From assembly GCF_045679555.1 (NCBI RefSeq), contig NC_092115.1, positions 36,154,728 to 36,218,727 of the forward strand: a DNA stretch of 64,000 nucleotides, read 5' to 3'. The translations under genes and the position numbers were made by a program. The notes under the pieces are model-generated. The model saw only the letters and a program-made list of their open reading frames with translations, was not told where the DNA came from and ran no database searches. Numbering within the stretch: position 1 is the stretch's first letter; every line of letters starts with the position of its first letter. This document shows positions 1-64,000 of this stretch, piece by piece. This DNA comes from Salvelinus alpinus (taxonomy: Eukaryota; Chordata; Actinopteri; Salmoniformes; Salmonidae).

Positions 1-720
1 CAGTGAATGGGTCGTTCCACGAAATGAGTGACTTTTGCGTCCGTTTGACATTTTTAAGTAGAAGCTGTGCACCAGTATTGAATTTTAAAAACGTGTTATA
101 TTAAATGAAGTGCCCTTTAATATAGACCACATATAGAATTCCAATCTGATTTTGAATATGAAAAAAGGCTTGCTAAAGTGCCAAAACTCTGCATTTTGGC
201 ATGTGCCAACATCTAGATAATACTTTTTTTCATGTGATTAGTGATTAATTTACGTCTGTCCCTCCTTTTAAGCTCAACCCTGTTATGTGAACTGAACTCT
301 TGTTTTAATATGGTGAAACTATTCCTTTGAAATCTTTGTTTCAAAAGACACATTGAACATTTAATAGTCTAATCATTGAGTAAAAGCAGGTGGGCCGGTT
401 CTACTCTTTTCGGACACTTTCTGGTGTTTTGTGGTGGAAAACTGAGCATGCCGAGCATAACACGTCAACCCTGTTACCCATAGATAGACAGACTAGACAT
501 GTTTAAAAATTTCATTTTTTTTGTGAAGCTTGTATTCAATTGCCACTTCCTGTTGCACACAACAAGCTTCTATTCCCCCTGTCACAAGGGAATTTATGGC
601 TGATTTAAGAAGAAATCGTCAACCCTGTTACGGTCAACCCCGTTACTTTATTTGGCACTTAATAGGCACTTACTATAGATTTTTATTTTATTTAACCTCT
701 TGAGATGGGAAAACATGTCT
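1..720. repeat. Non-coding repeat with a recurring CAACCCTGTTAC motif
   Basis: No convincing gene is seen. The motif CAACCCTGTTA(C) or a one-base variant occurs at about 274, 466, 620 and 635, which suggests an old dispersed repeat. A loosely similar 'gttaccgtcatttcgttacc' stretch occurs near 40830. Family unknown. Confidence 0.4.
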
Positions 721-729
721 ATATTAAGT

Positions 730-942
730 TGAACATGCTGCTGGGTTTTTCGCAGTCAACAGTTTCCGTGTGCATTAAGAATGATTCATCACCGGAAGGA
801 CATCCAGCCAAATTGACACTGTGGAACGCTTTCGACAACTTATAGAGTCCACACCCAGACACATTTAGGCTTTTCTGAGGGCAAAAGGGGGTGCAACTCA
901 ATATTAGGAAGGTGTTCCTAATGTTTTGTACACTCAGTGTAT
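730..942. mobile_element. End fragment of a Tc1-like DNA transposon
   Basis: The stretch ends in 'cctaatgttttgtacactcagtgta', a terminus I recognise from a salmonid DNA transposon family. The same terminus, slightly diverged, closes the fragment at 6598-6970. The rest of the element is absent, so it is a fragment. Confidence 0.55.
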
Positions 943-1129
943 ATTGTACATAGCCCAGTTGTTGCACGTATTGAAATTGTACTAATGTGTCTTCTGTTGC
1001 AATAAAATTCAGTAGGGCCTTTTAAGTTAAAATCAATGAGCGCATGACTGATTGGAATTTAGAAATGTTTTTGTCTCAGTCAAGAAGGTTTTGAAGCTGC
1101 TACATGTTTTCAGAGTAGAGGGGAGGCCA

Positions 1130-1735
1130 TTCCATTTCTTAGCTGCTTTGAATGAGAAGGGCTTCCCCATGAAGGTGCTGGTGCTGCCGGTGCCCATGGC
1201 GAGCACAGGGGCAACCCTCTACTACCAGCGCCGACACAGCCGCACCCTGCTCCTCTACGACCTGGTTTTCGAGAGCCTGGCGGCAAGTCTGGAGCTCCGA
1301 CATGCCGGCTTTCATGGCCAGCACCCCTACTCTTGGGGCGGCTACACAGACATCAACCTGGCGGTGGACGAGCAGGGCCATTGGGCCATCTACAGCCCCA
1401 GTAAGGCCAAGGGAGCCATCGTGGCGTCCCAGCTGGACCATGAGAGCCTGGAGGTGAAGAGGAGTTGGGAGACCAACATCAGGAAGAACGCAGTGGCTAA
1501 CACCTTCGTGATCAGCGGTCGGGTCTACACAGTGGCCCCAGACACCACCGTCAACCACGTGTTCGGCAGGGCCACCGGCCAGGGCCGAGGCATGGCGGTG
1601 CCCTTCAAGATCCACTACCGTTACAACAGCATGGTGGACTACAACCACGCCCAGAGGAAGCTCTACGCCTGGGACAACTTCCACATGATCACCTACGACG
1701 TCAGGTTGGGGAAACCCAGCGGAAACAGCCAATAA
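1130..1735 (+). pseudogene. myoc: Myocilin-like olfactomedin-domain remnant (last exon)
   Basis: An open frame reads into a C-terminal olfactomedin domain closest to vertebrate myocilin, a secreted glycoprotein with a five-bladed beta-propeller. Landmarks in order are a KVLVLPVPM strand, HGQHPYSWGGYTDI, LAVDEQG, KGAIV, SWETNIRK, a VAN motif, YRYNSMVDYN and YAWDNFHMITYDVRL, then TAA at 1733-1735. Homology starts near human residue 318, so the N-terminal leader, coiled coil and first propeller part are missing. By human numbering, Ca2+-ligand Asp380 reads Asn, disulfide Cys433 reads Ser, and a few residues are missing after STGA and before TTVN. N428 and D478 are kept. I infer a decayed duplicate. 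Other olfactomedin genes (olfml3, olfml2) fit less well at the C terminus. No upstream exon is visible; TE remnants begin just 5'. Confidence 0.8.
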
Positions 1736-1900
1736 GAGGAGGCTGGGCAAAGATGATGGATTGGTGTGGAGTGCTGTTACTAAAATATTATCAACCAATA
1801 TCATTACTAACAGCTTTCTAATAAGTTCATAGTGAGGCCTTTGTTTGTGTGCGTTACTCTGTCTAGTAGAATGTACTAATGTAAACAACATGAATCTTAC

Positions 1901-1906
1901 AATAAA
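1901..1906 (+). terminator. Candidate poly(A) signal of the myoc remnant
   Basis: AATAAA lies about 165 bases after the stop codon; a second AATAAA occurs near 2002. Both are plausible leftovers of the original 3' UTR. Confidence 0.4.
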
Positions 1907-1911
1907 ATACG

Positions 1912-2548
1912 TCACTACGGTGGAACTCTTTGTGCTACTCCATGTAAACAATCTAAGATATTGCTCTTCCTGTATTATATATTATGTCTTTAACTTATTT
2001 TAATAAAAAAGTGCACTGTATTGTCCATGTTAATTTTCTACTAAAGTTGTATCTTCACTCTTCACCATTACTTTGTCATTTTATCTCGAAGTAAAATGTA
2101 AATGATAGAGATCCCTAAAAAGATTATCAGTCTGCATTTGTTTTGTTCAATAAATTACAGTGGGACAATTTGCTCAGAATATCATTCATGACTACACGAT
2201 ACAAACATGTGAGGATATAACTGCAGGTTGTAAACATCCAAAGAAAAAGTTACATGTTTTTTTGTCCCTTGTGTATTTCCATTTCCTGTATTTCCATTTG
2301 CCGAATCAATTTCATGAATTCCAAAGCCTTGAGATACACATTAAACTACAGAATAAGCCACAGTACATGAAGTGCAGAGCATTTCAGACAATAGACGTTG
2401 CAGGTTTGTTTTTAACCTATCATGTGGTGCCATCTGCTGGCCATTAGTTGACGTGTCTAGTATCAGATCAAGGAGTTGTACAACATTACAGCTATGTAAC
2501 CTTGAATCTGCACTGAGACATATTCAGTGTGGATTCCAGGTTAACAGT
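1912..2548. other. Non-coding stretch, nothing recognised
   Basis: AT-rich sequence between the myoc remnant and the next transposon. Short frames here lack any recognisable domain. Confidence 0.4.
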
Positions 2549-2550
2549 TA

Positions 2551-3358
2551 CACTACATGGCCAAAAGTATGTAGACACGTGCTCGTCAAACATCTCATTA
2601 CAAAAACATGGGCTTTAATATGGAGTTGGTCCACCCTTTGATGCTTCCACTCTTCTGGGAAGGCTTTCGACTAGATGTTGGAATATTGCTGTGTGGTCTT
2701 GCTTCCATTCAGCCACAAGATCATTAGTGAGGTTGGGCACTGATGTTAGGCGATTAGGTCTGGCTCGCAGTCGGCGTTCCAATTCATCCCAAAGGTGTTC
2801 GATGGGGTTGAGGTCAGGGCTCTGTGCAGGCCAGTCAAGTTCTTCTACACCGATCTCGACAAACCATTGATGTATGGACATCGCTTTGTGCACGGGGGCA
2901 TTGTCATGCTGAAACAGGAAAGGGCCTTCCTCAAACTGTTGCCACAAAGTTGGAAGCACAGAATCGTCCAGAATGCCACTGTATTCTGTAGCGTTAAGAT
3001 TTCCCTTCACTGGAACTAAGGGGCCTAGTCCAAACCATGAAAAACAGCCCCAAACCATTATTCCTCCTCCACCAAACTTTACAGTTGGCACTATGCATTC
3101 GTGCAGGTAGCGTTCTCCTGGCATCTGCCAAACCCAGATTCATCTCGATTGCCAGATGGTGAAGCGTGATTCATCCCTCCAGAGAGCGCGTTTCCACTGC
3201 TCCAGAGTCCAATGGCGGAGAGCTTTAGACGACTCCAGCCGACGCTTGGCATTGCGCATGGTAATCTTAAGCTGTGTGTGGCTGCTCGGCCATGGAAACC
3301 CATTTCATGAAGCTCCCGACGAACAGTTCTTGTGCTGACGTTGCAACCGATGACAGAC
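2551..3358 (-). mobile_element. Tc1-like transposon, truncated, transposase on minus strand
   Basis: A TA dinucleotide at 2549-2550 precedes the terminal sequence 'cactacatggccaaaagtatg', typical of a salmonid Tc1-like family. On the minus strand the C-terminal transposase part is readable at 3124-2615: a [14 protein letters not shown] strand, [11 protein letters not shown] (second catalytic Asp), [15 protein letters not shown] (third catalytic Glu) and [10 protein letters not shown]. The N-terminal DNA-binding region and the far inverted repeat are missing beyond about 3358. Frames are interrupted, so it is not expected to be active. Confidence 0.85.
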
Positions 3359-4185
3359 AATTTTATTTCATTCTCACAGGCTCACCCACAGGATTTCACT
3401 TCCTGTCCAACGATAAGATAAAGAAATAAACTATGCGGTTTGATACTTCCCTTCATTTGATTCTTTTTTAGTGTGAAGGTGATGGATTGGCAACGTCTTT
3501 ATTGACTGTCATTACAAAACAGTGTATGTCAGTGCTTCCCAGTAGAACATGTGACACACAAAACAATATCATAAATTCTGATCCACCCATCAACATTTTT
3601 TCTTTTCAAACTATAATAGCTCTGGGAGCTTTGACAAGTAAATATAATGAAATATATATATTCCCATCCGTAGAGTCAGTGCATAAATGCAACAGTGCAT
3701 TTTACAACTATTAGGCTTGGCCTTTTCATCAACTGTTACTGTATGCCACTTGGCAATTGGTAGAATAGAATGAAATTCTGTAAATGCGTTGCATACCCCT
3801 CAAAAAGATATACAGAGAAATGTTTCCCAACTTGTGTTAACAATTGCGTTTTTCTATTCAATTCTAGCTCATTTTAAAACAGAATACAACCATTCTCTTG
3901 GCCACTTGTGCTTTTGCTAAGACAGTCAAAAATACCCTCTTCCCACAAACGAATGCAATATCAGACACTTTCTTGAATTGATGGGACTTTGGCAAACAAC
4001 ACAGCTCTGCCCAACACTGTCCATTAACTTAATGCAGCTTAATGCAGCTTGTTGTGGTTAGTCCCAACGAGTTCACAATGCATATGCTGCACGTAATTGC
4101 GCATAGGCTACTCATCTACATAGTGCAAAGTGTGCAGATGGACCCCTGAGGGACATTATGCAGGACTGGAGAGGAACCATCTGTC
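3359..4185. other. Non-coding stretch, nothing recognised
   Basis: AT-rich sequence with only short frames and no recognisable domain or repeat family. A small perfect doublet 'cttaatgcag' occurs near 4028-4048. Confidence 0.35.
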
Positions 4186-4257
4186 GTGTACTAATATGAC
4201 ATCACCACGTCAGTAAGAATGCTGGGTTCTTGATGCACCGACAGTCGTGGAGTAAAC
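4186..4257 (+). repeat. Left copy of a ~70-bp imperfect direct repeat
   Basis: This stretch, containing 'gaatgctgggttcttg', is repeated with small indels at 5464-5523, on the other side of a LINE/SINE insertion. It contains CRE-like 'cacgtcag'; the right copy has 'gacgtcag'. Confidence 0.6.
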
Positions 4258-4282
4258 CAGGCTATCCTAGGACAAAGGTAAG

Positions 4283-5140
4283 TCAAATCACATCACAATG
4301 TTATTTGTCACACGTGCCGAATACAACCAGCGTAGACTTTACTGTGAAATGCTTACTTACGACCCCTTTCCCAAAAATGCAGAGTAAAAAAAATAATGTT
4401 TTAAGAAAAGAAAGAGAATAAAAAATGAAATAGTAACAGAATAAAATACTGGGGCATCTGTCTAAGGCACTGCATCTTAGTGCTAGAGACGTCACTACAG
4501 ACTCTGGTTCGTTTCCAGGCTGTATCACAACCGGCCGTGATTGGGAGTCCCATAGGGCGGCACAGTATTGGCCCAGCGTCGTCCGGGTTAGGGTTTGGCC
4601 AGGGTAGGAGGTCATTATAAATAACAATTTGTTCTTAACTGACTTGCCTAGTTAAATAAAGGTTAAATAAAAAATACATAACAATAACGAGGCTATATAC
4701 AAAAAGTACAGGTACCAAGTCAATGTGCAGGGGTACAAAGTAGTTGAGGTAATTTAGGTAATATGTACTTGTAGGTAGGGGTAAAAGTGACTAGGCAATC
4801 AGGATAGATAATAAACAGTGTAGCAGCAGCATGTTTGAAGAGTGTGAAAGTGTGTCTATGTGTGTGAGCGTATGGGGTAGAGTCCAGTGAGTGTGCATAG
4901 AGCCAGTGCCATAATGTCAATAAAAAAGGGGGTCAATGCAAATAGTCCGGGTAGCCATTTGATTAACTGTTCAGCAGTCTTATGGCTTGTGGGTAGAAGC
5001 TGTTCAGGAGCCTTCTGGTGCCAGACGTGGTGCTCCGGTACCACCTGCCGTGCGGTAGCAGAGAAAACAGTATATGACTTGGATGGCTGGAGTCTTTGAA
5101 AATGTTTAAGGCCTTCCTTTGACACCGCCTGGTATCAAAC
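4283..5140 (-). mobile_element. LINE family A, 3'-end copy, antisense
   Basis: Reads in reverse as the 3' part of an abundant salmonid LINE (jockey/Rex1-like group, here called family A). The LINE 3' terminus lies at the left ('ttatttgtcacacgtgccgaatac'). The region 4960-5135 encodes, on the minus strand, the degenerate tail of the reverse-transcriptase protein (compare SHRLFSLLPHGKRYRSAKS in the copy at 11.5 kb). It is 5'-truncated, as LINE copies usually are, and a SINE interrupts it. Confidence 0.75.
4446..4672 (+). mobile_element. tRNA-derived SINE (SlmI-like) inside LINE A
   Basis: A tRNA-like head with 'tctaaggcactgcatctta' and a B-box-like 'ggttcgtttcc' (4506-4516) is followed by a body ending in 'cttgcctagttaaataaaggttaaataaa'. 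That tail is shared with the SINE at 62.3 kb and resembles the LINE-type tail at 48.9 kb. The SINE splits the LINE copy, so it is the younger insertion. Confidence 0.8.
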
Positions 5141-5463
5141 TGCCTCAGAAGCTAACAGACTTTGTCGTTAAATAATTTCCCCACTGTTAGAGTTAAAGAA
5201 AACAAGCGTTATCTGAAAAATGGCAAGTACAATGGACTAATATAAATACTCTGAATGTTTGAGTTATTCTGTGAAAAAGATAAGGTGCAGAATGTTTTGT
5301 AGCAGAATAAATAAAAGGAATACCGTTTCTTTTTGCATATGGTAGAAAAAAGTAAGCTGATAAAGAAAAGTTGTTTATTGTTAACACAAAGGTTGCTGTA
5401 CAAGTGTTGTTGTGTATGTCAGGTTGACATTGAAGTTTATATCCAAGTAAAGGGGGGGATGAT

Positions 5464-5523
5464 GTGTACTGATATGACGTCAGTAAAGAATGCTGGGTTC
5501 TTGACCGACAGTCATGGGGTAAA
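5464..5523 (+). repeat. Right copy of the ~70-bp imperfect direct repeat
   Basis: Matches 4186-4257 apart from small indels and substitutions. It contains a perfect CRE/ATF palindrome core TGACGTCA at about 5475-5482. Confidence 0.6.
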
Positions 5524-5681
5524 GACATGTTGAAGTTTACCTCTGGGTCCATTTGATTCAATTCAGTATAATATCCAAATTTAGCACAAGTGGTAAATGT
5601 AGGCTGGAACACCATCTGTTCAGTTGAATCAAGTATTATGCCTAGGCTAGTATCAAAACAAAATGTCATACAATAATTCAT

Positions 5682-5710
5682 CCAATCAGAAGCTCAAAGG
5701 CCTATAAAAG
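5682..5710 (+). promoter_or_regulatory. Possible core promoter: CCAAT and TATA boxes
   Basis: CCAAT at 5682-5686 is followed by TATAAAAG at 5703-5710, a usual TATA motif, about 200 bases after a CRE at 5475. Downstream there is a short frame from an ATG near 5743 and a donor-like 'gtaaga' near 5818. No gene was recognised downstream, so this may be chance or a relic. Confidence 0.3.
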
Positions 5711-6170
5711 CGGTGGAAGGGCTTTGAAAGAAAAGGGATGCCATGCGTGGGGCGAACAATTCACTGAACGGAGAGTGTAACCGAAGCAATACGAGTTTGT
5801 GGTTTAAAACAATTGTTGTAAGAGCATCATTTTATTATTATCTAAAGATTAGAGCACAACAGTGTAGGATAGTCTATAAAAATCCAGATGACATAAATCC
5901 AACCCAGATGATAAAATATGAGTCTACTCACCTAAAACCAGGTTGAGCATCATCTCTTGCTCTGCAACCTAACATAGAAGGTGTAAAAGAAACTCCTGAA
6001 ACTACAATAGATCCTCTACTTACTGGTCTTGATGGGAAGAAAAAAAAACTGTCAGGGGAGGTTCTCTTCTGCACTGTTCAACCAATCCAGTAAATGTGGA
6101 GGAGGGGTTCAAATGGAGTGTCCTCTTGTTAACGTCCAATAGCGGAAGTCGCATCACAGGCTCTCTTTTG

Positions 6171-6545
6171 TCATCCGGTTGTTGGGGACTTAGCAGAGGC
6201 TACTTGCTCTGTGATGGTTTCATCCCGGAGTAGACAGTACAAGGTGCCGATGAACCAGGGCACAAAGTGTCCGGTGATCTCCACCAGCTTCACTAGGGTC
6301 CGGATGCTGCACCAGGACGAGTCCTCACAGACGCACACCCCTAGCCGTTTGGAGGGCCACAGGTCAATGGATAAAAACAACCTCAGGATGATAACAAGAA
6401 TGCACTGATTGAAAGACACAGAGTAAACCTCCGTCTGCGCCCCGGCTGCAGAAGAGGGGAGAGGGGACATAGGAACAACTGGAGCCTCTGAGGCAGGATG
6501 GGCACTTAGACGTCCACTAACGGCTCGCTGTGATAAACTCGAATT
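6171..6545 (-). pseudogene. plpp6: plpp6-like (phospholipid phosphatase 6) gene fragment
   Basis: The minus strand encodes two membrane-helix-like segments and a linker: FLSIDLWPSKRLGVCVCEDSSW, then SIRTLVKLVEITGH and VPWFIGTLYCLLRDE. This matches the N-terminal third of PLPP6/PLPP7-type phosphatases (human PLPP6 reads IDLW.SK.LGVCAGESSSW and LLEISGHGIPW..GTLYCL). PLPP6 dephosphorylates polyisoprenoid and presqualene diphosphates in ER/nuclear membranes. Similarity stops after RDETITEQV and a stop codon follows; the KxxxxxxRP and PSGH catalytic motifs are absent. The upstream end is cut at about 6546 by LINE and transposon sequence. It is therefore a dead fragment. PLPP6 is intronless in human as I recall, so no splicing is required. 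Confidence 0.7.
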
Positions 6546-6597
6546 ACAAATCAAATTGCATTTGTCACATGCGCCGAATACAACAGGTGTAGTAGAC
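6546..6597 (-). mobile_element. Terminal 3' tag of LINE family A
   Basis: 'caaattgcatttgtcacatgcgccgaatac' is the antisense 3' terminus of LINE family A, as at 4283 and 11480. Only about 50 bases remain, abutting the Tc1-like fragment that follows. Confidence 0.6.
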
Positions 6598-6970
6598 CTT
6601 ATGGAATTGGCTGGATGTCCTTTGGGTGGTGGACCATTCTTGATACACACGGGAAGCTGCATGAAAAACTCAGCAGCGTTGCAGTTCTTAACACAAACTG
6701 GTGCGTCTGGCACCTACTGCCATACCCCGTTCAAAGGCGCTGAAATCTTTTGTCTTGCCCATTCACCCTCTGAATGGCACACATACACAATCCACGTCTC
6801 AATTGTCTCAAGGCTTATAAATTCTTCTTTAACCCATTTCCTCCCTTCATCTACACTGATTGAAGTGGATTTAACAAGTGACATCAATAAGGGAGCATCG
6901 CTTTCACCTGGATTCACCTGATCAGTCTGTCATGGAAAGAGTTCTTAATGTTTTGTATACTCAGTGTAGG
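6598..6970. mobile_element. Tc1-like transposon end fragment
   Basis: The right end 'gttcttaatgttttgtatactcagtgta' matches the terminus at 920-942. The body contains no open transposase frame. Confidence 0.55.
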
Positions 6971-7397
6971 TCAGTTGGTTGTGTCAGGCTAACGAGGTCG
7001 AGACGTCAGAGAAAAAACTGCTTTACTTACTGCTCAAATGATTTGTTGTCTGAGCCCACTCAATGAAAACGCTGACTCTGAAATGTCAATGGGTGCAAGA
7101 TCTCTGTGGCCTTACTTGAGGCCAGCTACATGCCACTTTTACTTTCCTCCTGGTTCTTAGCTACATGATGAAATCAAACATTTGAATGGAACTTTAGGCT
7201 GCTTAACATACGTTTTATTAAAGTGTATTAAACATTGAAATAACAATTTCTTACCCTGATCTAAAAGCAATAGTGGTCAAATAATGAAACACAGGAGCCA
7301 GGTGGACAGAGGCTGTCATTCCTCTGCTAGGCCCCTACTCTCTCTCTCTCGCTGTTTCTGTCCCTCTATCTATCACCCCCCACCCTTCTCTCTGTAG
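6971..7397. other. Non-coding stretch; expected prdx6 exon 1 not seen
   Basis: The region ahead of prdx6 exon 2 was scanned for the first coding exon (a MPG...FHDFLGDS-type peptide); none was found. It contains a CT-rich run at 7333-7380 that would serve as the polypyrimidine tract of exon 2. Confidence 0.4.
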
Positions 7398-8527
7398 CTG
7401 GGGTATCCTGTTCTCCCACCTCTGTGACTACACTGCTGTCTGCACCACAGAGCTGGGCCGAGCCGCCAAACTCAGCTGTGAATTTAGCAGGAGCAACATA
7501 GAGATGATCGCACTGTCCATCGACAGTCTGGAGGACCATCGTGTCTGGACCAAGGTTTCGGTTGCTTCCCAAATGGCCCCCTATTCCCTTTATAGGGCAC
7601 TACTTTTGACCAGGGCCCATAGAATAGGGTGCCGCTTGGGCTAAAGCCATAGTTTTGAGTGCCTATACCATTGACCAGTGCGTTTAGTAATAGAGGGGCT
7701 GTGCTGTGATCCTGTAAGACATCCTAGCCTACAACAATGAGGAAGGAGTCTGGCTGTGCGTTCCTCTTCCCCATCATAGCAGACAGTCACAGGAAGCTGG
7801 CAGTGGCCCTGTGCGTGCTGGACCATGATGAGAAGTACAAGGACGGCATTCCCCTTACTGCCACTGTGTGAGTGTCAAAACACACGCATGCATGAACGCA
7901 CACCTACAGGCACGCACACCTACAGGCACACACACACACTCTCTCTCAGACAGCCTTTCTCTCTCTCCACTGTTTCTCAGTTTCCGGTATGACTCATTGG
8001 CCCACCATGAGATCATCCTGCTCTTTCTTGTGCTCTATTTCCCATAAACGTTACTTATTCATGCTGATGCAAGCAGCCCATCTTCACTGGTTAATAAGAG
8101 TTAGCTACCCCTCCCACCCAGGCCCCACCACCCCGTCTCGCAAAAACACACTACCTCAGCCCCTTGCTGGATACGATGACGTAATCTTATATGTATCAGT
8201 GAGGGTGATATCACCACATGATGATTACTAATGAACACAGCTCACTAGCTCATATTTGCTACACTCCCCATCTCTGTCAAACGCACACTTTCTCTCTCTA
8301 ACTGTTTGCCATATGAGTAAACCCATCCCCTACCTGCCTAATTCCTTCCCACCAAAGTGTGACATGTTTGTGTGTCAAGAAATATTTTCATTGGCCCAGA
8401 CAAAAGGTTGAAGCTGTCCCTGCTCTACCCTCCCACAATAGCACGGAACTTTGATGAGATCCTGAGAGTGGTTGACGGCCTGCAGCTCACAGCACAGAAC
8501 CAATTGGCCACCCCTGCTGACTGGCAG
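7398..8527 (+). pseudogene. prdx6: Peroxiredoxin 6 remnant, exons 2-4
   Basis: Three spaced exons match 1-Cys peroxiredoxin 6, a cytosolic/lysosomal peroxidase with phospholipase A2 activity. Exon 2 (7398-7555) follows 'tctctgtag' and reads WGILFSH, then VCTTELGRAAKL with the peroxidatic Cys kept, and IALSIDSLEDH. Exon 3 (7719-7865) reads DILAYNNEE, then after a +1 shift FPIIADSHRKLAV and ending GIPLTAT before 'gtgagt'. Exon 4 (8369-8527) reads IFIGPDKRLKLSLLYPP, ARNFDEILRVVD and TPADWQ before 'gtcagc'. Exon phases fit vertebrate PRDX6. Damage: the exon-2 donor lacks GT at the expected phase, exon 3 has a net frameshift between NNEE and FPII, Pro45 is Ala, and exons 1 and 5 are not found. MYOC and PRDX6 are neighbours in human, which supports a decayed syntenic block. 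Confidence 0.85.
7567..7640. mobile_element. Short palindromic MITE next to prdx6 exon 2
   Basis: The ends 'cccaaatggccccctattcc' and 'gaatagggtgccgcttggg' are inverted repeats. The middle 'gcactacttttgaccagggc' is a common salmonid MITE sequence. It lies 12 bases after the exon-2 boundary. Confidence 0.65.
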
Positions 8528-8779
8528 GTCAGCCAGTCCCTCTCGAACTCCATAGCCTGAAAGTAGCCAAGTCTCACTATATAGAGTAGCATTTGCAGCT
8601 TTCTCCAGGAACTATTATTAGTCAAATATAAATGGCAGCTTGAGTGACCCTATAGACAATCAGTTAACATCAGCATTCATCACTGCAACTATTTGTATTG
8701 CTCTCCAAATACTTGGAACCCACTGTCAGAGCGATAGCAGTTGGCATTCAGTACAACATCAATTGGCATGGCACGGATG

Positions 8780-8939
8780 GTGCATTCGGAAAGTATTCAT
8801 ACCCCTTCCCTTTTTCCACATTTTGTTACGATACAGCCTTATTCTAAAATGTATTAAATATATATTTTTACTCAACAATCTATACACAATACCCGATAAT
8901 GACAAAGAGAAAACAGGTTTTTAGAAATGTTTGCAAATG
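8780..8939. mobile_element. Isolated terminal piece of a Tc1-like transposon
   Basis: 'gtgcattcggaaagtattc', 'ccttccctttttccacattttg' and 'caatacccgataatgacaaag' match the inverted-repeat region of the family that is nearly complete at 52234-53787 and at 16038. It is directly followed by another transposon. Confidence 0.7.
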
Positions 8940-9008
8940 TACAGTACCAGTCAGAAGTTTGGACACACCTACTCAATCAAGGGTTTTTATTTTTCTACGT
9001 TGTAGAAT

Positions 9009-10417
9009 TGTAACGGCTGATTTCCTCGGCAGACGGGCAGCTCAGATGGCGCTGGGCAGACGGGCAGCTCAGACGGCGCTGGGCAGACGGGCAGCTCAGA
9101 CGGCGCTGGGCAGACGGGCAGCTCAGACGGCGCTGGGCAGACGGGAGACTCTGGCGGCTCAGGACAGACGGGAGACTCTGGCGGCTCAGGACAGACGGGA
9201 GACTCTGGCGGCTCAGGACAGACGGGAGACTCTGGCTGCGCTGGAGAAAAGGGAGACTCTGGCAGCGCTGGACAGGCGGGAGCAACTGTAGAGAGAAAAC
9301 GGAGAGACAGCCTGGTGCGGGGGGCTGCCACCGGAGGACTGGTACGTGGAGGTGGCACCGGATATACCGGACCGTGAAGGAGTACAGGTGCTCTTGAGCA
9401 CCGAGCCTGCCCAACCTTACCTGGTTGAATGCTCCCCGTAGCCCGGCCAGTGCGGCGAGGTGGAATAGCCCACACTGGGCTGTGCTGGCGAACCGGGGAC
9501 ACCATGCGTAAGGCTGGTGCCATGTACGCCGGCCCGAGGAGACGCACTGGAGACCAGATGCGTTGAGCCGGCTTCATGGCACCTGGCTCGATGCCCAACC
9601 TAGCCCGGCCGATACGAGGAGCTGGAATGTATCGCACCGGGCTAAGCACACGTACTGGTGACACCGTGCGCTCCACCGCATAACACGGTGCCTGACCAGT
9701 ACGACGCCCTCTCTCTCCACGGTAAGCACGGGGAGTTGGCTCAGGTCTCCTACCTGGCTTAGCCACACACCCTGTGTGCCTCCCCCCAATAACCTTTTGG
9801 GGCTGACTCTCGGGCTTCCAACCGCGTCGCCGTGCTGCCTCCTCATACCAGCGCCTCTCTGCCTTCGCTACCTCCAACTCTGCCCTGGGACGGCGATATT
9901 CCCCTGGCTGAGTCCAGGGTCCCTTGCCGTCCAGAACCTCCTCCCAAGTCCATGAATCCTGTGTCTTCTGCCGCTGCTGCTGCTGTCCTTTACCACTCTG
10001 CTTGGTCCTTGGTTGGTGGGTGTTTCTGTAACGGCTGATTTCCTCCTCTTCGTCTGAAGAGGAGGTGTAGCAGGGTTCGGACCATAGCGCAGAGTGGTAA
10101 GTGTCCATGTTTTAATATAATTTACTAAACACGACAAAATATACAAAATAACAAAGTAACCTAACCGAAACAGTCCCATGTGGCACGAACACAGACACAG
10201 GAAACAAACACCCACAAACCAACAGTGAAAACAGGCAACCTAAATATGATTCCCAATCAGAGACAATGCAAAACACCTGTCTCTGATTGAGAACCATATC
10301 AGGCCAATTGACAAACCTAAACATAGAAACACATAACATAGACTGCCCACCCCAAATCACGCCCTGACCATACTAACTAAAGACAAAACAAAGGAAAATA
10401 AAGGTCAGAACGTGACA
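9009..10417 (-). mobile_element. LTR-retrotransposon relic with a 5-bp target duplication
   Basis: A 391-bp terminal repeat with TG...CA ends occupies 10027-10417. Its first bases (TGTAACGGCTG) recur at 9009, marking the shortened other end. AGAAT flanks both sides (9004-9008 and 10418-10422), a perfect 5-bp target-site duplication in the Tc1-like host. Between them lie a proline-rich internal stretch read on the minus strand and a minisatellite. Most internal parts expected of a complete element are absent, so it is broken and non-autonomous. Superfamily was not determined. Confidence 0.65.
9033..9290. repeat. 27-bp minisatellite array
   Basis: About five units of a 27-bp repeat of the type 'cagacgggcagctcagacgg...' are followed by about five units of a related 27-bp type with 'gggagactctggcggctcagg'. 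Because 27 is a multiple of 3, both strands stay open here, which explains long proline-rich frames. Confidence 0.85.
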
Positions 10418-10513
10418 AGAATAATAGTGAAGACACCAAAACTATGAATTAACACATATGGAATCATGTAGTAACCAAAACAAATATTAAACAAATACAA
10501 ATATATTTAATAT

Positions 10514-10896
10514 TTATCCGACCTCAGGATAAGACCCAGATGCAGAGAGTTCGAATCACAGATGTTTATTAACAAAACAGGGGGCATGCAGACGACAGGT
10601 CAAGGGCAGGCAGAGGTCGGTAATCCAGGGTAGTGTCAGACAGGTACAGAACGGTAGGCAAGCTCAGGGTCAGGGCAGGCAGTGGTCAAAACCGGAAAAA
10701 CTAGAAAAACAGGGGCAAGAGAGAAACAGAAGTACGGGAAAACCACGCTGGTAGGCTTGATGAGACAAGACGAACTGGCAACAGACAAACAGGAAACACA
10801 GGTATAAATGCACAGGGGATAAATGGGGAAAATGGGCGACACCTGGAGGGGGGTGGAGACAAGCACAAGACAGGTGAAACAGATCAGGGTGTGACA
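10514..10896 (-). mobile_element. Solo-LTR-like relic
   Basis: Read on the minus strand it begins TGTCACACCCTGATCTG and carries an AATAAA-type signal near its end. It is the same family as the relic at 42019-42402 ('cagatcagggtgtgaca' versus 'cagatcagggcgtggca'). It interrupts the Tc1-like element with near-identical 5-base flanks (atatt/atact). Confidence 0.6.
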
Positions 10897-11475
10897 ATAC
10901 TTGAGATTCTTCAAAGTAGTCACCCTTTGCCTTGATGACAGCTTTAAAAGATTCATGAGGAATGCTTTTCCAACAATCTTGATGGAGTTCCCACATACTG
11001 TATGCTGAGCACTTGTTGGCTGCTTTTCCTTCACTCTGTGGTCCAACTCATCCCAAACTATCTCAATTGGGTTGAGGTCAGGTGATTGTGGAGGCCAGGT
11101 TATCTGATGCAGCACTCCATCCCTCTCTGTCTTGATCAAATAGCCCTTACACAGCCTGGAGGTGTGTTGGGTCATTGTCCTATTGAAATACAAATGATAG
11201 TCCCACTAAGCGCAAACCAGATGGGATGGAGTATTGCTGCAGAATGCTGTGGTAGCCATGCTGGTTAAGTGTGCCTTGAATTCTAAATAAATCACTGACA
11301 GTGTCAACAGCAAAGCCCCCCCCCACACCTCCTCCACCATGCTTCACAGTGGGAGCCACACATGCGGCGATCATCCGTTCACCTACTCTGCATCTCCCAA
11401 AGATATGGTGGTTGGAACTAAAAATCTTACATTTAGACTCATCCGACCAAAGGACAGATTTCCACCAGTCTAAAT

Positions 11476-12774
11476 AAAATAAAATCTAATGTTATTTGTC
11501 ACATGCGTTGAATACAACAAGTATAGACCATATCGTGAAATGCTTACTTACAAGCCCTTAAACAACAGTGCAGTTCAAGAAAGAGTGAAGAAAATATTTA
11601 CCAGATAAACTAAAGTAAAAAATTATAAAAAGTAACACAATAAAATAACAATAAAGCGGCTATGTACAGGGGGGTACTGGTACATTCGAGGTAATTTGCA
11701 CATGTAGGTAGGGGTGAAATGACTATGCATATATAATAAACCGCGAGTAGCAGCAGTGTACAAAACAAATGGAGGGGTGTCAATGTAAATAGTCCATTTG
11801 ATTAATTGTTCAGCAGTCTTATGGGTTGGATGTATAAGCTGTTAAGGAGCCTTTTGGTCCTAGACTTGGCGCTCCGGTACCGCTTGCCGTGCGGTAGCAG
11901 AGAGAACAGTCTATGACGTGGGTGACTGGAGTCTCTGACAATTTTTGGGGCTTTCCTATGACACTGCCTAGTATAGAGGTCCCGGATGGCAGGAAGCTTG
12001 GCCCCAGGGATGTGCCGGGCCATACGCACTACCCTCTGTAGTGCCTTACGGTCAGATGCCGAACAGTTGCCATATCAGGTGGTGATGTAACCGGTCAGGA
12101 TGTTCTTGATGGTGCAGCTGTAGAACTTTTTGAGGATCTGGAGATGCATGCCAAATCTTTTCAGTCTCCTGAGGGGGAAAAGGTGCTGTCGTGCCCTGTT
12201 AACGACTGTCTTGGTGTGTTTGGACCATGATAGTTTGGTGGTGATGTGAACACCAAGGAACTTGAAACTCTTGACCCGCTCCACTACAGCCCTGTTGATG
12301 TTAATGGGGGCCTGTTCGGCCCGCCTTTTCCTGTAGTCCACAATCAGCTCCTTTGTCTTGCTCACATTGAGGGAGAGGTTGTTGTCCTGGCACCACACTG
12401 CCAGGTCTCTGACCTCCTCCCTATAGGCTGTCTCATAGGCTGAAGGCTGTCTCAATGGCGGTGATCAGGCCAACCACTGTTGTGTCGTCATCAAACTTAA
12501 TGATGGTGTTAGAGTCGTGATTGGCCACGCAGTCGTAGGTGAACAGGGAGTACAGGAGGTAACTAAGTACACACCCCTGAGGGGCCCCAAGGTTGAGGAT
12601 CAGCGTGGCAGAAGTGTTGTTGCCTTACTTATCACCTGGGGGCGACCCGTCAGGAAGTCCAGGATCCAGTTGCAGAGTCAGGTGTTCAGTACCAGAGTCC
12701 TTAGGTTAGTGATGAGCTTCGTGGGCACTATGGTGTTGAATGCTGAGCTGTAAACAATGAACAGCATTCTCACA
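11476..12774 (-). mobile_element. LINE family A, 1.3-kb 5'-truncated copy
   Basis: The longest 3' copy of family A. On the minus strand 12455-12075 encodes the C-terminal RT region: SAYETAYREEVRDLAVWCQD, LSLNVSKTKELIVDYRKRR, FKFLGVHITTKLSWSKHTKT and FYSCTIKNILTG. 12029-11802 encodes SSHPRHRLFSLLPHGKRYR. The catalytic YADD-type box lies upstream and is not open here. The RT end breaks off at 12774, where a Sleeping Beauty-type element begins. Confidence 0.85.
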
Positions 12775-12776
12775 TA

Positions 12777-13985
<1,209 letters not shown>

Positions 13986-14115
13986 TTGAGACACTTGTTT
14001 GTGGTCATTAGCCAGTCGTTTTAAAGAAGTGGCCTGTTAACTCAGCTGTGTGGGATTTGAGCATTCCTCTGTCTCACGAGTACAACACCGGCGGAGAGGA
14101 GATGACTCTTTGATT

Positions 14116-14319
14116 CTGTACAGCAGTTTTTACCAACCCTGGTCTTCGAATACCCCCAACAGCATACATTTTCGTTGTAGCCCTGGACAAACACAGTTCA
14201 TTCAACTTATTGAGGGCTTGATGATTAGTTGACAAGTTGAATCAGGTGTGCTTATCCGAGGCTACAACAAAAATGTGTGCTGTTGGGGGTACTCGATGTT
14301 GGGAAATACTGCTGTACAG
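14116..14319. mobile_element. 204-bp MITE with perfect 12-bp terminal inverted repeats
   Basis: CTGTACAGCAGT at 14116-14127 is the exact complement of 14308-14319. The arms also pair imperfectly further in ('acccccaacagcatacatttt' against 'aaaaatgtgtgctgttggggg'). Non-coding. Confidence 0.75.
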
Positions 14320-14716
14320 CACTGGCAACAGGAACACACATTCCTCTATGGCCACCTGGACCGTTCGGCCAGCAGGGGACAGGACAGGTTAGAGACGTTA
14401 TGGGGGAAACAAAAAGAGGAAATCAGAGAGAGAAAGTGTGTGTGTTAAAAAAAAGAAACATCCCTTTTTCAAGACCCTGTCTTTCAAAGATAATTCTTAA
14501 AAATCCAAATAACTTCACAGATCTTCATTATAAAGGGTTGAAAACACTGTTTCCCATGCTTGTTCAATGAACCATAAACAATTAATGAACATGCACCTGT
14601 GGAACGGTCGTTAAGACACTAACAGCTTACAGACGGTAGGCAATTAAGGTCACAGTTATGAAAACTTAGGACACTAAAGAGGCCTTTTTACTACCTCTGA
14701 AAAACACCAAAAGACG

Positions 14717-15724
14717 ATGCCCTGGGTCCCTGCTCATCTGCGTGAACATGCATTAGGCATGCTGCAAGGAGGCATGAGGACTGCAGATGTGGCCAGGGCA
14801 ATAAATTGCAATGTCCGTACTGTGATACGCCTAAGACAGCACTACAGGGAGACAGGACGGACAGCTGATCGTCCTTGCAGTGGCAGACCATGTGTAACAA
14901 CACCTGCACAGGATCGGTACATCCGAACATCACACCTGTGGGACAGGTACAGGATGGCAACAACAACTGCCCGAGTTACACCAGGAACGCACATTAACCT
15001 CCATCAGTGCTCAGACTGTCCACAATAGGCTGAGAGAGGCTGGACTGAGGGCTTGTAGGCCTGTTGTAAGGCAGGTCCTCACCAGACATCACCGGCAACA
15101 ACGTTGCCTATGGGCACAAACCCACCGTCGCTGGACCAGACAGGACAGGCAAAAAGTGCTCTTCACTGATGCGTTGCTGTTTTGTTTCACCAGGGGTGAT
15201 GGTCGGATTCGCGTTTATCGTCGAAGGAATGAGCATTACACCGAGGCCTGTACTCGACTTAGAGGTGGAGGGTCCGTAATGGTCTGGGGTGGTGTGTCAC
15301 AGCATCATCGGACTGAGCTTGTTGTCATTGCAGGCAATCTCAACGCTGTGCATTACAGGGAAGACATCCTCCTCCCTCATGTGGTACCCTTCTTGCAGGC
15401 TCATCCTGACATGACCCTCCAGCATGACAATGCCATCAGCCATACTGCCCGTTCTGTGTGTGATTTCCTGCAAGACAGGAATGTCAGTGTTCTGCCATGG
15501 CCAGCGAAGAGCCCCAATCTCAATCCCATTGACCACATCTGGGATGTGTTGGATTGGAGGGTGAGGGCTAGGGCCATTCCCCCCAGAAATGTCTGGGAAC
15601 TTGCAGGTGCCTTGGTGGAAGAGTGGGGTAACATCTCACAGCAAGAACTGGCAAATCTGGTGCAGTCCATGAGGAGGAGATGCACTGCAGTACTTAATAC
15701 AGCGGGTGGCCACACCAGATACTG
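14717..15724 (+). pseudogene. Tc1-like transposase, frame-broken
   Basis: Two reading frames cover almost the full protein. The first (14717 onward) has an N-terminal helix-turn-helix: MPWVPAHLREHALGML, TADVARAINCNVRTVIRLRQ and a GRP-type hook (SGRPCVTT). The second, after a shift near 14995-15010, gives the catalytic domain: KVLFTDALLF (first Asp), GGGSVMVWGGVS, LQHDNAISHTARSV (second Asp) and NLNPIDHIWDVLDWRV, ending NTAGGHTRY. The position normally held by the third catalytic Glu is Asp (PIDHIWD instead of PIEHxWD), and the serine-rich residues after the first Asp are altered. Inactive by these changes; plus-strand orientation. Confidence 0.85.
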
Positions 15725-15751
15725 ACTGTTACTTTTTATTTTGACCCCCCC

Positions 15752-15909
15752 TTTGTTCAGGGACACATTATTCTTCTTCTGTTAGTCACATGTCTGTGGA
15801 ACTTGTTCAGTTTATGTCTCAATGTCTCAATTTGTTCAGGGACACATTATTCTTCTTCTGTTAGTCACATGTCTGTGGAACTTGTTCAGTTTATGTCTCA
15901 ATGTCTCAA
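15752..15909. repeat. 79-bp perfect-looking tandem duplication
   Basis: 15752-15830 is repeated immediately at 15831-15909, both beginning 'tttgttcagggacacatta'. It lies in the 3' non-coding part of the Tc1-like element. Confidence 0.9.
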
Positions 15910-16372
15910 TCTTGTTACGTTAATACAAATATTTACACATGTTAGGTTTGATGAAAATAAACGCAGTTGACAGTGAGAGGACGTTTCTTTTTTTGCTGAA
16001 TTTATTTAGACCCGAGGACAACCTGAGTTTATATGTACAGTGCATTCAGAAAGTATTCAGAACCCTTCCCTTTTTCCACATTTTGTTACGTTACAGCCTT
16101 ATTCTAAAGTTAATTACATTATTTTTTTCCCTCATCAATCTACACACAATACCCCATAATGACAAAGCAAAAAAAAAATTGGGGACAAATGTATTGAAAA
16201 TAAGTAGTCAGATATTCAGACCCTTTGCCCTGAGACTTGAAATTGAGCTCAGGTGCATCCTGTTTCCATTGATCGTCCTTGAGATGTTTCTACAACTTGA
16301 TTGGAGTCCACCTGTGGTTAATTCAACTGTGGAGATGGGAGAACCTTCCAGAAGGACAACCATCTCTGCAGC

Positions 16373-16774
16373 TGTCACGGATCCCTCCGGAACTTTCATC
16401 ACGCACACCTGTCCCCTGTTCCCACTGATTAGTATTTGGATATTTGTGCCCTTTGTTCACCATGGTGCTGTCCATTATTGTTACAATGTTCGTTGGTTCT
16501 TGTAAGTACCTGTGCTATGTTGTTTTGACTTTCGTGCCATTGTGGATTGCGTAGATGATTACAGGTCTCGCCCCGTGTGATAATCAATGTGCGCTTGTGT
16601 TATTTATTAGAGATACTCCTCACTCTTTTGTTTGGGTTTCAACCCTATGTGTTGTATACGTGTTTGTTTGGTCTTCGTCCCCGTGCCTCTACATGGCACG
16701 CTGTGGGTAAAGACATTTTAAAAACTATTGAGCATTCCTGCGCCTGTCTCCCGACCCTTTATACCAACGTGACA
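16373..16774 (+). mobile_element. Solo-LTR relic in a Tc1-like element
   Basis: A 402-bp block starts TGTCACGG and ends GTGACA. The flanks gcagc (16368-16372) and gcaac (16775-16779) are a near-identical 5-bp duplication of transposase sequence that is otherwise continuous across the block. Broken to a single terminal repeat; LTR superfamily not determined. Confidence 0.65.
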
Positions 16775-17058
16775 GCAACACTCCACCAATCAGGCTTTTA
16801 TGGTAGAGTGGCCAGACAGAAGCCACTCCTCACTAAAAGGCACATGACAGCCCGCTTGGAGTTTGCCAAAAGATACCTAAAGGACTCTCAGACCATGAGA
16901 AACTTGATCAAACATCTCTGGAGAGACCTGAAAATAGCTGTGCAGTGACACACCCCTTCCAACCTGACAGAGCTTGAGACAATCTGCATGGTAGAAACTC
17001 CCCAAATACTGGTGTGCCAAGCTTGTAGAGTCATACCCAAGAAGATTAACAGGCTGAC

Positions 17059-17718
17059 TACACCGCTCGTGTCGCGTGCGCAAGCGTTGAAATCTATATT
17101 ATTCAATTATTGCACCCACACTGCTCACGAGCGTCTGCGTTCCCAAGGGCTAAAATAGAAGTCAGTTCTATTTGTGACGCAGATTGCGCTGCAAGTCCTG
17201 CCTCTCCCATCTCCTCATTGGTTTATAGAAGCTGGTACCCCACGTGCTATCTCCTCATTGGTTATACCCGCGTAGGTGACTGAAAGACGAACGAGGTCAG
17301 TGGCAGTAATGCACCTAATTTATGAAAGTTGCCAATCGCAATATAAACTCAAGAGAAGAAAAAGCCTAGAAGGAGAGATGACTAGAAACGATTCGGTTGA
17401 CCGTTTTATGTGTGGATTAATTTTCAGGGTAGAGGACATTGTGCTTTTCAGGTAAAATAACAAAATGTTTATATCCCAGGACAAATTAGCTAGCAACAGC
17501 AAGCTAGCTAAATAGGACAAATTAGCTAGTAAGTGCAAGCTAGCTAGCTAAATTGCCATAAATGTTTAATGCTTTTTAACCTGTCCCCAAATTAATGTAA
17601 TTGGTTCAGAGTTTGTTTTGATATTTTAATCTGCGTGTCGTGATCGCGTTTGGTGTGGGGGGGCAAAATAAATATATGCACGATGGCACACTCGCGCAGC
17701 CGGTTTGGGTTCGGTGTA
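17059..17718. mobile_element. 660-bp non-coding transposon (TACACCG...CGGTGTA ends)
   Basis: Short inverted ends TACACCG (17059-17065) and CGGTGTA (17712-17718) bound a block that interrupts the 3' part of the Tc1-like element. Flanking transposon sequence resumes as 'agctgtaatcgctgcc'. Contains repeated 'gctagctaaat' runs and no coding potential. Confidence 0.55.
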
Positions 17719-17984
17719 AGCTGTAATCGCTGCCAAATGTGTCCAATAAAGTACTGAGTAAAGGGTCTGAATACTTATGTAAATGTGATATTTCAGTTTG
17801 TAATTTTTTATAAATTAGCAAAAAGAATAAGTGTTTTTGCTTTGTCATTATGGGGTATTATTGTGTGTAGATTGAGGAGGGGTGGGGGGGCAATTTAATC
17901 CATTTTAGAATAAGGCTGTAACAAAATGTGGAAAAAGTCAAGAGGTCTGAATACTTTCCGAGGGTATTTTCATAGATATCTTAA

Positions 17985-18055
17985 AGCACTTTATAGATCT
18001 AGTCCCCCCATTTGAAGGGAATAGATCATCATAACTATTTGGACAAATTTCAGCT
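17985..18055 (-). repeat. Fragment of a dispersed repeat, antisense
   Basis: 'cactttatagatctagtcc' and 'ggacaaatttcagc' match, in reverse, the stretch at 24985-25050. Family unknown. Confidence 0.5.
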
Positions 18056-18464
18056 ATATGGCTCTAGTTGAACAAACCTAATGCAATGGTAAATCTAAGC
18101 GCTGGCGGAAGCAACATAGGTTCAGGGGTGTGTCAGAAATATTTTTGCTATTTTCATAACCGGAATTATGGGCGCAGTAGCTGGCGGTGGCACGAAAGGG
18201 CTGGGTTTTGATGTATAAACAAGCTGTGGGTGTGTAGAGGCTTGGCACCTCACTGGCCAATCAGAACATGCCTCTTGACTAAATATGTGGTTGCTTCAAG
18301 TTGTGTATTTACAGTCTTTTATGTATTGCCTTGTCATCAACTCCAATTCAAATGTTAGTCCATTATAGCCTAGTTCATTAAATAGCCTGCCCCATATTTG
18401 CTAAATACCGGTATGTTGAACATGGTTGCAGTCCACATTGTTCTATTTGCATTACTTCTTGGAA

Positions 18465-20283
18465 CTATAGGGGGTGCTGTTCTGCATTAGCATATTTGGG
18501 TCTCCAAATTAAACTGCCTCGTGCTAAATTCTTGATCGTACAATATGCATATTATTGTTATTATTGGATAGAAAACACTTTCTAGTTTCTATAGCCGTTG
18601 GAATTTTGTCTCTGAGTGGTACAGAACTTTATCTACAGCACTTTTCATGACAGGGGTCAGATTTCAGACATTTTTACCCCTGATCTGGAGTCTGTTTTTA
18701 AGGCGACAGTGAATGCTATGAAGAAACCGACACTGCCTACGTCTTCCTCTGGGTGTCTGTACGTCATCACGTTTTGAATGGAGTCGATTGCACAATCACA
18801 GCCACTATAAAACAAGAAAACGTGGAAGTACCACTCTCTTTTCTTCGCGCGTCACAAGCAGGATGGACATCGGACTTGCCTCATTCCAAATCGTTGTTTA
18901 ACCAGTAATATTTGTCTGGTCATGTTTTTACTCGTTATAGTTGTTAAAAACATCATAATGTAGTTAATTTGAACCGTTTTATAGCAATTTATATCCGTTT
19001 AGTGCGATTCTGAGGAATTTCTTTGTCGTGCACTTTTAAGCTTTGGGAACGTTTCGGGGTCTCGGTCGTTGTTAGTGGACATTTCGAAGGACAGAGGACA
19101 TCTATCGACCAAAAGAAGTTTATAACATAGAAAGGATACATTGCCCAAGAATCTGATGGAAGAACAGCTCAAAGTAAGCAATATTTAATATGATAAATCG
19201 TTGTTCTGTCGAAATATTTTAAACGCATATTTCGCCATTTTGTTTGGTATAGCTTCACTTGGCGAACCCTGTATTGAAAAGTAAGGATAATTTTTAAAAT
19301 GTAAGTCAGCGGTTGCATTAAGAACTAATTTGTCTTTCGATTCCTGTCAACCCTGTATTTTTTAGTCAAGTATATGATTAGCTTTCGATTAAACTAGATC
19401 ACTCTGAAAGCTGACGTCCCTCATTTTGAGGCTTGAGTTGTGACTATTTCCATTGTATAACCACGGTTTTGTATGGCTAAATATGCACATTTTCGAACAA
19501 ACTGTATATGTATGTTGTAAAATGATGTTACAGGAGTGTCATCGGAAGAATGGTTAGTGAAGAAAGGTTAGTGAAAAAATTAATATATTTTGGCGGTGAT
19601 TACGTTATAGCGCTCTTTGGCTGGAATCGATGCTCTGGTAACGTTTTCACATGTGGTATGCTAACTTATCGATTTATTGTGTTTTCGCTGTAAAACGCTT
19701 AGAAAATCTGAAATATTGTCTGGAATCACAAGATCTGGGTCTTTCCATTGCTATGCTTTGTCTATTCTTATGAAATGTTTTATTAAGAGTAAATTGGTCA
19801 TACACGTTGCTCTCTATAGTAATTCTAGTCGTCTTGTGATGGTCGGTGCAATTGTAAACTGTGATTTCTACCTGAAATATGCACTTTTTTCTAACAAAAC
19901 CTATCCTATACCATAAATATGTTATCAGACTGTCATCTGAAGAGGTTTTTTCTTGGTTAGTGGCTATCAATATCTTAGTTTAGCCGAATTGGTGATAGCA
20001 CCTGAAGTAGTAAGAAACTGATGGAGTTAGAAAAGTGGTGTATTTTGCTAACGTGTTTAGCTAATAGATTTACATATTTTGTCTTCCCTGTAAAACATTT
20101 TAAAAATCTGAAATGGTGGCTTTATTCACAAGATCTGTATCTTTCATCTGGTGTCTTGGACTTGTGATTTAATGATATTTAGATGCTACTATCTACTTGT
20201 GAAGCTATGCTAGCTATGCTAATCAGTGTGTGGGGGGGTGGGGGGTGATCCCGGACCCGGGGTAGAGGCTCGTTAGAGGTTTT
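18465..20283 (-). mobile_element. TTAA-family non-coding DNA transposon, reverse orientation, 1.8 kb
   Basis: It shares the core 'tgcatattattgttattattggatagaaaacac' (reverse of the other copies) and ends '...cgttagaggttttaa', like the terminus at 20680. It has no open frame over 100 codons. It is the longest and most divergent member; the left TTAA is not evident. Confidence 0.55.
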
Positions 20284-20683
20284 AAATATGGAAGTACATT
20301 TTTAAATATAGGCTATAGGATTCACACTGATATAGGGGCTAGGCCTGCTGTAAATTAGAGTCTGGATATGGACTTGTCAAACGTAGTCAATAAGCAAGTT
20401 TAGGCTATTGATAAGGTCTTCAAAGACAGTGTATCATTCTAATCAAATTTGAATAAAAACTAAACAACACCTTGTTTTAAATACAGTTACAGGCACCATA
20501 ATAGCTCCTCGTGGGCATAAAACACAGACACGGCAAATTAAGACTATGGGGGGTTTTTACGCACATCCAAACTTTTCACAGGAGCTGGATAAAGATCCAA
20601 TATAAAGAAGATGGGGGAATGTCCACTGACCGCTGTACCGCTCGCAATTGTAATGGTTTGTAAACATCATGGAACCGTCTTAA

Positions 20684-21723
20684 AACCTCTCTGGGATAGG
20701 CGGGACGCTTGCGTCCCACTTGGCCAATAGCCAGGGAAAATGTAGAGCGCCAAATTCAAAAGAATGATATAAAATCAAACTTTCATTAAATCACACATAT
20801 AAGATACCAAATTAAAGCTACACTCGTTGTGAATCCAGCCAACATGTCAGATTTCAAAAAGGCTTTTCGGCGAAAGCATAAGATGCTATTATCTGATGAT
20901 AGCACAACAGTAAACAAAGAGAGTGTAGCATATTTCAACCCTGCAGGCGCAACACAAAACGCAGACATAAAATATAAATCATGCCTTACCTTTGACAAAT
21001 TTCTTTTGTTGGCACTCCAATATGTCCCATAAACATCACAAATGGTTTTGTTCGATTAATTCCGTCCATATATGTCCAAAATGTCCATTTATTTGGCGCG
21101 TTTGACCCAGAAAAAAACAGCTTCCAATTTGCGCAACGTCACTACAAAATATCTCAAAAATTACCTCTAAACTTTGCCAAAACATTTCAAACTACTTTTG
21201 TAATACAACTTAAGGTATTTGTAAACGTTAATAATTGATCAAATTGAAGATGGGTCTATCTGTTTTCAATACAGGAGGTCAACAAACTAACGCTACTTTC
21301 TAGTCTTGCGCAACTCTCAAACAGTACACATAACGTTACACTGATTCCAGATGGCCGTTCTTCTTCATTGCACAAAGGAATAACCTCAACCTATTTCCAA
21401 AGACTGGTGACATCCAGTGGACGCGGTAGGAACTGCAAACAGGTTGATTAGAAATCTAGTATCCCAATAAACTCATTGAACAGACGGTGACCTCAAAAAA
21501 AAAAAGAAATCTGAATGGTTAGTCCTCGGGGTTTTGCCTGCTACATAAGTTCTGTGATACTCACAGACATGATTCAAACAGTTTTAGAAACGTCAGAGTG
21601 TTTTCTATCCAAATCTACTAATAATATGCATATCTTATATTCTGGGGATGAGTAGAAGGAAGTTTAAATTGGGCACGCTATTTATCCAAAAGTGAAAATG
21701 CTGCCCCCTATCCTAGAGAAGTT
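20684..21723 (+). mobile_element. TTAA-family non-coding DNA transposon
   Basis: TTAA flanks both sides (20680-20683 and 21724-21727). Terminal inverted repeats are 'aacctctctgggatagg' and 'cctatcctagagaagtt'. The interior has 'tttcaaaaaggcttttcggcgaaagcat' near the left and 'actcacagacatgattcaaac' near the right, both shared with the copies at 32.4 and 43.5 kb. Confidence 0.75.
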
Positions 21724-21727
21724 TTAA

Positions 21728-23150
21728 AGATCATTTTTGCACTTCTCCAGAAATAGCAGATTAATTTACATTGCATTCGAGCCATGTACGTTCCTCACCA
21801 CAAACCCATGGAAGGTGAATCTTTCTAATAAGTTCATTCCTAAATAGGATCAGGTAAGAAGCATGCTATTATAAATTACTTCTCTCATTCTGTGGCACTG
21901 GCACTGTGTGCACGCGTAGGCCTAAATGTCTTTACGTGTAACATTTGCACATCTATACAACATACTAGGCTCCTGTTAATTATATCGTTGCCTATGTGCG
22001 AGGCAGATTCTCAAAACAATCTGCAGCTGATACAGCATTATAGGAAGACTGAATAGTTTGGACTGGAGCGTGTTTTTTGGTAATCGGACGAGGAGCGCTC
22101 TATGAAAATGAGGATGGACAGCCAACTTGAACAAGCGAAATGAAATATGCAGGTATGTGAACTGTAAATAATGAAAATGCATGAGGGCAAAAATCCAAAA
22201 TATTTCAAAGCACTCAGTAGACCATTTAAAACCCCTTTATTCATAGGCTACTTGGCTAATGCCCAGGATAAAAATAGGCACATATGCAATGCTGCTAAAC
22301 CAGCATGGATTAAGGGGTGGGTAGGCTATGCTTGGTTTTTATTCAAATTAAACTAAATGGGGGGGAAACCAACCTTTATGTTTCTAAATACGAGATTCAT
22401 TGGGACAAAAGGCACTTTTCTCTTTCCATGGGCACTGTATGTCATGGCTGGATAGGCTGCGCTTCTGCTCTTAAAATCCGTGCAATTATATCAACTGCGT
22501 TACTGTTAAGACCTGCTTTTTGTGGGTCTTAAAACACCCCATTAGCACTGCATGAAATTGTCACTTTTGCAAATGTAAAAAAGGGTCAATCTGCAGATGC
22601 TACATCCATTTTTGGATTTATAAATTAATCATATGAACCCATTAATTCTGGAAGAATTTAACTCATAAATGCTTCATGAGCTTAGTTCAACTGTCATACC
22701 CCATCACTACCCAAAATATAATTATTTTACTCCATTGTTTGTAAACAAAGTAAATGTAAACAAATAGCATCAAAGCATGGTTAAAACCATAATTTTGATA
22801 CCATGGATGGTCAATCCTTGAATCCGTAGCCCTGTCTATGTATTTGAGAGCGGTTACATTTCTCCAGCCCCATTCCTCATCTTTTTACCGAAATGGGCGG
22901 GGAGTGAGATTTGTTATTGTTTCAACTGCTGATTGCTGCTTCAAGGACACACCTCTAAAATGTCCACCCTTCCCATCTCAGGGAAAACGAGCTGATGTTT
23001 GACAGGTAAATTGCTTAACTTGGCGTTAGGGCTGGAAAATGCCAGGGCGCATTTTATTTTTTGGGATGACGAAATTGCAAGCTAATGTGTGTTTGACATT
23101 TGCGCCTCAATGCCAGCCGAATATAGAACCCATAGTGTAGTCAAGTTTGG
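21728..23150. other. Non-coding stretch, nothing recognised with confidence
   Basis: Only short frames without domains. Several pieces look repeat-like (for example around 22860-23130) but I cannot name a family. Confidence 0.35.
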
Positions 23151-23264
23151 TATTTGGTTACATATTCCTTGCACACAGAACACAATGACTACATCAAGCT
23201 TGTGACTCTGCAAATTTATTGGATGCATTTACAGGTTGTTTTGGTTGTGTTTGAGATTATTACT

Positions 23265-24537
23265 GCAATGCTCTACTTTCCCGGCTACCCGGATAAATCA
23301 TTAAATAAACTTCAGTTAGTGCTAAACATGGCTGCTAGAATCTAGACTACAACCAAAAAATGTGATCATATTACTACAGTGCTAGCCTCTACACTGGCTT
23401 CCTGTTAAGGCAAGGGCTGATTTCAAGGTTTTACTGTTAACCTACAAAGCATTACATGGGCTTGCGCCTACCTATCTTTCTGATTTGGTCCTGCCATACA
23501 TACCTACATGTAGCCACGGTCACAAGACGCAGGCCTCCTATTGTCCCTAGAATTTCTAAGCAAACAGCTGGAGGCAGGGCTTTCTCCTATAGACCTCAAT
23601 TTTTATGGAATGGTCTGCCTACCCATGTGAGAGACGCAGACTCGGCCTCAACCTTTAAGTCTTTATTGAAGACTCATCTCTTCAGTAGGTCCTATGATTG
23701 AGTGTAGTCTGGCCCAGGAGTGTGAAGGTGAACGGAAAGGCACTGGAGCAACGAACCGCCCTTGATGTCTCTGCCTGGCCGGTTCCCCTCTCTCCACTGG
23801 GATTCTCTGCCTCTAACCCTATTACAGGGGCTGAGTCACTGGTTTACTGGTGCTCTTCCATGCCGTCCCTAGGAGGGGTGCGTCACTTGAGTGGGTTGAG
23901 TCACTGACGTGATCTTCCTGTCTGTGTTGGTGCCCCCCATGGGGTGTGCCGTGGCGGAGATCTTTGTGGGCTATACTCGGCCTTGTGGTTGGTGGTTGAA
24001 GATGTCCCTCTAGTGGTGTGGGGGCTGTGCTTTGGCAAAGTGGGTGGGGTTATATTCTGCCTGTTTGGCCCTGTCTGGGGGTATCGTCGGATGGGACAAC
24101 AGTGTCTCCCAACCCCTCCTGTCTCAGCCTCCAGTATTTATGCTGCAGTAGTTAATGTGTCGGGGGGCTAGGGTCAGTCTGTTATATCTGGAGTATTTCT
24201 CTTGTCTTATCCGGTGACCTGTGCGAATTTAAGTATGCTCTCTAATTCTCTCTTTCTTTCTTTCTCTCTCGGAGGACCTGAGCCCTAGGACCATGCCTCA
24301 GGACTACCTGGCCTGATTACTCCTTGCTGTCCCCAGTCCACCTGGCCGTGCTGCTGCTCCAGTGTCAACTGTTCTGCCTGCGGCTATGGAACCCTGACCT
24401 GTTCACCGGACGTGCTACCTGTCCCAGACCTGCTGTTTTCAACTCTCTAGAGACAGCAGGAGCGGTAGTGATACTCTCAATGATCGGCTATGAAAAGCCA
24501 AGTGACATTTACTCCTGAGGTGCTGACCTGTTGCAGT
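23265..24537 (+). mobile_element. L2/CR1-group LINE, 3' part with long 3' UTR
   Basis: The end of the reverse-transcriptase protein is readable in pieces: FPGYPDKSLNKLQLVLNMAAR, then LASTLASC-type remains, and at 23530-23700 PRISKQTAGGRAFSYR, FLWNGLPTHVRDADS and FKSLLKTHLFS. About 830 bases of non-coding 3' UTR follow. The extreme 3' end is missing here, but a separate copy of it sits at 26508-26609. Frames are shifted, so it is dead. Confidence 0.75.
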
Positions 24538-24596
24538 AAGAATAGACGTTTCTGAACACTTCTACATGAATGTGGATGCTACCATGATTATGGATA

Positions 24597-24770
24597 ATCA
24601 TGAATGAATTGTGAATGATGAGTAAGAAAGTTACAGAAGGACAAAGTCATACTCCGCCCCCAAAAATGCTAATCTGCCCCATTATTGGTGATGATGAGAG
24701 ATTAGCATGCTTTGATGTAGCCTCTGTAACTTTCTCACTCCTCATTATTCATGATTCATTCATGATTTTT
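24597..24770. repeat. Fold-back (MITE-like) element
   Basis: 'aatcatgaatgaattgtgaatgatg...agaaagttacagaag' at the left is complementary to '...ctgtaactttctcactcctcattattcatgattcattc' at the right, with arms of roughly 45 bp. Non-coding. Confidence 0.65.
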
Positions 24771-24984
24771 CTTAATCATGGCATTATCAGGTTTGATTTA
24801 GAAGTGTTCAGAAACATCTTATATACTCACTTTGATACTCATTCACCATTCAGTTCCTATTGGGAAAAACATTATCCAAAACAAACTGCACATGCATCCA
24901 ATGAGTTTGTAGAGTCACAAGCTTGATGTTGTCATTGTGTGCTAGGATTATGGGACCAAATACTACACTTTACTACTACACTAT

Positions 24985-25150
24985 AAGTGAAATTTGTCTA
25001 CATACTTATGACATCTTCAAATGGGTGGACTAGATCTATAAAGTGCTTCCATTTTTAAATGGAAAGCAGAAATGCATGAAAATACACCAAAATAAAAGGT
25101 GACATTCTGTATTGTCACCTCATATGAAACATTTGATCTCAAATCCAAAA
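24985..25150 (+). repeat. Dispersed repeat fragment
   Basis: 'ggactagatctataaagtgctt' matches the reverse of 17985-18055. The following 'aaaataaaaggtgacattctgtattgtcac' is part of a salmonid repeat I recognise but cannot name. Confidence 0.45.
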
Positions 25151-25313
25151 TGCTGGAGTATAGAGACAAATTTAGCATCACAGCCTAAATACATATGTAT
25201 GGGAGTGTATGTTGTTGATTTCAAATTCTTTGTGTAGCATGGTGCTTTTTCATTAGCGATCTATTTTGTAAAGTGTATCAAGAAATTCAGCTTCTTAGCT
25301 GCTTTTGGAACTA

Positions 25314-26716
25314 CAGTGCCTTGCAAAATTATTCATCCCCCTTGGCGTTTTTCTTATTTTGTTGCATTACAACCTGTAATTTAAATAGATTTTTATTTGG
25401 ATTTCATGTAATGGACATACACAAAATAGTCCAAATTGGGGAAGTGAAATGCAAAAAATAACATGTTTTAAAAAAATTGAAAAGTGGTGCGTGCATATGT
25501 ATTCACCCCCTTTGCTATGAAGCCCCTAAATAAGATCTGGTGCGACCAATTACCTTCAGAAGTCACATAATTAATTAAATAAAGTTCACCTGTGTGCAAT
25601 CTAAGTGTCACATGATCTCCGTGTGTATATATATATATATATATACACCTGATCCGAACGGCCCCAGATTCTGCAACACCACTAAGCAAGGGGCACCACC
25701 AAGCAAGTGGCACCATGAAGACCAAGGAGCTCAGGGACAAAGTTGTGGAGGAGTACAGATCAGGGTTGGGTTATAAAAAATATCAGAAACTTTGAACATC
25801 CCATGGAGCAGCATTAAATCCATTATTAAACAAACCTGTCAAGAGATGGCCGCCCACCAAAACTCACGGACCAGACAAGGAGGGCATTAATCAGAGAGGC
25901 AACAAAGAGACCAAAGATCACCCTGAAGGAGCTGCAAAGCTCCACAGCAGAGATTGGAGTATCTGTCCATAGGACCACTTTAAGCCATACACTCCACAGA
26001 GTTGGGCTTTACGAAAAAAAATAAGCAAACATTTTTGGTGTTCACCAAAAGGCATGTGGGAGACTCCCCAAACATATGGAAGAAGGTACTCTGGTCAGGT
26101 GAGACTAAAATTTAGCTTTTTGGCCATCAAGGAAAACACTATGTCTGGTGCAAATCCAACACTCATCACCCCGAGAACACCATCCCTACAGTGAAGCATG
26201 GTGTTGGCAGCATCATGATGTGGGGATGTTTTTCATCGGCAGGGACTGGGAAACTGGTCAGAATTGAAGGAATGATGGATTGCGCTAAATACAGGAAAAT
26301 TCTTGAGGGAAATCTGTTTCACTCTTCCAGAGATTTGAGATTGGGACGGAGGTTCACCTTCCAGCAGGACAATGACCCGATGCATACTGCTAAAGCAACA
26401 CTCGAGTGGTTTAAGGGGAAACATTTAAATGTCTTGGAATGGCCTAGTCAAAGCCCAGACCTCAAATCCAATTGAGAATCTGTGGTATGACTTAAAGATT
26501 GCTGTACCTGCATTGCTAGCTGTTTGGGGTTTTAGGCTGGGTTTCTGTACAGCACTTTGAGATATCAGCTGATGTAAGAAGGGCTATGTAAATAAATTTG
26601 ATTTGATTTTGTACACCTGCAGAACCCATCCAACTTGAAGGAGCTGGAACAGTTTTGCCTTGAAGAATGGGCAAAAATCCCAGTGGCTAGATGTGCTTAT
26701 AGAGACATACCCCAAT
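25314..26716 (+). mobile_element. Tc1-like transposon, degenerate
   Basis: TA at 25312-25313 precedes 'cagtgccttgcaaaattattc', the terminus of the same family as 28622-29679. The transposase start is recognisable at 25714 (MKTKELRDKVVEEYRSGLGYKK-like, in broken frames). An open piece at 26191-26475 has [40 protein letters not shown] (second Asp) and [13 protein letters not shown]. The region that normally holds the third catalytic residue is disrupted. A LINE 3' end interrupts it at 26508, and the C terminus and right inverted repeat are lost after about 26716. Contains a (TA)n run at 25627-25645. Confidence 0.85.
26508..26609 (+). mobile_element. Extreme 3' end of an L2/CR1-group LINE
   Basis: The block 'gctagctgtttggggttttagg...' to 'aaataaatttgatttgatttt' is flanked by TGTAC on both sides (26503-26507 and 26610-26614), a likely target duplication inside the Tc1-like element. 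It is the missing tail of the LINE seen at 23.3-24.5 kb. Confidence 0.7.
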
Positions 26717-27007
26717 ACTTTCACAAGCCACTGTGTATAATGCCTCTGATCATTAATAAATCACAGGAGGACAGACATTATTTCAAGCAAAAATGTTACC
26801 AAGCTAGAAAAACTGGTTTGCCCAAGGGGTTTGTTCTAACTAGGCCAGACAGTTCAAACAAACTAACCCATGCTCTTACTAGATTAGTGAGTTCAGGCAC
26901 CAGGGCACAGAGTACATACGACTTAAAGGGAAACTCCACCCAAAAACTATCTTTTGGTATTTGTTTCATTAGTCCATTGTTGATATAGTCTTAAGTTTTC
27001 AAGGTAT

Positions 27008-28386
27008 ATGCAGTTCCTTCAGAAGGAATTTAAAATGGATTCAACTGAGATGTGTCACAGGCCTATACACAATAGCCAATAATGTCAAAGAGGTATTATG
27101 TTTTTAGAAACATTTTGAAATTACAAATGAAAAGCTGAAATGTCTTGAGTAAATAAGTATTCAAACTCTGTTATGGCAAGCCTGAATAACTTCAGGAGGA
27201 AGAATTTGCTTAACAAGTCACATAATAAGTTGCATGGACTCTGTGTGCAATAATAGCATTTAACATCATTTTTTAATTACTTCCGCAAACAGTTACAGAG
27301 TTTAATGGCTGTGATAGAAAAAAACTGAGGATGGATCAACAACATTGTAGTTACTCCACAATACAAACCTAAATGGAGGGTGGTAGGTAGCCTAGTGGTT
27401 AAAAGCGTTGTACCAGTAACCAAAAGGTTTGAATCCTCAAACCGGGTAGGTGAAAATATGTTGTTGTGCCCTTGAGCAAAGCGCTTAACCCTAATTGCTC
27501 CTGTAAGTATCTCTGGATAAGCATGTCTGCTAAATTACTCAAATGTAAAACATTTAAATGACTGAGTAAAAAGAAAGAAGCCTGTACAGAATAAAAATAT
27601 TCGTAAACAATAAGCCACCAAAGTAAAACTGCAAAAATTGAACTTTATGCCCTGAATACAAAGTATTATGCTTGAAGCAAATCCAGCACAACGCATCACT
27701 GAGTACAACTTCATATTTTCAAGCATGTTGGTGGCTGCATCATGTTATGGGTATGCTTGTCATCGGCAATAACTAGGAGGTTTTGCGGGGGGGTTTAAAA
27801 GAAACTGAATAGAGCTAAGCACAGGCAAAATCCTAGAGGAAAACCTAGTTCAGTCTGCTTTCCAAAAGACACTGGAAGACAAATTCACCTTTCAGCAGGA
27901 CAATAATCGAAAACACAAGGCCAAATATACACTGGAGTTGCTTACCAAGACAATATTGAATGTTCCTGAGTGGCCTAGTCACATTTTTGACTTAAATCGA
28001 CTTGAAGATCTATGGTAAGACTTGAAAATATCTGTCTAGCAATGATCAACAACCAACTTGACAGAGCTTGAAGAATTTTTAAAAGAATAATGTGCAAATA
28101 TTGCACAATCCAGGTGTTCAAAGCTCTTAATTTAAGAGACTCACAGCTGTAATCACTGCAAAAGGTGATTCTAACATTGACTTAGGGGTGTGAATAAATG
28201 AGATATCTGTATTTCATTTTCAATACAATTGCAAACATTTCTAAAAACATGTTTTCACTTTGTCATTATGGGGTATTGTGTGTAGATGGATGAGAAAAAT
28301 AATCAATTTAATCCATTTTGAATTCAGACTATAACACAACAAAATATGGAACAAGTCAAAGGGTATGAATACTTTCTGAAGGCACA
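27008..28386 (+). mobile_element. Old Tc1-like transposon with a SINE insertion
   Basis: The ends 'gcagttccttcagaagg' and 'ccttcagaaagtattca' (reverse of 28360-28386) bound the element. Degenerate transposase motifs are visible by eye near 27880-27930 ('cctttcagcaggacaataat', the FQQDNN box) and 27975-28015 (degenerate PDLN-type box). No long open frame remains, so it is older than its neighbours. Confidence 0.7.
27380..27541 (+). mobile_element. tRNA-derived SINE with an L2-type 3' tail
   Basis: Head: 'tagcctagtggttaaaagcg' (A-box region) and 'ggtttgaatcc' (B box, 27426-27436). Tail: 'ctctggataagcatgtctgctaaattactcaaatgtaaa', a diverged match to the 3' end of the L2 LINE copies at 40357-40410 and 60718-60773. 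Interrupts the old Tc1-like element. Confidence 0.8.
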
Positions 28387-28621
28387 GTAACATTAAACAA
28401 TACAGAAATACAACCGGTATGATGTAAATAGTCCGGGTGGATATTTGATTAATTGTTCAGCAGTCTTATGGCTGTAGAAGCTGTTAAGGAGCCTTTTGGA
28501 CCTAGACTTGGCGCTCCGGTACCACTTGCCGTGCGGTAGCAGAGAAAACAGTCTATGACTTGGGTGACTGGAGTCTTTGACCATTTTTTTGGGGCCTTCC
28601 TCAGACATCGCCTAGTATATA

Positions 28622-29679
28622 CAGTGCCTTGCAAAAGTATTCACCCCTCTTGGATTTTTCCCTATTTTGCTGCCTTACAACAACCTGGAATTAAAATCGA
28701 TTTTTGGGGGGTTTGCCTACCACTTTGAAGATGCAAAATATTTTTTATTGTGAAACAAACAAGAAATAATACAAAAAAACATAAAACTTGAGCGTGCATA
28801 ACTATTCACCCTCCCAAAGTCAATACTTTGTAGAGCCACCTTTTGCAGCAATTACAGCTGCAAGTCTCTTGGGATATGTCTCTATAAGCTTGGCACATCT
28901 AGCCACTGGGATTTTTTCCCATTCTTCAAGGCAAAACGGCTCTGTCTTTTTTATGGCCACTCTTCTGTAAAGCCCAGTTCTGTGGAGTGTATGGCTTAAA
29001 GTGGTCCTATGGACAGATACTCCAATCTCCGCTGTGGAGCTTTGCAGCTCCTTCGGGGTTGTCTTTGGTCTCTTTGTTCCCTCTCTGATTAATGCCCTCC
29101 TTGTCTGGTCTGTGAGTTTTGGTGGCCGGCCCTCTCTTGGCAGGTTTGTTGTGGTGGCATATTCTATGGATTTAATGGTTTCTGATATTTTTTTATAACC
29201 CAACCCTGATCTGTACTTCTCCACAACTTTGTCCCTGATCTGTTTGGAGATCTCCTTGGTCTTCATGGTGCCGCTTGCTTGGTGATGCCCTTTGCTTAGT
29301 GGTGTTGCAGGCTCTGGGGCCTTTCAGAACAGGTGTATATATACTGAGATCATGTGACAGATCATGTGACACTTAGATTACACACAGGTGGACTTTATTT
29401 AATTAATTATGTGACTTCTGAAGGTAATTGGTTTCACCAGATCGTATTTAGGGGCTTCATAGCAAAAGGGGTGAATACATATGCACGCACCACTTTTCCG
29501 TTTTTTTTATTTTTTGAATTTTTTGAAACGAGTGAACTTTTGCATTTCACTTCACCAATTTGGACTATTTTGTGTATGTCCATTACATGAAATCCAAATA
29601 AAAATCTATTTAAATTACAGGTTGTAATGCAACAAAATAGGAAAAATGCCAAGGGGGTGAATACTTTTGCAAGGCACTG
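28622..29679 (-). mobile_element. Short Tc1-like transposon with both ends, inside LINE A
   Basis: The ends 'cagtgccttgcaaaagtattc' and its complement, each next to TA (28620-28621 and 29680-29681), define a 1058-bp element. Related full-length elements are near 1.6 kb; the missing part is the transposase core. Confidence 0.9.
28820..29266 (-). CDS. 148-aa open transposase derivative lacking the catalytic core
   Basis: The frame starts at the normal transposase start (MKTKEISKQIRDKVVEKYR), keeps the second DNA-binding half (GRPPKLTDQTRRALIREGTK, LQSSTAEIGVSVHRTT) and then passes directly to the normal C terminus (FCLEEWEKIPVARCAKLIE, ending KGGSTKY). The three DDE residues are all in the missing segment. 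Two small in-frame losses also shorten the first helix-turn-helix (KKISETIKSIEYATT). All deletions keep frame, giving an uninterrupted frame from start to stop. It cannot cut DNA; whether it is expressed or binds transposon ends is unknown. Chance retention in a non-autonomous element is the default reading. Confidence 0.6.
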   Translation of the reverse strand: MKTKEISKQIRDKVVEKYRSGLGYKKISETIKSIEYATTTNLPREGRPPKLTDQTRRALIREGTKRPKTTPKELQSSTAEIGVSVHRTTLSHTLHRTGLYRRVAIKKTEPFCLEEWEKIPVARCAKLIETYPKRLAAVIAAKGGSTKY

Positions 29680-30483
29680 TAGGTCCTGGATGACAGGAAG
29701 CTTGGCCCCAGTGATGTACTGGGCCATATGCACTATCCTCTGTTAGGCCTTGCGGTTGGATGCCGAGCAGTTCCCATACCAGGCGGTGATGCAACCGGTC
29801 ATGATGTTCTCGAGGGTGCAGCTGTATAACGTTTTGAGGATCTGGGGACGCATGCCAAATATTTTCAGTCTCTTGAAGGGGAAAAGGTGTTGTCGTTCCC
29901 TCTTCACAACTGTCTTGGTGTGTTTGGACCGTGATAGTTTGTTGGTGATGTGGACACCAAGGAACTTGAAACTCTCGACCCACTCCACTACAGCCAAGTC
30001 AATGTTAATGAGGGGCCTGTTCCAGGTGAAAGGTATGTTGTTGTTTTGATGGATATGATTTTGCTGCAAATAAGCTGATCTTTTCACAGCCTGCTTCTGC
30101 AGCTTTGGGGTAGGCTGCATGACCTTTCACCACATGGTCAATCTGAGGTAGGAGGAAAAAGAGAAAAAAAAGTATGGTTTTGTGGATCTGGTTTGAGCAA
30201 CCCTAGTCATCAAGGCTTACTATGTCAAAAAAATGTCAGTGTATAATGAATATGTAGCTGATTACTTCAGGTCACAACTACAGGGTTTTCTTTCTCTCCT
30301 TCTAAAAAGGAGACTGGGACACCAGGTGTGTGGCTTCTCAGGCCAATCAGTGAAAGGAATTGATCAATTAACTACCAGGTATGGAGAAAAAAAAACAGCA
30401 AAACAGCAGCTCTGCGGGGCCAAGGGCCTGTAGTTGAATAAGCCTGATCTAGCAGGACCCAGGCGGAGCAGAGCTGAACTGAC

Positions 30484-30591
30484 CAGTCTTCCAGTAGCAC
30501 TCTGTCCTCCCTCGTTGAGCCACAGGTCAGGCACCATGGCGGACAGGTAGGGTCTCCACACCCCGGGGACAATCAGGGGCCCCTGACTGAT
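30484..30591 (-). pseudogene. fggy: fggy exon [12 protein letters not shown]...[11 protein letters not shown]
   Basis: 108 bp (36 codons) between 'gtgtttcag' and 'gtcagt'. Encodes [19 protein letters not shown] and [17 protein letters not shown], matching human ISKDPIFVPGVWGPYFSAM and [13 protein letters not shown]. Open and phase 0 to 0, directly continuing the previous exon (CHMA + ISQ). Confidence 0.85.
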
Positions 30592-30881
30592 CTGAAACAC
30601 CCGGGGACAGAAGATATATCTTGTGTTTTTAAGCCACGGATTTACAGATTGACTGACATGTTTTTGGCTTGGCTAACTAGCTAGCTATCGGGCTAATATT
30701 TTTGTTTGAAAAATGCATCTGGACATACAGCAGTGCTGAGGCAGAGCGCTCATAGTGAGAAAGACTGGCTACTATTTGTATTGCTTTTAAATCTAATGAA
30801 TTTGTATTTTATTAACACTTTGTTCTAGCTAGCTATTTGTGTTGGTAGCTATCAAGTAAACACAATGATCACAACAATATA

Positions 30882-31231
30882 AAGCAAAGAGGCACTGAGT
30901 TTGAAGGTAGGCCTTGAAATACATCCACAGCTACACCTCCAATTGACTCAAATTATGTCAATTAGCCTAACAGAAGCTTCTGAAGCCATGACATCATTTT
31001 CTGGAATTTTCGGCACAGTTAACTTAGTGTATGTAAACTTCTGACCCACTGGAATTGTGATACAGTGAATTATAAGTGAAATAATCTGTCTGTAAACAAT
31101 TGTTGGAAAAATTACTTGTGTCATGCCAACTTGCCAAAACTATAGTTTGTTAACAAGAAATTTGTGGAGTGGTTGAAACACTTAGGTTGGAGTCATTAAA
31201 ACTCGTTTATGTAAACTTCTGACTTCAACTG
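30882..31231 (+). mobile_element. Orphan IR/DR end of a Sleeping Beauty-type transposon
   Basis: It starts inside the region next to the transposase start codon ('aagcaaagaggcactgagtt') and runs out to 'cttctgacttcaactg' followed by TA. Both direct repeats are present: inner 'agtgtatgtaaacttctgac' near 31026 and outer 'gtttatgtaaacttctgac' near 31204. The transposase and the other end are absent. Confidence 0.85.
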
Positions 31232-31275
31232 TACACATACATACATATATACATACATATACACATACATATCTT
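31232..31275. repeat. ATAC/CATA-type microsatellite
   Basis: Interrupted run of 'acatacatacatatatacatacatatac' directly after the transposon terminus. Confidence 0.8.
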
Positions 31276-31507
31276 TTTTATATATATTTCCTTTATTACC
31301 CTCCAACCCTCCCCAATTGGAGCAAACTAGTGAACAACAACGCTTAGGCCTGTATTTCCAGCTTATACATACTATATACATTTTATGGACACAGTCCAAT
31401 AGTTTTATTTTGTTTGTTTTTAACTCTTGTCTTCCTCTACCCTCAACCTCTCCCATATATTTATGATGTCCATCCGGTTTGATTTCTATATCTTTCAAAC
31501 TGTGCTT
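31276..31507 (-). mobile_element. Probable L1-like LINE 3' UTR fragment
   Basis: 'cctccaaccctccccaattgg' and 'cgcttaggcctgtatttccag' resemble the non-coding 3' end of an L1-like LINE; the stretch at 33805-33890 is similar in style ('cctcccatctatctcttaacaccatc'). Low-confidence assignment. Confidence 0.4.
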
Positions 31508-33601
31508 GTTAATGTTGTAAATGACCATTGTAGCTGGATTCTTTAAAATGGAATATCTACATAGGCGTACAGAGGCCAATTATCAGCAACCATCACTTCT
31601 GTGTTCTAATGGCACGGTGTGTTAGCTAATCCAAGTTTATCATTTTAAATGGCTAATTGATCATTAGAAAACCCTTTTGCAATTATGTTAGCACAGCTGA
31701 AAACTGTTCTGATTTAAAGTAGAAATAAAACTTGCCTTGTTTAGACTAGTTGAGTATCTGGAGCATCAGAATTTGGGGGTTCGATTACAGGCTCAAAATG
31801 GCCAGAAACAAATACTTTCTTCTGAAACTCGACAGTCTATTCTTGTTCTGAGAAATGATGTCTATTCCGTGTGAGAAATTGCCAAGAAACTGAAGATCTC
31901 GTACAACGCTGTGTTACTACTTCCTTCACAGAACAGAGCAAACTGTGTCTAACCAGAATAGAAAGAGTGGGAGCCCCTGGTGCAAAGCTGAGCAAGAGGA
32001 CAAGTACATTAGTGTCTAGTTTGAGAAACAGATGCCTCAAGTCCTTAACTGACAGCTTCATTAAATAGTACCCGCAAAACACCAGTCTCAACGTCAACAG
32101 TGAAGAGGCGACTCCAGGATGCTGGCCTTCTAGGCAGAGTTGCAAAGAAAAAACCATATCTCAGACTGGACAATAAAAATAAAATATTAAGATGGGCACA
32201 AGAACACAGACACTGGACAGAGGAACTCTGCCTAGAAGGCCAGCATCCCAGTGTTCTCTTCACTGTTGACGTTGAGATTGTGTTAGCTAACAGTACCGTC
32301 AAAACACCAATGTGCCATTGAACACAGGAGTGATGGTTGCTGATAATGGGCCTCTGCACGTCTACAGTATGTAGATATTCCATTAAAAAAATGTCCAGCT
32401 ACGATAGTAATTTACAACATTAAAACTTCTTATGGCTGCGATTCCGTTAACGGGATCGATATGACAACAGCCAGAGAAAGTGCAGGGTGCCAAATTCAAA
32501 CAGAAATCTCATAATTAAAATTCCTCAAACATACAAGTATCTTATACCATTTTAAAGGTGATCTTATTAATCCCACCACAGTGTCCGATTTCAAAAAGGC
32601 TTTACAGCGAAAGCACTACAAACGATTGTTAGGTCACCGCCAAATCACAGAAAAACACAGCCATTTTTCCAGCCAAAGACAGGAGTCACAAAAAGCAGAA
32701 ATAGAGAGAAAATTAATCACTAACCTTCGATGATCTTCATCAGATGACACTCATAGGACTTCATGTTACACAATACATGTATGTTTTGTTCGGTAAAGTT
32801 CATATTTATATCAAAAAATCTCAGTATACATTGGCGCGTTATGTTCAGTAGTTCCAAAAACATCCGGTGATTTTGCAGAGAGCCACATCAATTTCCAGAA
32901 ATACTCAAAATAAACGTTGATCAAAGATACAAGTGTTATACATGGAATTTTAGATCCACTTCTCCTTAATGCAACCGCTGTGTCAGATTTCGAAAAAGCA
33001 AACCATGCAATAATCTGAGGTCGGCGCTCAGAGCCCAATCAAGACAAAAAGATATCCGCCATATTGTGCAGTCAACAGAAGTCAGAAATAACATTATAAA
33101 CATTCACTTACCTTTGATGATCTTCATCAGAATGCACTCCCAGGAATCCCAGTTCCACAATAAATGTTTGTTTGTTCGATAATGTCCATAATTTATGTCC
33201 AAATAGCTACTTTTGTTAGCGCATTTTGTAAAAAATGAGTTGAGTTGAAAATCGACCAACCTCAGATTTCCCACTTCCTGGTTGGATTTTTTTCTCTGGT
33301 TTTTGCCTGCCATATGAGTTCTGTTATACTCACAGACATCATTCAAACAGTTTTAGAAACTTCAGAGTGTTTTCTATCCAAATATACTAATAATATGCAT
33401 ATATTAGCAACTGGGACTGAGGAGCAGGCAGTTTACTCTGGTCACCTCTGGGCACCTTATTCATCCAAGCTACTCAATACTGCCCCCAGCCATAAGAAGT
33501 TAATGTCTTCACTATATTTCTGATCAATTTTATGTTATTTTAATGGACAAAATAATGTGCATTTCTTACTAAAAGTGACCCCAAACTTTTGAACGGTAGT
33601 G
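31508..33601 (+). mobile_element. Tc1-like transposon interrupted by a TTAA-family element
   Basis: The right end '...ccccaaacttttgaacggtag' at 33578-33601 followed by TA, and the matching left region ('gttgtaaatgaccattgtagctgg'), define a recognisable Tc1-like family; the outermost left end is lost. Transposase scraps on the plus strand (31810-32140) include the first DNA-binding region. The typical internal inverted stretch 'gatgctggccttctaggcagagtt' and its complement are present. The body is interrupted at 32424-33499. Confidence 0.8.
32424..33499 (+). mobile_element. TTAA-family non-coding DNA transposon
   Basis: 1076 bp with ends 'aacttcttatggctgcg' and 'cagccataagaag'. TTAA lies on both sides (32420-32423 and 33500-33503). 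Removing the element restores 'caacattaatgtct', close to the uninterrupted Tc1-like sequence I recall. Interior motifs match the copy at 43453 almost throughout. Confidence 0.85.
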
Positions 33602-33604
33602 TAT

Positions 33605-33797
33605 ATTTCTGAAGACTTTTACTTCACTACACTTAAGTATCAAAATTAAATGTAATTGCAAAATATACTTAAGTATATTTTAAAAAACAAATACTTTTAA
33701 ACTTTTACTCAAGTAGTATTTTACTTGAGTCATTTTCTATGAAGGTATCTTTACTTTTACTCAAGCATGACAATTGGGTACTTTTTCCACCACTGGT
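33605..33797. repeat. Non-coding repeat rich in 'acttttact'
   Basis: 'gacttttacttcactacac' to 'gggtactttttccaccactgg' is a dispersed teleost repeat with internally repeated 'cttttactcaag'-type words. It abuts the Tc1-like end. Confidence 0.55.
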
Positions 33798-33804
33798 TAT
33801 CTTG

Positions 33805-35870
33805 TTATTATTTGTTGTTATTAGTCCCAACCTTTAGCTCCACTCAACCCCTCCCATCTATCTCTTAACACCATCCATATTGGATTTCTATTTGCCATAT
33901 ATTTTTTGACTGTGCTGTGATGTTTCACAAAAGTTCTGAACCTTTCTATTCTCATGGTTTCTACAGATCGTAAATTGAAAATAATTTTTTTTGCTAAAAG
34001 TATTATTATATTATTGATCGATTCACTATGACTTTTCAGATCACCCAGTAATGCTATCTTCAGGGTTAGCTCCAGGTAAATATTGCAATTCTTTAGCCAT
34101 TCCTGGACCTGTGACCAAAAACAAGCTACATATCCAGTACCAAAACAAATGATGAAATGACTCTGCCTCTTCGCAGTGAAATATGCAGAGCTGGGAAGAT
34201 TGTATCCCCCATATAAATAACACTCTGTTGGTTGCAAGAATTCTGTTTAATAATTTAAATTGAAAAATTATACGCTTTGAATCCGGTGTCGTTTTACGTA
34301 TCAGTTCATAAACCATGTGCCATGGAATTGCTACGTCAAAAATCTCTTCCCAACTCTTTTGCAATCTATATGGCACGGCTGTCAATTTTTTGGTCCTTAA
34401 ATAAAACTGGTATACTTTTTTATTTATAACAATTTTCTTTAACCAATTATGGTCTTTAATGCAGGGCCGACAGATAAGTTCCTTACTTTTCCCCTTTCCA
34501 CTTTCCTCTTCCATTTTTGCGGTCATGCTGCAATTAGTTGGTCGTAATTTTGGGTAGAGAACACATTTCCATATGTTTTAGTTAGCTACATCATTGACAT
34601 AACTCCACCAGTCGTATTTATGATATAATTTACGAAGATTATGCTATTTATATATATATTTTTTTAGCAATTACTATATTTGAGTTTAACCACAATATTT
34701 GTTGTATTTGTTCTCTTCTGGTGGATTAAATTTAAATTGCAACTGACTTTCTATGGCTTGTTTTAAAAATAGCGATATTTGGGAGATAATTTCCTTTTCA
34801 AATAACTGAAAGTGAGAGATTGTAATCTGAATAAAGGAAAAGGTCTTTCTTGAACAGGGTGAGACACTTACTAATTTGCTAGTGAATCAGTTCGGATTTA
34901 AGCATTACTTTCGTATGACAGAAGCCTTTAGTGAGAGGTCTAACGCTTCATTATTTAATCATTTCTGCCATCCGAATTCATATATTCCAAAAATAAATAG
35001 GCCCATTTAATTGTCTAGCTTGCTGTTCCTAAAAAAATGTAATATTTGTTTCTCATATAATAAAATAAAAAAATCACTAGTTGTAGGCAAGAACATAAAC
35101 AAATAGCTGAACTGGGATATTTACATTTACATTTACGTCATTTAGCAGACGCTCTTATCCAGAGCGACTTACAAATTGGATATGACTAAAGAGTTAAATC
35201 AGGGTGATTTATTTTACATAAATAGAAGGTATTTACCTTTCCATGGTAGCAAGATCTTATTTATTTTTGCTAACTTTCTATTAAAATGTATTGGAGTAAG
35301 ATCATTTATTTATTTTGGGATATGTATACCGAGTATGTCCACATCCCCGTCAGACCATTTTATTGGTAAACTACATGGTAAAGTAAAAGTTTTTTTTTTT
35401 TTTTTTTGTGATCCAATACGTAATACACTTATCATAATTTGGTTGTAATCCAGAGAGGTGACAAATTATCTAGATCCTCTGAGGCTGTGGAGGGATCCAA
35501 ATTGCGGATTTAAAAGAAAACATGAATCATCAGCATACAATGACACCTTTGTTTTTAAACCCTGGATTTCTAATCCCTTGATATTATTGTTGGGTCTGAT
35601 TTTAATAGCTAACATTTCGATGGCCATAATAATTAGATATTCTGATAGTGGACAACCTCGTTTTACTCCTCTTGACAGTTTAAAACTTTGAGAAGTAGCC
35701 AGTATTTAGTATTTTAATCATAGGTTTACTATACATGATTTTAACCCATTTTATGAGAATCTCCAAAATTGAAATGTTCCAGGTATTTATATATAAACTT
35801 CAGTCGTGCTTTATCAAAAACCTTTTCAAAGTCTGAATGTATGAATGTATGAATAGCAGGCCAGGTTTCC
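33805..35870 (-). mobile_element. L1-like LINE relic, antisense
   Basis: The minus strand encodes pieces of an L1/Tx1-type ORF2. 35870-35190 gives, in fragments, the reverse-transcriptase core: a FDKARL..FIYK start, an RGVKRGCPLSEYL-like box, and LYADDS with YADD at 35526-35537. 34526-33830 gives the C-terminal end: WEEIFDVAIPWHMVYELIRK, FQFKLLNRILATNRVLFIWG and EEAESFHHLFWYWIC. Frames are broken many times and an L2 tail lies inside. Old and inactive. Confidence 0.75.
35121..35178 (-). mobile_element. L2-type 3' tail, antisense
   Basis: 'catttagcagacgctcttatccagagcgacttacaa' is the reverse of the L2 3' terminus at 40357-40400 and 60718-60760. It is either the end of a severely truncated L2 or of a SINE with that tail. 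Confidence 0.75.
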
Positions 35871-36073
35871 CAGATTTTTCATCACTTGGCCTGTATTGGT
35901 TGACCTGTCATGATATATTGCTTGTTTGTTTTATGCTCTTGAAACACTTTGAGATTCCATGAAAAGCGCTATAAAAATGTTCTGTAAAAAATGTTCTGGA
36001 AGTTGCTTTGTATAAAATTTGCTAAGTGCCACATTATGTTGTAGTAAAACAGCAGCTGTTCTAACAAACTCAC

Positions 36074-36177
36074 TGCCATGTGACAGGAAGATGTTCCACA
36101 GATCATGGCCATGCGCAATGTGATTAGCTGGTCCTCACAGGGTAGGCAGAAACCCCTCATGTCTGCACCAATTACAC
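36074..36177 (-). pseudogene. fggy: fggy exon [10 protein letters not shown]...[10 protein letters not shown]
   Basis: 104 bp between 'tgtggttccag' and 'gtgagt'. Encodes [20 protein letters not shown] and [11 protein letters not shown], matching human VIGADVRGHGL, CEGQPVTSRLA and [11 protein letters not shown]. No damage is seen in this exon. Confidence 0.85.
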
Positions 36178-36227
36178 CTGGAACCACAAAACACCCCTTG
36201 GTTTCATTATTTACACTGTTAACTTAA

Positions 36228-37219
36228 GGATCGGTGTCCCGCTAGCGGTACAACTTCCGGTGAAACTGCAGGGTGCGCAATTCAAATAAATAATCATAAA
36301 TATTATGGATTTTAAACATTTAGGTAAATATAAGTGTCTTATATCGGCTGAAAGCTTAAATTCTTGTTAATCTAACTGCACTGTTAAATTTACAGTAGCT
36401 ATTACAGCGAAAACATGCCATGCGATTGTTTGAGGACGGTGCCACACAAATATTTTTCCACCGGCACAGGTTTCATGTATTCACATAACGATTAAATATT
36501 CACTTACTTTTTGAAAATCTTCCTCTGATTTGTCATCCAAAGAGTCCCAGCTATAACATGTAGTGTCGTTTTGTTAGATAAAATCCTTCTTTATATCCCA
36601 AAAAGTCAGTTTAGTTGGCGCCCTCGATTTGAGTAATCCACTCGTTCAACTTGCAGAGAAAGGGATCCAAAAATCTACCCCTAAACTTTGTTTCAACAAG
36701 TCAAAATACGTTACTATTTACTCCTCAGATAAACTATAATATTTATTTCTGAAAGAAGTTTGTTCGATAGGAAACCGATTTTAGCCGGTGCGTAATGTCT
36801 TCATGGCGCTCGCAAACACGAATTTCCAAGACTGTGTCCTTCTACTAAAACTGTTATTTCTTATTAGTTTTTGAAGTTACAAGCCTGAAACATTGAACAT
36901 AGACTGACACCCTGTGGAGGCCATAGGAATTGCATCCAGTGAGCTAATTTTCAATATGACCTTTCTCTTGCATTTCTAAGAGGATGGTCTCTCAAAAAAA
37001 AATCTGGTTGGTTTTTCTTTGGATGTTCTCCTACCATATCTACTGTGTTATATTCTCCTACATTATTTTAACATTTCTACAAACTTCAAAGTGTTTTATT
37101 TCCAATGGTACCAATTATATGCATATCCGGGCTTCAGGGACTGAGCTACAGGCAGTTTGCTTTGGGTACGTCATTCCGGCAGGAAGTGGAGAAAAAAGGG
37201 GTCTAGACCTAAGAAGTTT
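36228..37219 (+). mobile_element. TTAA-family non-coding DNA transposon, divergent
   Basis: Bounded by TTAA at 36224-36227 and 37220-37223. Contains the family's left block ('ttacagcgaaaacatgcc') and right block ('caaagtgttttatttccaa', 'attatatgcatatccgggc'). It lies 47 bp upstream of the fggy exon at 36074-36177 in the direction of the gene. Confidence 0.65.
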
Positions 37220-37223
37220 TTAA

Positions 37224-38450
37224 AAGTTAAACGTCGTGGACCAAGAACATTTGTACATTTACATTTCCGCCAAGTATGTTGTGAAAAAATAAGCATTTCT
37301 CATTCTTCGGTCTACTTGACATTTCCACTTCTACATTTTGAAAGTTCACTAGGAAAACAGAAAACACATGATGTAAAAAAACTTAGTTGTTCCTGCCATA
37401 ACCTGCCCATTGAAGCTGTGCACAAGGCTTCTGCTTCTTTTTTTAACACCAAGAACACATTTATTTGACAAGGCTGTCACATTTGTTTGACAGCACACCT
37501 AACCCAAAACATCTTCCCGCGGCCATGGAAGGAGGAAACAGAGGTGGAGGAGCAGAGTGCACACCACTCTGATATGTAAACAGTCAGAACCGCACCGAGT
37601 GCTTCAACCTTTCACCTTCGACCCAATGTGTTATCGGCTGAGGTCATGGCAGGAGACAGAAGCCGAAGTTCGTGAGCAGTTTAACTGCCTAAACAGAGCC
37701 AGATGGCCAAGGTCTGGTTAGGTGACTGGACCAGGTGATGATAAACTCCTGCAGTAGCTTCTACAGAACTGCTCACAGAAACGTGCAGTTAACATCTAGA
37801 TCTCTATTCTAAGCTCATCTATAGATTAACGGCAATATGAAGCACCAGTGGTATACTATTTGCCATATATTTTTCAACTGTGCTGTGATGTTTCACAAAA
37901 GTTCTGAACCTGTCTATTCTCATAGTTTCTACAGATTGTAAATTCAATAAACATTTTTCCTAAGAGTATTATTATATTATTGATCGATTGACTATGACCG
38001 ATTGACTATGGAAAAAAATTGCCCGAAACGCCAAATTACGTAAATAACCGGTTCCCGTACTTTTAAAATAACAATTCTGTTCCGTAACAGTATAGATCTA
38101 TTTTGTTTTCAGTTCGGGTTCTGTTACTCAATTTAGTTATTTTCTGGTTTTCGGTTCTGTTCCCTGAACCGGTTCCAATCCTTGGTCACAGACCACAGTT
38201 GGGTCACCTGTTACTGTCCTCCCTTCCACTGGCATACTGTTATGTTCAGCTCATAACTGTTTTCTTTCTCTTTCTGTTGTCTGGAGGTCAAATCAAGAGT
38301 GTTAAAACAAGTCTGAGTCTTGACAATCCCTCCCTCCCTATTTTCCTGTCTCTCTCTCGCTGACTATTTCTTTCACTCTCCAGTTAATGTCACCTCTCCC
38401 AACTCCTAAGATACCTACTCATGCAACCCCTCTCTTTCTATTTTCTATTT
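37224..38450. other. Mostly unassigned intronic sequence with an L1-like fragment
   Basis: 37855-37998 nearly repeats 33893-34035 ('ctgtgctgtgatgtttcacaaaagttctg'), so it is another piece of the L1-like LINE. 38000-38200 has a repeat with 'ctgaaccggttccaa'. The expected missing fggy exons were looked for here and not found. Confidence 0.4.
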
Positions 38451-40410
38451 GCTGCTAAAGCCAATTTCTACCACTCTAAATTCCAAGCATCTGCCTCTAA
38501 CCCTAGGAAGCTCTTTGCCACCTTCTCCTCCCTCCTGAATCCTCCTCCCCCTCCTCCCCCCTCCTCCCTCTCTGCTGATGACTTCGTCAACCATTTTGAA
38601 AAGAAGGTCGACGACATCCGATCCTCGTTTGCTAAGTCAAACGACACCGCTGGTTCTGCTCACACTGCCCTACCCTGTGCTTTGACCTCTTTCTCCCCTC
38701 TCTCTCCAGATGAAATCTCGCGTCTTGTGACGGCCGGCCGCCCAACAACCTGCCCGCTTGACCCTATCCCCTCCTCTCTTCTCCAGACCATTTCCGGAGA
38801 CCTTCTCCCTTACCTCACCTCGCTCATCAACTCATCCTTGACCGCTGGCTACGTCCCTTCCGTCTTCAAGAGAGCGAGAGTTGCACCCCTTCTGAAAAAA
38901 CCTACACTCGATCCCTCCGATGTCAACAACTACAGACCAGTATCCCTTCTTTCTTTTCTCTCAAACTCTTGAACGTGCCGTCCTTGGCCAGCTCTCCTGC
39001 TATCTCTCTCAGAATGACCTTCTTGATCCAAATCAGTCAGGTTTCAAGACTAGTCATTCAACTGAGACTGCTCTTCTCTGTGTCACGGAGGCGCTCCGCA
39101 CTGCTAAAGCTAACTCTCTCTCCTCTGCTCTCATCCTTCTAGACCTATCGGCTGCCTTTGATACTGTGAACCATCAGATCCTCCTCTCCACCCTCTCCGA
39201 GCTGGGCATCTCCGGCGCGGCCCACGCTTGGATTGCGTCCTACCTGACAGGTCGCTCCTACCAGGTGGCGTGGCGAGAATCTGTCTCCGCACCACGTGCT
39301 CTCACCACTGGTGTCCCCCAGGGCTCTGTTCTAGGCCCTCTCCTATTCTCGCTATACACCAAGTCACTTGGCTCTGTCATATCCTCACATGGTCTCTCCT
39401 ATCATTGCTATGCAGACGACACACAATTAATCTTCTCCTTTCCCCCCTCTGATAACCAGGTGGTGAATCGCATCTCTGCATGTCTGGCAGACATATCAGT
39501 GTGGATGACGGATCACCACCTCAAGCTGAACCTCGGCAAGACGGAGCTGCTCTTCCTCCCGGGGAAGGACTGCCCGTTCCATGATCTCGCCATCACGGTT
39601 GACAACTCCATTGTGTCCTCCTCCCAGAGTGCTAAGAACCTTGGCGTGATCCTGGACAACACCCTGTCGTTCTCAACTAACATCAAGGCGGTGACCCGTT
39701 CCTGTAGGTTCATGCTCTACAACATTCGCAGAGTACGACCCTGCCTCACGCAGGAAGCGGCGCAGGTCCTAATCCAGGCACTTGTCATCTCCCGTCTGGA
39801 TTACTGCAACTCGCTGTTGGCTGGGCTCCCTGCCTGTGCCATTAAACCCCTACAACTCATCCAGAACGCCGCAGCCCGTCTGGTGTTCAACTTTCCCAAG
39901 TTCTCTCACGTCACCCCGCTCCTCCGCTCTCTCCACTGGCTTCCAGTTGAAGCTCGCATCCGCTACAAGACCATGGTGCTTGCCTACGGAGCTGTGAGGG
40001 GAACGGCACCTCCGTACCTTCAGGCTCTGATCAGGCCCTACACCCAAACAAGGGCACTGCGTTCATCCACCTCTGGCCTGCTCGCCTCCCTACCTCTGAG
40101 GAAGTACAGTTCCCGCTCAGCCCAGTCAAAACTGTTCGCTGCTCTGGCACCCCAATGGTGGAACAAACTCCCTCACGACGCCAGGTCAGCGGAGTCAATC
40201 ACCACCTTCCGGAGACACCTGAAACCCCACCTCTTTAAGGAATACCTAGGATAGGATAAAGTAATCCTTCTAACCCCCCCCCCCCCTTAAAAGAGTTAGA
40301 TGCACTATTGTAAAGTGGTTGTTCCACTGGATATCATAAGGTGAATGCACCAATTTGTAAGTCGCTCTGGATAAGAGCGTCTGCTAAATGACTTAAATGT
40401 AATGTAAATA
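38451..40410 (+). mobile_element. L2 LINE copy 1, 5'-truncated, very young
   Basis: Matches positions 58815-60770 of the second copy with only about five differences noticed by eye. It encodes the RT region: a proline run, FEKKVDDIRSSFAKSNDTAG, LLDLSAAFDTVNHQIL (motif A), TGVPQGSVLGPLLFSLY (motif B) and CYADDTQLIFSF (motif C). A 2-base deletion at about 38963 breaks the frame that is open in copy 2. The 3' end is 'taagtcgctctggataagagcg' plus a short aaatgt tail. Confidence 0.95.
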
Positions 40411-40429
40411 TTTACTGTAACCAACATCC

Positions 40430-40860
40430 TCAACCACTTAGCACCAACCGACACCGGACGTCCATGGACGTTGAAAAGTAGTTACAATTTGGTCTGTTCA
40501 CCCTGGCCTTTGATGTTAACGTCCACCTATGGACCGGACCAAATCTGAACCTACCATAGACGTATGTTTCTTAAGTTTGGATAGCAAAGTACAGTGAGTA
40601 GAGCACAGTCGAGTACAGTCCAATACAATACTGTAAAGAAAAGTACAGTGTAGTAGAGTATATTGTACCGTACAAAACTATACTCTACAGTAGTGTACTG
40701 AATTCTACTATGCTCTATTGTACTGCACTGTACTCTACTGTGCTGAACTGTGATGTCCAAACTTGTGAAACATATCCATAATTATGCATTTCTTTGTAGT
40801 ACAGATCAGGGACCCATGATGTCATTTTGTTACCGTCATTTCGTTACCGGGTGTAAATCC
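40430..40860. repeat. Repeat rich in self-complementary 'tactgtac/agtacag' words
   Basis: Between about 40570 and 40745 the words agtaca, tactgt and their complements recur more than a dozen times on both strands, giving weak fold-back potential. The flanks look like a dispersed salmonid repeat. Non-coding. Confidence 0.5.
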
Positions 40861-41177
40861 ACTTCACTTACTGTAGCTCAATAACCCCAAAAATTATAAT
40901 AATCAAAACTCAAGGTGTCATGTCATCGCTGACCCCTCATTCTTAATGCAGACATCTTTTATTCTTAATTTGGAGTAGATATTTGACAGTTTTGAGAAAA
41001 TGTGGTCGCATGAAAAACTGAGATATTTTACCGTAATTCTGTTACCTAAGTTTGCATCTGCACAGTTCTTCCACTAAATTAGTTTTTGTACATTTTTCAG
41101 TGGAAATTGTTAAAAGTAGTCATTGTGCATAGAGTTGTATGGTTTGTTAAACTTTGAAATCAACTATTTTTGTTTGG

Positions 41178-41211
41178 CACTTTGATTCAGTGAAAAAACT
41201 GAATCAAAGTG
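41178..41211. other. Perfect 14-bp hairpin
   Basis: CACTTTGATTCAGT (41178-41191) pairs exactly with 41198-41211 across a 6-base loop (gaaaaa). Confidence 0.85.
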
Positions 41212-41259
41212 TAATTCCATTACGGTGGAATTGCCCTGCACACACTGTCTGGTCAAAAT

Positions 41260-41280
41260 ACACACACACACACACACACA
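41260..41280. repeat. (CA)n microsatellite
   Basis: Uninterrupted AC repeat of about ten units. Confidence 0.9.
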
Positions 41281-41382
41281 CCATCATTTAGACACACATA
41301 CAGAGTACACCCTCCCCAATAATCAACCAAACCCACTGCCAAAATCCATCCTACCCCTCTCTCCTCCTGTTCTATAGCTCAC

Positions 41383-41471
41383 CTGGCCCGAGAACCTGTG
41401 TCCTTCCAGGACAGGAAGTCAAGAAGGTCCAGAAAGTGGGTGGCGTCCCACCAGCAGGTCTCTCTCATGTT
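41383..41471 (-). pseudogene. fggy: fggy exon [16 protein letters not shown]
   Basis: 89 bp between 'ctttggtcag' and 'gtgagc', phase 0 to 2. Encodes [19 protein letters not shown] and KDTGSRA, matching human [20 protein letters not shown] and KATGVTA. Confidence 0.85.
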
Positions 41472-41609
41472 CTGACCAAAGAATTAAGGGTAGGGAGGAA
41501 ATTACATTAAAACGTCAGGGCAATAAACAAACATCACTTAGGAAAACTAGCCAATCAGCAGAGTCCACCATTAAAACTGTCTGTTGACTTATAATGGGTG
41601 ACCTCTGAC

Positions 41610-41736
41610 TGCTTTCAGCCAGAGCAGCTTGGGAGGCTGCATCTCTGATGATATCACCCCTCCAACCCTGCCCAGGACCCTGTGGCCGGTGCTGGTGATG
41701 CGTCCATCCACATCACCACGTTCCACTCAGCCTCAC
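41610..41736 (-). pseudogene. fggy: fggy exon [18 protein letters not shown], frameshifted
   Basis: 127 bp between 'ccctgtgtgtag' and 'gtcaga'. It starts in frame as [13 protein letters not shown], then the reading frame changes and continues [30 protein letters not shown]. About ten residues expected in between (human DHRAVSQVNR) are missing by a deletion that is not a multiple of three. Confidence 0.8.
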
Positions 41737-41875
41737 CTACACACAGGGCAACAGAGGAGGAGGAGACATTTTGACCAAGACTTTCAAGTTGAAACATTGC
41801 ACTCAATAAAACTGCATGAGCATTCAACAGTGTTAGTGCGGGTATCCATCTACTTTTCACCACTCTCTCACTCAC

Positions 41876-41957
41876 CATCTTGGTTGATGGCTACAGGGTG
41901 GAAATTCTGGTTCAGGACCACAATAGAACAGATAGCATCAAAACCCACCCCTCAGAC
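41876..41957 (-). pseudogene. fggy: fggy exon GFDAICSIVVL
   Basis: Encodes GVGFDAICSIVVLNQ, NFHPVAINQD and ends in phase 1 before 'gtgagtgag', matching human [24 protein letters not shown]. The Arg expected just before GVGFD is a TGA codon, consistent with a CpG transition of CGA. The acceptor is uncertain. Confidence 0.75.
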
Positions 41958-42018
41958 CTGGCTCCTCTGCACTCCCTGGGTCACCCTCTGTCACATGAAT
42001 ATGGTGTTCGAAACATGT

Positions 42019-42402
42019 TGTTATGACACAAGGCGAGACCCAGATGCAGATGGTTGGAGTCTTACAATATTTATTAATCCAATAGGGGAAGGCAAGAGAA
42101 TGGTCGTGGACAGGCAAAACTGTCAAAACCAGTTCAGAGTCCAAAAGGTACCGAAGGGCAGGCAGAATCAAGGTCAGGGCAGGCAGGATGATCAGGCAGG
42201 CGGGAAAGTAGTCCAGAGTCAGGCAGGGGTCAAAACCGGGAGGACTGGCAAAAAGAGAATAGCAAAAGGAATACTGGAAAAACACGCTGGTTGACTTGAC
42301 TAACAAACAAGATGAACTGGCATAGACACTGGGGCAAATAAGCGACACCTGGAGGGGGTGGAGACAATGAGAGGAATAGGTCAAACAGATCAGGGCGTGG
42401 CA
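42019..42402 (-). mobile_element. Solo-LTR-like relic in an fggy intron
   Basis: A 384-bp block with TG...CA ends, same family as 10514-10896 (shared 'cccagatgcag', 'aaaaccggga' and 'cagatcaggg' words). No internal region. It lies directly upstream (in gene direction) of the fggy exon at 41876-41957. Confidence 0.6.
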
Positions 42403-42780
42403 GTTGTTTATGCTTTGGTTTTGTATTGCTGCTGAATATAAGGACAACATTTTGCAAAACGGCAATAAGTATCCATAAAGGCCTTGGAGTTAAGCGTCAT
42501 ACTAATCTACGCCAATAATGACAGAAATTCCTAGAGAATACATCCCTTTGCAGAGCACTTAAGTCATACCTACACAATCTCAAATAGCCTGAACACTAGT
42601 CTGATTAACCATACCTACCAGGGAAACTAAAGTACAAACCGCACAGACAACCGGTAGAGAAAGTTCAAATGTAATTATATTGTACGGTATAAATTTCAAC
42701 GATTTTGCACACAAATATCTCAGGCTGTATACCAATGAATTGTGTATTACTCTGATTAATCAGAATATCCTAACACCTAC

Positions 42781-42981
42781 CCTAACTGTGCTACAGCACT
42801 TAGACCAGATGTCAGTGGATGACTGGACATAATGGTCTGAGTGAGGCTCCCAGATGGTGACAGGCTCCTCTGCAGTAGTCTTCATCTGTCCCTCCCTGGT
42901 GACCAGAGCAGCCCTCACTCTGGCTGTCCCCACACCCACATAGTGCCACTCTACTGGACCTGACTCAACTATGAACAACAC
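42781..42981 (-). pseudogene. fggy: fggy exon with the kinase N terminus
   Basis: 201 bp, phase 0 on both sides, between 'ctctcctgcag' and 'gtaggt'. Encodes EWHYVGVGTARVRAALV and VTIWEPHSDHYVQSS, TDIWSKCC, aligning to human GSVRAALV, IKNWEPQFNHHEQSS and EDIWAACC. The Asp of the nucleotide/metal-binding loop is missing by a 6-base in-frame loss. Confidence 0.85.
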
Positions 42982-42982
42982 C

Positions 42983-43448
42983 TGCAGGAGAGAGAGAAAT
43001 CATTAACCAAGGTTACTAGGGTAAGTCAGGATCTGTTTTTTATAGGTTATGGTCCCAAACATTTATTTAAAACGTATAAACATATGTAGAGACTCATTGA
43101 TAGAGTGTAAAAATACCAAAACTATTGCACTATGGTGAGTGATCAAATTGTTTTGTGTGGAGTTTCAACCATAATTTCGGTCTCCGTTCAGTCTGCTGCA
43201 TTTTACAATTTATTGTGCAAAACATGACTCTCTAAACATTTGATTTAAACAGGGACACCACGACGGGAAACTTTAACTTTTTTGAAACATTACTTTACGT
43301 CGAAGTTCACAATTTATGTTGATAACTTCCACGACAACGTTCTGATTTCCAACTTAACGCATTAGTGGCCAAAAAGGGTACGTCGTTGTGGTCTCGCATA
43401 CCAAGGCATGTGTGTATTCATTCAGACGATTCTGTTGCGAAACGTTTC
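42983..43448. other. Dispersed repeat interrupted by the TTAA element
   Basis: The sequence ending 'tgttgcgaaacgtttcttaa' continues after the TTAA element as 'ttaaacagaaataaaagaaac...' (44895 onward), which together resemble a common salmonid repeat. Nothing coding is seen. Confidence 0.45.
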
Positions 43449-43452
43449 TTAA

Positions 43453-44894
43453 CTTCTTATGGCTGCAATCCCGTTAACAGGATGATATGACAACAGCCAG
43501 TGAAAGTGCAGGGCGCCAAATTCAAACAACAGAAATCTCATAATTAAAATTCCTCAAACATACATGTATCTTATACCATTTTAAAGGTAATCTTGTTGTT
43601 AATCCCACAAGTGTCCGATTTCAAATAGGCTTTACAGCGAAAGCACCACAAATGATTATGTTAGGTCACCGCAAAATCACAGAAAAACACAGTAATTTTT
43701 CCAGCCAAAGACAGGAGTCACAAAAAGCACAAATAGAGATAAAATTAATCACTAACCTTTGATGATCTTCATCAGATGACACTCATAGGACTTCATGTTA
43801 CACAATACATATATGTTTTGTTCGATAAAGCTCATATTTATATCCAAAAACCTCAGTTTACGTTGGCGCCATGTTCAGAAATGCCTCCAAAATATCCGGA
43901 GAAATTGCAGAGCCATGTCAAATAACATAAATACTCATCATAAACTTTGATGAAAGATACATGTTTTACATAGAATTAAAGATACACTTGTTCTTAATGC
44001 AACCGCTGTGTCAGATTTCAAAAAAGCAAAAGCACAATATTCAATAATCTGAGAACAGCGTTCAGCCACAAAAGGAAGCCATACAGTTACCCGCCAAATT
44101 GTGCAGTCAACAAAACTCATAAAAAGCATTATTAATCTTCACTTACCTTTGTTGATCTTCGTCGGAATGCACTCCCAGGACTCCCACTTCCACAAGAAAT
44201 GTTCGTTTTGTTCAGTAATGTCCATCATTTATGTCCAAATAGCTATTTTTGTTAGCGTGTTTGGTAAACAAATCCAAAGTCAGGAAGCGCGTTCACTAAA
44301 AGCAGACGAAATGTCAAAAAGTTCCGTAACAGTCCGTAGAAACATGTCAAACGATGTATTGAATCAATCTTTAGAATGTTTTTAACATAAATCTTCAATA
44401 AAGTTCCACCCGGAGAATTACATTGACTTCAGATGTGCGATGGAACAGAGCTCCCTCTCATGTGAACGCGCATGGTCAGAGCATGGCCAGGTCATGGTAG
44501 ACCTGACTATTTCCTGTCTCCTTCGGCCCCACTTCACAGTAGAGGCATCAGACAACGTTCTACAGACTGTTGACATCTAGTGGAAGCCGTAGGAAGTGCA
44601 AACTCATCCATATCCCACTGTGTGTTCAATAGGGGCTGTGTTGAAAATCGACCAACCTCAGAATTCCCACTTCCTGTTTGGATTTTTTCTCAGGTTTTTG
44701 CCTGCCATATGAGTTCTGTTATACTCACAGACATCATTCAAACAGTTTTAGAAACTTCAGAGTGTTTTCTATCCAATATGAATAATAATATGCATATATT
44801 AGCAACTGGGACTGAGGAGCAGGCAGTTTACTATGGGCACCTCTGTGCACCTTTCATCCAAGCTACTCAATACTGCCCCTGCAGCCATAAGAAG
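43453..44894 (+). mobile_element. TTAA-family non-coding DNA transposon, 1.44 kb
   Basis: Flanked by TTAA (43449-43452 and 44895-44898). Terminal inverted repeats CTTCTTATGGCTGC and GCAGCCATAAGAAG are perfect over 14 bases. Long blocks are nearly identical to 32424-33499; this copy is longer by about 370 bases in its right half. Confidence 0.85.
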
Positions 44895-45059
44895 TTAAAC
44901 AGAAATAAAAGAAACAAAACAGGGAGGGACTTAACTGAATTTGTCCAATAGAAAATCTTGTTTTAATTACACCCCAGTCCAGAGAGGTTTCTCTTTGGTT
45001 TGGTCAGCTTCGTAAACAGTGAGTCTGCGACACTGGCAGCTCATTATCCTACACACACA

Positions 45060-45720
45060 AATCTGAAATTACATTAGCCCACTAAATGTGCCGAATTTAA
45101 AGACTTTAGGTCAAATGCCCCGTTTTGAAATTCGGTACATAGCTCCCTCTCCTCACAAGGAACAAATTTGCCTCAGGGACCCATAAGGTCTGCCATGATG
45201 GATTTTTTTGAATTTTGTTAAAATGCTACTCTTCTGGCACCAAATGACTGATCTGGACAAAACTTGACGTGTCATCTATGAACAAAAGTCTCTCAACACA
45301 ATATTTTCCAGACTAGTACCTAAAATAACATGGTCGCTGTTGACCATTAAACACTCACGTGGGCGTGGTCTGGCTTATAAATGCATATAAATCCGTCAAG
45401 GATATTCGTATTGTAACACAATTTGATACACATGTTGCAAACACTGTTAAGACTCAATATGTCTTAATCTGTTTGACTCAGAGTGCTGAAATTTGGCTTA
45501 CATGCTCAGGGATACGAGTCTAGCTAACCCACACGATATCTCAGACACCGCTGGCCTGATTTTGACAAAACATGGGTGAATGAAGCATCTTGCCATAGAG
45601 AATTCTCATTTACAACAGTACACTGATTGGCCCAAGGGGGGCATTGCATAATTCATGGGGGGTGACATGTTTACTGTTGCCTTATTTTAAAGTGAGGATG
45701 TCAGGAAACGAATCTATATG
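45060..45720. repeat. Member of a long non-coding repeat shared with 54.1 kb
   Basis: 'caaatttgcctcagggacccataaggtctgcc' matches 'aaatttgcctcaaggacccacagg' near 54200. Dispersed repeat, family unknown. Confidence 0.5.
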
Positions 45721-47420
45721 TATAAAAAAAGCTCTGCCAAAATTATACCTTCAAATGGTATTGGCCTCAATTGAAAAAAAGGCATACACTTCTTAGAAAT
45801 GGGTGATAATAACAAGTCAGGGTCATTAGAGTCTAACAGATTTTTTTTTTAAACATTCAGTCAGAATTGGAAGACAATCCTATTGACCCTGCCAATACTA
45901 CAAGGGCGAATACAGTATCTTACTATTGTGTTATTTTCTTAAAGTATAAACACTTAAAGCCAAGGGGAAACAGAGAAGCAGTGTACAGTTAGCAGGCTGT
46001 GTTTGGGTCATACATAAATAGAGGGGAGAGAGAATAGAGGAAGGAGAGGATGGAGGAAAACATAGCAGCAGGACAGGAAGAAACAGATGGTCGTTAACAA
46101 ACACTGTAGACATGTTTAACATACACACGAGTGAGTGAGTGGGTAATCTAACTTTCCTCTATTTATGAACAACAAATGCAAAGGGCACTCTCCACATTTT
46201 GGATAGAGCAGAGCACAGACAGGAAGAGTGTGTTTTCATGGGCTTAGGATCCATCACTTTCCAACAAAGAACAGCTTATGGCAGCTGGGTCTGGGTCTAA
46301 ACTCTTGATTACGCCTCATTTCCAGATGCATCAAACTATTTGCGTTCCGGCGGAAGTCATTCATTGTCAATGAAGCAGTCCGCAACCCTACGTTGGGGTG
46401 CCGCAATAGGCTGTGGTGCATTCTGTGTACTGCATGCATTCAATATTTTCAAATCGTGGGTTGCTTTACCGCGCGGTGGTACAAACGGAAGTACAGTCAC
46501 AGACTCTAACAAGCTAACTTTTAGCTACTGTAGTTGAAAAGCGAAGCACATGTGCGTCAAGTACGGAAAATGTGGACTAGACATCCAGCAAAACAAAGCG
46601 CATATGCATCTGTTGGACATCGGGCAATAGACCTCCATGCAGTGGAAGCAGCTGGCTGAGCCAGGGGGAAGAAGATGGTGTTATCTAGAGGTTACCCATC
46701 AGGCCACTGAACAGGAAGCAGGTACAGAGGAACAGGAAGTATGGCCAGGTCAGCTGAAGGCTGATGGGAAAATTCCCAGTTACAGCAATAAACACAGCAG
46801 CGTGCTGGGGGATATGTGTAAACCTATTTTATCTTCAGCAAAGAGACCGCTGAGAGACCAGTCTCAAGTCTTACTAGCTCCATACAGAGAATGCAGGTGT
46901 GTTTTTCTTTTTTGGCTTATGTGTGTTTGATCTGTCCCTGTGACTGTGTGCATGACTGTGGTATTGGAACGTTGTTGTTGAACCCATTATAGTATCATTA
47001 TCGTGACAGAAGGAACAGACTTTCCAAAATATTCCAATCTGGAATTCCAACTAAAGGTGTCAATATCTCCAAATGGTGGTTGTTGTTCCGCTGTCAAGGC
47101 AACCTGAAGACAAGCGTGTCATCTCAGGGTTGATCTCACAGCAAGGACAGAGCACAGAGACAATAACAGTGCTATCAGTCCATGAGTTTGCTTGAGACTG
47201 AGGAGCAACACTGAGGCCCATAGAGCTCTACTGGAACTGTAAGGAGTTTCTCCACACATTGCATATTACAGACAGATCATAAGACATATTTCCATCTATT
47301 CAGGAAAATAATGAAAAACCTAGTTAGAGAGTTTACATTCAGTAATGCTAATACCTAGGATATGTATTTGCATGGTAGTACCTATGTAATTACAGTGTAG
47401 AAACACATTGTTGCTACATA
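45721..47420. other. Non-coding stretch, nothing recognised with confidence
   Basis: Short frames only. 46250-46620 has repeat-like sequence ('gcggtggtacaaacggaag') of unknown family. Confidence 0.35.
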
Positions 47421-47904
47421 CAGGTAACTGCCAAAATAATGGAAGCACTTGAGGGATACAAAGTATATTGAAAACAGGTTCTTCCACACAGGTGTGGTTC
47501 CTGAGTTAAATAAACAATGAACATCCCATCATGCTTAGGGTCATGTATAAAATTGCTGGGCAGGCCATTATTTTGGCTATTTCTTTGAGGATGAGAATGC
47601 CCCCATCCACAGGGCACGAATGGTCACTGAATGGTTTGATGAGCATGAAAACGATGTAAACCACATGCCATGGCCATCTCAGTCACCAGAGCTCAACCCA
47701 ATTGAACACCATCAACAAAACACAAAATGATGGTATTTCTTGTGGAAGAATAGTGTTGCAACCCTCCGATAGAGTTCCAGACACTTGTAGAATCTATGCC
47801 AAAGTGCATGGAAGCTGTTCTGTCTCGTGGTGGCCCAACGCCAAATTAAGACACCTTATGTTGGTGTTTCCTTTATTTTGGCAGATGCCTACTTGTTATA
47901 CCTG
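47421..47904 (+). mobile_element. Internally deleted Tc1-like transposon (484 bp)
   Basis: Left end 'caggtaactgccaaaataatgg' after TA and right end 'ggtgtttcctttattttggcag' belong to a known-looking salmonid Tc1-like family. Inside, a short transposase scrap is readable: RARMVTEWFDEHEND-like and MPWPSQSPELNPIEH, where Glu at the third catalytic position is kept. Confidence 0.8.
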
Positions 47905-48097
47905 TACTTGAAGCACCCCTTAAAATGTGAGGCACAATGTTCTATTTGATATTCATTTGAACATTTTCCTTCCCCTATATAACCAATGCAGAAAGTATCA
48001 CCTGAAAAGCAAAACAAAAAAACAGGGGGAGCCACCCCCTTCCCTCGGCCCCCTCTCTCTCTCCCTCTCTCACACACACCAGAAGTAGTCACCTCCA

Positions 48098-49385
48098 AAA
48101 CGATTGACACCCTTGATAAAGATGAGCAAAAAAGACAATCAAATAAATAATTAAAATACTGAGCTATATCGTATGCTCAACATATCGAGAAAATTATATT
48201 ATTTTATAATAGCACAATTGCTAGTAGAAAGATATTTTGTTTAACAAGTAGCCTAATACTTATTGGCACCCTGGCTTTCAATACTCCAGCACCCTCCCCT
48301 TGGGAGGATAACGACAGAGCCTTTTTTTCAAATGTTTTATGAGATTGGAGAACACATTGGGAGGAATCATAGGACTTTCCTCCATACAGAATTTTTCCAG
48401 ATCCTTGATATCTTCGACTGCCCTCTTCAATTCAAACCACTGGTTTTCAATGGGTTCAAGTCCGGAGACTGATAAAATGATGATTTTATAGTCAATTAAC
48501 CATTTCTTATGGATTTGGATGTGTGCCTGAGGTTATTGTCCTGCTGGAAGATCCACTTGTGGCCAAGTTGCAGAGGCAACCAGGTTTTTGGCTAAAATGT
48601 CCTGGTACATGATGCCATTGATTTAACGAGGTTCCCAGTATCAGTGGAAGCAAAATAGCCCCATAACATCTATCACTCCAGTGTTCATTTGCTAAATTGT
48701 AATTACTTTGCTACTATGGCCTATTTATTGTCTTACCTCCTTACGCCATTTGCACACACTGTATATAGACTTTTTCTATTGTGTTATTGACTTTACGTTT
48801 GTTTATTCCAGGTGTAACTCTGTGTTGTTTGTGTCACACTGCTTTGCTTTATCTTGGCCAGGTCGCAGTTGTAAATGAGAACTTGTTCTCAACTGGCCTA
48901 CCTGGTTAAATAAAGGTGTGAAAAAAAAATACACCACATATTTTACAGTAGGTATGAGGTACTTTTCTGCATATGCCTCCATTATTTTAAGCCAAACCCA
49001 TCACTGGTGTGTGTGACCAAAGAGCTCTATTTTCATGTCATCTGACCATAGCACTGGGTCTAAGATCCCTCACAATGTGTTCTCCAATCTCATAAACATT
49101 TTAGAAAAAGGATGTGCCATTATCCTCACAAAGGTGCTGGAGTATTGAAAACAGGGCTGCCAATAATTATCTTTTTGTGAATTTTGTGATTTTTTTGTGA
49201 TTTTTTTAATCTTTTGTGATTTTTTTAAAATTGCTTGTTAAAAAAAAACATATCTTTCTCTGAGTAATTGTGTTAGTATTAAAAAAAAATCCCAATTTTT
49301 ATGCATGAAATATAGCTCACTATTTGAAATATTTATTTGATATCGCTTTTTTTTGCTAATCTTCATCAACGGTGCCAATAATTTG
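48098..49385 (-). mobile_element. Old Tc1-like transposon with a SINE/LINE-tail insertion
   Basis: Minus-strand transposase traces are visible as antisense words ('tgagattggagaacacattggg', 'gttattgtcctgctggaagatccac', 'ccatagcactgggtc'). Frames are fully broken. Ends are 'cgattgacacccttgataaa' and 'ggtgccaataatttgtgt'. An unrelated insertion splits it at 48670-48925. Confidence 0.7.
48670..48925 (+). mobile_element. LINE/SINE 3'-tail insertion
   Basis: It ends 'gtaaatgagaacttgttctcaactggcctacctggttaaataaaggtg' (cut here only for description at 48865-48918), a tail similar to that of the SINEs at 4446 and 62319. It interrupts the Tc1-like element in the middle of its catalytic region. Confidence 0.7.
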
Positions 49386-49570
49386 TGTGGTGACTGTGGT
49401 GCCAAATTGCCACGCTTCCACCTACAAAATCAAAGAGCAAAAGAAGGAAAGCAAATATTGTGAAAGCTGTTATTCAAAAGGAAATCTAGTCAACATGATT
49501 AAGATTGGGTTACGAAATAGAGCGGGTAACAATATTTTCAAAAACAATACGTAATCCCAGAGGACACCGC
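49386..49570. other. Unassigned sequence between transposon and jun promoter
   Basis: No repeat or coding signal recognised. Confidence 0.35.
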
Positions 49571-49582
49571 TCCTTTTACTGC

Positions 49583-49730
49583 ATTACCTAATCCCATCAA
49601 CCATTGCGGGAGGCGGGAACATGGCTGGTTGTCAACGCAACGTGCATGTCATTACAAAAAGTAACGCCCATCACATCATCTCAAACCAATAGGAAGCCTT
49701 AGAAATTACATCATTGTTATTTTCAGTATA
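49583..49730 (+). promoter_or_regulatory. jun: jun promoter-proximal region
   Basis: Order of sites: TTACCTAA near 49585 (compare the jun2 site TTACCTCA), CCAAT at 49686-49690, TTACATCA at 49706-49713 (compare the proximal jun1 site TGACATCA) and TTATTTTCAG at 49717-49726 (compare the MEF2 site CTATTTTTAG). In mammals the jun1 and MEF2 sites are adjacent in this same order just upstream of the start. Transcription would begin about 49740-49800, giving a 5' leader of 350-400 bases. Site identity is by eye. Confidence 0.65.
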
Positions 49731-50141
49731 GCAGCAGCATAGAAGTGGATAAAGTTCGTCTCCACGTTGGAAGTGCTAGAAAGTACATTGTATCGAGTGA
49801 GATACAACATCTGCTTAGAAAAGAAAAGCCTCATTTCAGTAGGCAAATCGAATAAAAAAATTCTTCATTGAAACAAAGACGCATATCGATTGAGGAAGTG
49901 AATATTTTTTGTTTGATACTATTCTTCTTTTTATCAATCCTCAAGAAAAGTTTCCACTTAGGACATCAAAAGTTATCCTCCGACTTGAGGTTCGAACATT
50001 AGTCTACTTGTCCTAAAACTGTCAAAAGATTGAGGACATCGGATTGCAGTTTATCACTCCAAATTGTTTATTGCAATTTCAACATTTGATGCTTTAATTT
50101 TTTTCCCAACAACTATCTTCGAGATAAAGACCAGTCAATTG

Positions 50142-51092
50142 ATGCCCACCAAGATGGAAGCTACATTCTATGACGAATCGTTAAATGGTCAGCAAGGCGC
50201 AGTGGGTGGATATCATGGGTTTAACCCGAATAGTATGAAGCAGAGTATGACACTGAACCTCAACGACCCTAAAATGTTTAAACCTCATCTGCGGGCGAAA
50301 GCTATCGATATACTGACGTCCCCTGATGTGGGATTATTAAAACTGGCCTCTCCGGAATTGGAAAGGCTCATCATCCAGTCCTGCAATGGTTTGACGACTC
50401 CGACCCCAACTCAGTTCCTCTGTCCCAAGAACATCACCGACGAGCAAGAGGGTTTTGCTGAGGGTTTCGTGAGGGCGCTCGCGGAGCTTCATTATCAACA
50501 GCATATGCCTAATGGCAGTTGTGACTCTCAGACGAATGCTTCCAACGACATGGCATCCGCCTCTACTGTGTCGGACAGTCCTATACCCTACAGCTGCACC
50601 GTGCGCCCCGAGCCACCGGAATACACAAACTTGGGCCTTTTCAATCGGGCTGTCAGCTCTGCGTCGGCACCTACCGGCGACAGACACTCCTCCGCCAGTT
50701 ATACGTCCGTCCCGTCCCAAACCCACATCGAGACCCAGCTGCCAGCCCAGCACCCACGGCTACAGCCATTCAAGGAGGAGCCCCAGACGGTGCCCGAGAT
50801 GAGCGGCGATACCCCTCCGATGTCTCCTATCGACATGGAGAACCAGGAGAGGATAAAGGCCGAGAGAAAGCGCATGAGGAACAGGGTGGCCGCGTCTAAA
50901 TGCCGGAAAAGGAAGCTGGAGAGGATATCGAGGCTGGAGGACAGGGTCAAAAACCTGAAGACCCAACACACAGAGTTGGTCTCTTCTGCCAACGTGCTCC
51001 GGGACGAACTGGCACTGCTCAAACAGAAGGTCATGGACCACGTTAACAGCGGGTGCCAACTCATATTGACGCAGCAGCTCCAGGCGTTCTGA
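50142..51092 (+). CDS. jun: Transcription factor AP-1 subunit c-Jun
   Basis: A single-exon 316-codon gene (human c-Jun has 331). The nuclear bZIP factor pairs with Fos/ATF partners and binds TGACTCA/TGACGTCA. The start at 50142 gives [15 protein letters not shown], matching human MTAKMETTFYDDALN; in-frame ATG 50064 lies in the leader and is not conserved. The delta/JNK-docking region is at 32-57 ([19 protein letters not shown]). JNK targets Ser60-Pro and Ser70-Pro correspond to human S63 and S73. [17 protein letters not shown] and [10 protein letters not shown] precede the basic region (235-263, with [13 protein letters not shown]). The zipper has Leu at 265, 272, 279, 286 and 293, and the protein ends [17 protein letters not shown]. 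The C terminus excludes junb and jund. The middle (115-210) is shorter than in mammals and Gly/Ala runs are absent. It appears intact. Confidence 0.97.
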
Positions 51093-51604
51093 ACAGCCAT
51101 AAGACATTGCGGTTTGAGTGAGAGACTTTTCATTATGGGACCAAACGCAGCTCCTATAAGGGGCGTGTTCTTCGTCTTTGCGCCCTGACAGAATGGCGAC
51201 AAGAAAAATAAACGTATTCGTGGAATAAATAGGCTAGTGGTGTCTACGGCCAACAAACAGTGGCAATGCCTGTTGATCGATTACGAGTTCTGACATTGTC
51301 TAGTATGTATATAGACCAAGTCTAGCACTGAGTTTTCTCACCAGCGACAAGTTGTACAATGTAACACAATAACGTTACGAGACATTGCTTTATTGACACA
51401 CCTTGTGCGAGGATTGACCCAGAGGTGTTTGTGTACTAGGACTGACACAAAACTGCCTTACTTTCTTAACATTTACATTAATAACATTTTGTGAAAAGGT
51501 TCAAACAAATGTTAGACCTGAATGAATAGTTTATCATAATACTATTTTTATGCCTGTCTTTTGAGCACTTCAGAAAATACAAATATACGACAAATACAAT
51601 GTGG

Positions 51605-51610
51605 AATAAA
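51605..51610 (+). terminator. jun: jun poly(A) signal
   Basis: AATAAA about 510 bases after the stop codon. The 3' UTR contains an ATTTA pentamer at 51471-51475 and AT-rich blocks, in line with the unstable mRNA of immediate-early genes. Confidence 0.6.
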
Positions 51611-51629
51611 AAGTCATGAATTGAGAATA

Positions 51630-52230
51630 TTGTCTTGTTATAATTATAAAGAATTGGGTTTTAAATAGCTTTTATTGGCACAGAAAAAAAGTTGAATAGT
51701 TCGTTCTTGGATGAACAGTGAATTAATTTAATGTTTGTTAACAGTAAAATGGGGACAGACTGACCATTGAGTCACTCCAGTGTAGTGTAATCGCTTGGTA
51801 GGGGACCGTGCTCCTCGACAACGATTGGACATCGTTTCGGAAATGAGCAGCAAGCAAGCCAAATATGGCAAGAGAGCTCTGAGAGCAGTTACGTTTTCTA
51901 TGACGGTGGGTCAGGGTGTGCCTAAAATACTGTCTCCTGTTGTAAATGCTGGTTGGTAGTAATAGTCTTACGACTGGTGTTTTAAGGAGCTGAGGTGCTA
52001 CATAAATTAAAATATCTTTGATAACGAGTTCACATGACTGAGAAAAAAACATTCTTCAATGGTGTCTTGTGTAGATATTGTAATGTGTTCAATAGTGTCA
52101 ACTACTGCCCCCCTTCACACCTACACTGCTGCTTAAATGATTACCACTATGTTGCTATCCATTGGTTATTGATTGACATTCCCAAGTATCTATTCATACT
52201 GCTACTGGACACTATTACTCCTGTTTACAT
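51630..52230. other. Non-coding stretch downstream of jun
   Basis: Nothing recognised; short frames without domains. Confidence 0.35.
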
Positions 52231-52233
52231 GTA

Positions 52234-53787
52234 CAGTGCATTTGGAAAGTATTAAGACCCCTGGACTTTTCCCCCGACATTTTGTTATGTTAAAACCTTA
52301 TTCTAAAATGTATTCGTTTTTTCCCCCTAATCAATCTACACACACAACCTCATAATGACAAAGCACAAACAGGTTTGTATACATTTTTCGTACATTTATA
52401 TTAAAAATAAAAAGAATCACATTTACATAAGTATTCAGACCCTTTACTCAGTACTTTATTGAAGCACCTTTGGCAGCGATTACAGCCTCGAGTCTTCTTG
52501 GGTATGACGCTACAAGCTTGGCACACCTGTATTTGGGGAGTTTCTCCCATTCTTCTCTGCAGATCCTCTCAAGTTCTGCCAGGTTGGATAGGGAGCGTCG
52601 CTGCAAAGCCAGATATGTTCGATCAGGTTCAAGTCCAGGCTCTGCCTGGGCCACTCAAGGACATTCAGAGACTTGTTCCAAAAGGCACCCCTGCGTTGTC
52701 TTGGCTGTGTGCTTAGGGTCGTTGTCCTGTTGGAAGGTGAACCTTCGCCCCAGTCTGAGGTCCTGAACGCTCTGGAACAGGTTTTTAATCAAGGATCTCT
52801 CCGTACTTAGCTCAGTTCATCTTTCCCTCGATCCTGACTAGTCTCCCAGTCCCTGCCGCTGAAAAACATCCCCACAGCATGATGCTGCCACCACCATGCT
52901 TCACCGTAGGAATGGTGCTATGTTTCCTCCAGATATGACGCTTGGCATTTAGGCCAAAGAGTTCAATCGTGGTTTCATCAAACCAGAGAATCTTGTTTCT
53001 CATGGTCACTGTCCATTAGGTGCCTTTTGGCAAATTCCAAGCGGGCTGTCATGTGCCTTTTACTGAGGAGTGGCTTCCGCCTAGCCACTCTGACATAAAG
53101 ACCTGATTGGTGAAGTACTGCAGAGATGGTTGTCCTTCTGGAATGTTCTCCCATCTCCACAGAGAAAGTCTGGAGCTCTGTCAGAGTGATCATCGGGTTC
53201 TTGGTCACCTCCCTGACCAAGGCCCTTCTCCGATTGCTCAGTTTGGCCAGCTCTAGGAAGAGTCTTGGTGGTTCCAAATTTCTTCCATTTAAAAGTGATG
53301 AAGGCCACCGTATTCTTGTGGATCTTTTTCTTGGTACTCTTCCCCAGATCTGAGCCTCAACACAATGCGGTCTCTGAGCTCTACCGACAATTCCTTCGAC
53401 GTCATGGCTTGGTTTTGCTCTGGCACACACTGTCAACTGTGAGACCTTATATAGACAGGTGTGTGCCTTCCCAAATCATGTCCAATCAATTGAATTTACC
53501 GCCAGTGCACTCCAATCAAGTTGTAGAAACATCAAGGATGATCAATGGAAACAGGATGCCCCTGAGCTCAATTTCGAGTCTCATAGCTAGGGTCTGAATA
53601 CTTTAAATACATTTTTTTATTTTAATATATTTGCAAAAAAAATCTAAAAACCTGTTTTCACTTTGTCATTATGGGGTAATGTGTGTAGACTGAGGATTTA
53701 AAACAAAAAAAAAATTCTTAGAATAAGGCTGTAATGTTACAAAATGTGGAAAAAGTCGAGGGGTCTGAATACTTTCCAAATGCACAG
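52234..53787 (-). mobile_element. Tc1-like transposon with both ends, transposase on minus strand
   Basis: Ends 'cagtgcatttggaaagtatt' (after TA 52232-52233) and '...aatactttccaaatgcacag' (before TA 53788-53789). The minus-strand transposase is in pieces from 53436 to 52448: KPMITLTELQ, RRTTISAVLHQSGLYVRVA and [20 protein letters not shown], then [18 protein letters not shown] (first Asp kept), [17 protein letters not shown] and finally RICREEWEKLPKYRCAKLV to KGASIKY. The second and third catalytic boxes are frame-shifted. 1554 bp, normal length for the family. Confidence 0.9.
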
Positions 53788-54089
53788 TATATAATACCAT
53801 TAGTATATTACCATAAGTAGTTATATATATCCCTGCTACCAGTCATGTTTTAGTCCTGTTTACATGTATATTGGCCTATCACGCCTACACTTGCACACCA
53901 CTTATGATGCTGCATACTGTTTACTATTATTATAAGGGATTCACAGCAAAGCTATGAAACCTATTGTTATTCTTAGATACTTCCCCCCAATTGACATGGT
54001 TAAATAACTCAAGCATAAATTGGTAATTTATTTATTTGGCACACAGAAACTAGAGTCCATGAGTAGCTTGGTCAAAAATAATGGCACAG

Positions 54090-55270
54090 TTGGCCTATAG
54101 GTGGTGCTGTTATAATCAGTCTCACAAACCCTCATATCCGCTGCCCCGTTTGACCTAGAGACTTGAAAGGTCTTTCCTCATGCTGAAAAAATTTGCCTCA
54201 AGGACCCACAGGATAGATTTTCCTCCATCTTGGACATTTTGGAAAATCTTTGAAAAATTTCTCATGAACCATAAATCCAAATTATACCATCTCTTAACTT
54301 AGTTCGAGAAAAACTAAGGGATTGGTGATGAGATGGCTGAGTTATTGATAAATCAGGAAATCAGATTTTACGTGTCCATTTAAAATCTTTGTAAATCCAC
54401 AATGGCCTATCAACTTTGTAGGGTCACCAAACACATTACCATGATGAACCATGTTAAGTTTGGCTTTGATATCTTAAAAAGTTAACAATTCACTTTGACT
54501 ATGTAAGACCAATGCTTATTAAAATAATCATAAAATAATCTTCACCTGGACTGAAAGTCTGATACACTCAGAATGTGGTATTTTGAATCATCAAAACAGT
54601 CCCTAAACAGTTTGAGAAAATAACATTGATGCATTCAAAGATGGCCACACTATACCAATAGATGCATATTAGCACATGTGGAAAAAAATTCAAAACAATA
54701 AAGAAATCTTCTCATGAACCATGAACCATGACCATGCTACGTCTTAACTTAGTTTGTGAAAAGCTAAAGGGATTGGTAAAAAGATGGCAGAGTTAGCAAA
54801 TCAAAAATCAGATTTGACGTGTCCATTTAAACCACTGTAAAGCCACTCCAAAGTGGCCTATCAACTTGAAACGTATCATCGCTATAATGGACGTCCTTAT
54901 GCTAATAATACTTAAAACATCTTCTCATGAACTTTAAGTCAGATTGAGTCTATATACCAAATCTGGAGTCAATGAATTAGCCTAATGAATTTGACAATGA
55001 TTAGTTGCTGCATTCAAAGTCGGCCACACTACACCACTAGATGGCACCATATCACACCAGGGCTATAAAGAACTGAACCGATGGACATGGGCCATGAAAC
55101 TTGGTAAGTAAACCTTACGTATATGTCCTTACAAGCTGTGTGAACATAAAGTCACTGCAACCTTAGATGGCTGCACCAGACCAGTTGGTGGCACTATAGA
55201 TTTCATTGGCAACAGTGAGATATGGCAACAATACTAGAGTAATTACTATTGATCAAGTGGACTTTGATAT
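54090..55270. repeat. Long non-coding repeat with semi-tandem ~450-bp units
   Basis: 'ctcatgaacc' at 54261 and 54711, 'cagattt(t)acgtgtccatttaaa' and 'ggcctatcaactt' near 54404 and 54855 recur in the same order about 450 bases apart, with a third partial unit near 54923. Shares words with 45060-45720. No coding capacity. Confidence 0.65.
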
Positions 55271-56024
55271 TAAACAGGTGTAAACTGGTGTAAAAAAATT
55301 ATAAATAATATATACACACATATATACATATTTGCATGCATACTAATACATGCATTGCTCTGACAAAGTACAGTGAACAAGGACCCAAGTGTACTACTCA
55401 GGCATAACTCTACAAGAGCATGTCAATATCGCAATAATAGGGCTGCAACATTTGTACACAGAGGCGTGGGGAATACAACAAAAGTAACACTATTTTATCA
55501 AACAAATTAACGGACAAAATAAACCCACCAGAAGGTCAGAAATGCACCCATCCTCAAACGTATTAACATAACTAACGGTGCATTTAAAGGAGGGTCAGAG
55601 AGGCTATGGGAGAGATACCACTGTGTGCGCACGCGTGTGTAGACATGTTAGTGTCATAACAACCTGTCTGTGACCACACCACACTGGGCCTTCATTCCTT
55701 CCTTTTCATTACAGCACAGCTCTGTGAGCCTTCAACACAGATCTACTGTGTGCATCATAGGCTGGGTTTGCACTCTACCAAGCGTTCGAAAACGTTATCG
55801 ACACTAGTGTAAAGTTGTGGTGCGTGGTGAAGCGGTTGCAGAGCCTCTACGGAGTAGACCTAGTGGAGTGTAAATCCAGTCTTCGATATCATCCTCTCGC
55901 TCTGCTTCAAGGCAGGGTTTAGGGCCCATATGGATGCCTCAACACTGTTTGTTAAACTCTCCATTTGTCTCTGCCATACCCCCACCACAATCTGCCTGTC
56001 GATCCACCAGACTGTCTGTGTGTC
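55271..56024. other. Non-coding stretch, nothing recognised
   Basis: Contains a short (TA)/(CATA) run near 55310-55335. No gene seen. Confidence 0.35.
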
Positions 56025-56177
56025 TCAGCTGACGAGCAGACCATTCATCCCTGCGAGGCATTGGCAGTGCACATGGTTCTGCTCCAGTTCCTCATGACCG
56101 GGATGCCACAGCCGGGACAGGATCCGTTCCATGTTCAGGGCATACATGGTGTGAAAGGGCATCACACCTCAGTGGAC
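56025..56177 (-). pseudogene. Possible exon of an unidentified gene
   Basis: On the minus strand, after an acceptor-like 'tttttccttgacgtag', 51 codons read VH, a TGA, then [21 protein letters not shown] and [19 protein letters not shown] to a stop. It continues in phase 0 from the candidate exon at 56391. I do not recognise the family. The early TGA (56169-56171) suggests a pseudogene or a false exon. Confidence 0.3.
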
Positions 56178-56390
56178 CTACGTCAAGGAAAAACATAAAC
56201 AATATAGTCGTTTGAGTTGATTTCTTTCACATACAATGACACAAATACCTTTTCAGCTTTCCTTTTTATTAGAGAGAAAAATGTTTGTTGAATGCAGTTG
56301 AAAAAGCAAATCAATTCAAATGTCAGAATGTTTTTTTGTTATAGGTATAATCATGTGACCTAAGGCAGATTGAAGCGGTGATTCTCTCAC

Positions 56391-56540
56391 CTGTTCCAGG
56401 AGATCAAACATGCTGATAGGAGGGAGGGGCGCAAGGAGACTGTCACCAGAACAGGCCAATAGGAGAGCAGCCTGCTGCTCAGCATCGTCTTGTAATAGCG
56501 GAGGGGGCGGGCCGGCCAGACGAGATACACTGTGAGGTGG
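56391..56540 (-). pseudogene. Possible exon ending [11 protein letters not shown]
   Basis: On the minus strand an open stretch reads [37 protein letters not shown] and ISMFDLLEQ, then a donor-like 'gtgaga' at 56390. Composition is gene-like (GC-rich, unlike its surroundings). Family unknown; the 5' boundary was not determined. Confidence 0.35.
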
Positions 56541-57124
56541 GCTAGAGTACGGATGAGGAGAGAGAGTCAGAACAGACAGACAGAGACAGACGAGCATGAC
56601 AAGAGCCTAAAAGTCATTTATTAGTAAGGGGAAATTCTGCCTGGCCCTTAAACTGCAAATTAAATGTGTAAATAAAAAATAAAAAAGTATTTTAGATGGA
56701 CCTCTATCCAGTCTCCAAGTGATCCTTTTTGCAGTGTGCTGTACGGGCAGCTCTCCTACCTCACCTTACTGCTACTACTGGTGCTTCATGTACCTAAAGT
56801 ATAGTATGCTGTTTGAACTAACAACCATTTAAGGTAAAACTGAAGTCTATAAAATTACTCTAAGTTGACCCTTGAATTTACATTTGAACAGAGCAGTTCA
56901 ACTTTATTCTACAGTCCGCTGCTTACCATATAGTTACTCATTAAAATGGTAATAGCATAATAATTACATTTTGGTTTCTATGCAATTCATTGATACAAGT
57001 AGTTGTGCAACCAGAGGGGGGGGGGAGAGTAATAAAAAAATATAAACTCTAGACCACCTTTACGCCACACACAGAGATGCATACAAAGCCCTCCCTCACC
57101 CTCCATTTGGCAAATCTGACCATA
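56541..57124. other. Non-coding stretch, nothing recognised
   Basis: AT-rich with a poly-G run near 57017-57026. No coding signal. Confidence 0.35.
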
Positions 57125-58079
57125 ATTATATCCTCCTGATTCCTTCTTACAAGCAAAAACTAAAGCAGGAAGTACCAGTGACTTGGTCAATAAGAAAGTG
57201 GTCAGATGAAGCAGATGCTAAGCTACAGGACTGTTTTGCTAGCAGACTGGAATATGGTCCGGGATTCTTCCGATGGCATTGAGGAGCACACGTACATACA
57301 TACCCCAACCAGAAGCCATGGATTACAGGAAACATCCACACTGAGCTAAAGGGAAGAGCTGCCGCTTTCAAGGAGCGGGACTCTAACCCAGAAGCATATA
57401 AGAAATCCCGCTATGCCCTCCAACGAACTATCAAACAGGCAAAGCATCAATTCAGGACTAAGATTGAACCGTACTACACCGGCTCCGGTGCTCGTCGGAT
57501 GTGGCAGGGCTTGCAAACTATTACACCCTCAGAGGTAGTAATAATACCTGGGGGAAGAGCAGCATTCTTCTTACCAAATCACATGACCTTAATATTGTAG
57601 CTGTTCAGAACAAGGTTAAGGGCAGAGAAAGCTTGTTGGACACTAAGAAAGCTTTGTTGTAGAGCATTTAACACAACATCTGGGGAGGGGCCAGCTGAGT
57701 GTAAGACTATCATCTGAATATAAATGGATGAGAGAGCTTCCTACTGCCTGACCTATGTTGTTGATGTAAATTGAGAAGAGCGTGGGGTCTAGGATTGAGC
57801 TTTGGGGTACTCCCTTGGTGACAGGCAGTGGCTGAGACATCAGATTTTCTGACTTTATACACTGCACTCAGAGAGGTAGTTAGCAAACCAGGCCATAGAC
57901 CCCTCAGAGACACCAATACTCCTTAGCCGGCCCACAAGAATGGAATGGTCTACCGTATCAAAATCTTTGGCCAAGTCAATAAAAATAGCACAATATTGCT
58001 TAGAATCAAGTGCAATGGTGACATCATTGAGGACCTTTAAGGTTGCAGTGACACATCCATAACCGGAGCAGAACCCAGA

Positions 58080-60620
58080 TTGCATACCCGAGACAATACT
58101 ATAGACATCAAGAAAGCCAGTCAGTTGATTTATCGCCCTCCAGGTTCCCTTGGAGAGTTCATCAATGAGCTTGACGCCCTGATAAGTTCCTTTCCTGAGG
58201 ATGGCTCACCTCTCACAGTTCTGGGTGACTTTAACCTCCCCACGTCTACCTTTGACTCATTCCTCTCTGCCTCCTTCTTTCCACTCCTCTCCTCTTTTGA
58301 CCTCACCCTCTCACCTTCCCCCCCTACTCACAAGGCAGGCAATACGCTTGACCTCATCTTTACTAGATGCTGTTCTTCCACTAATCTCATTGCAACTCCC
58401 CTCCAAGTCTCCGACCACTACCTTGTATCCTTTTCCCTCTCGCTCTCATCCAACACTTCCCACACTGCCCCTACTCGGATGGTATCGCGCCGTCCCAACC
58501 TTCGCTCTCTCTCCCCCGCTACTCTCTCCTCTTCCATCCTATCATCTCTTCCCTCTGCTCAAACCTTCTCCAACCTATCTCCTGATTCTGCCTCCTCAAC
58601 CCTCCTCTCCTCCCTTTCTGCATCCTTTGACTCTCTATGTCCCCTATCCTCCAGGCCGGCTCGGTCCTCCCCTCCTGCTCCGTGGCTCGACGACTCATTG
58701 CGAGCTCACAGAACAGGGCTCCGGGCAGCCGAGCGGAAATGGAGGAAAACTCGCCTCCCTGCGGACCTGGCATCCTTTCACTCCCTCCTCTCTACATTCT
58801 CCTCTTCTGTCTCTGCTGCTAAAGCCAATTTCTACCACTCTAAATTCCAAGCATCTGCCTCTAACCCTAGGAAGCTCTTTGCCACCTTCTCCTCCCTCCT
58901 GAATCCTCCTCCCCCTCCTCCCCCCTCCTCCCTCTCTGCTGATGACTTCGTCAACCATTTTGAAAAGAAGGTCGACGACATCCGATCCTCGTTTGCTAAG
59001 TCAAACGACACCGCTGGTTCTGCTCACACTGCCCTACCCTGTGCTTTGTCCTCTTTCTCCCCTCTCTCTCCAGATGAAATCTCGCGTCTTGTGACGGCCG
59101 GCCACCCAACAACCTGCCCGCTTGACCCTATCCCCTCCTCTCTTCTCCAGACCATTTCCGGAGACCTTCTCCCTTACCTCACCTCGCTCATCAACTCATC
59201 ATTGACCGCTGGCTACGTCCCTTCCGTCTTCAAGAGAGCGAGAGTTGCACCCCTTCTGAAAAAACCTACACTCGATCCCTCCGATGTCAACAACTACAGA
59301 CCAGTATCCCTTCTTTCTTTTCTCTCCAAAACTCTTGAACGTGCCGTCCTTGGCCAGCTCTCCTGCTATCTCTCTCAGAATGACCTTCTTGATCCAAATC
59401 AGTCAGGTTTCAAGACTAGTCATTCAACTGAGACTGCTCTTCTCTGTGTCACGGAGGCGCTCCGCACTGCTAAAGCTAACTCTCTCTCCTCTGCTCTCAT
59501 CCTTCTAGACCTATCGGCTGCCTTTGATACTGTGAACCATCAGATCCTCCTCTCCACCCTCTCCGAGCTGGGCATCTCCGGCGCGGCCCACGCTTGGATT
59601 GCGTCCTACCTGACAGGTCGCTCCTACCAGGTGGCGTGGCGAGAATCTGTCTCCGCACCACGTGCTCTCACCACTGGTGTCCCCCAGGGCTCTGTTCTAG
59701 GCCCTCTCCTATTCTCGCTATACACCAAGTCACTTGGCTCTGTCATATCCTCACATGGTCTCTCCTATCATTGCTATGCAGACGACACACAATTAATCTT
59801 CTCCTTTCCCCCCTCTGATAACCAGGTGGTGAATCGCATCTCTGCATGTCTGGCAGACATATCAGTGTGGATGACGGATCACCACCTCAAGCTGAACCTC
59901 GGCAAGACGGAGCTGCTCTTCCTCCCGGGGAAGGACTGCCCGTTCCATGATCTCGCCATCACGGTTGACAACTCCATTGTGTCCTCCTCCCAGAGTGCTA
60001 AGAACCTTGGCGTGATCCTGGACAACACCCTGTCGTTCTCAACTAACATCAAGGCGGTGACCCGTTCCTGTAGGTTCATGCTCTACAACATTCGCAGAGT
60101 ACGACCCTGCCTCACGCAGGAAGCGGCGCAGGTCCTAATCCAGGCACTTGTCATCTCCCGTCTGGATTACTGCAACTCGCTGTTGGCTGGGCTCCCTGCC
60201 TGTGCCATTAAACCCCTACAACTCATCCAGAACGCCGCAGCCCGTCTGGTGTTCAACTTTCCCAAGTTCTCTCACGTCACCCCGCTCCTCCGCTCTCTCC
60301 ACTGGCTTCCAGTTGAAGCTCGCATCCGCTACAAGACCATGGTGCTTGCCTACGGAGCTGTGAGGGGAACGGCACCTCCGTACCTTCAGGCTCTGATCAG
60401 GCCCTACACCCAAACAAGGGCACTGCGTTCATCCACCTCTGGCCTGCTCGCCTCCCTACCTCTGAGGAAGTACAGTTCCCGCTCAGCCCAGTCAAAACTG
60501 TTCGCTGCTCTGGCACCCCAATGGTGGAACAAACTCCCTCACGACGCCAGGTCAGCGGAGTCAATCACCACCTTCCGGAGACACCTGAAACCCCACCTCT
60601 TTAAGGAATACCTAGGATAG
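58080..60620 (+). CDS. L2 LINE ORF2, 846 codons, open (partial endonuclease plus RT)
   Basis: The frame is uninterrupted. The first 17 codons come from antisense LINE B, so the Met at 58080 is not the natural start; L2 begins at YRPPG. Residues 18-130 are the C-terminal half of an APE-type endonuclease (VLGDFNLP with GDFN at 49-52; SDHYLVSFS). Residues about 130-330 are the linker, with a proline run. Residues 400-660 are the reverse transcriptase: LILLDLSAAFD (Asp477), TGVPQGSVLGPLLFS and CYADDTQL (YADD from 566). The C-terminal domain ends RRHLKPHLFKEYLG. A full L2 protein would have an additional N-terminal endonuclease half, so this copy is truncated and not autonomous, but it looks very recent. 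Confidence 0.9.
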   Translation: MHTRDNTIDIKKASQLIYRPPGSLGEFINELDALISSFPEDGSPLTVLGDFNLPTSTFDSFLSASFFPLLSSFDLTLSPSPPTHKAGNTLDLIFTRCCSSTNLIATPLQVSDHYLVSFSLSLSSNTSHTAPTRMVSRRPNLRSLSPATLSSSILSSLPSAQTFSNLSPDSASSTLLSSLSASFDSLCPLSSRPARSSPPAPWLDDSLRAHRTGLRAAERKWRKTRLPADLASFHSLLSTFSSSVSAAKANFYHSKFQASASNPRKLFATFSSLLNPPPPPPPSSLSADDFVNHFEKKVDDIRSSFAKSNDTAGSAHTALPCALSSFSPLSPDEISRLVTAGHPTTCPLDPIPSSLLQTISGDLLPYLTSLINSSLTAGYVPSVFKRARVAPLLKKPTLDPSDVNNYRPVSLLSFLSKTLERAVLGQLSCYLSQNDLLDPNQSGFKTSHSTETALLCVTEALRTAKANSLSSALILLDLSAAFDTVNHQILLSTLSELGISGAAHAWIASYLTGRSYQVAWRESVSAPRALTTGVPQGSVLGPLLFSLYTKSLGSVISSHGLSYHCYADDTQLIFSFPPSDNQVVNRISACLADISVWMTDHHLKLNLGKTELLFLPGKDCPFHDLAITVDNSIVSSSQSAKNLGVILDNTLSFSTNIKAVTRSCRFMLYNIRRVRPCLTQEAAQVLIQALVISRLDYCNSLLAGLPACAIKPLQLIQNAAARLVFNFPKFSHVTPLLRSLHWLPVEARIRYKTMVLAYGAVRGTAPPYLQALIRPYTQTRALRSSTSGLLASLPLRKYSSRSAQSKLFAALAPQWWNKLPHDARSAESITTFRRHLKPHLFKEYLG

Positions 60621-60773
60621 GGTAAAGTAATCCTTCTAACCCCCCCCCCTTAAAAGAGTTAGATGCACTATTGTAAAGTGGTTGTTCCACTGGATATCAT
60701 AAGGTGAATGCACCAATTTGTAAGTCGCTCTGGATAAGAGCGTCTGCTAAATGACTTAAATGTAAATGTAAAA
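58131..60773 (+). mobile_element. L2 LINE copy 2, 5'-truncated, young
   Basis: A 2.64-kb insertion into LINE B ('...cagttgatt' | L2 | 'attgacacg...'). It starts inside the endonuclease domain and ends with the L2 tail 'ggataagagcgtctgctaaatg' plus aaatgt repeats. Nearly identical to copy 1 at 38451-40410. No clear target duplication, as is common for L2. Confidence 0.95.
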
Positions 60774-60842
60774 TTATTGACACGTTTGTCAACACTTTTG
60801 ATAAACAGGGCAAAATAGAAATAGGCCTATAACAGTTAGGAT

Positions 60843-62611
60843 TAGAGGTCGACCGATTATGATTTTTCAACGCCGATACCGATTATTGGAGGACCAAAAA
60901 AAGCCGATACCGATTAATCGGCCGATTTCTTTTATTTATTTGTAATAATGACAATTACAACAATACTGAATGAACACTTATTTTAACTTAATATAATACA
61001 TAAATAAAATCAATTTTGCCTCAAATAAATAATGAAACATGTTCAATTTGGTTTAAATAATGCAAAAACAAAGTGTTGGAGAAGAAAGTAAAAGTGAAAT
61101 ATGTGCCATGTAAGAAAGCTAACGTTTAAGTTCCTTGCTCAGAACATGATAACATATGAAAGCTGGTGGTTCCTTTTAACATGAGTCTTCAATATTCCCA
61201 GGTAAGAAGTTTTAGGTTGTAGTTATTATAGGAATTATAGGACTATTTCTCTCTATACGATTTGTATTTCATATACCTTTGACTATTGGATGTTCTTATA
61301 GGCACTTTAGAGTATAGCTTCCATCCCTCTCCTCGCCGCTACCTGGGCTCGAACCAGGAACTCATCGACAACAGCCACCCTCAAAGCAGCGTCACCCATG
61401 CAGAGCAAGGGGAACAACTACTCCAAGTCTCAGAGCGAGTGACGTTTGAAACGCTATTAGCGCGCACCCCGCTAACTAGCTAGCCATTTCACATCGGTTA
61501 CACCAGCCTAATCTCGGGAGTTGATAGGCTTGAAGTCATAAACAGCGCAATGCTTGAAGCATTGCGAAGAGTTGCTGGCATAACGCACTAAAGTGCTGTT
61601 TGAATGAATGCTTACGAGCCTGCTGGTGCCTACCATCGCTCAGTCAGACTGCTCTATCAAATCATAGACTTAATTAGACTTAATTATAACATAATAACAC
61701 ACAGAACTACGAGCCTTAGGTCATTAATATAGTCGAATCCGGAAACTATCATCTCGAAAACAAAACGTTTCTTCTTTCAGTGAAATACGGAACCGTTCCG
61801 TATTTTATCTAACGGGTGGCATCCATAAGTCTAAATATTCCTGTTACATTGCACAACCTTCAATGTTATGTCACAATTACTTAAAATTCTGGCAAATTAG
61901 TTCGCAATGAGCCAGGCGGCCCAAACTGTTGCATATACCCTGACTCTGCGTGCAATGAACGCAAGAGAAGTGACACAATTTCACCTGGTTAATATTGCCT
62001 GCTAACCTGGATTTCTTTTAGCTAAATATGCAGGTTTAAAAATATATACTTCTGTGTATTGATTTTAAGAAAGGCATTGATGTTTATGGTTAGGTACACG
62101 TTGGAGCAACGACAGTCCTTTTTCGCGAATGTGCACCGCATCGATTGTATGCAACGCAGGACACGCTAGATAAACTAGTTACATCATCAACCATGTGTAG
62201 TTATAACTAGTGATTATGATTGATTGATTGTTTTTTATAAGATAAGTTTAGTGCTAGCTAGCAACTTACCTTGGCCTCTTACTGCATTCGCGTAACAGGC
62301 AGGCTCCTCGTGAGGCAGGTGGTTAGAGCGTTGGACTAGTTAACCGTAAGGTTGCAAGATTGAATCCCTGAGCTGACAAGGTAAAAATCTGTCGTTCTGC
62401 CTCTGAAGAAGGCAGTTAAACCCACTGTTCCTAGGCCATAATTGAAAATAAGAATGTGTTCTTAACTGACTTGCCTAGTTAAATAAAATGTGTAAAATAA
62501 AAATATAAAAATCGGCAAAATCGGCGTCCAAAAATACAGATTTCCGATTGTTATGAAAACTTGAAGTCGGCCCTAATTAATCGTCCATTCCGATTAATTG
62601 GTCGACCTCTA
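60843..62611. mobile_element. hAT-like non-autonomous transposon with 8-bp target duplication
   Basis: The ends TAGAGGTCGACCGATTA and (T)AATTGGTCGACCTCTA are inverted repeats. GTTAGGAT is duplicated exactly on both sides (60835-60842 and 62612-62619), the 8-bp size typical of hAT elements. The interior has palindromic 'cgataccgattattgg'-type words at both ends and no transposase. It lies in LINE B. Confidence 0.85.
62319..62505 (+). mobile_element. HpaI-type SINE inside the hAT-like element
   Basis: tRNA-like head 'ggtggttagagcgttggac' and B-box-like 'agattgaatcc', then 'gagctgacaaggtaaaaatctg' and the tail 'cttgcctagttaaataaaa'. Other genomic copies of this transposon carry the same SINE as I recall, so it may be a resident passenger and not a new insertion. 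Confidence 0.8.
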
Positions 62612-64000
62612 GTTAGGATCAGCTTGATCTCCCACTTTAAATAAAGGATAAACTGTGGCTGCCTTCCAAGCAATGGGAACCTCCCCAGAAAGGAGAGACA
62701 TGTTAAAAAGGTTAGAGATAGGCTTGGCAATGATAGGGCAGCAACCTAAAAGAAGAAAGGGTCTAAACCATCTGACCCTGATGTTTTTTTGGGGTCAAGT
62801 TTAAGGAGCTCCTTTAGCACGTCGGACTGCAGGGAGAAACGTCGGGGATAGTCGCAATAGAAGGGGTGGGAGATGAGGAAATGTTGGACGGGCAAGGAGG
62901 CATGGCTGAGACAAATAGGAATCCTGACTTAATGAAGTGGTGATTAAAGAGCTCAGCCATGTGCTTCTTGTCAGTAACAACCACATCATCAACATTAAGG
63001 GACATGGGCAGCTGTGAGGAGGGTTTATTCTCCAGAACTTCTTGGGGTTAGACCCACAGAGAGAGAACTGCTCCTTAAAGTAACTAACTTTGGCCTTCCG
63101 GATAGCCTGAGTGCACTTAATTGTCATTTGCCTGAACGATAGCCAGTCAACTTGAGTATGCGTGTGCCGAGCCTTTCGCCAAATGCAATTCTTGAGGTGG
63201 AGTAACTCTGCAAGATCACGGTCGAACCAGGGGCTGAACCTGTTTTTAATTCTCATTTTCTTTATGGGGGCATGTTTGTTAACAATACCACTGAAAGTAT
63301 CAAAAAAGAAGGTCCAAGCGTCTTCGACAGAGGATCAAGCTGATTCTATACCATTTTACAGAGGCCAGTTCATGAAGGAAGGCTTGCTCATTAAAGTTCT
63401 TTAGCAAATGTCTATGACAAATCAGATGAGCTAAATTACTTCTATGCTCGTGTCAAGGCAAGTAACACTGAAGCATGCATGAGAGCATCAGCTGTTCCGG
63501 ACGACTGTGATCACACTCTCCGTAGTCGATGTGAGTAAGACCTTTAAACATGTCAACATTCACAAGGCTGCAAGGCCAGACGGATTTCCAGGACTTGTAA
63601 TCCGAGCATGCGATGACCAACTGGCAAGTGTCTTCACTGACATCTTCAACCCGTCCCTGACTGAGTCTGTAATACCAACATGTTTCAAGCAGATCACCTT
63701 AGTCCATGTGCCCAAGAACACTAAGGTAACCTGCTTAAATGACTACCGACCCGTAGCACTCACCGGGCTGCAGTGGAGCAGGTTGAGAGCTTCAAGTTCC
63801 TTGGTGTCCACATCAGCAACAAACTATCATGGTCCAAACACATTAAGACAGTCGTAAAGACGGCACGACAAAGCCTATTAACCCTCAGGAAACTGAAAAG
63901 ATTTGGCATGGGTCCTCAGATCCTCAAAAGGTTCCACAGCTGCACCATCGACAGCATCCTGACTGGTTGCATCACTGCCTGGTATGGCAACTGCTCGGCC

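Follow-up and report, generated by a model that had tools for sequence, protein, structure and literature searches.

Decayed myoc, plpp6, prdx6 and fggy beside an intact jun in a block that occurs four times in a salmonid-like genome

Introduction

Gene decay after genome doubling has been surveyed in Atlantic salmon. The available portion of PMC8127823 reports two functional copies for 55% of salmonid duplicates, fragments in the expected place for 56% of 9,162 singletons, and very little evidence for loss through fractionation. The same portion states that genes retained in duplicate after the teleost duplication were not retained more often after the salmonid one, and that the retention of salmonid duplicates depended little on protein interactions. 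In rainbow trout, the accessible part of PMC9332390 includes a SNP table in which prdx6, plpp6, PRRC2C, vamp4 and myocilin follow one another in that order on chromosome 4. A second mir-214 copy, miR-214-par, has been described, in the available text of PMC4177693, as restricted to Acanthopterygii and as the only copy with Prdx6 beside it, and Jun is placed near it in tilapia, medaka and stickleback. Term searches of the available text of PMC8789304 and PMC4159003 returned nothing on this block, and no literature on myoc with fggy in salmon was found.

We analysed a stretch of 64,000 nucleotides (the window, C30:36154728-36218727) from a genome of 2.37 Gb. Related copies of its genes lie on C23, C6 and C16; below, C6 and C16 are called copy A, and C23 and C30 copy B. 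As for the Atlantic salmon singletons in the available portion of PMC8127823, an intact copy has a fragmentary sister in the collinear place; unlike in that report, three neighbours are broken on one copy here. On rainbow trout chromosome 4, in the accessible part of PMC9332390, prdx6, plpp6 and myoc are ordered and spaced as on C6 and C16, and the trout region resembles copy A and is unlike the C30 copy.

Results

Along C30, what is left of myoc, plpp6, prdx6 and fggy is followed, in that order, by an intact jun (Table 1). An earlier note had described four damaged genes beside one clean jun, and all five items were located in the window sequence. Exon maps revealed disabling lesions in the C30 copies of myoc, prdx6 and fggy. 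We consider it very probable that an ancestral block was split by the teleost and then the salmonid duplication into four copies, that the window is one of these, and that decay came in two layers.

Table 1. Features of the window. fggy exon numbers are those of this analysis, from the 14 exon peptides read on C23.
Feature	Position	Strand	Basis
Segment collinear with C23:20380081-20343634 (minus strand)	1157..57004	.	C30-C23 chain
myoc relic, last exon remnant	1157..1735	+	protein match to C23 exon-3 peptide
plpp6 relic, first-exon fragment	6204..6404	-	protein match to C16, C6, C23
prdx6 relic exon 2, still open	7396..7554	+	86% aa to C23
prdx6 relic exon 3, frameshifted	7718..7862	+	exon map vs C23
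prdx6 relic exon 4	8390..8527	+	exon map vs C23
fggy relic exon 8	30484..30591	-	exon map vs C23
fggy relic exon 7	36071..36178	-	exon map vs C23
fggy relic exon 4	41382..41471	-	exon map vs C23
fggy relic exon 3, 25-base deletion and 1-base insertion vs C23	41613..41731	-	exon map vs C23
fggy relic exon 2, in-frame stop	41871..41984	-	exon map vs C23
fggy relic exon 1, 6-base deletion	42781..42963	-	exon map vs C23
jun coding sequence, intact, 316 aa, Jun and bZIP domains	50142..51092	+	open frame and domain matches

The sister region of the block on C23 is collinear and identical in gene order: jun, fggy, prdx6 and the last exon of myoc keep the order and relative orientation seen on C30. 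All traceable exons of fggy and prdx6, an intact last exon of myoc and an intact jun are present there. The best C30-C23 chain in the homologous orientation scored 28360 bits in 60 blocks, compared with 9648 bits in 20 blocks for the opposite orientation, which served as a control for shared repeats. Because the homologous chain far outscored this control, chance similarity was ruled out.

The window is rich in transposon-like frames and LINE pieces, as would be expected if the relics had arrived by separate insertions (retrocopies or transposed pieces, for instance). However, the exons lie apart, follow C23 in order and relative strand, and are separated by non-exon DNA that aligns to C23. 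Processed retrocopies were ruled out, since the exons are not fused and aligned DNA lies between them, and the probability of unrelated insertion is close to negligible. Lesions of several types, found in three genes, and divergence distributed along the block also make it very improbable indeed that an assembly error or haplotype-specific deletion causes C30 to appear broken.

The block occurs in four copies that form two sister pairs, matching the expectation from a teleost and then a salmonid genome duplication, and it is from this copy pattern that we take the genome to be salmonid. The four chromosomes that carry jun copies also carry myoc, prdx6 and mir-214, and on both C6 and C16 the genes jun, prdx6, plpp6 and myoc lie together within ~0.4 Mb, which bears out the ancestral linkage group proposed in the earlier note. 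Human MYOC and PRDX6, called neighbours in that note, are linked but not known to be adjacent. Judged from identities only, C30 and C23 appear closer to each other than to C6 or C16 in jun, myoc and prdx6 exon 2; for the plpp6 fragment, C23 was not clearly closer (65% aa identity, against 63% for C16 and 61% for C6).

Base-by-base comparison of C30 with C23 spans only ~90 kb of C30, in a single orientation throughout, and this extent would suit a segmental rather than whole-genome duplication between the two. Against it, five C30/C23 anchor pairs occur in reversed order between 15.9 and 36.5 Mb of C30: the jun family at 15.9/41.7 Mb, olfactomedin domains at 17.3/40.4 and 32.2/24.0 Mb, the block itself at 36.2/20.35 Mb and 1-cysPrx_C at 36.5/20.06 Mb. 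Another olfactomedin pair lies at 6.6/6.1 Mb. C6 and C16 are paired in the same way. Segmental copying is thus highly unlikely, and duplication of whole genomes remains the preferred reading.

Compared with the 267-residue exon-3 peptide used from C23, the myoc remnant on C30 retains the last 201 residues and lacks the first 66, and exon 2 was not found on C30. Over 1157-1732 it is 81% identical to the C23 exon in amino acids; its best match elsewhere, C23:20379479-20380084, shows 84%, and the frame at 1052-1732 matches a solved myocilin (E 2.2e-66). On C23, exon 3 is intact and the exon 2 match is weak. Identity of myoc was 0.852 within the C30-C23 pair and 0.951 within the C16-C6 pair, compared with 0.72-0.80 between pairs.

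The truncated C30 frame might still yield a protein through new 5' exons: it runs open to the normal stop, its two deletions relative to C23 (15 and 12 bases) are each a multiple of three, and pairwise omega between C30 and C23 was 0.20, below 1. Yet when neutral change of 0.105-0.03 substitutions per site was simulated, a myoc-like frame stayed open in 15-55% of runs. The exon also lacks its first quarter, exon 2 was not found, and amino-acid changes concentrate on C30 (18, against 4 on C23, with 5 of 27 ambiguous). The four-copy branch test for myoc on C30, for its part, was not significant and lent the reading of decay no support (2dlnL 1.1 against omega = 1; 0.95 against equal omega). We regard a surviving protein as very improbable and treat the remnant as a relic. 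Dating of the myoc loss was abandoned because the neutral C30-C23 yardstick shifted from 0.802, with gaps counted and coding sequence included, to 0.884 when gaps and listed exons were excluded; the latter covers all hits near the chain and may include repeats or unlisted exons.

Exons 1 and 5 of prdx6 were not found on C30. Its exon 2 is 86% identical to C23 in amino acids, compared with 67% and 59% to the older pair. Six of the 14 fggy exon peptides read on C23 were recognisable on C30, all on the minus strand, one of them with an in-frame stop and another with a deletion that shifts the frame; the other eight were not found. The gene is represented by the C23 copy and this relic; a search for it on C6 and C16 found none. 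Further FGGY_C matches on C10, C20 and C30 (at 10.8 Mb) were taken as putative other sugar kinases.

The pattern for plpp6, which we take to be the gene also named Ppapdc2, differs from that of these three. It is a relic on C23 as well as on C30, with intact-looking copies on C6 and C16, where a PAP2 exon lies 3-4 kb beyond the first exon; no PAP2 exon was found beside the C30 fragment. A one-sided, salmonid-level loss was ruled out for plpp6, because both the C30 and the C23 copies are broken. The end shared by the C23 and C30 fragments was set aside as evidence, since the distance of the PAP2 exon on C6 and C16 means that this end may be a mere exon end. The loss probably preceded the salmonid split of C23 and C30, although two separate losses, one on each, are possible. 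As far as exon reading shows, the expectation that the sister chromosome carries the genes intact therefore held for three of the four: fggy, prdx6 and, by its last exon, myoc on C23, but not plpp6.

The open frame of jun on C30 extends over 50034-51092, with a likely start at 50142, and holds both the Jun and bZIP domains. Protein identity was 0.915 within each pair (C30-C23 and C16-C6) and 0.64-0.66 between pairs. Between C30 and C23, dN/dS was 0.21 (95% range 0.13-0.32), and the codons private to C30 comprised 13 synonymous changes and 2 that were not. The four-copy branch model again lent no support: omega = 1 was not rejected for jun on C30 (2dlnL 0.13), with almost no change on that branch, omega at its upper bound and the internal branch saturated. 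The description of a regulator kept while its neighbours were lost agrees with the intact jun on C30, but jun was kept on all four copies, not only here.

Intact mir-199 and mir-214 lie on C30, 17-20 kb upstream, so that jun and this cluster bracket the block. mir-214 was found on all four copies. On C30 and C23 it adjoins genes or relics of myoc, prdx6 and jun, and C6 and C16 likewise have prdx6 and jun. Among the best 25 100-base C30-C23 windows listed, 7 were coding and 18 other, 15 of these 18 lying upstream of the window. Only two listed non-coding windows (49600-49699 and 56394-56493) fall between myoc and position 57004, and support for a conserved block of regulatory DNA within the relics is therefore slight.

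Discussion

The ancestral linkage block would have comprised mir-199/214, myoc, plpp6, prdx6, fggy and jun. The teleost duplication would have given copy A and copy B, and the salmonid duplication would then have divided each in two; we infer this assignment of each split to one or the other duplication. Copy A would have lost fggy and kept plpp6, and copy B would have lost the PAP2 exon of plpp6 but not fggy. Once the salmonid duplication had divided copy B, C30 would have lost myoc (exon 2 and the beginning of the last exon), prdx6 (through a frameshift and removal of both end exons) and fggy (through a stop, a deletion and the disappearance of 8 of its 14 exons), all through ordinary mutations, deletions and insertions of transposons. 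These losses may have been tolerable because the C23 copies are intact, and the C23 genes presumably work.

The earlier note had proposed fractionation of one ohnolog after the salmonid duplication. The window is indeed half of a duplicated block in which only the C30 copies of myoc, prdx6 and fggy are broken, but a single step does not account for the two layers of loss, with plpp6 broken on both C30 and C23 and fggy absent from C6 and C16.

jun and mir-199/214 stayed intact, perhaps as dosage-sensitive regulators. For jun, a dosage reason is a guess, and it is weakened by the little dependence of retention on protein interactions or earlier retention found in the available portion of PMC8127823. 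The block resembles the second mir-214 locus in the available text of PMC4177693 in its overlapping neighbours, including Jun in tilapia, medaka and stickleback. It departs from that picture in that mir-214 lies on two chromosome pairs of a salmonid-like genome, that prdx6 and jun accompany it on both pairs rather than prdx6 beside the second copy alone, and that the Ppapdc2 of copy B is here a plpp6 relic.

Through two genome duplications, jun and mir-214 were retained on all four copies while genes between them were lost. This hints that the published date of the second mir-214 copy is perhaps too young. The fuller proposal, that jun and mir-199/mir-214 share a dosage or regulatory constraint and that the second mir-214 dates to the teleost duplication instead of being confined to Acanthopterygii, is one we think unlikely. 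Gene loss in doubled genomes is a well-known, ordinary process in salmonids, and the block adds a tidy and clear example with four copies, where every loss can be placed on its branch: copy A lost fggy, copy B lost plpp6 and, last, C30 lost myoc, prdx6 and fggy.

Collinearity of C30 and C23

The genome that carries the window comprises 2,367,770,401 bases in 928 contigs. The window covers C30:36154728-36218727 and was compared with its sister region on C23, where blastn against C23:20250001-20450000 gave a minus-strand chain from window base 1157 (C23 20380081) to 57004 (C23 20343634). With the flanks added, the chain began at C30:36134729 (C23 20431060) and ended at window base 70433 (C23 20337553). 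The anchored chain comprised 49 blocks; over its 23,031 aligned columns identity was 0.802, gaps counted. The best anchor-free chain scored 28360 bits in the homologous orientation versus 9648 in the opposite one. Non-coding DNA near the chain was 0.884 identical. Upstream of the myoc relic, from window base -312 to 1157, about 1.5 kb on C30 stood against 13.6 kb on C23, and an insertion on C23 may be part of this gap. Ten of the best 25 100-base windows clustered at about -12000 to -9100 (upstream stretches L042 and L043) and were 94-100% identical to C23.

Coordinates of features on C30, in the window and on C23
Feature	Location	Strand	Basis
mir-199 hairpin, intact	C30:36135070-36135149 (L043 343-422)		
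mir-214 hairpin, intact	C30:36137474-36137574 (L043 2747-2847)		
Olfactomedin domain	window frame 1052-1732		Pfam
Jun + bZIP domains	window frame 50034-51089		Pfam
Tc1/mariner transposase-like frames	window 2615-3139, 12983-13621, 14678-15725, 26116-26475, 28820-29323		named by eye from translations
fggy, 14 exon peptides	C23 20352821-20359424	+	eye + tblastn
prdx6, 5 exons	C23 20368904-20360797	-	eye + tblastn
myoc exons 2 (weak match, E 1.4e-4) and 3	C23	-	tblastn
jun frame, 360 aa	C23 20347082-20348161	-	

Relics on C30

Exons on C23 were read by eye and then placed with tblastn. Most query peptides were C23's own, and such matches on C23 fix positions only; the genuine tests there used two queries not drawn from C23, one for prdx6 exon 1 and one, taken from C6, for myoc exon 2. 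On C30, 6 of 14 fggy exon peptides could be recognised; exon 2 contains an in-frame stop, and exon 3 shows a 25-base deletion as well as a 1-base insertion. Three of five prdx6 exons were recognisable, exon 3 being frameshifted. Exon 3 of myoc was reduced to the last 201 of 267 residues and carried 15- and 12-base deletions; the olfactomedin frame matched a solved myocilin at E 2.2e-66. Counting ungapped columns only, identity between C30 and C23 was highest in jun (886/951, 0.932), followed by myoc (526/576, 0.913), the exons of fggy (644/724, 0.890) and prdx6 (390/444, 0.878), and plpp6 (136/168, 0.810).

Two LINE copies in the window (38450-40412 and 58814-60775) share 99.4% identity across 1966 columns, and both bear a UnaL2 3' element. 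The second looks young, since it is spanned by an 859-aa open frame that encodes a reverse transcriptase domain and an endonuclease domain.

Four copies of the block

The 71 jun-family bZIP matches in the genome included C30, C23, C6:29651933 and C16:26600403, each with a long open frame. Myocilin-like matches above 70% identity were the top 4 of 41: C30, C23, C16:27037933 and C6:30029176; the TAG counted in the C6 match is the terminal stop of its frame. The olfactomedin exon, uninterrupted on C23, was interrupted by about 170 bases on C16 (L011, the C16 myoc stretch, 1334-1501) and C6 (L012, its C6 counterpart, 1329-1504), apparently by an intron. Exon 2 of prdx6 had four genome matches, one on each of these four contigs. 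The plpp6 first exon was open on C16:26809159 (225 aa) and C6:29834128 (209 aa), with PAP2 matches 3-4 kb beyond it on both; none of the 32 genome PAP2 matches fell at the plpp6 relics of C30 and C23. For fggy, a TIGR01315 search gave 13 matches (8 on C23, 4 in the window, 1 on C10), and the exon-9 peptide matched the genome once, on C23. FGGY_C gave five, one each on C10, C20 and C23 plus two at 10.8 Mb on C30, those outside C23 being taken for related kinases. Intact-looking copies numbered four of four for jun and mir-214, three for the last exons of myoc, probably three for prdx6 (judged on C6 and C16 from exon 2 alone), two for plpp6 and one for fggy. Elsewhere, a peroxiredoxin C-terminal domain and a 337-aa bZIP frame lay 4.6 kb apart (C1:41525003 and C1:41529631), perhaps the prdx2-junb pair.

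The mir-199 and mir-214 hairpins of C30 lie 17-20 kb upstream of the window. An Rfam scan of 21 stretches detected mir-199 on C30 and C23, and both hairpins were intact on both contigs, differing at 3 of 100 positions (mir-199) and 6 of 121 (mir-214). Eight mir-214 rows reduced to four places, one on each of C30, C23, C6 and C16. PMC4177693 places a second mir-214 next to Myoc, Suco, Ppapdc2, Prdx6 and Jun, and favours for it an origin confined to Acanthopterygii and involving transposition. The presence of mir-214 on all four copies bears on this Acanthopterygii-only miR-214-par, as a hint rather than proof.

Selection on jun and myoc

Between C30 and C23, jun showed a dN/dS of 0.21 (0.13-0.32). 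Five amino-acid changes were placed on C30, eight on C23 and 14 of 27 on neither; codons private to C30 jun comprised 13 synonymous and 2 nonsynonymous. In myoc, 18 changes were placed on C30, 4 on C23 and 5 of 27 on neither (18 versus 4, two-sided sign test approximately 0.004, our own arithmetic). Against a reading of excess change on C30 stand a pairwise myoc omega of 0.20 and the likelihood tests of the C30 branch across the four copies, which fell short of significance for myoc; for jun these tests were uninformative. The open myoc frame on C30 is no sign of function, because it stayed open in 15-55% of neutral simulation runs.

Duplication history

Similarity was high within the pairs C30/C23 and C6/C16 and low between them, and further matched pairs occurred along C30 and C23 in reversed order. 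These results fit a teleost duplication followed by a salmonid one, and it is from this pattern that the genome was taken to be salmonid. The C6/C16 pair lacked fggy, the C30/C23 pair lacked the PAP2 exon of plpp6, and myoc, prdx6 and fggy were broken on C30 alone. The order of prdx6, plpp6, PRRC2C, vamp4 and myocilin on rainbow trout chromosome 4, as given in PMC9332390, resembles C6 and C16.

In PMC8127823, 56% of 9,162 Atlantic salmon singletons have pseudogenised fragments, and retention was 20% after the teleost and 55% after the salmonid duplication; by these figures the C30 block is typical. The same study finds retention at one duplication to be no predictor of retention at the next, which speaks against applying a simple dosage rule to jun.
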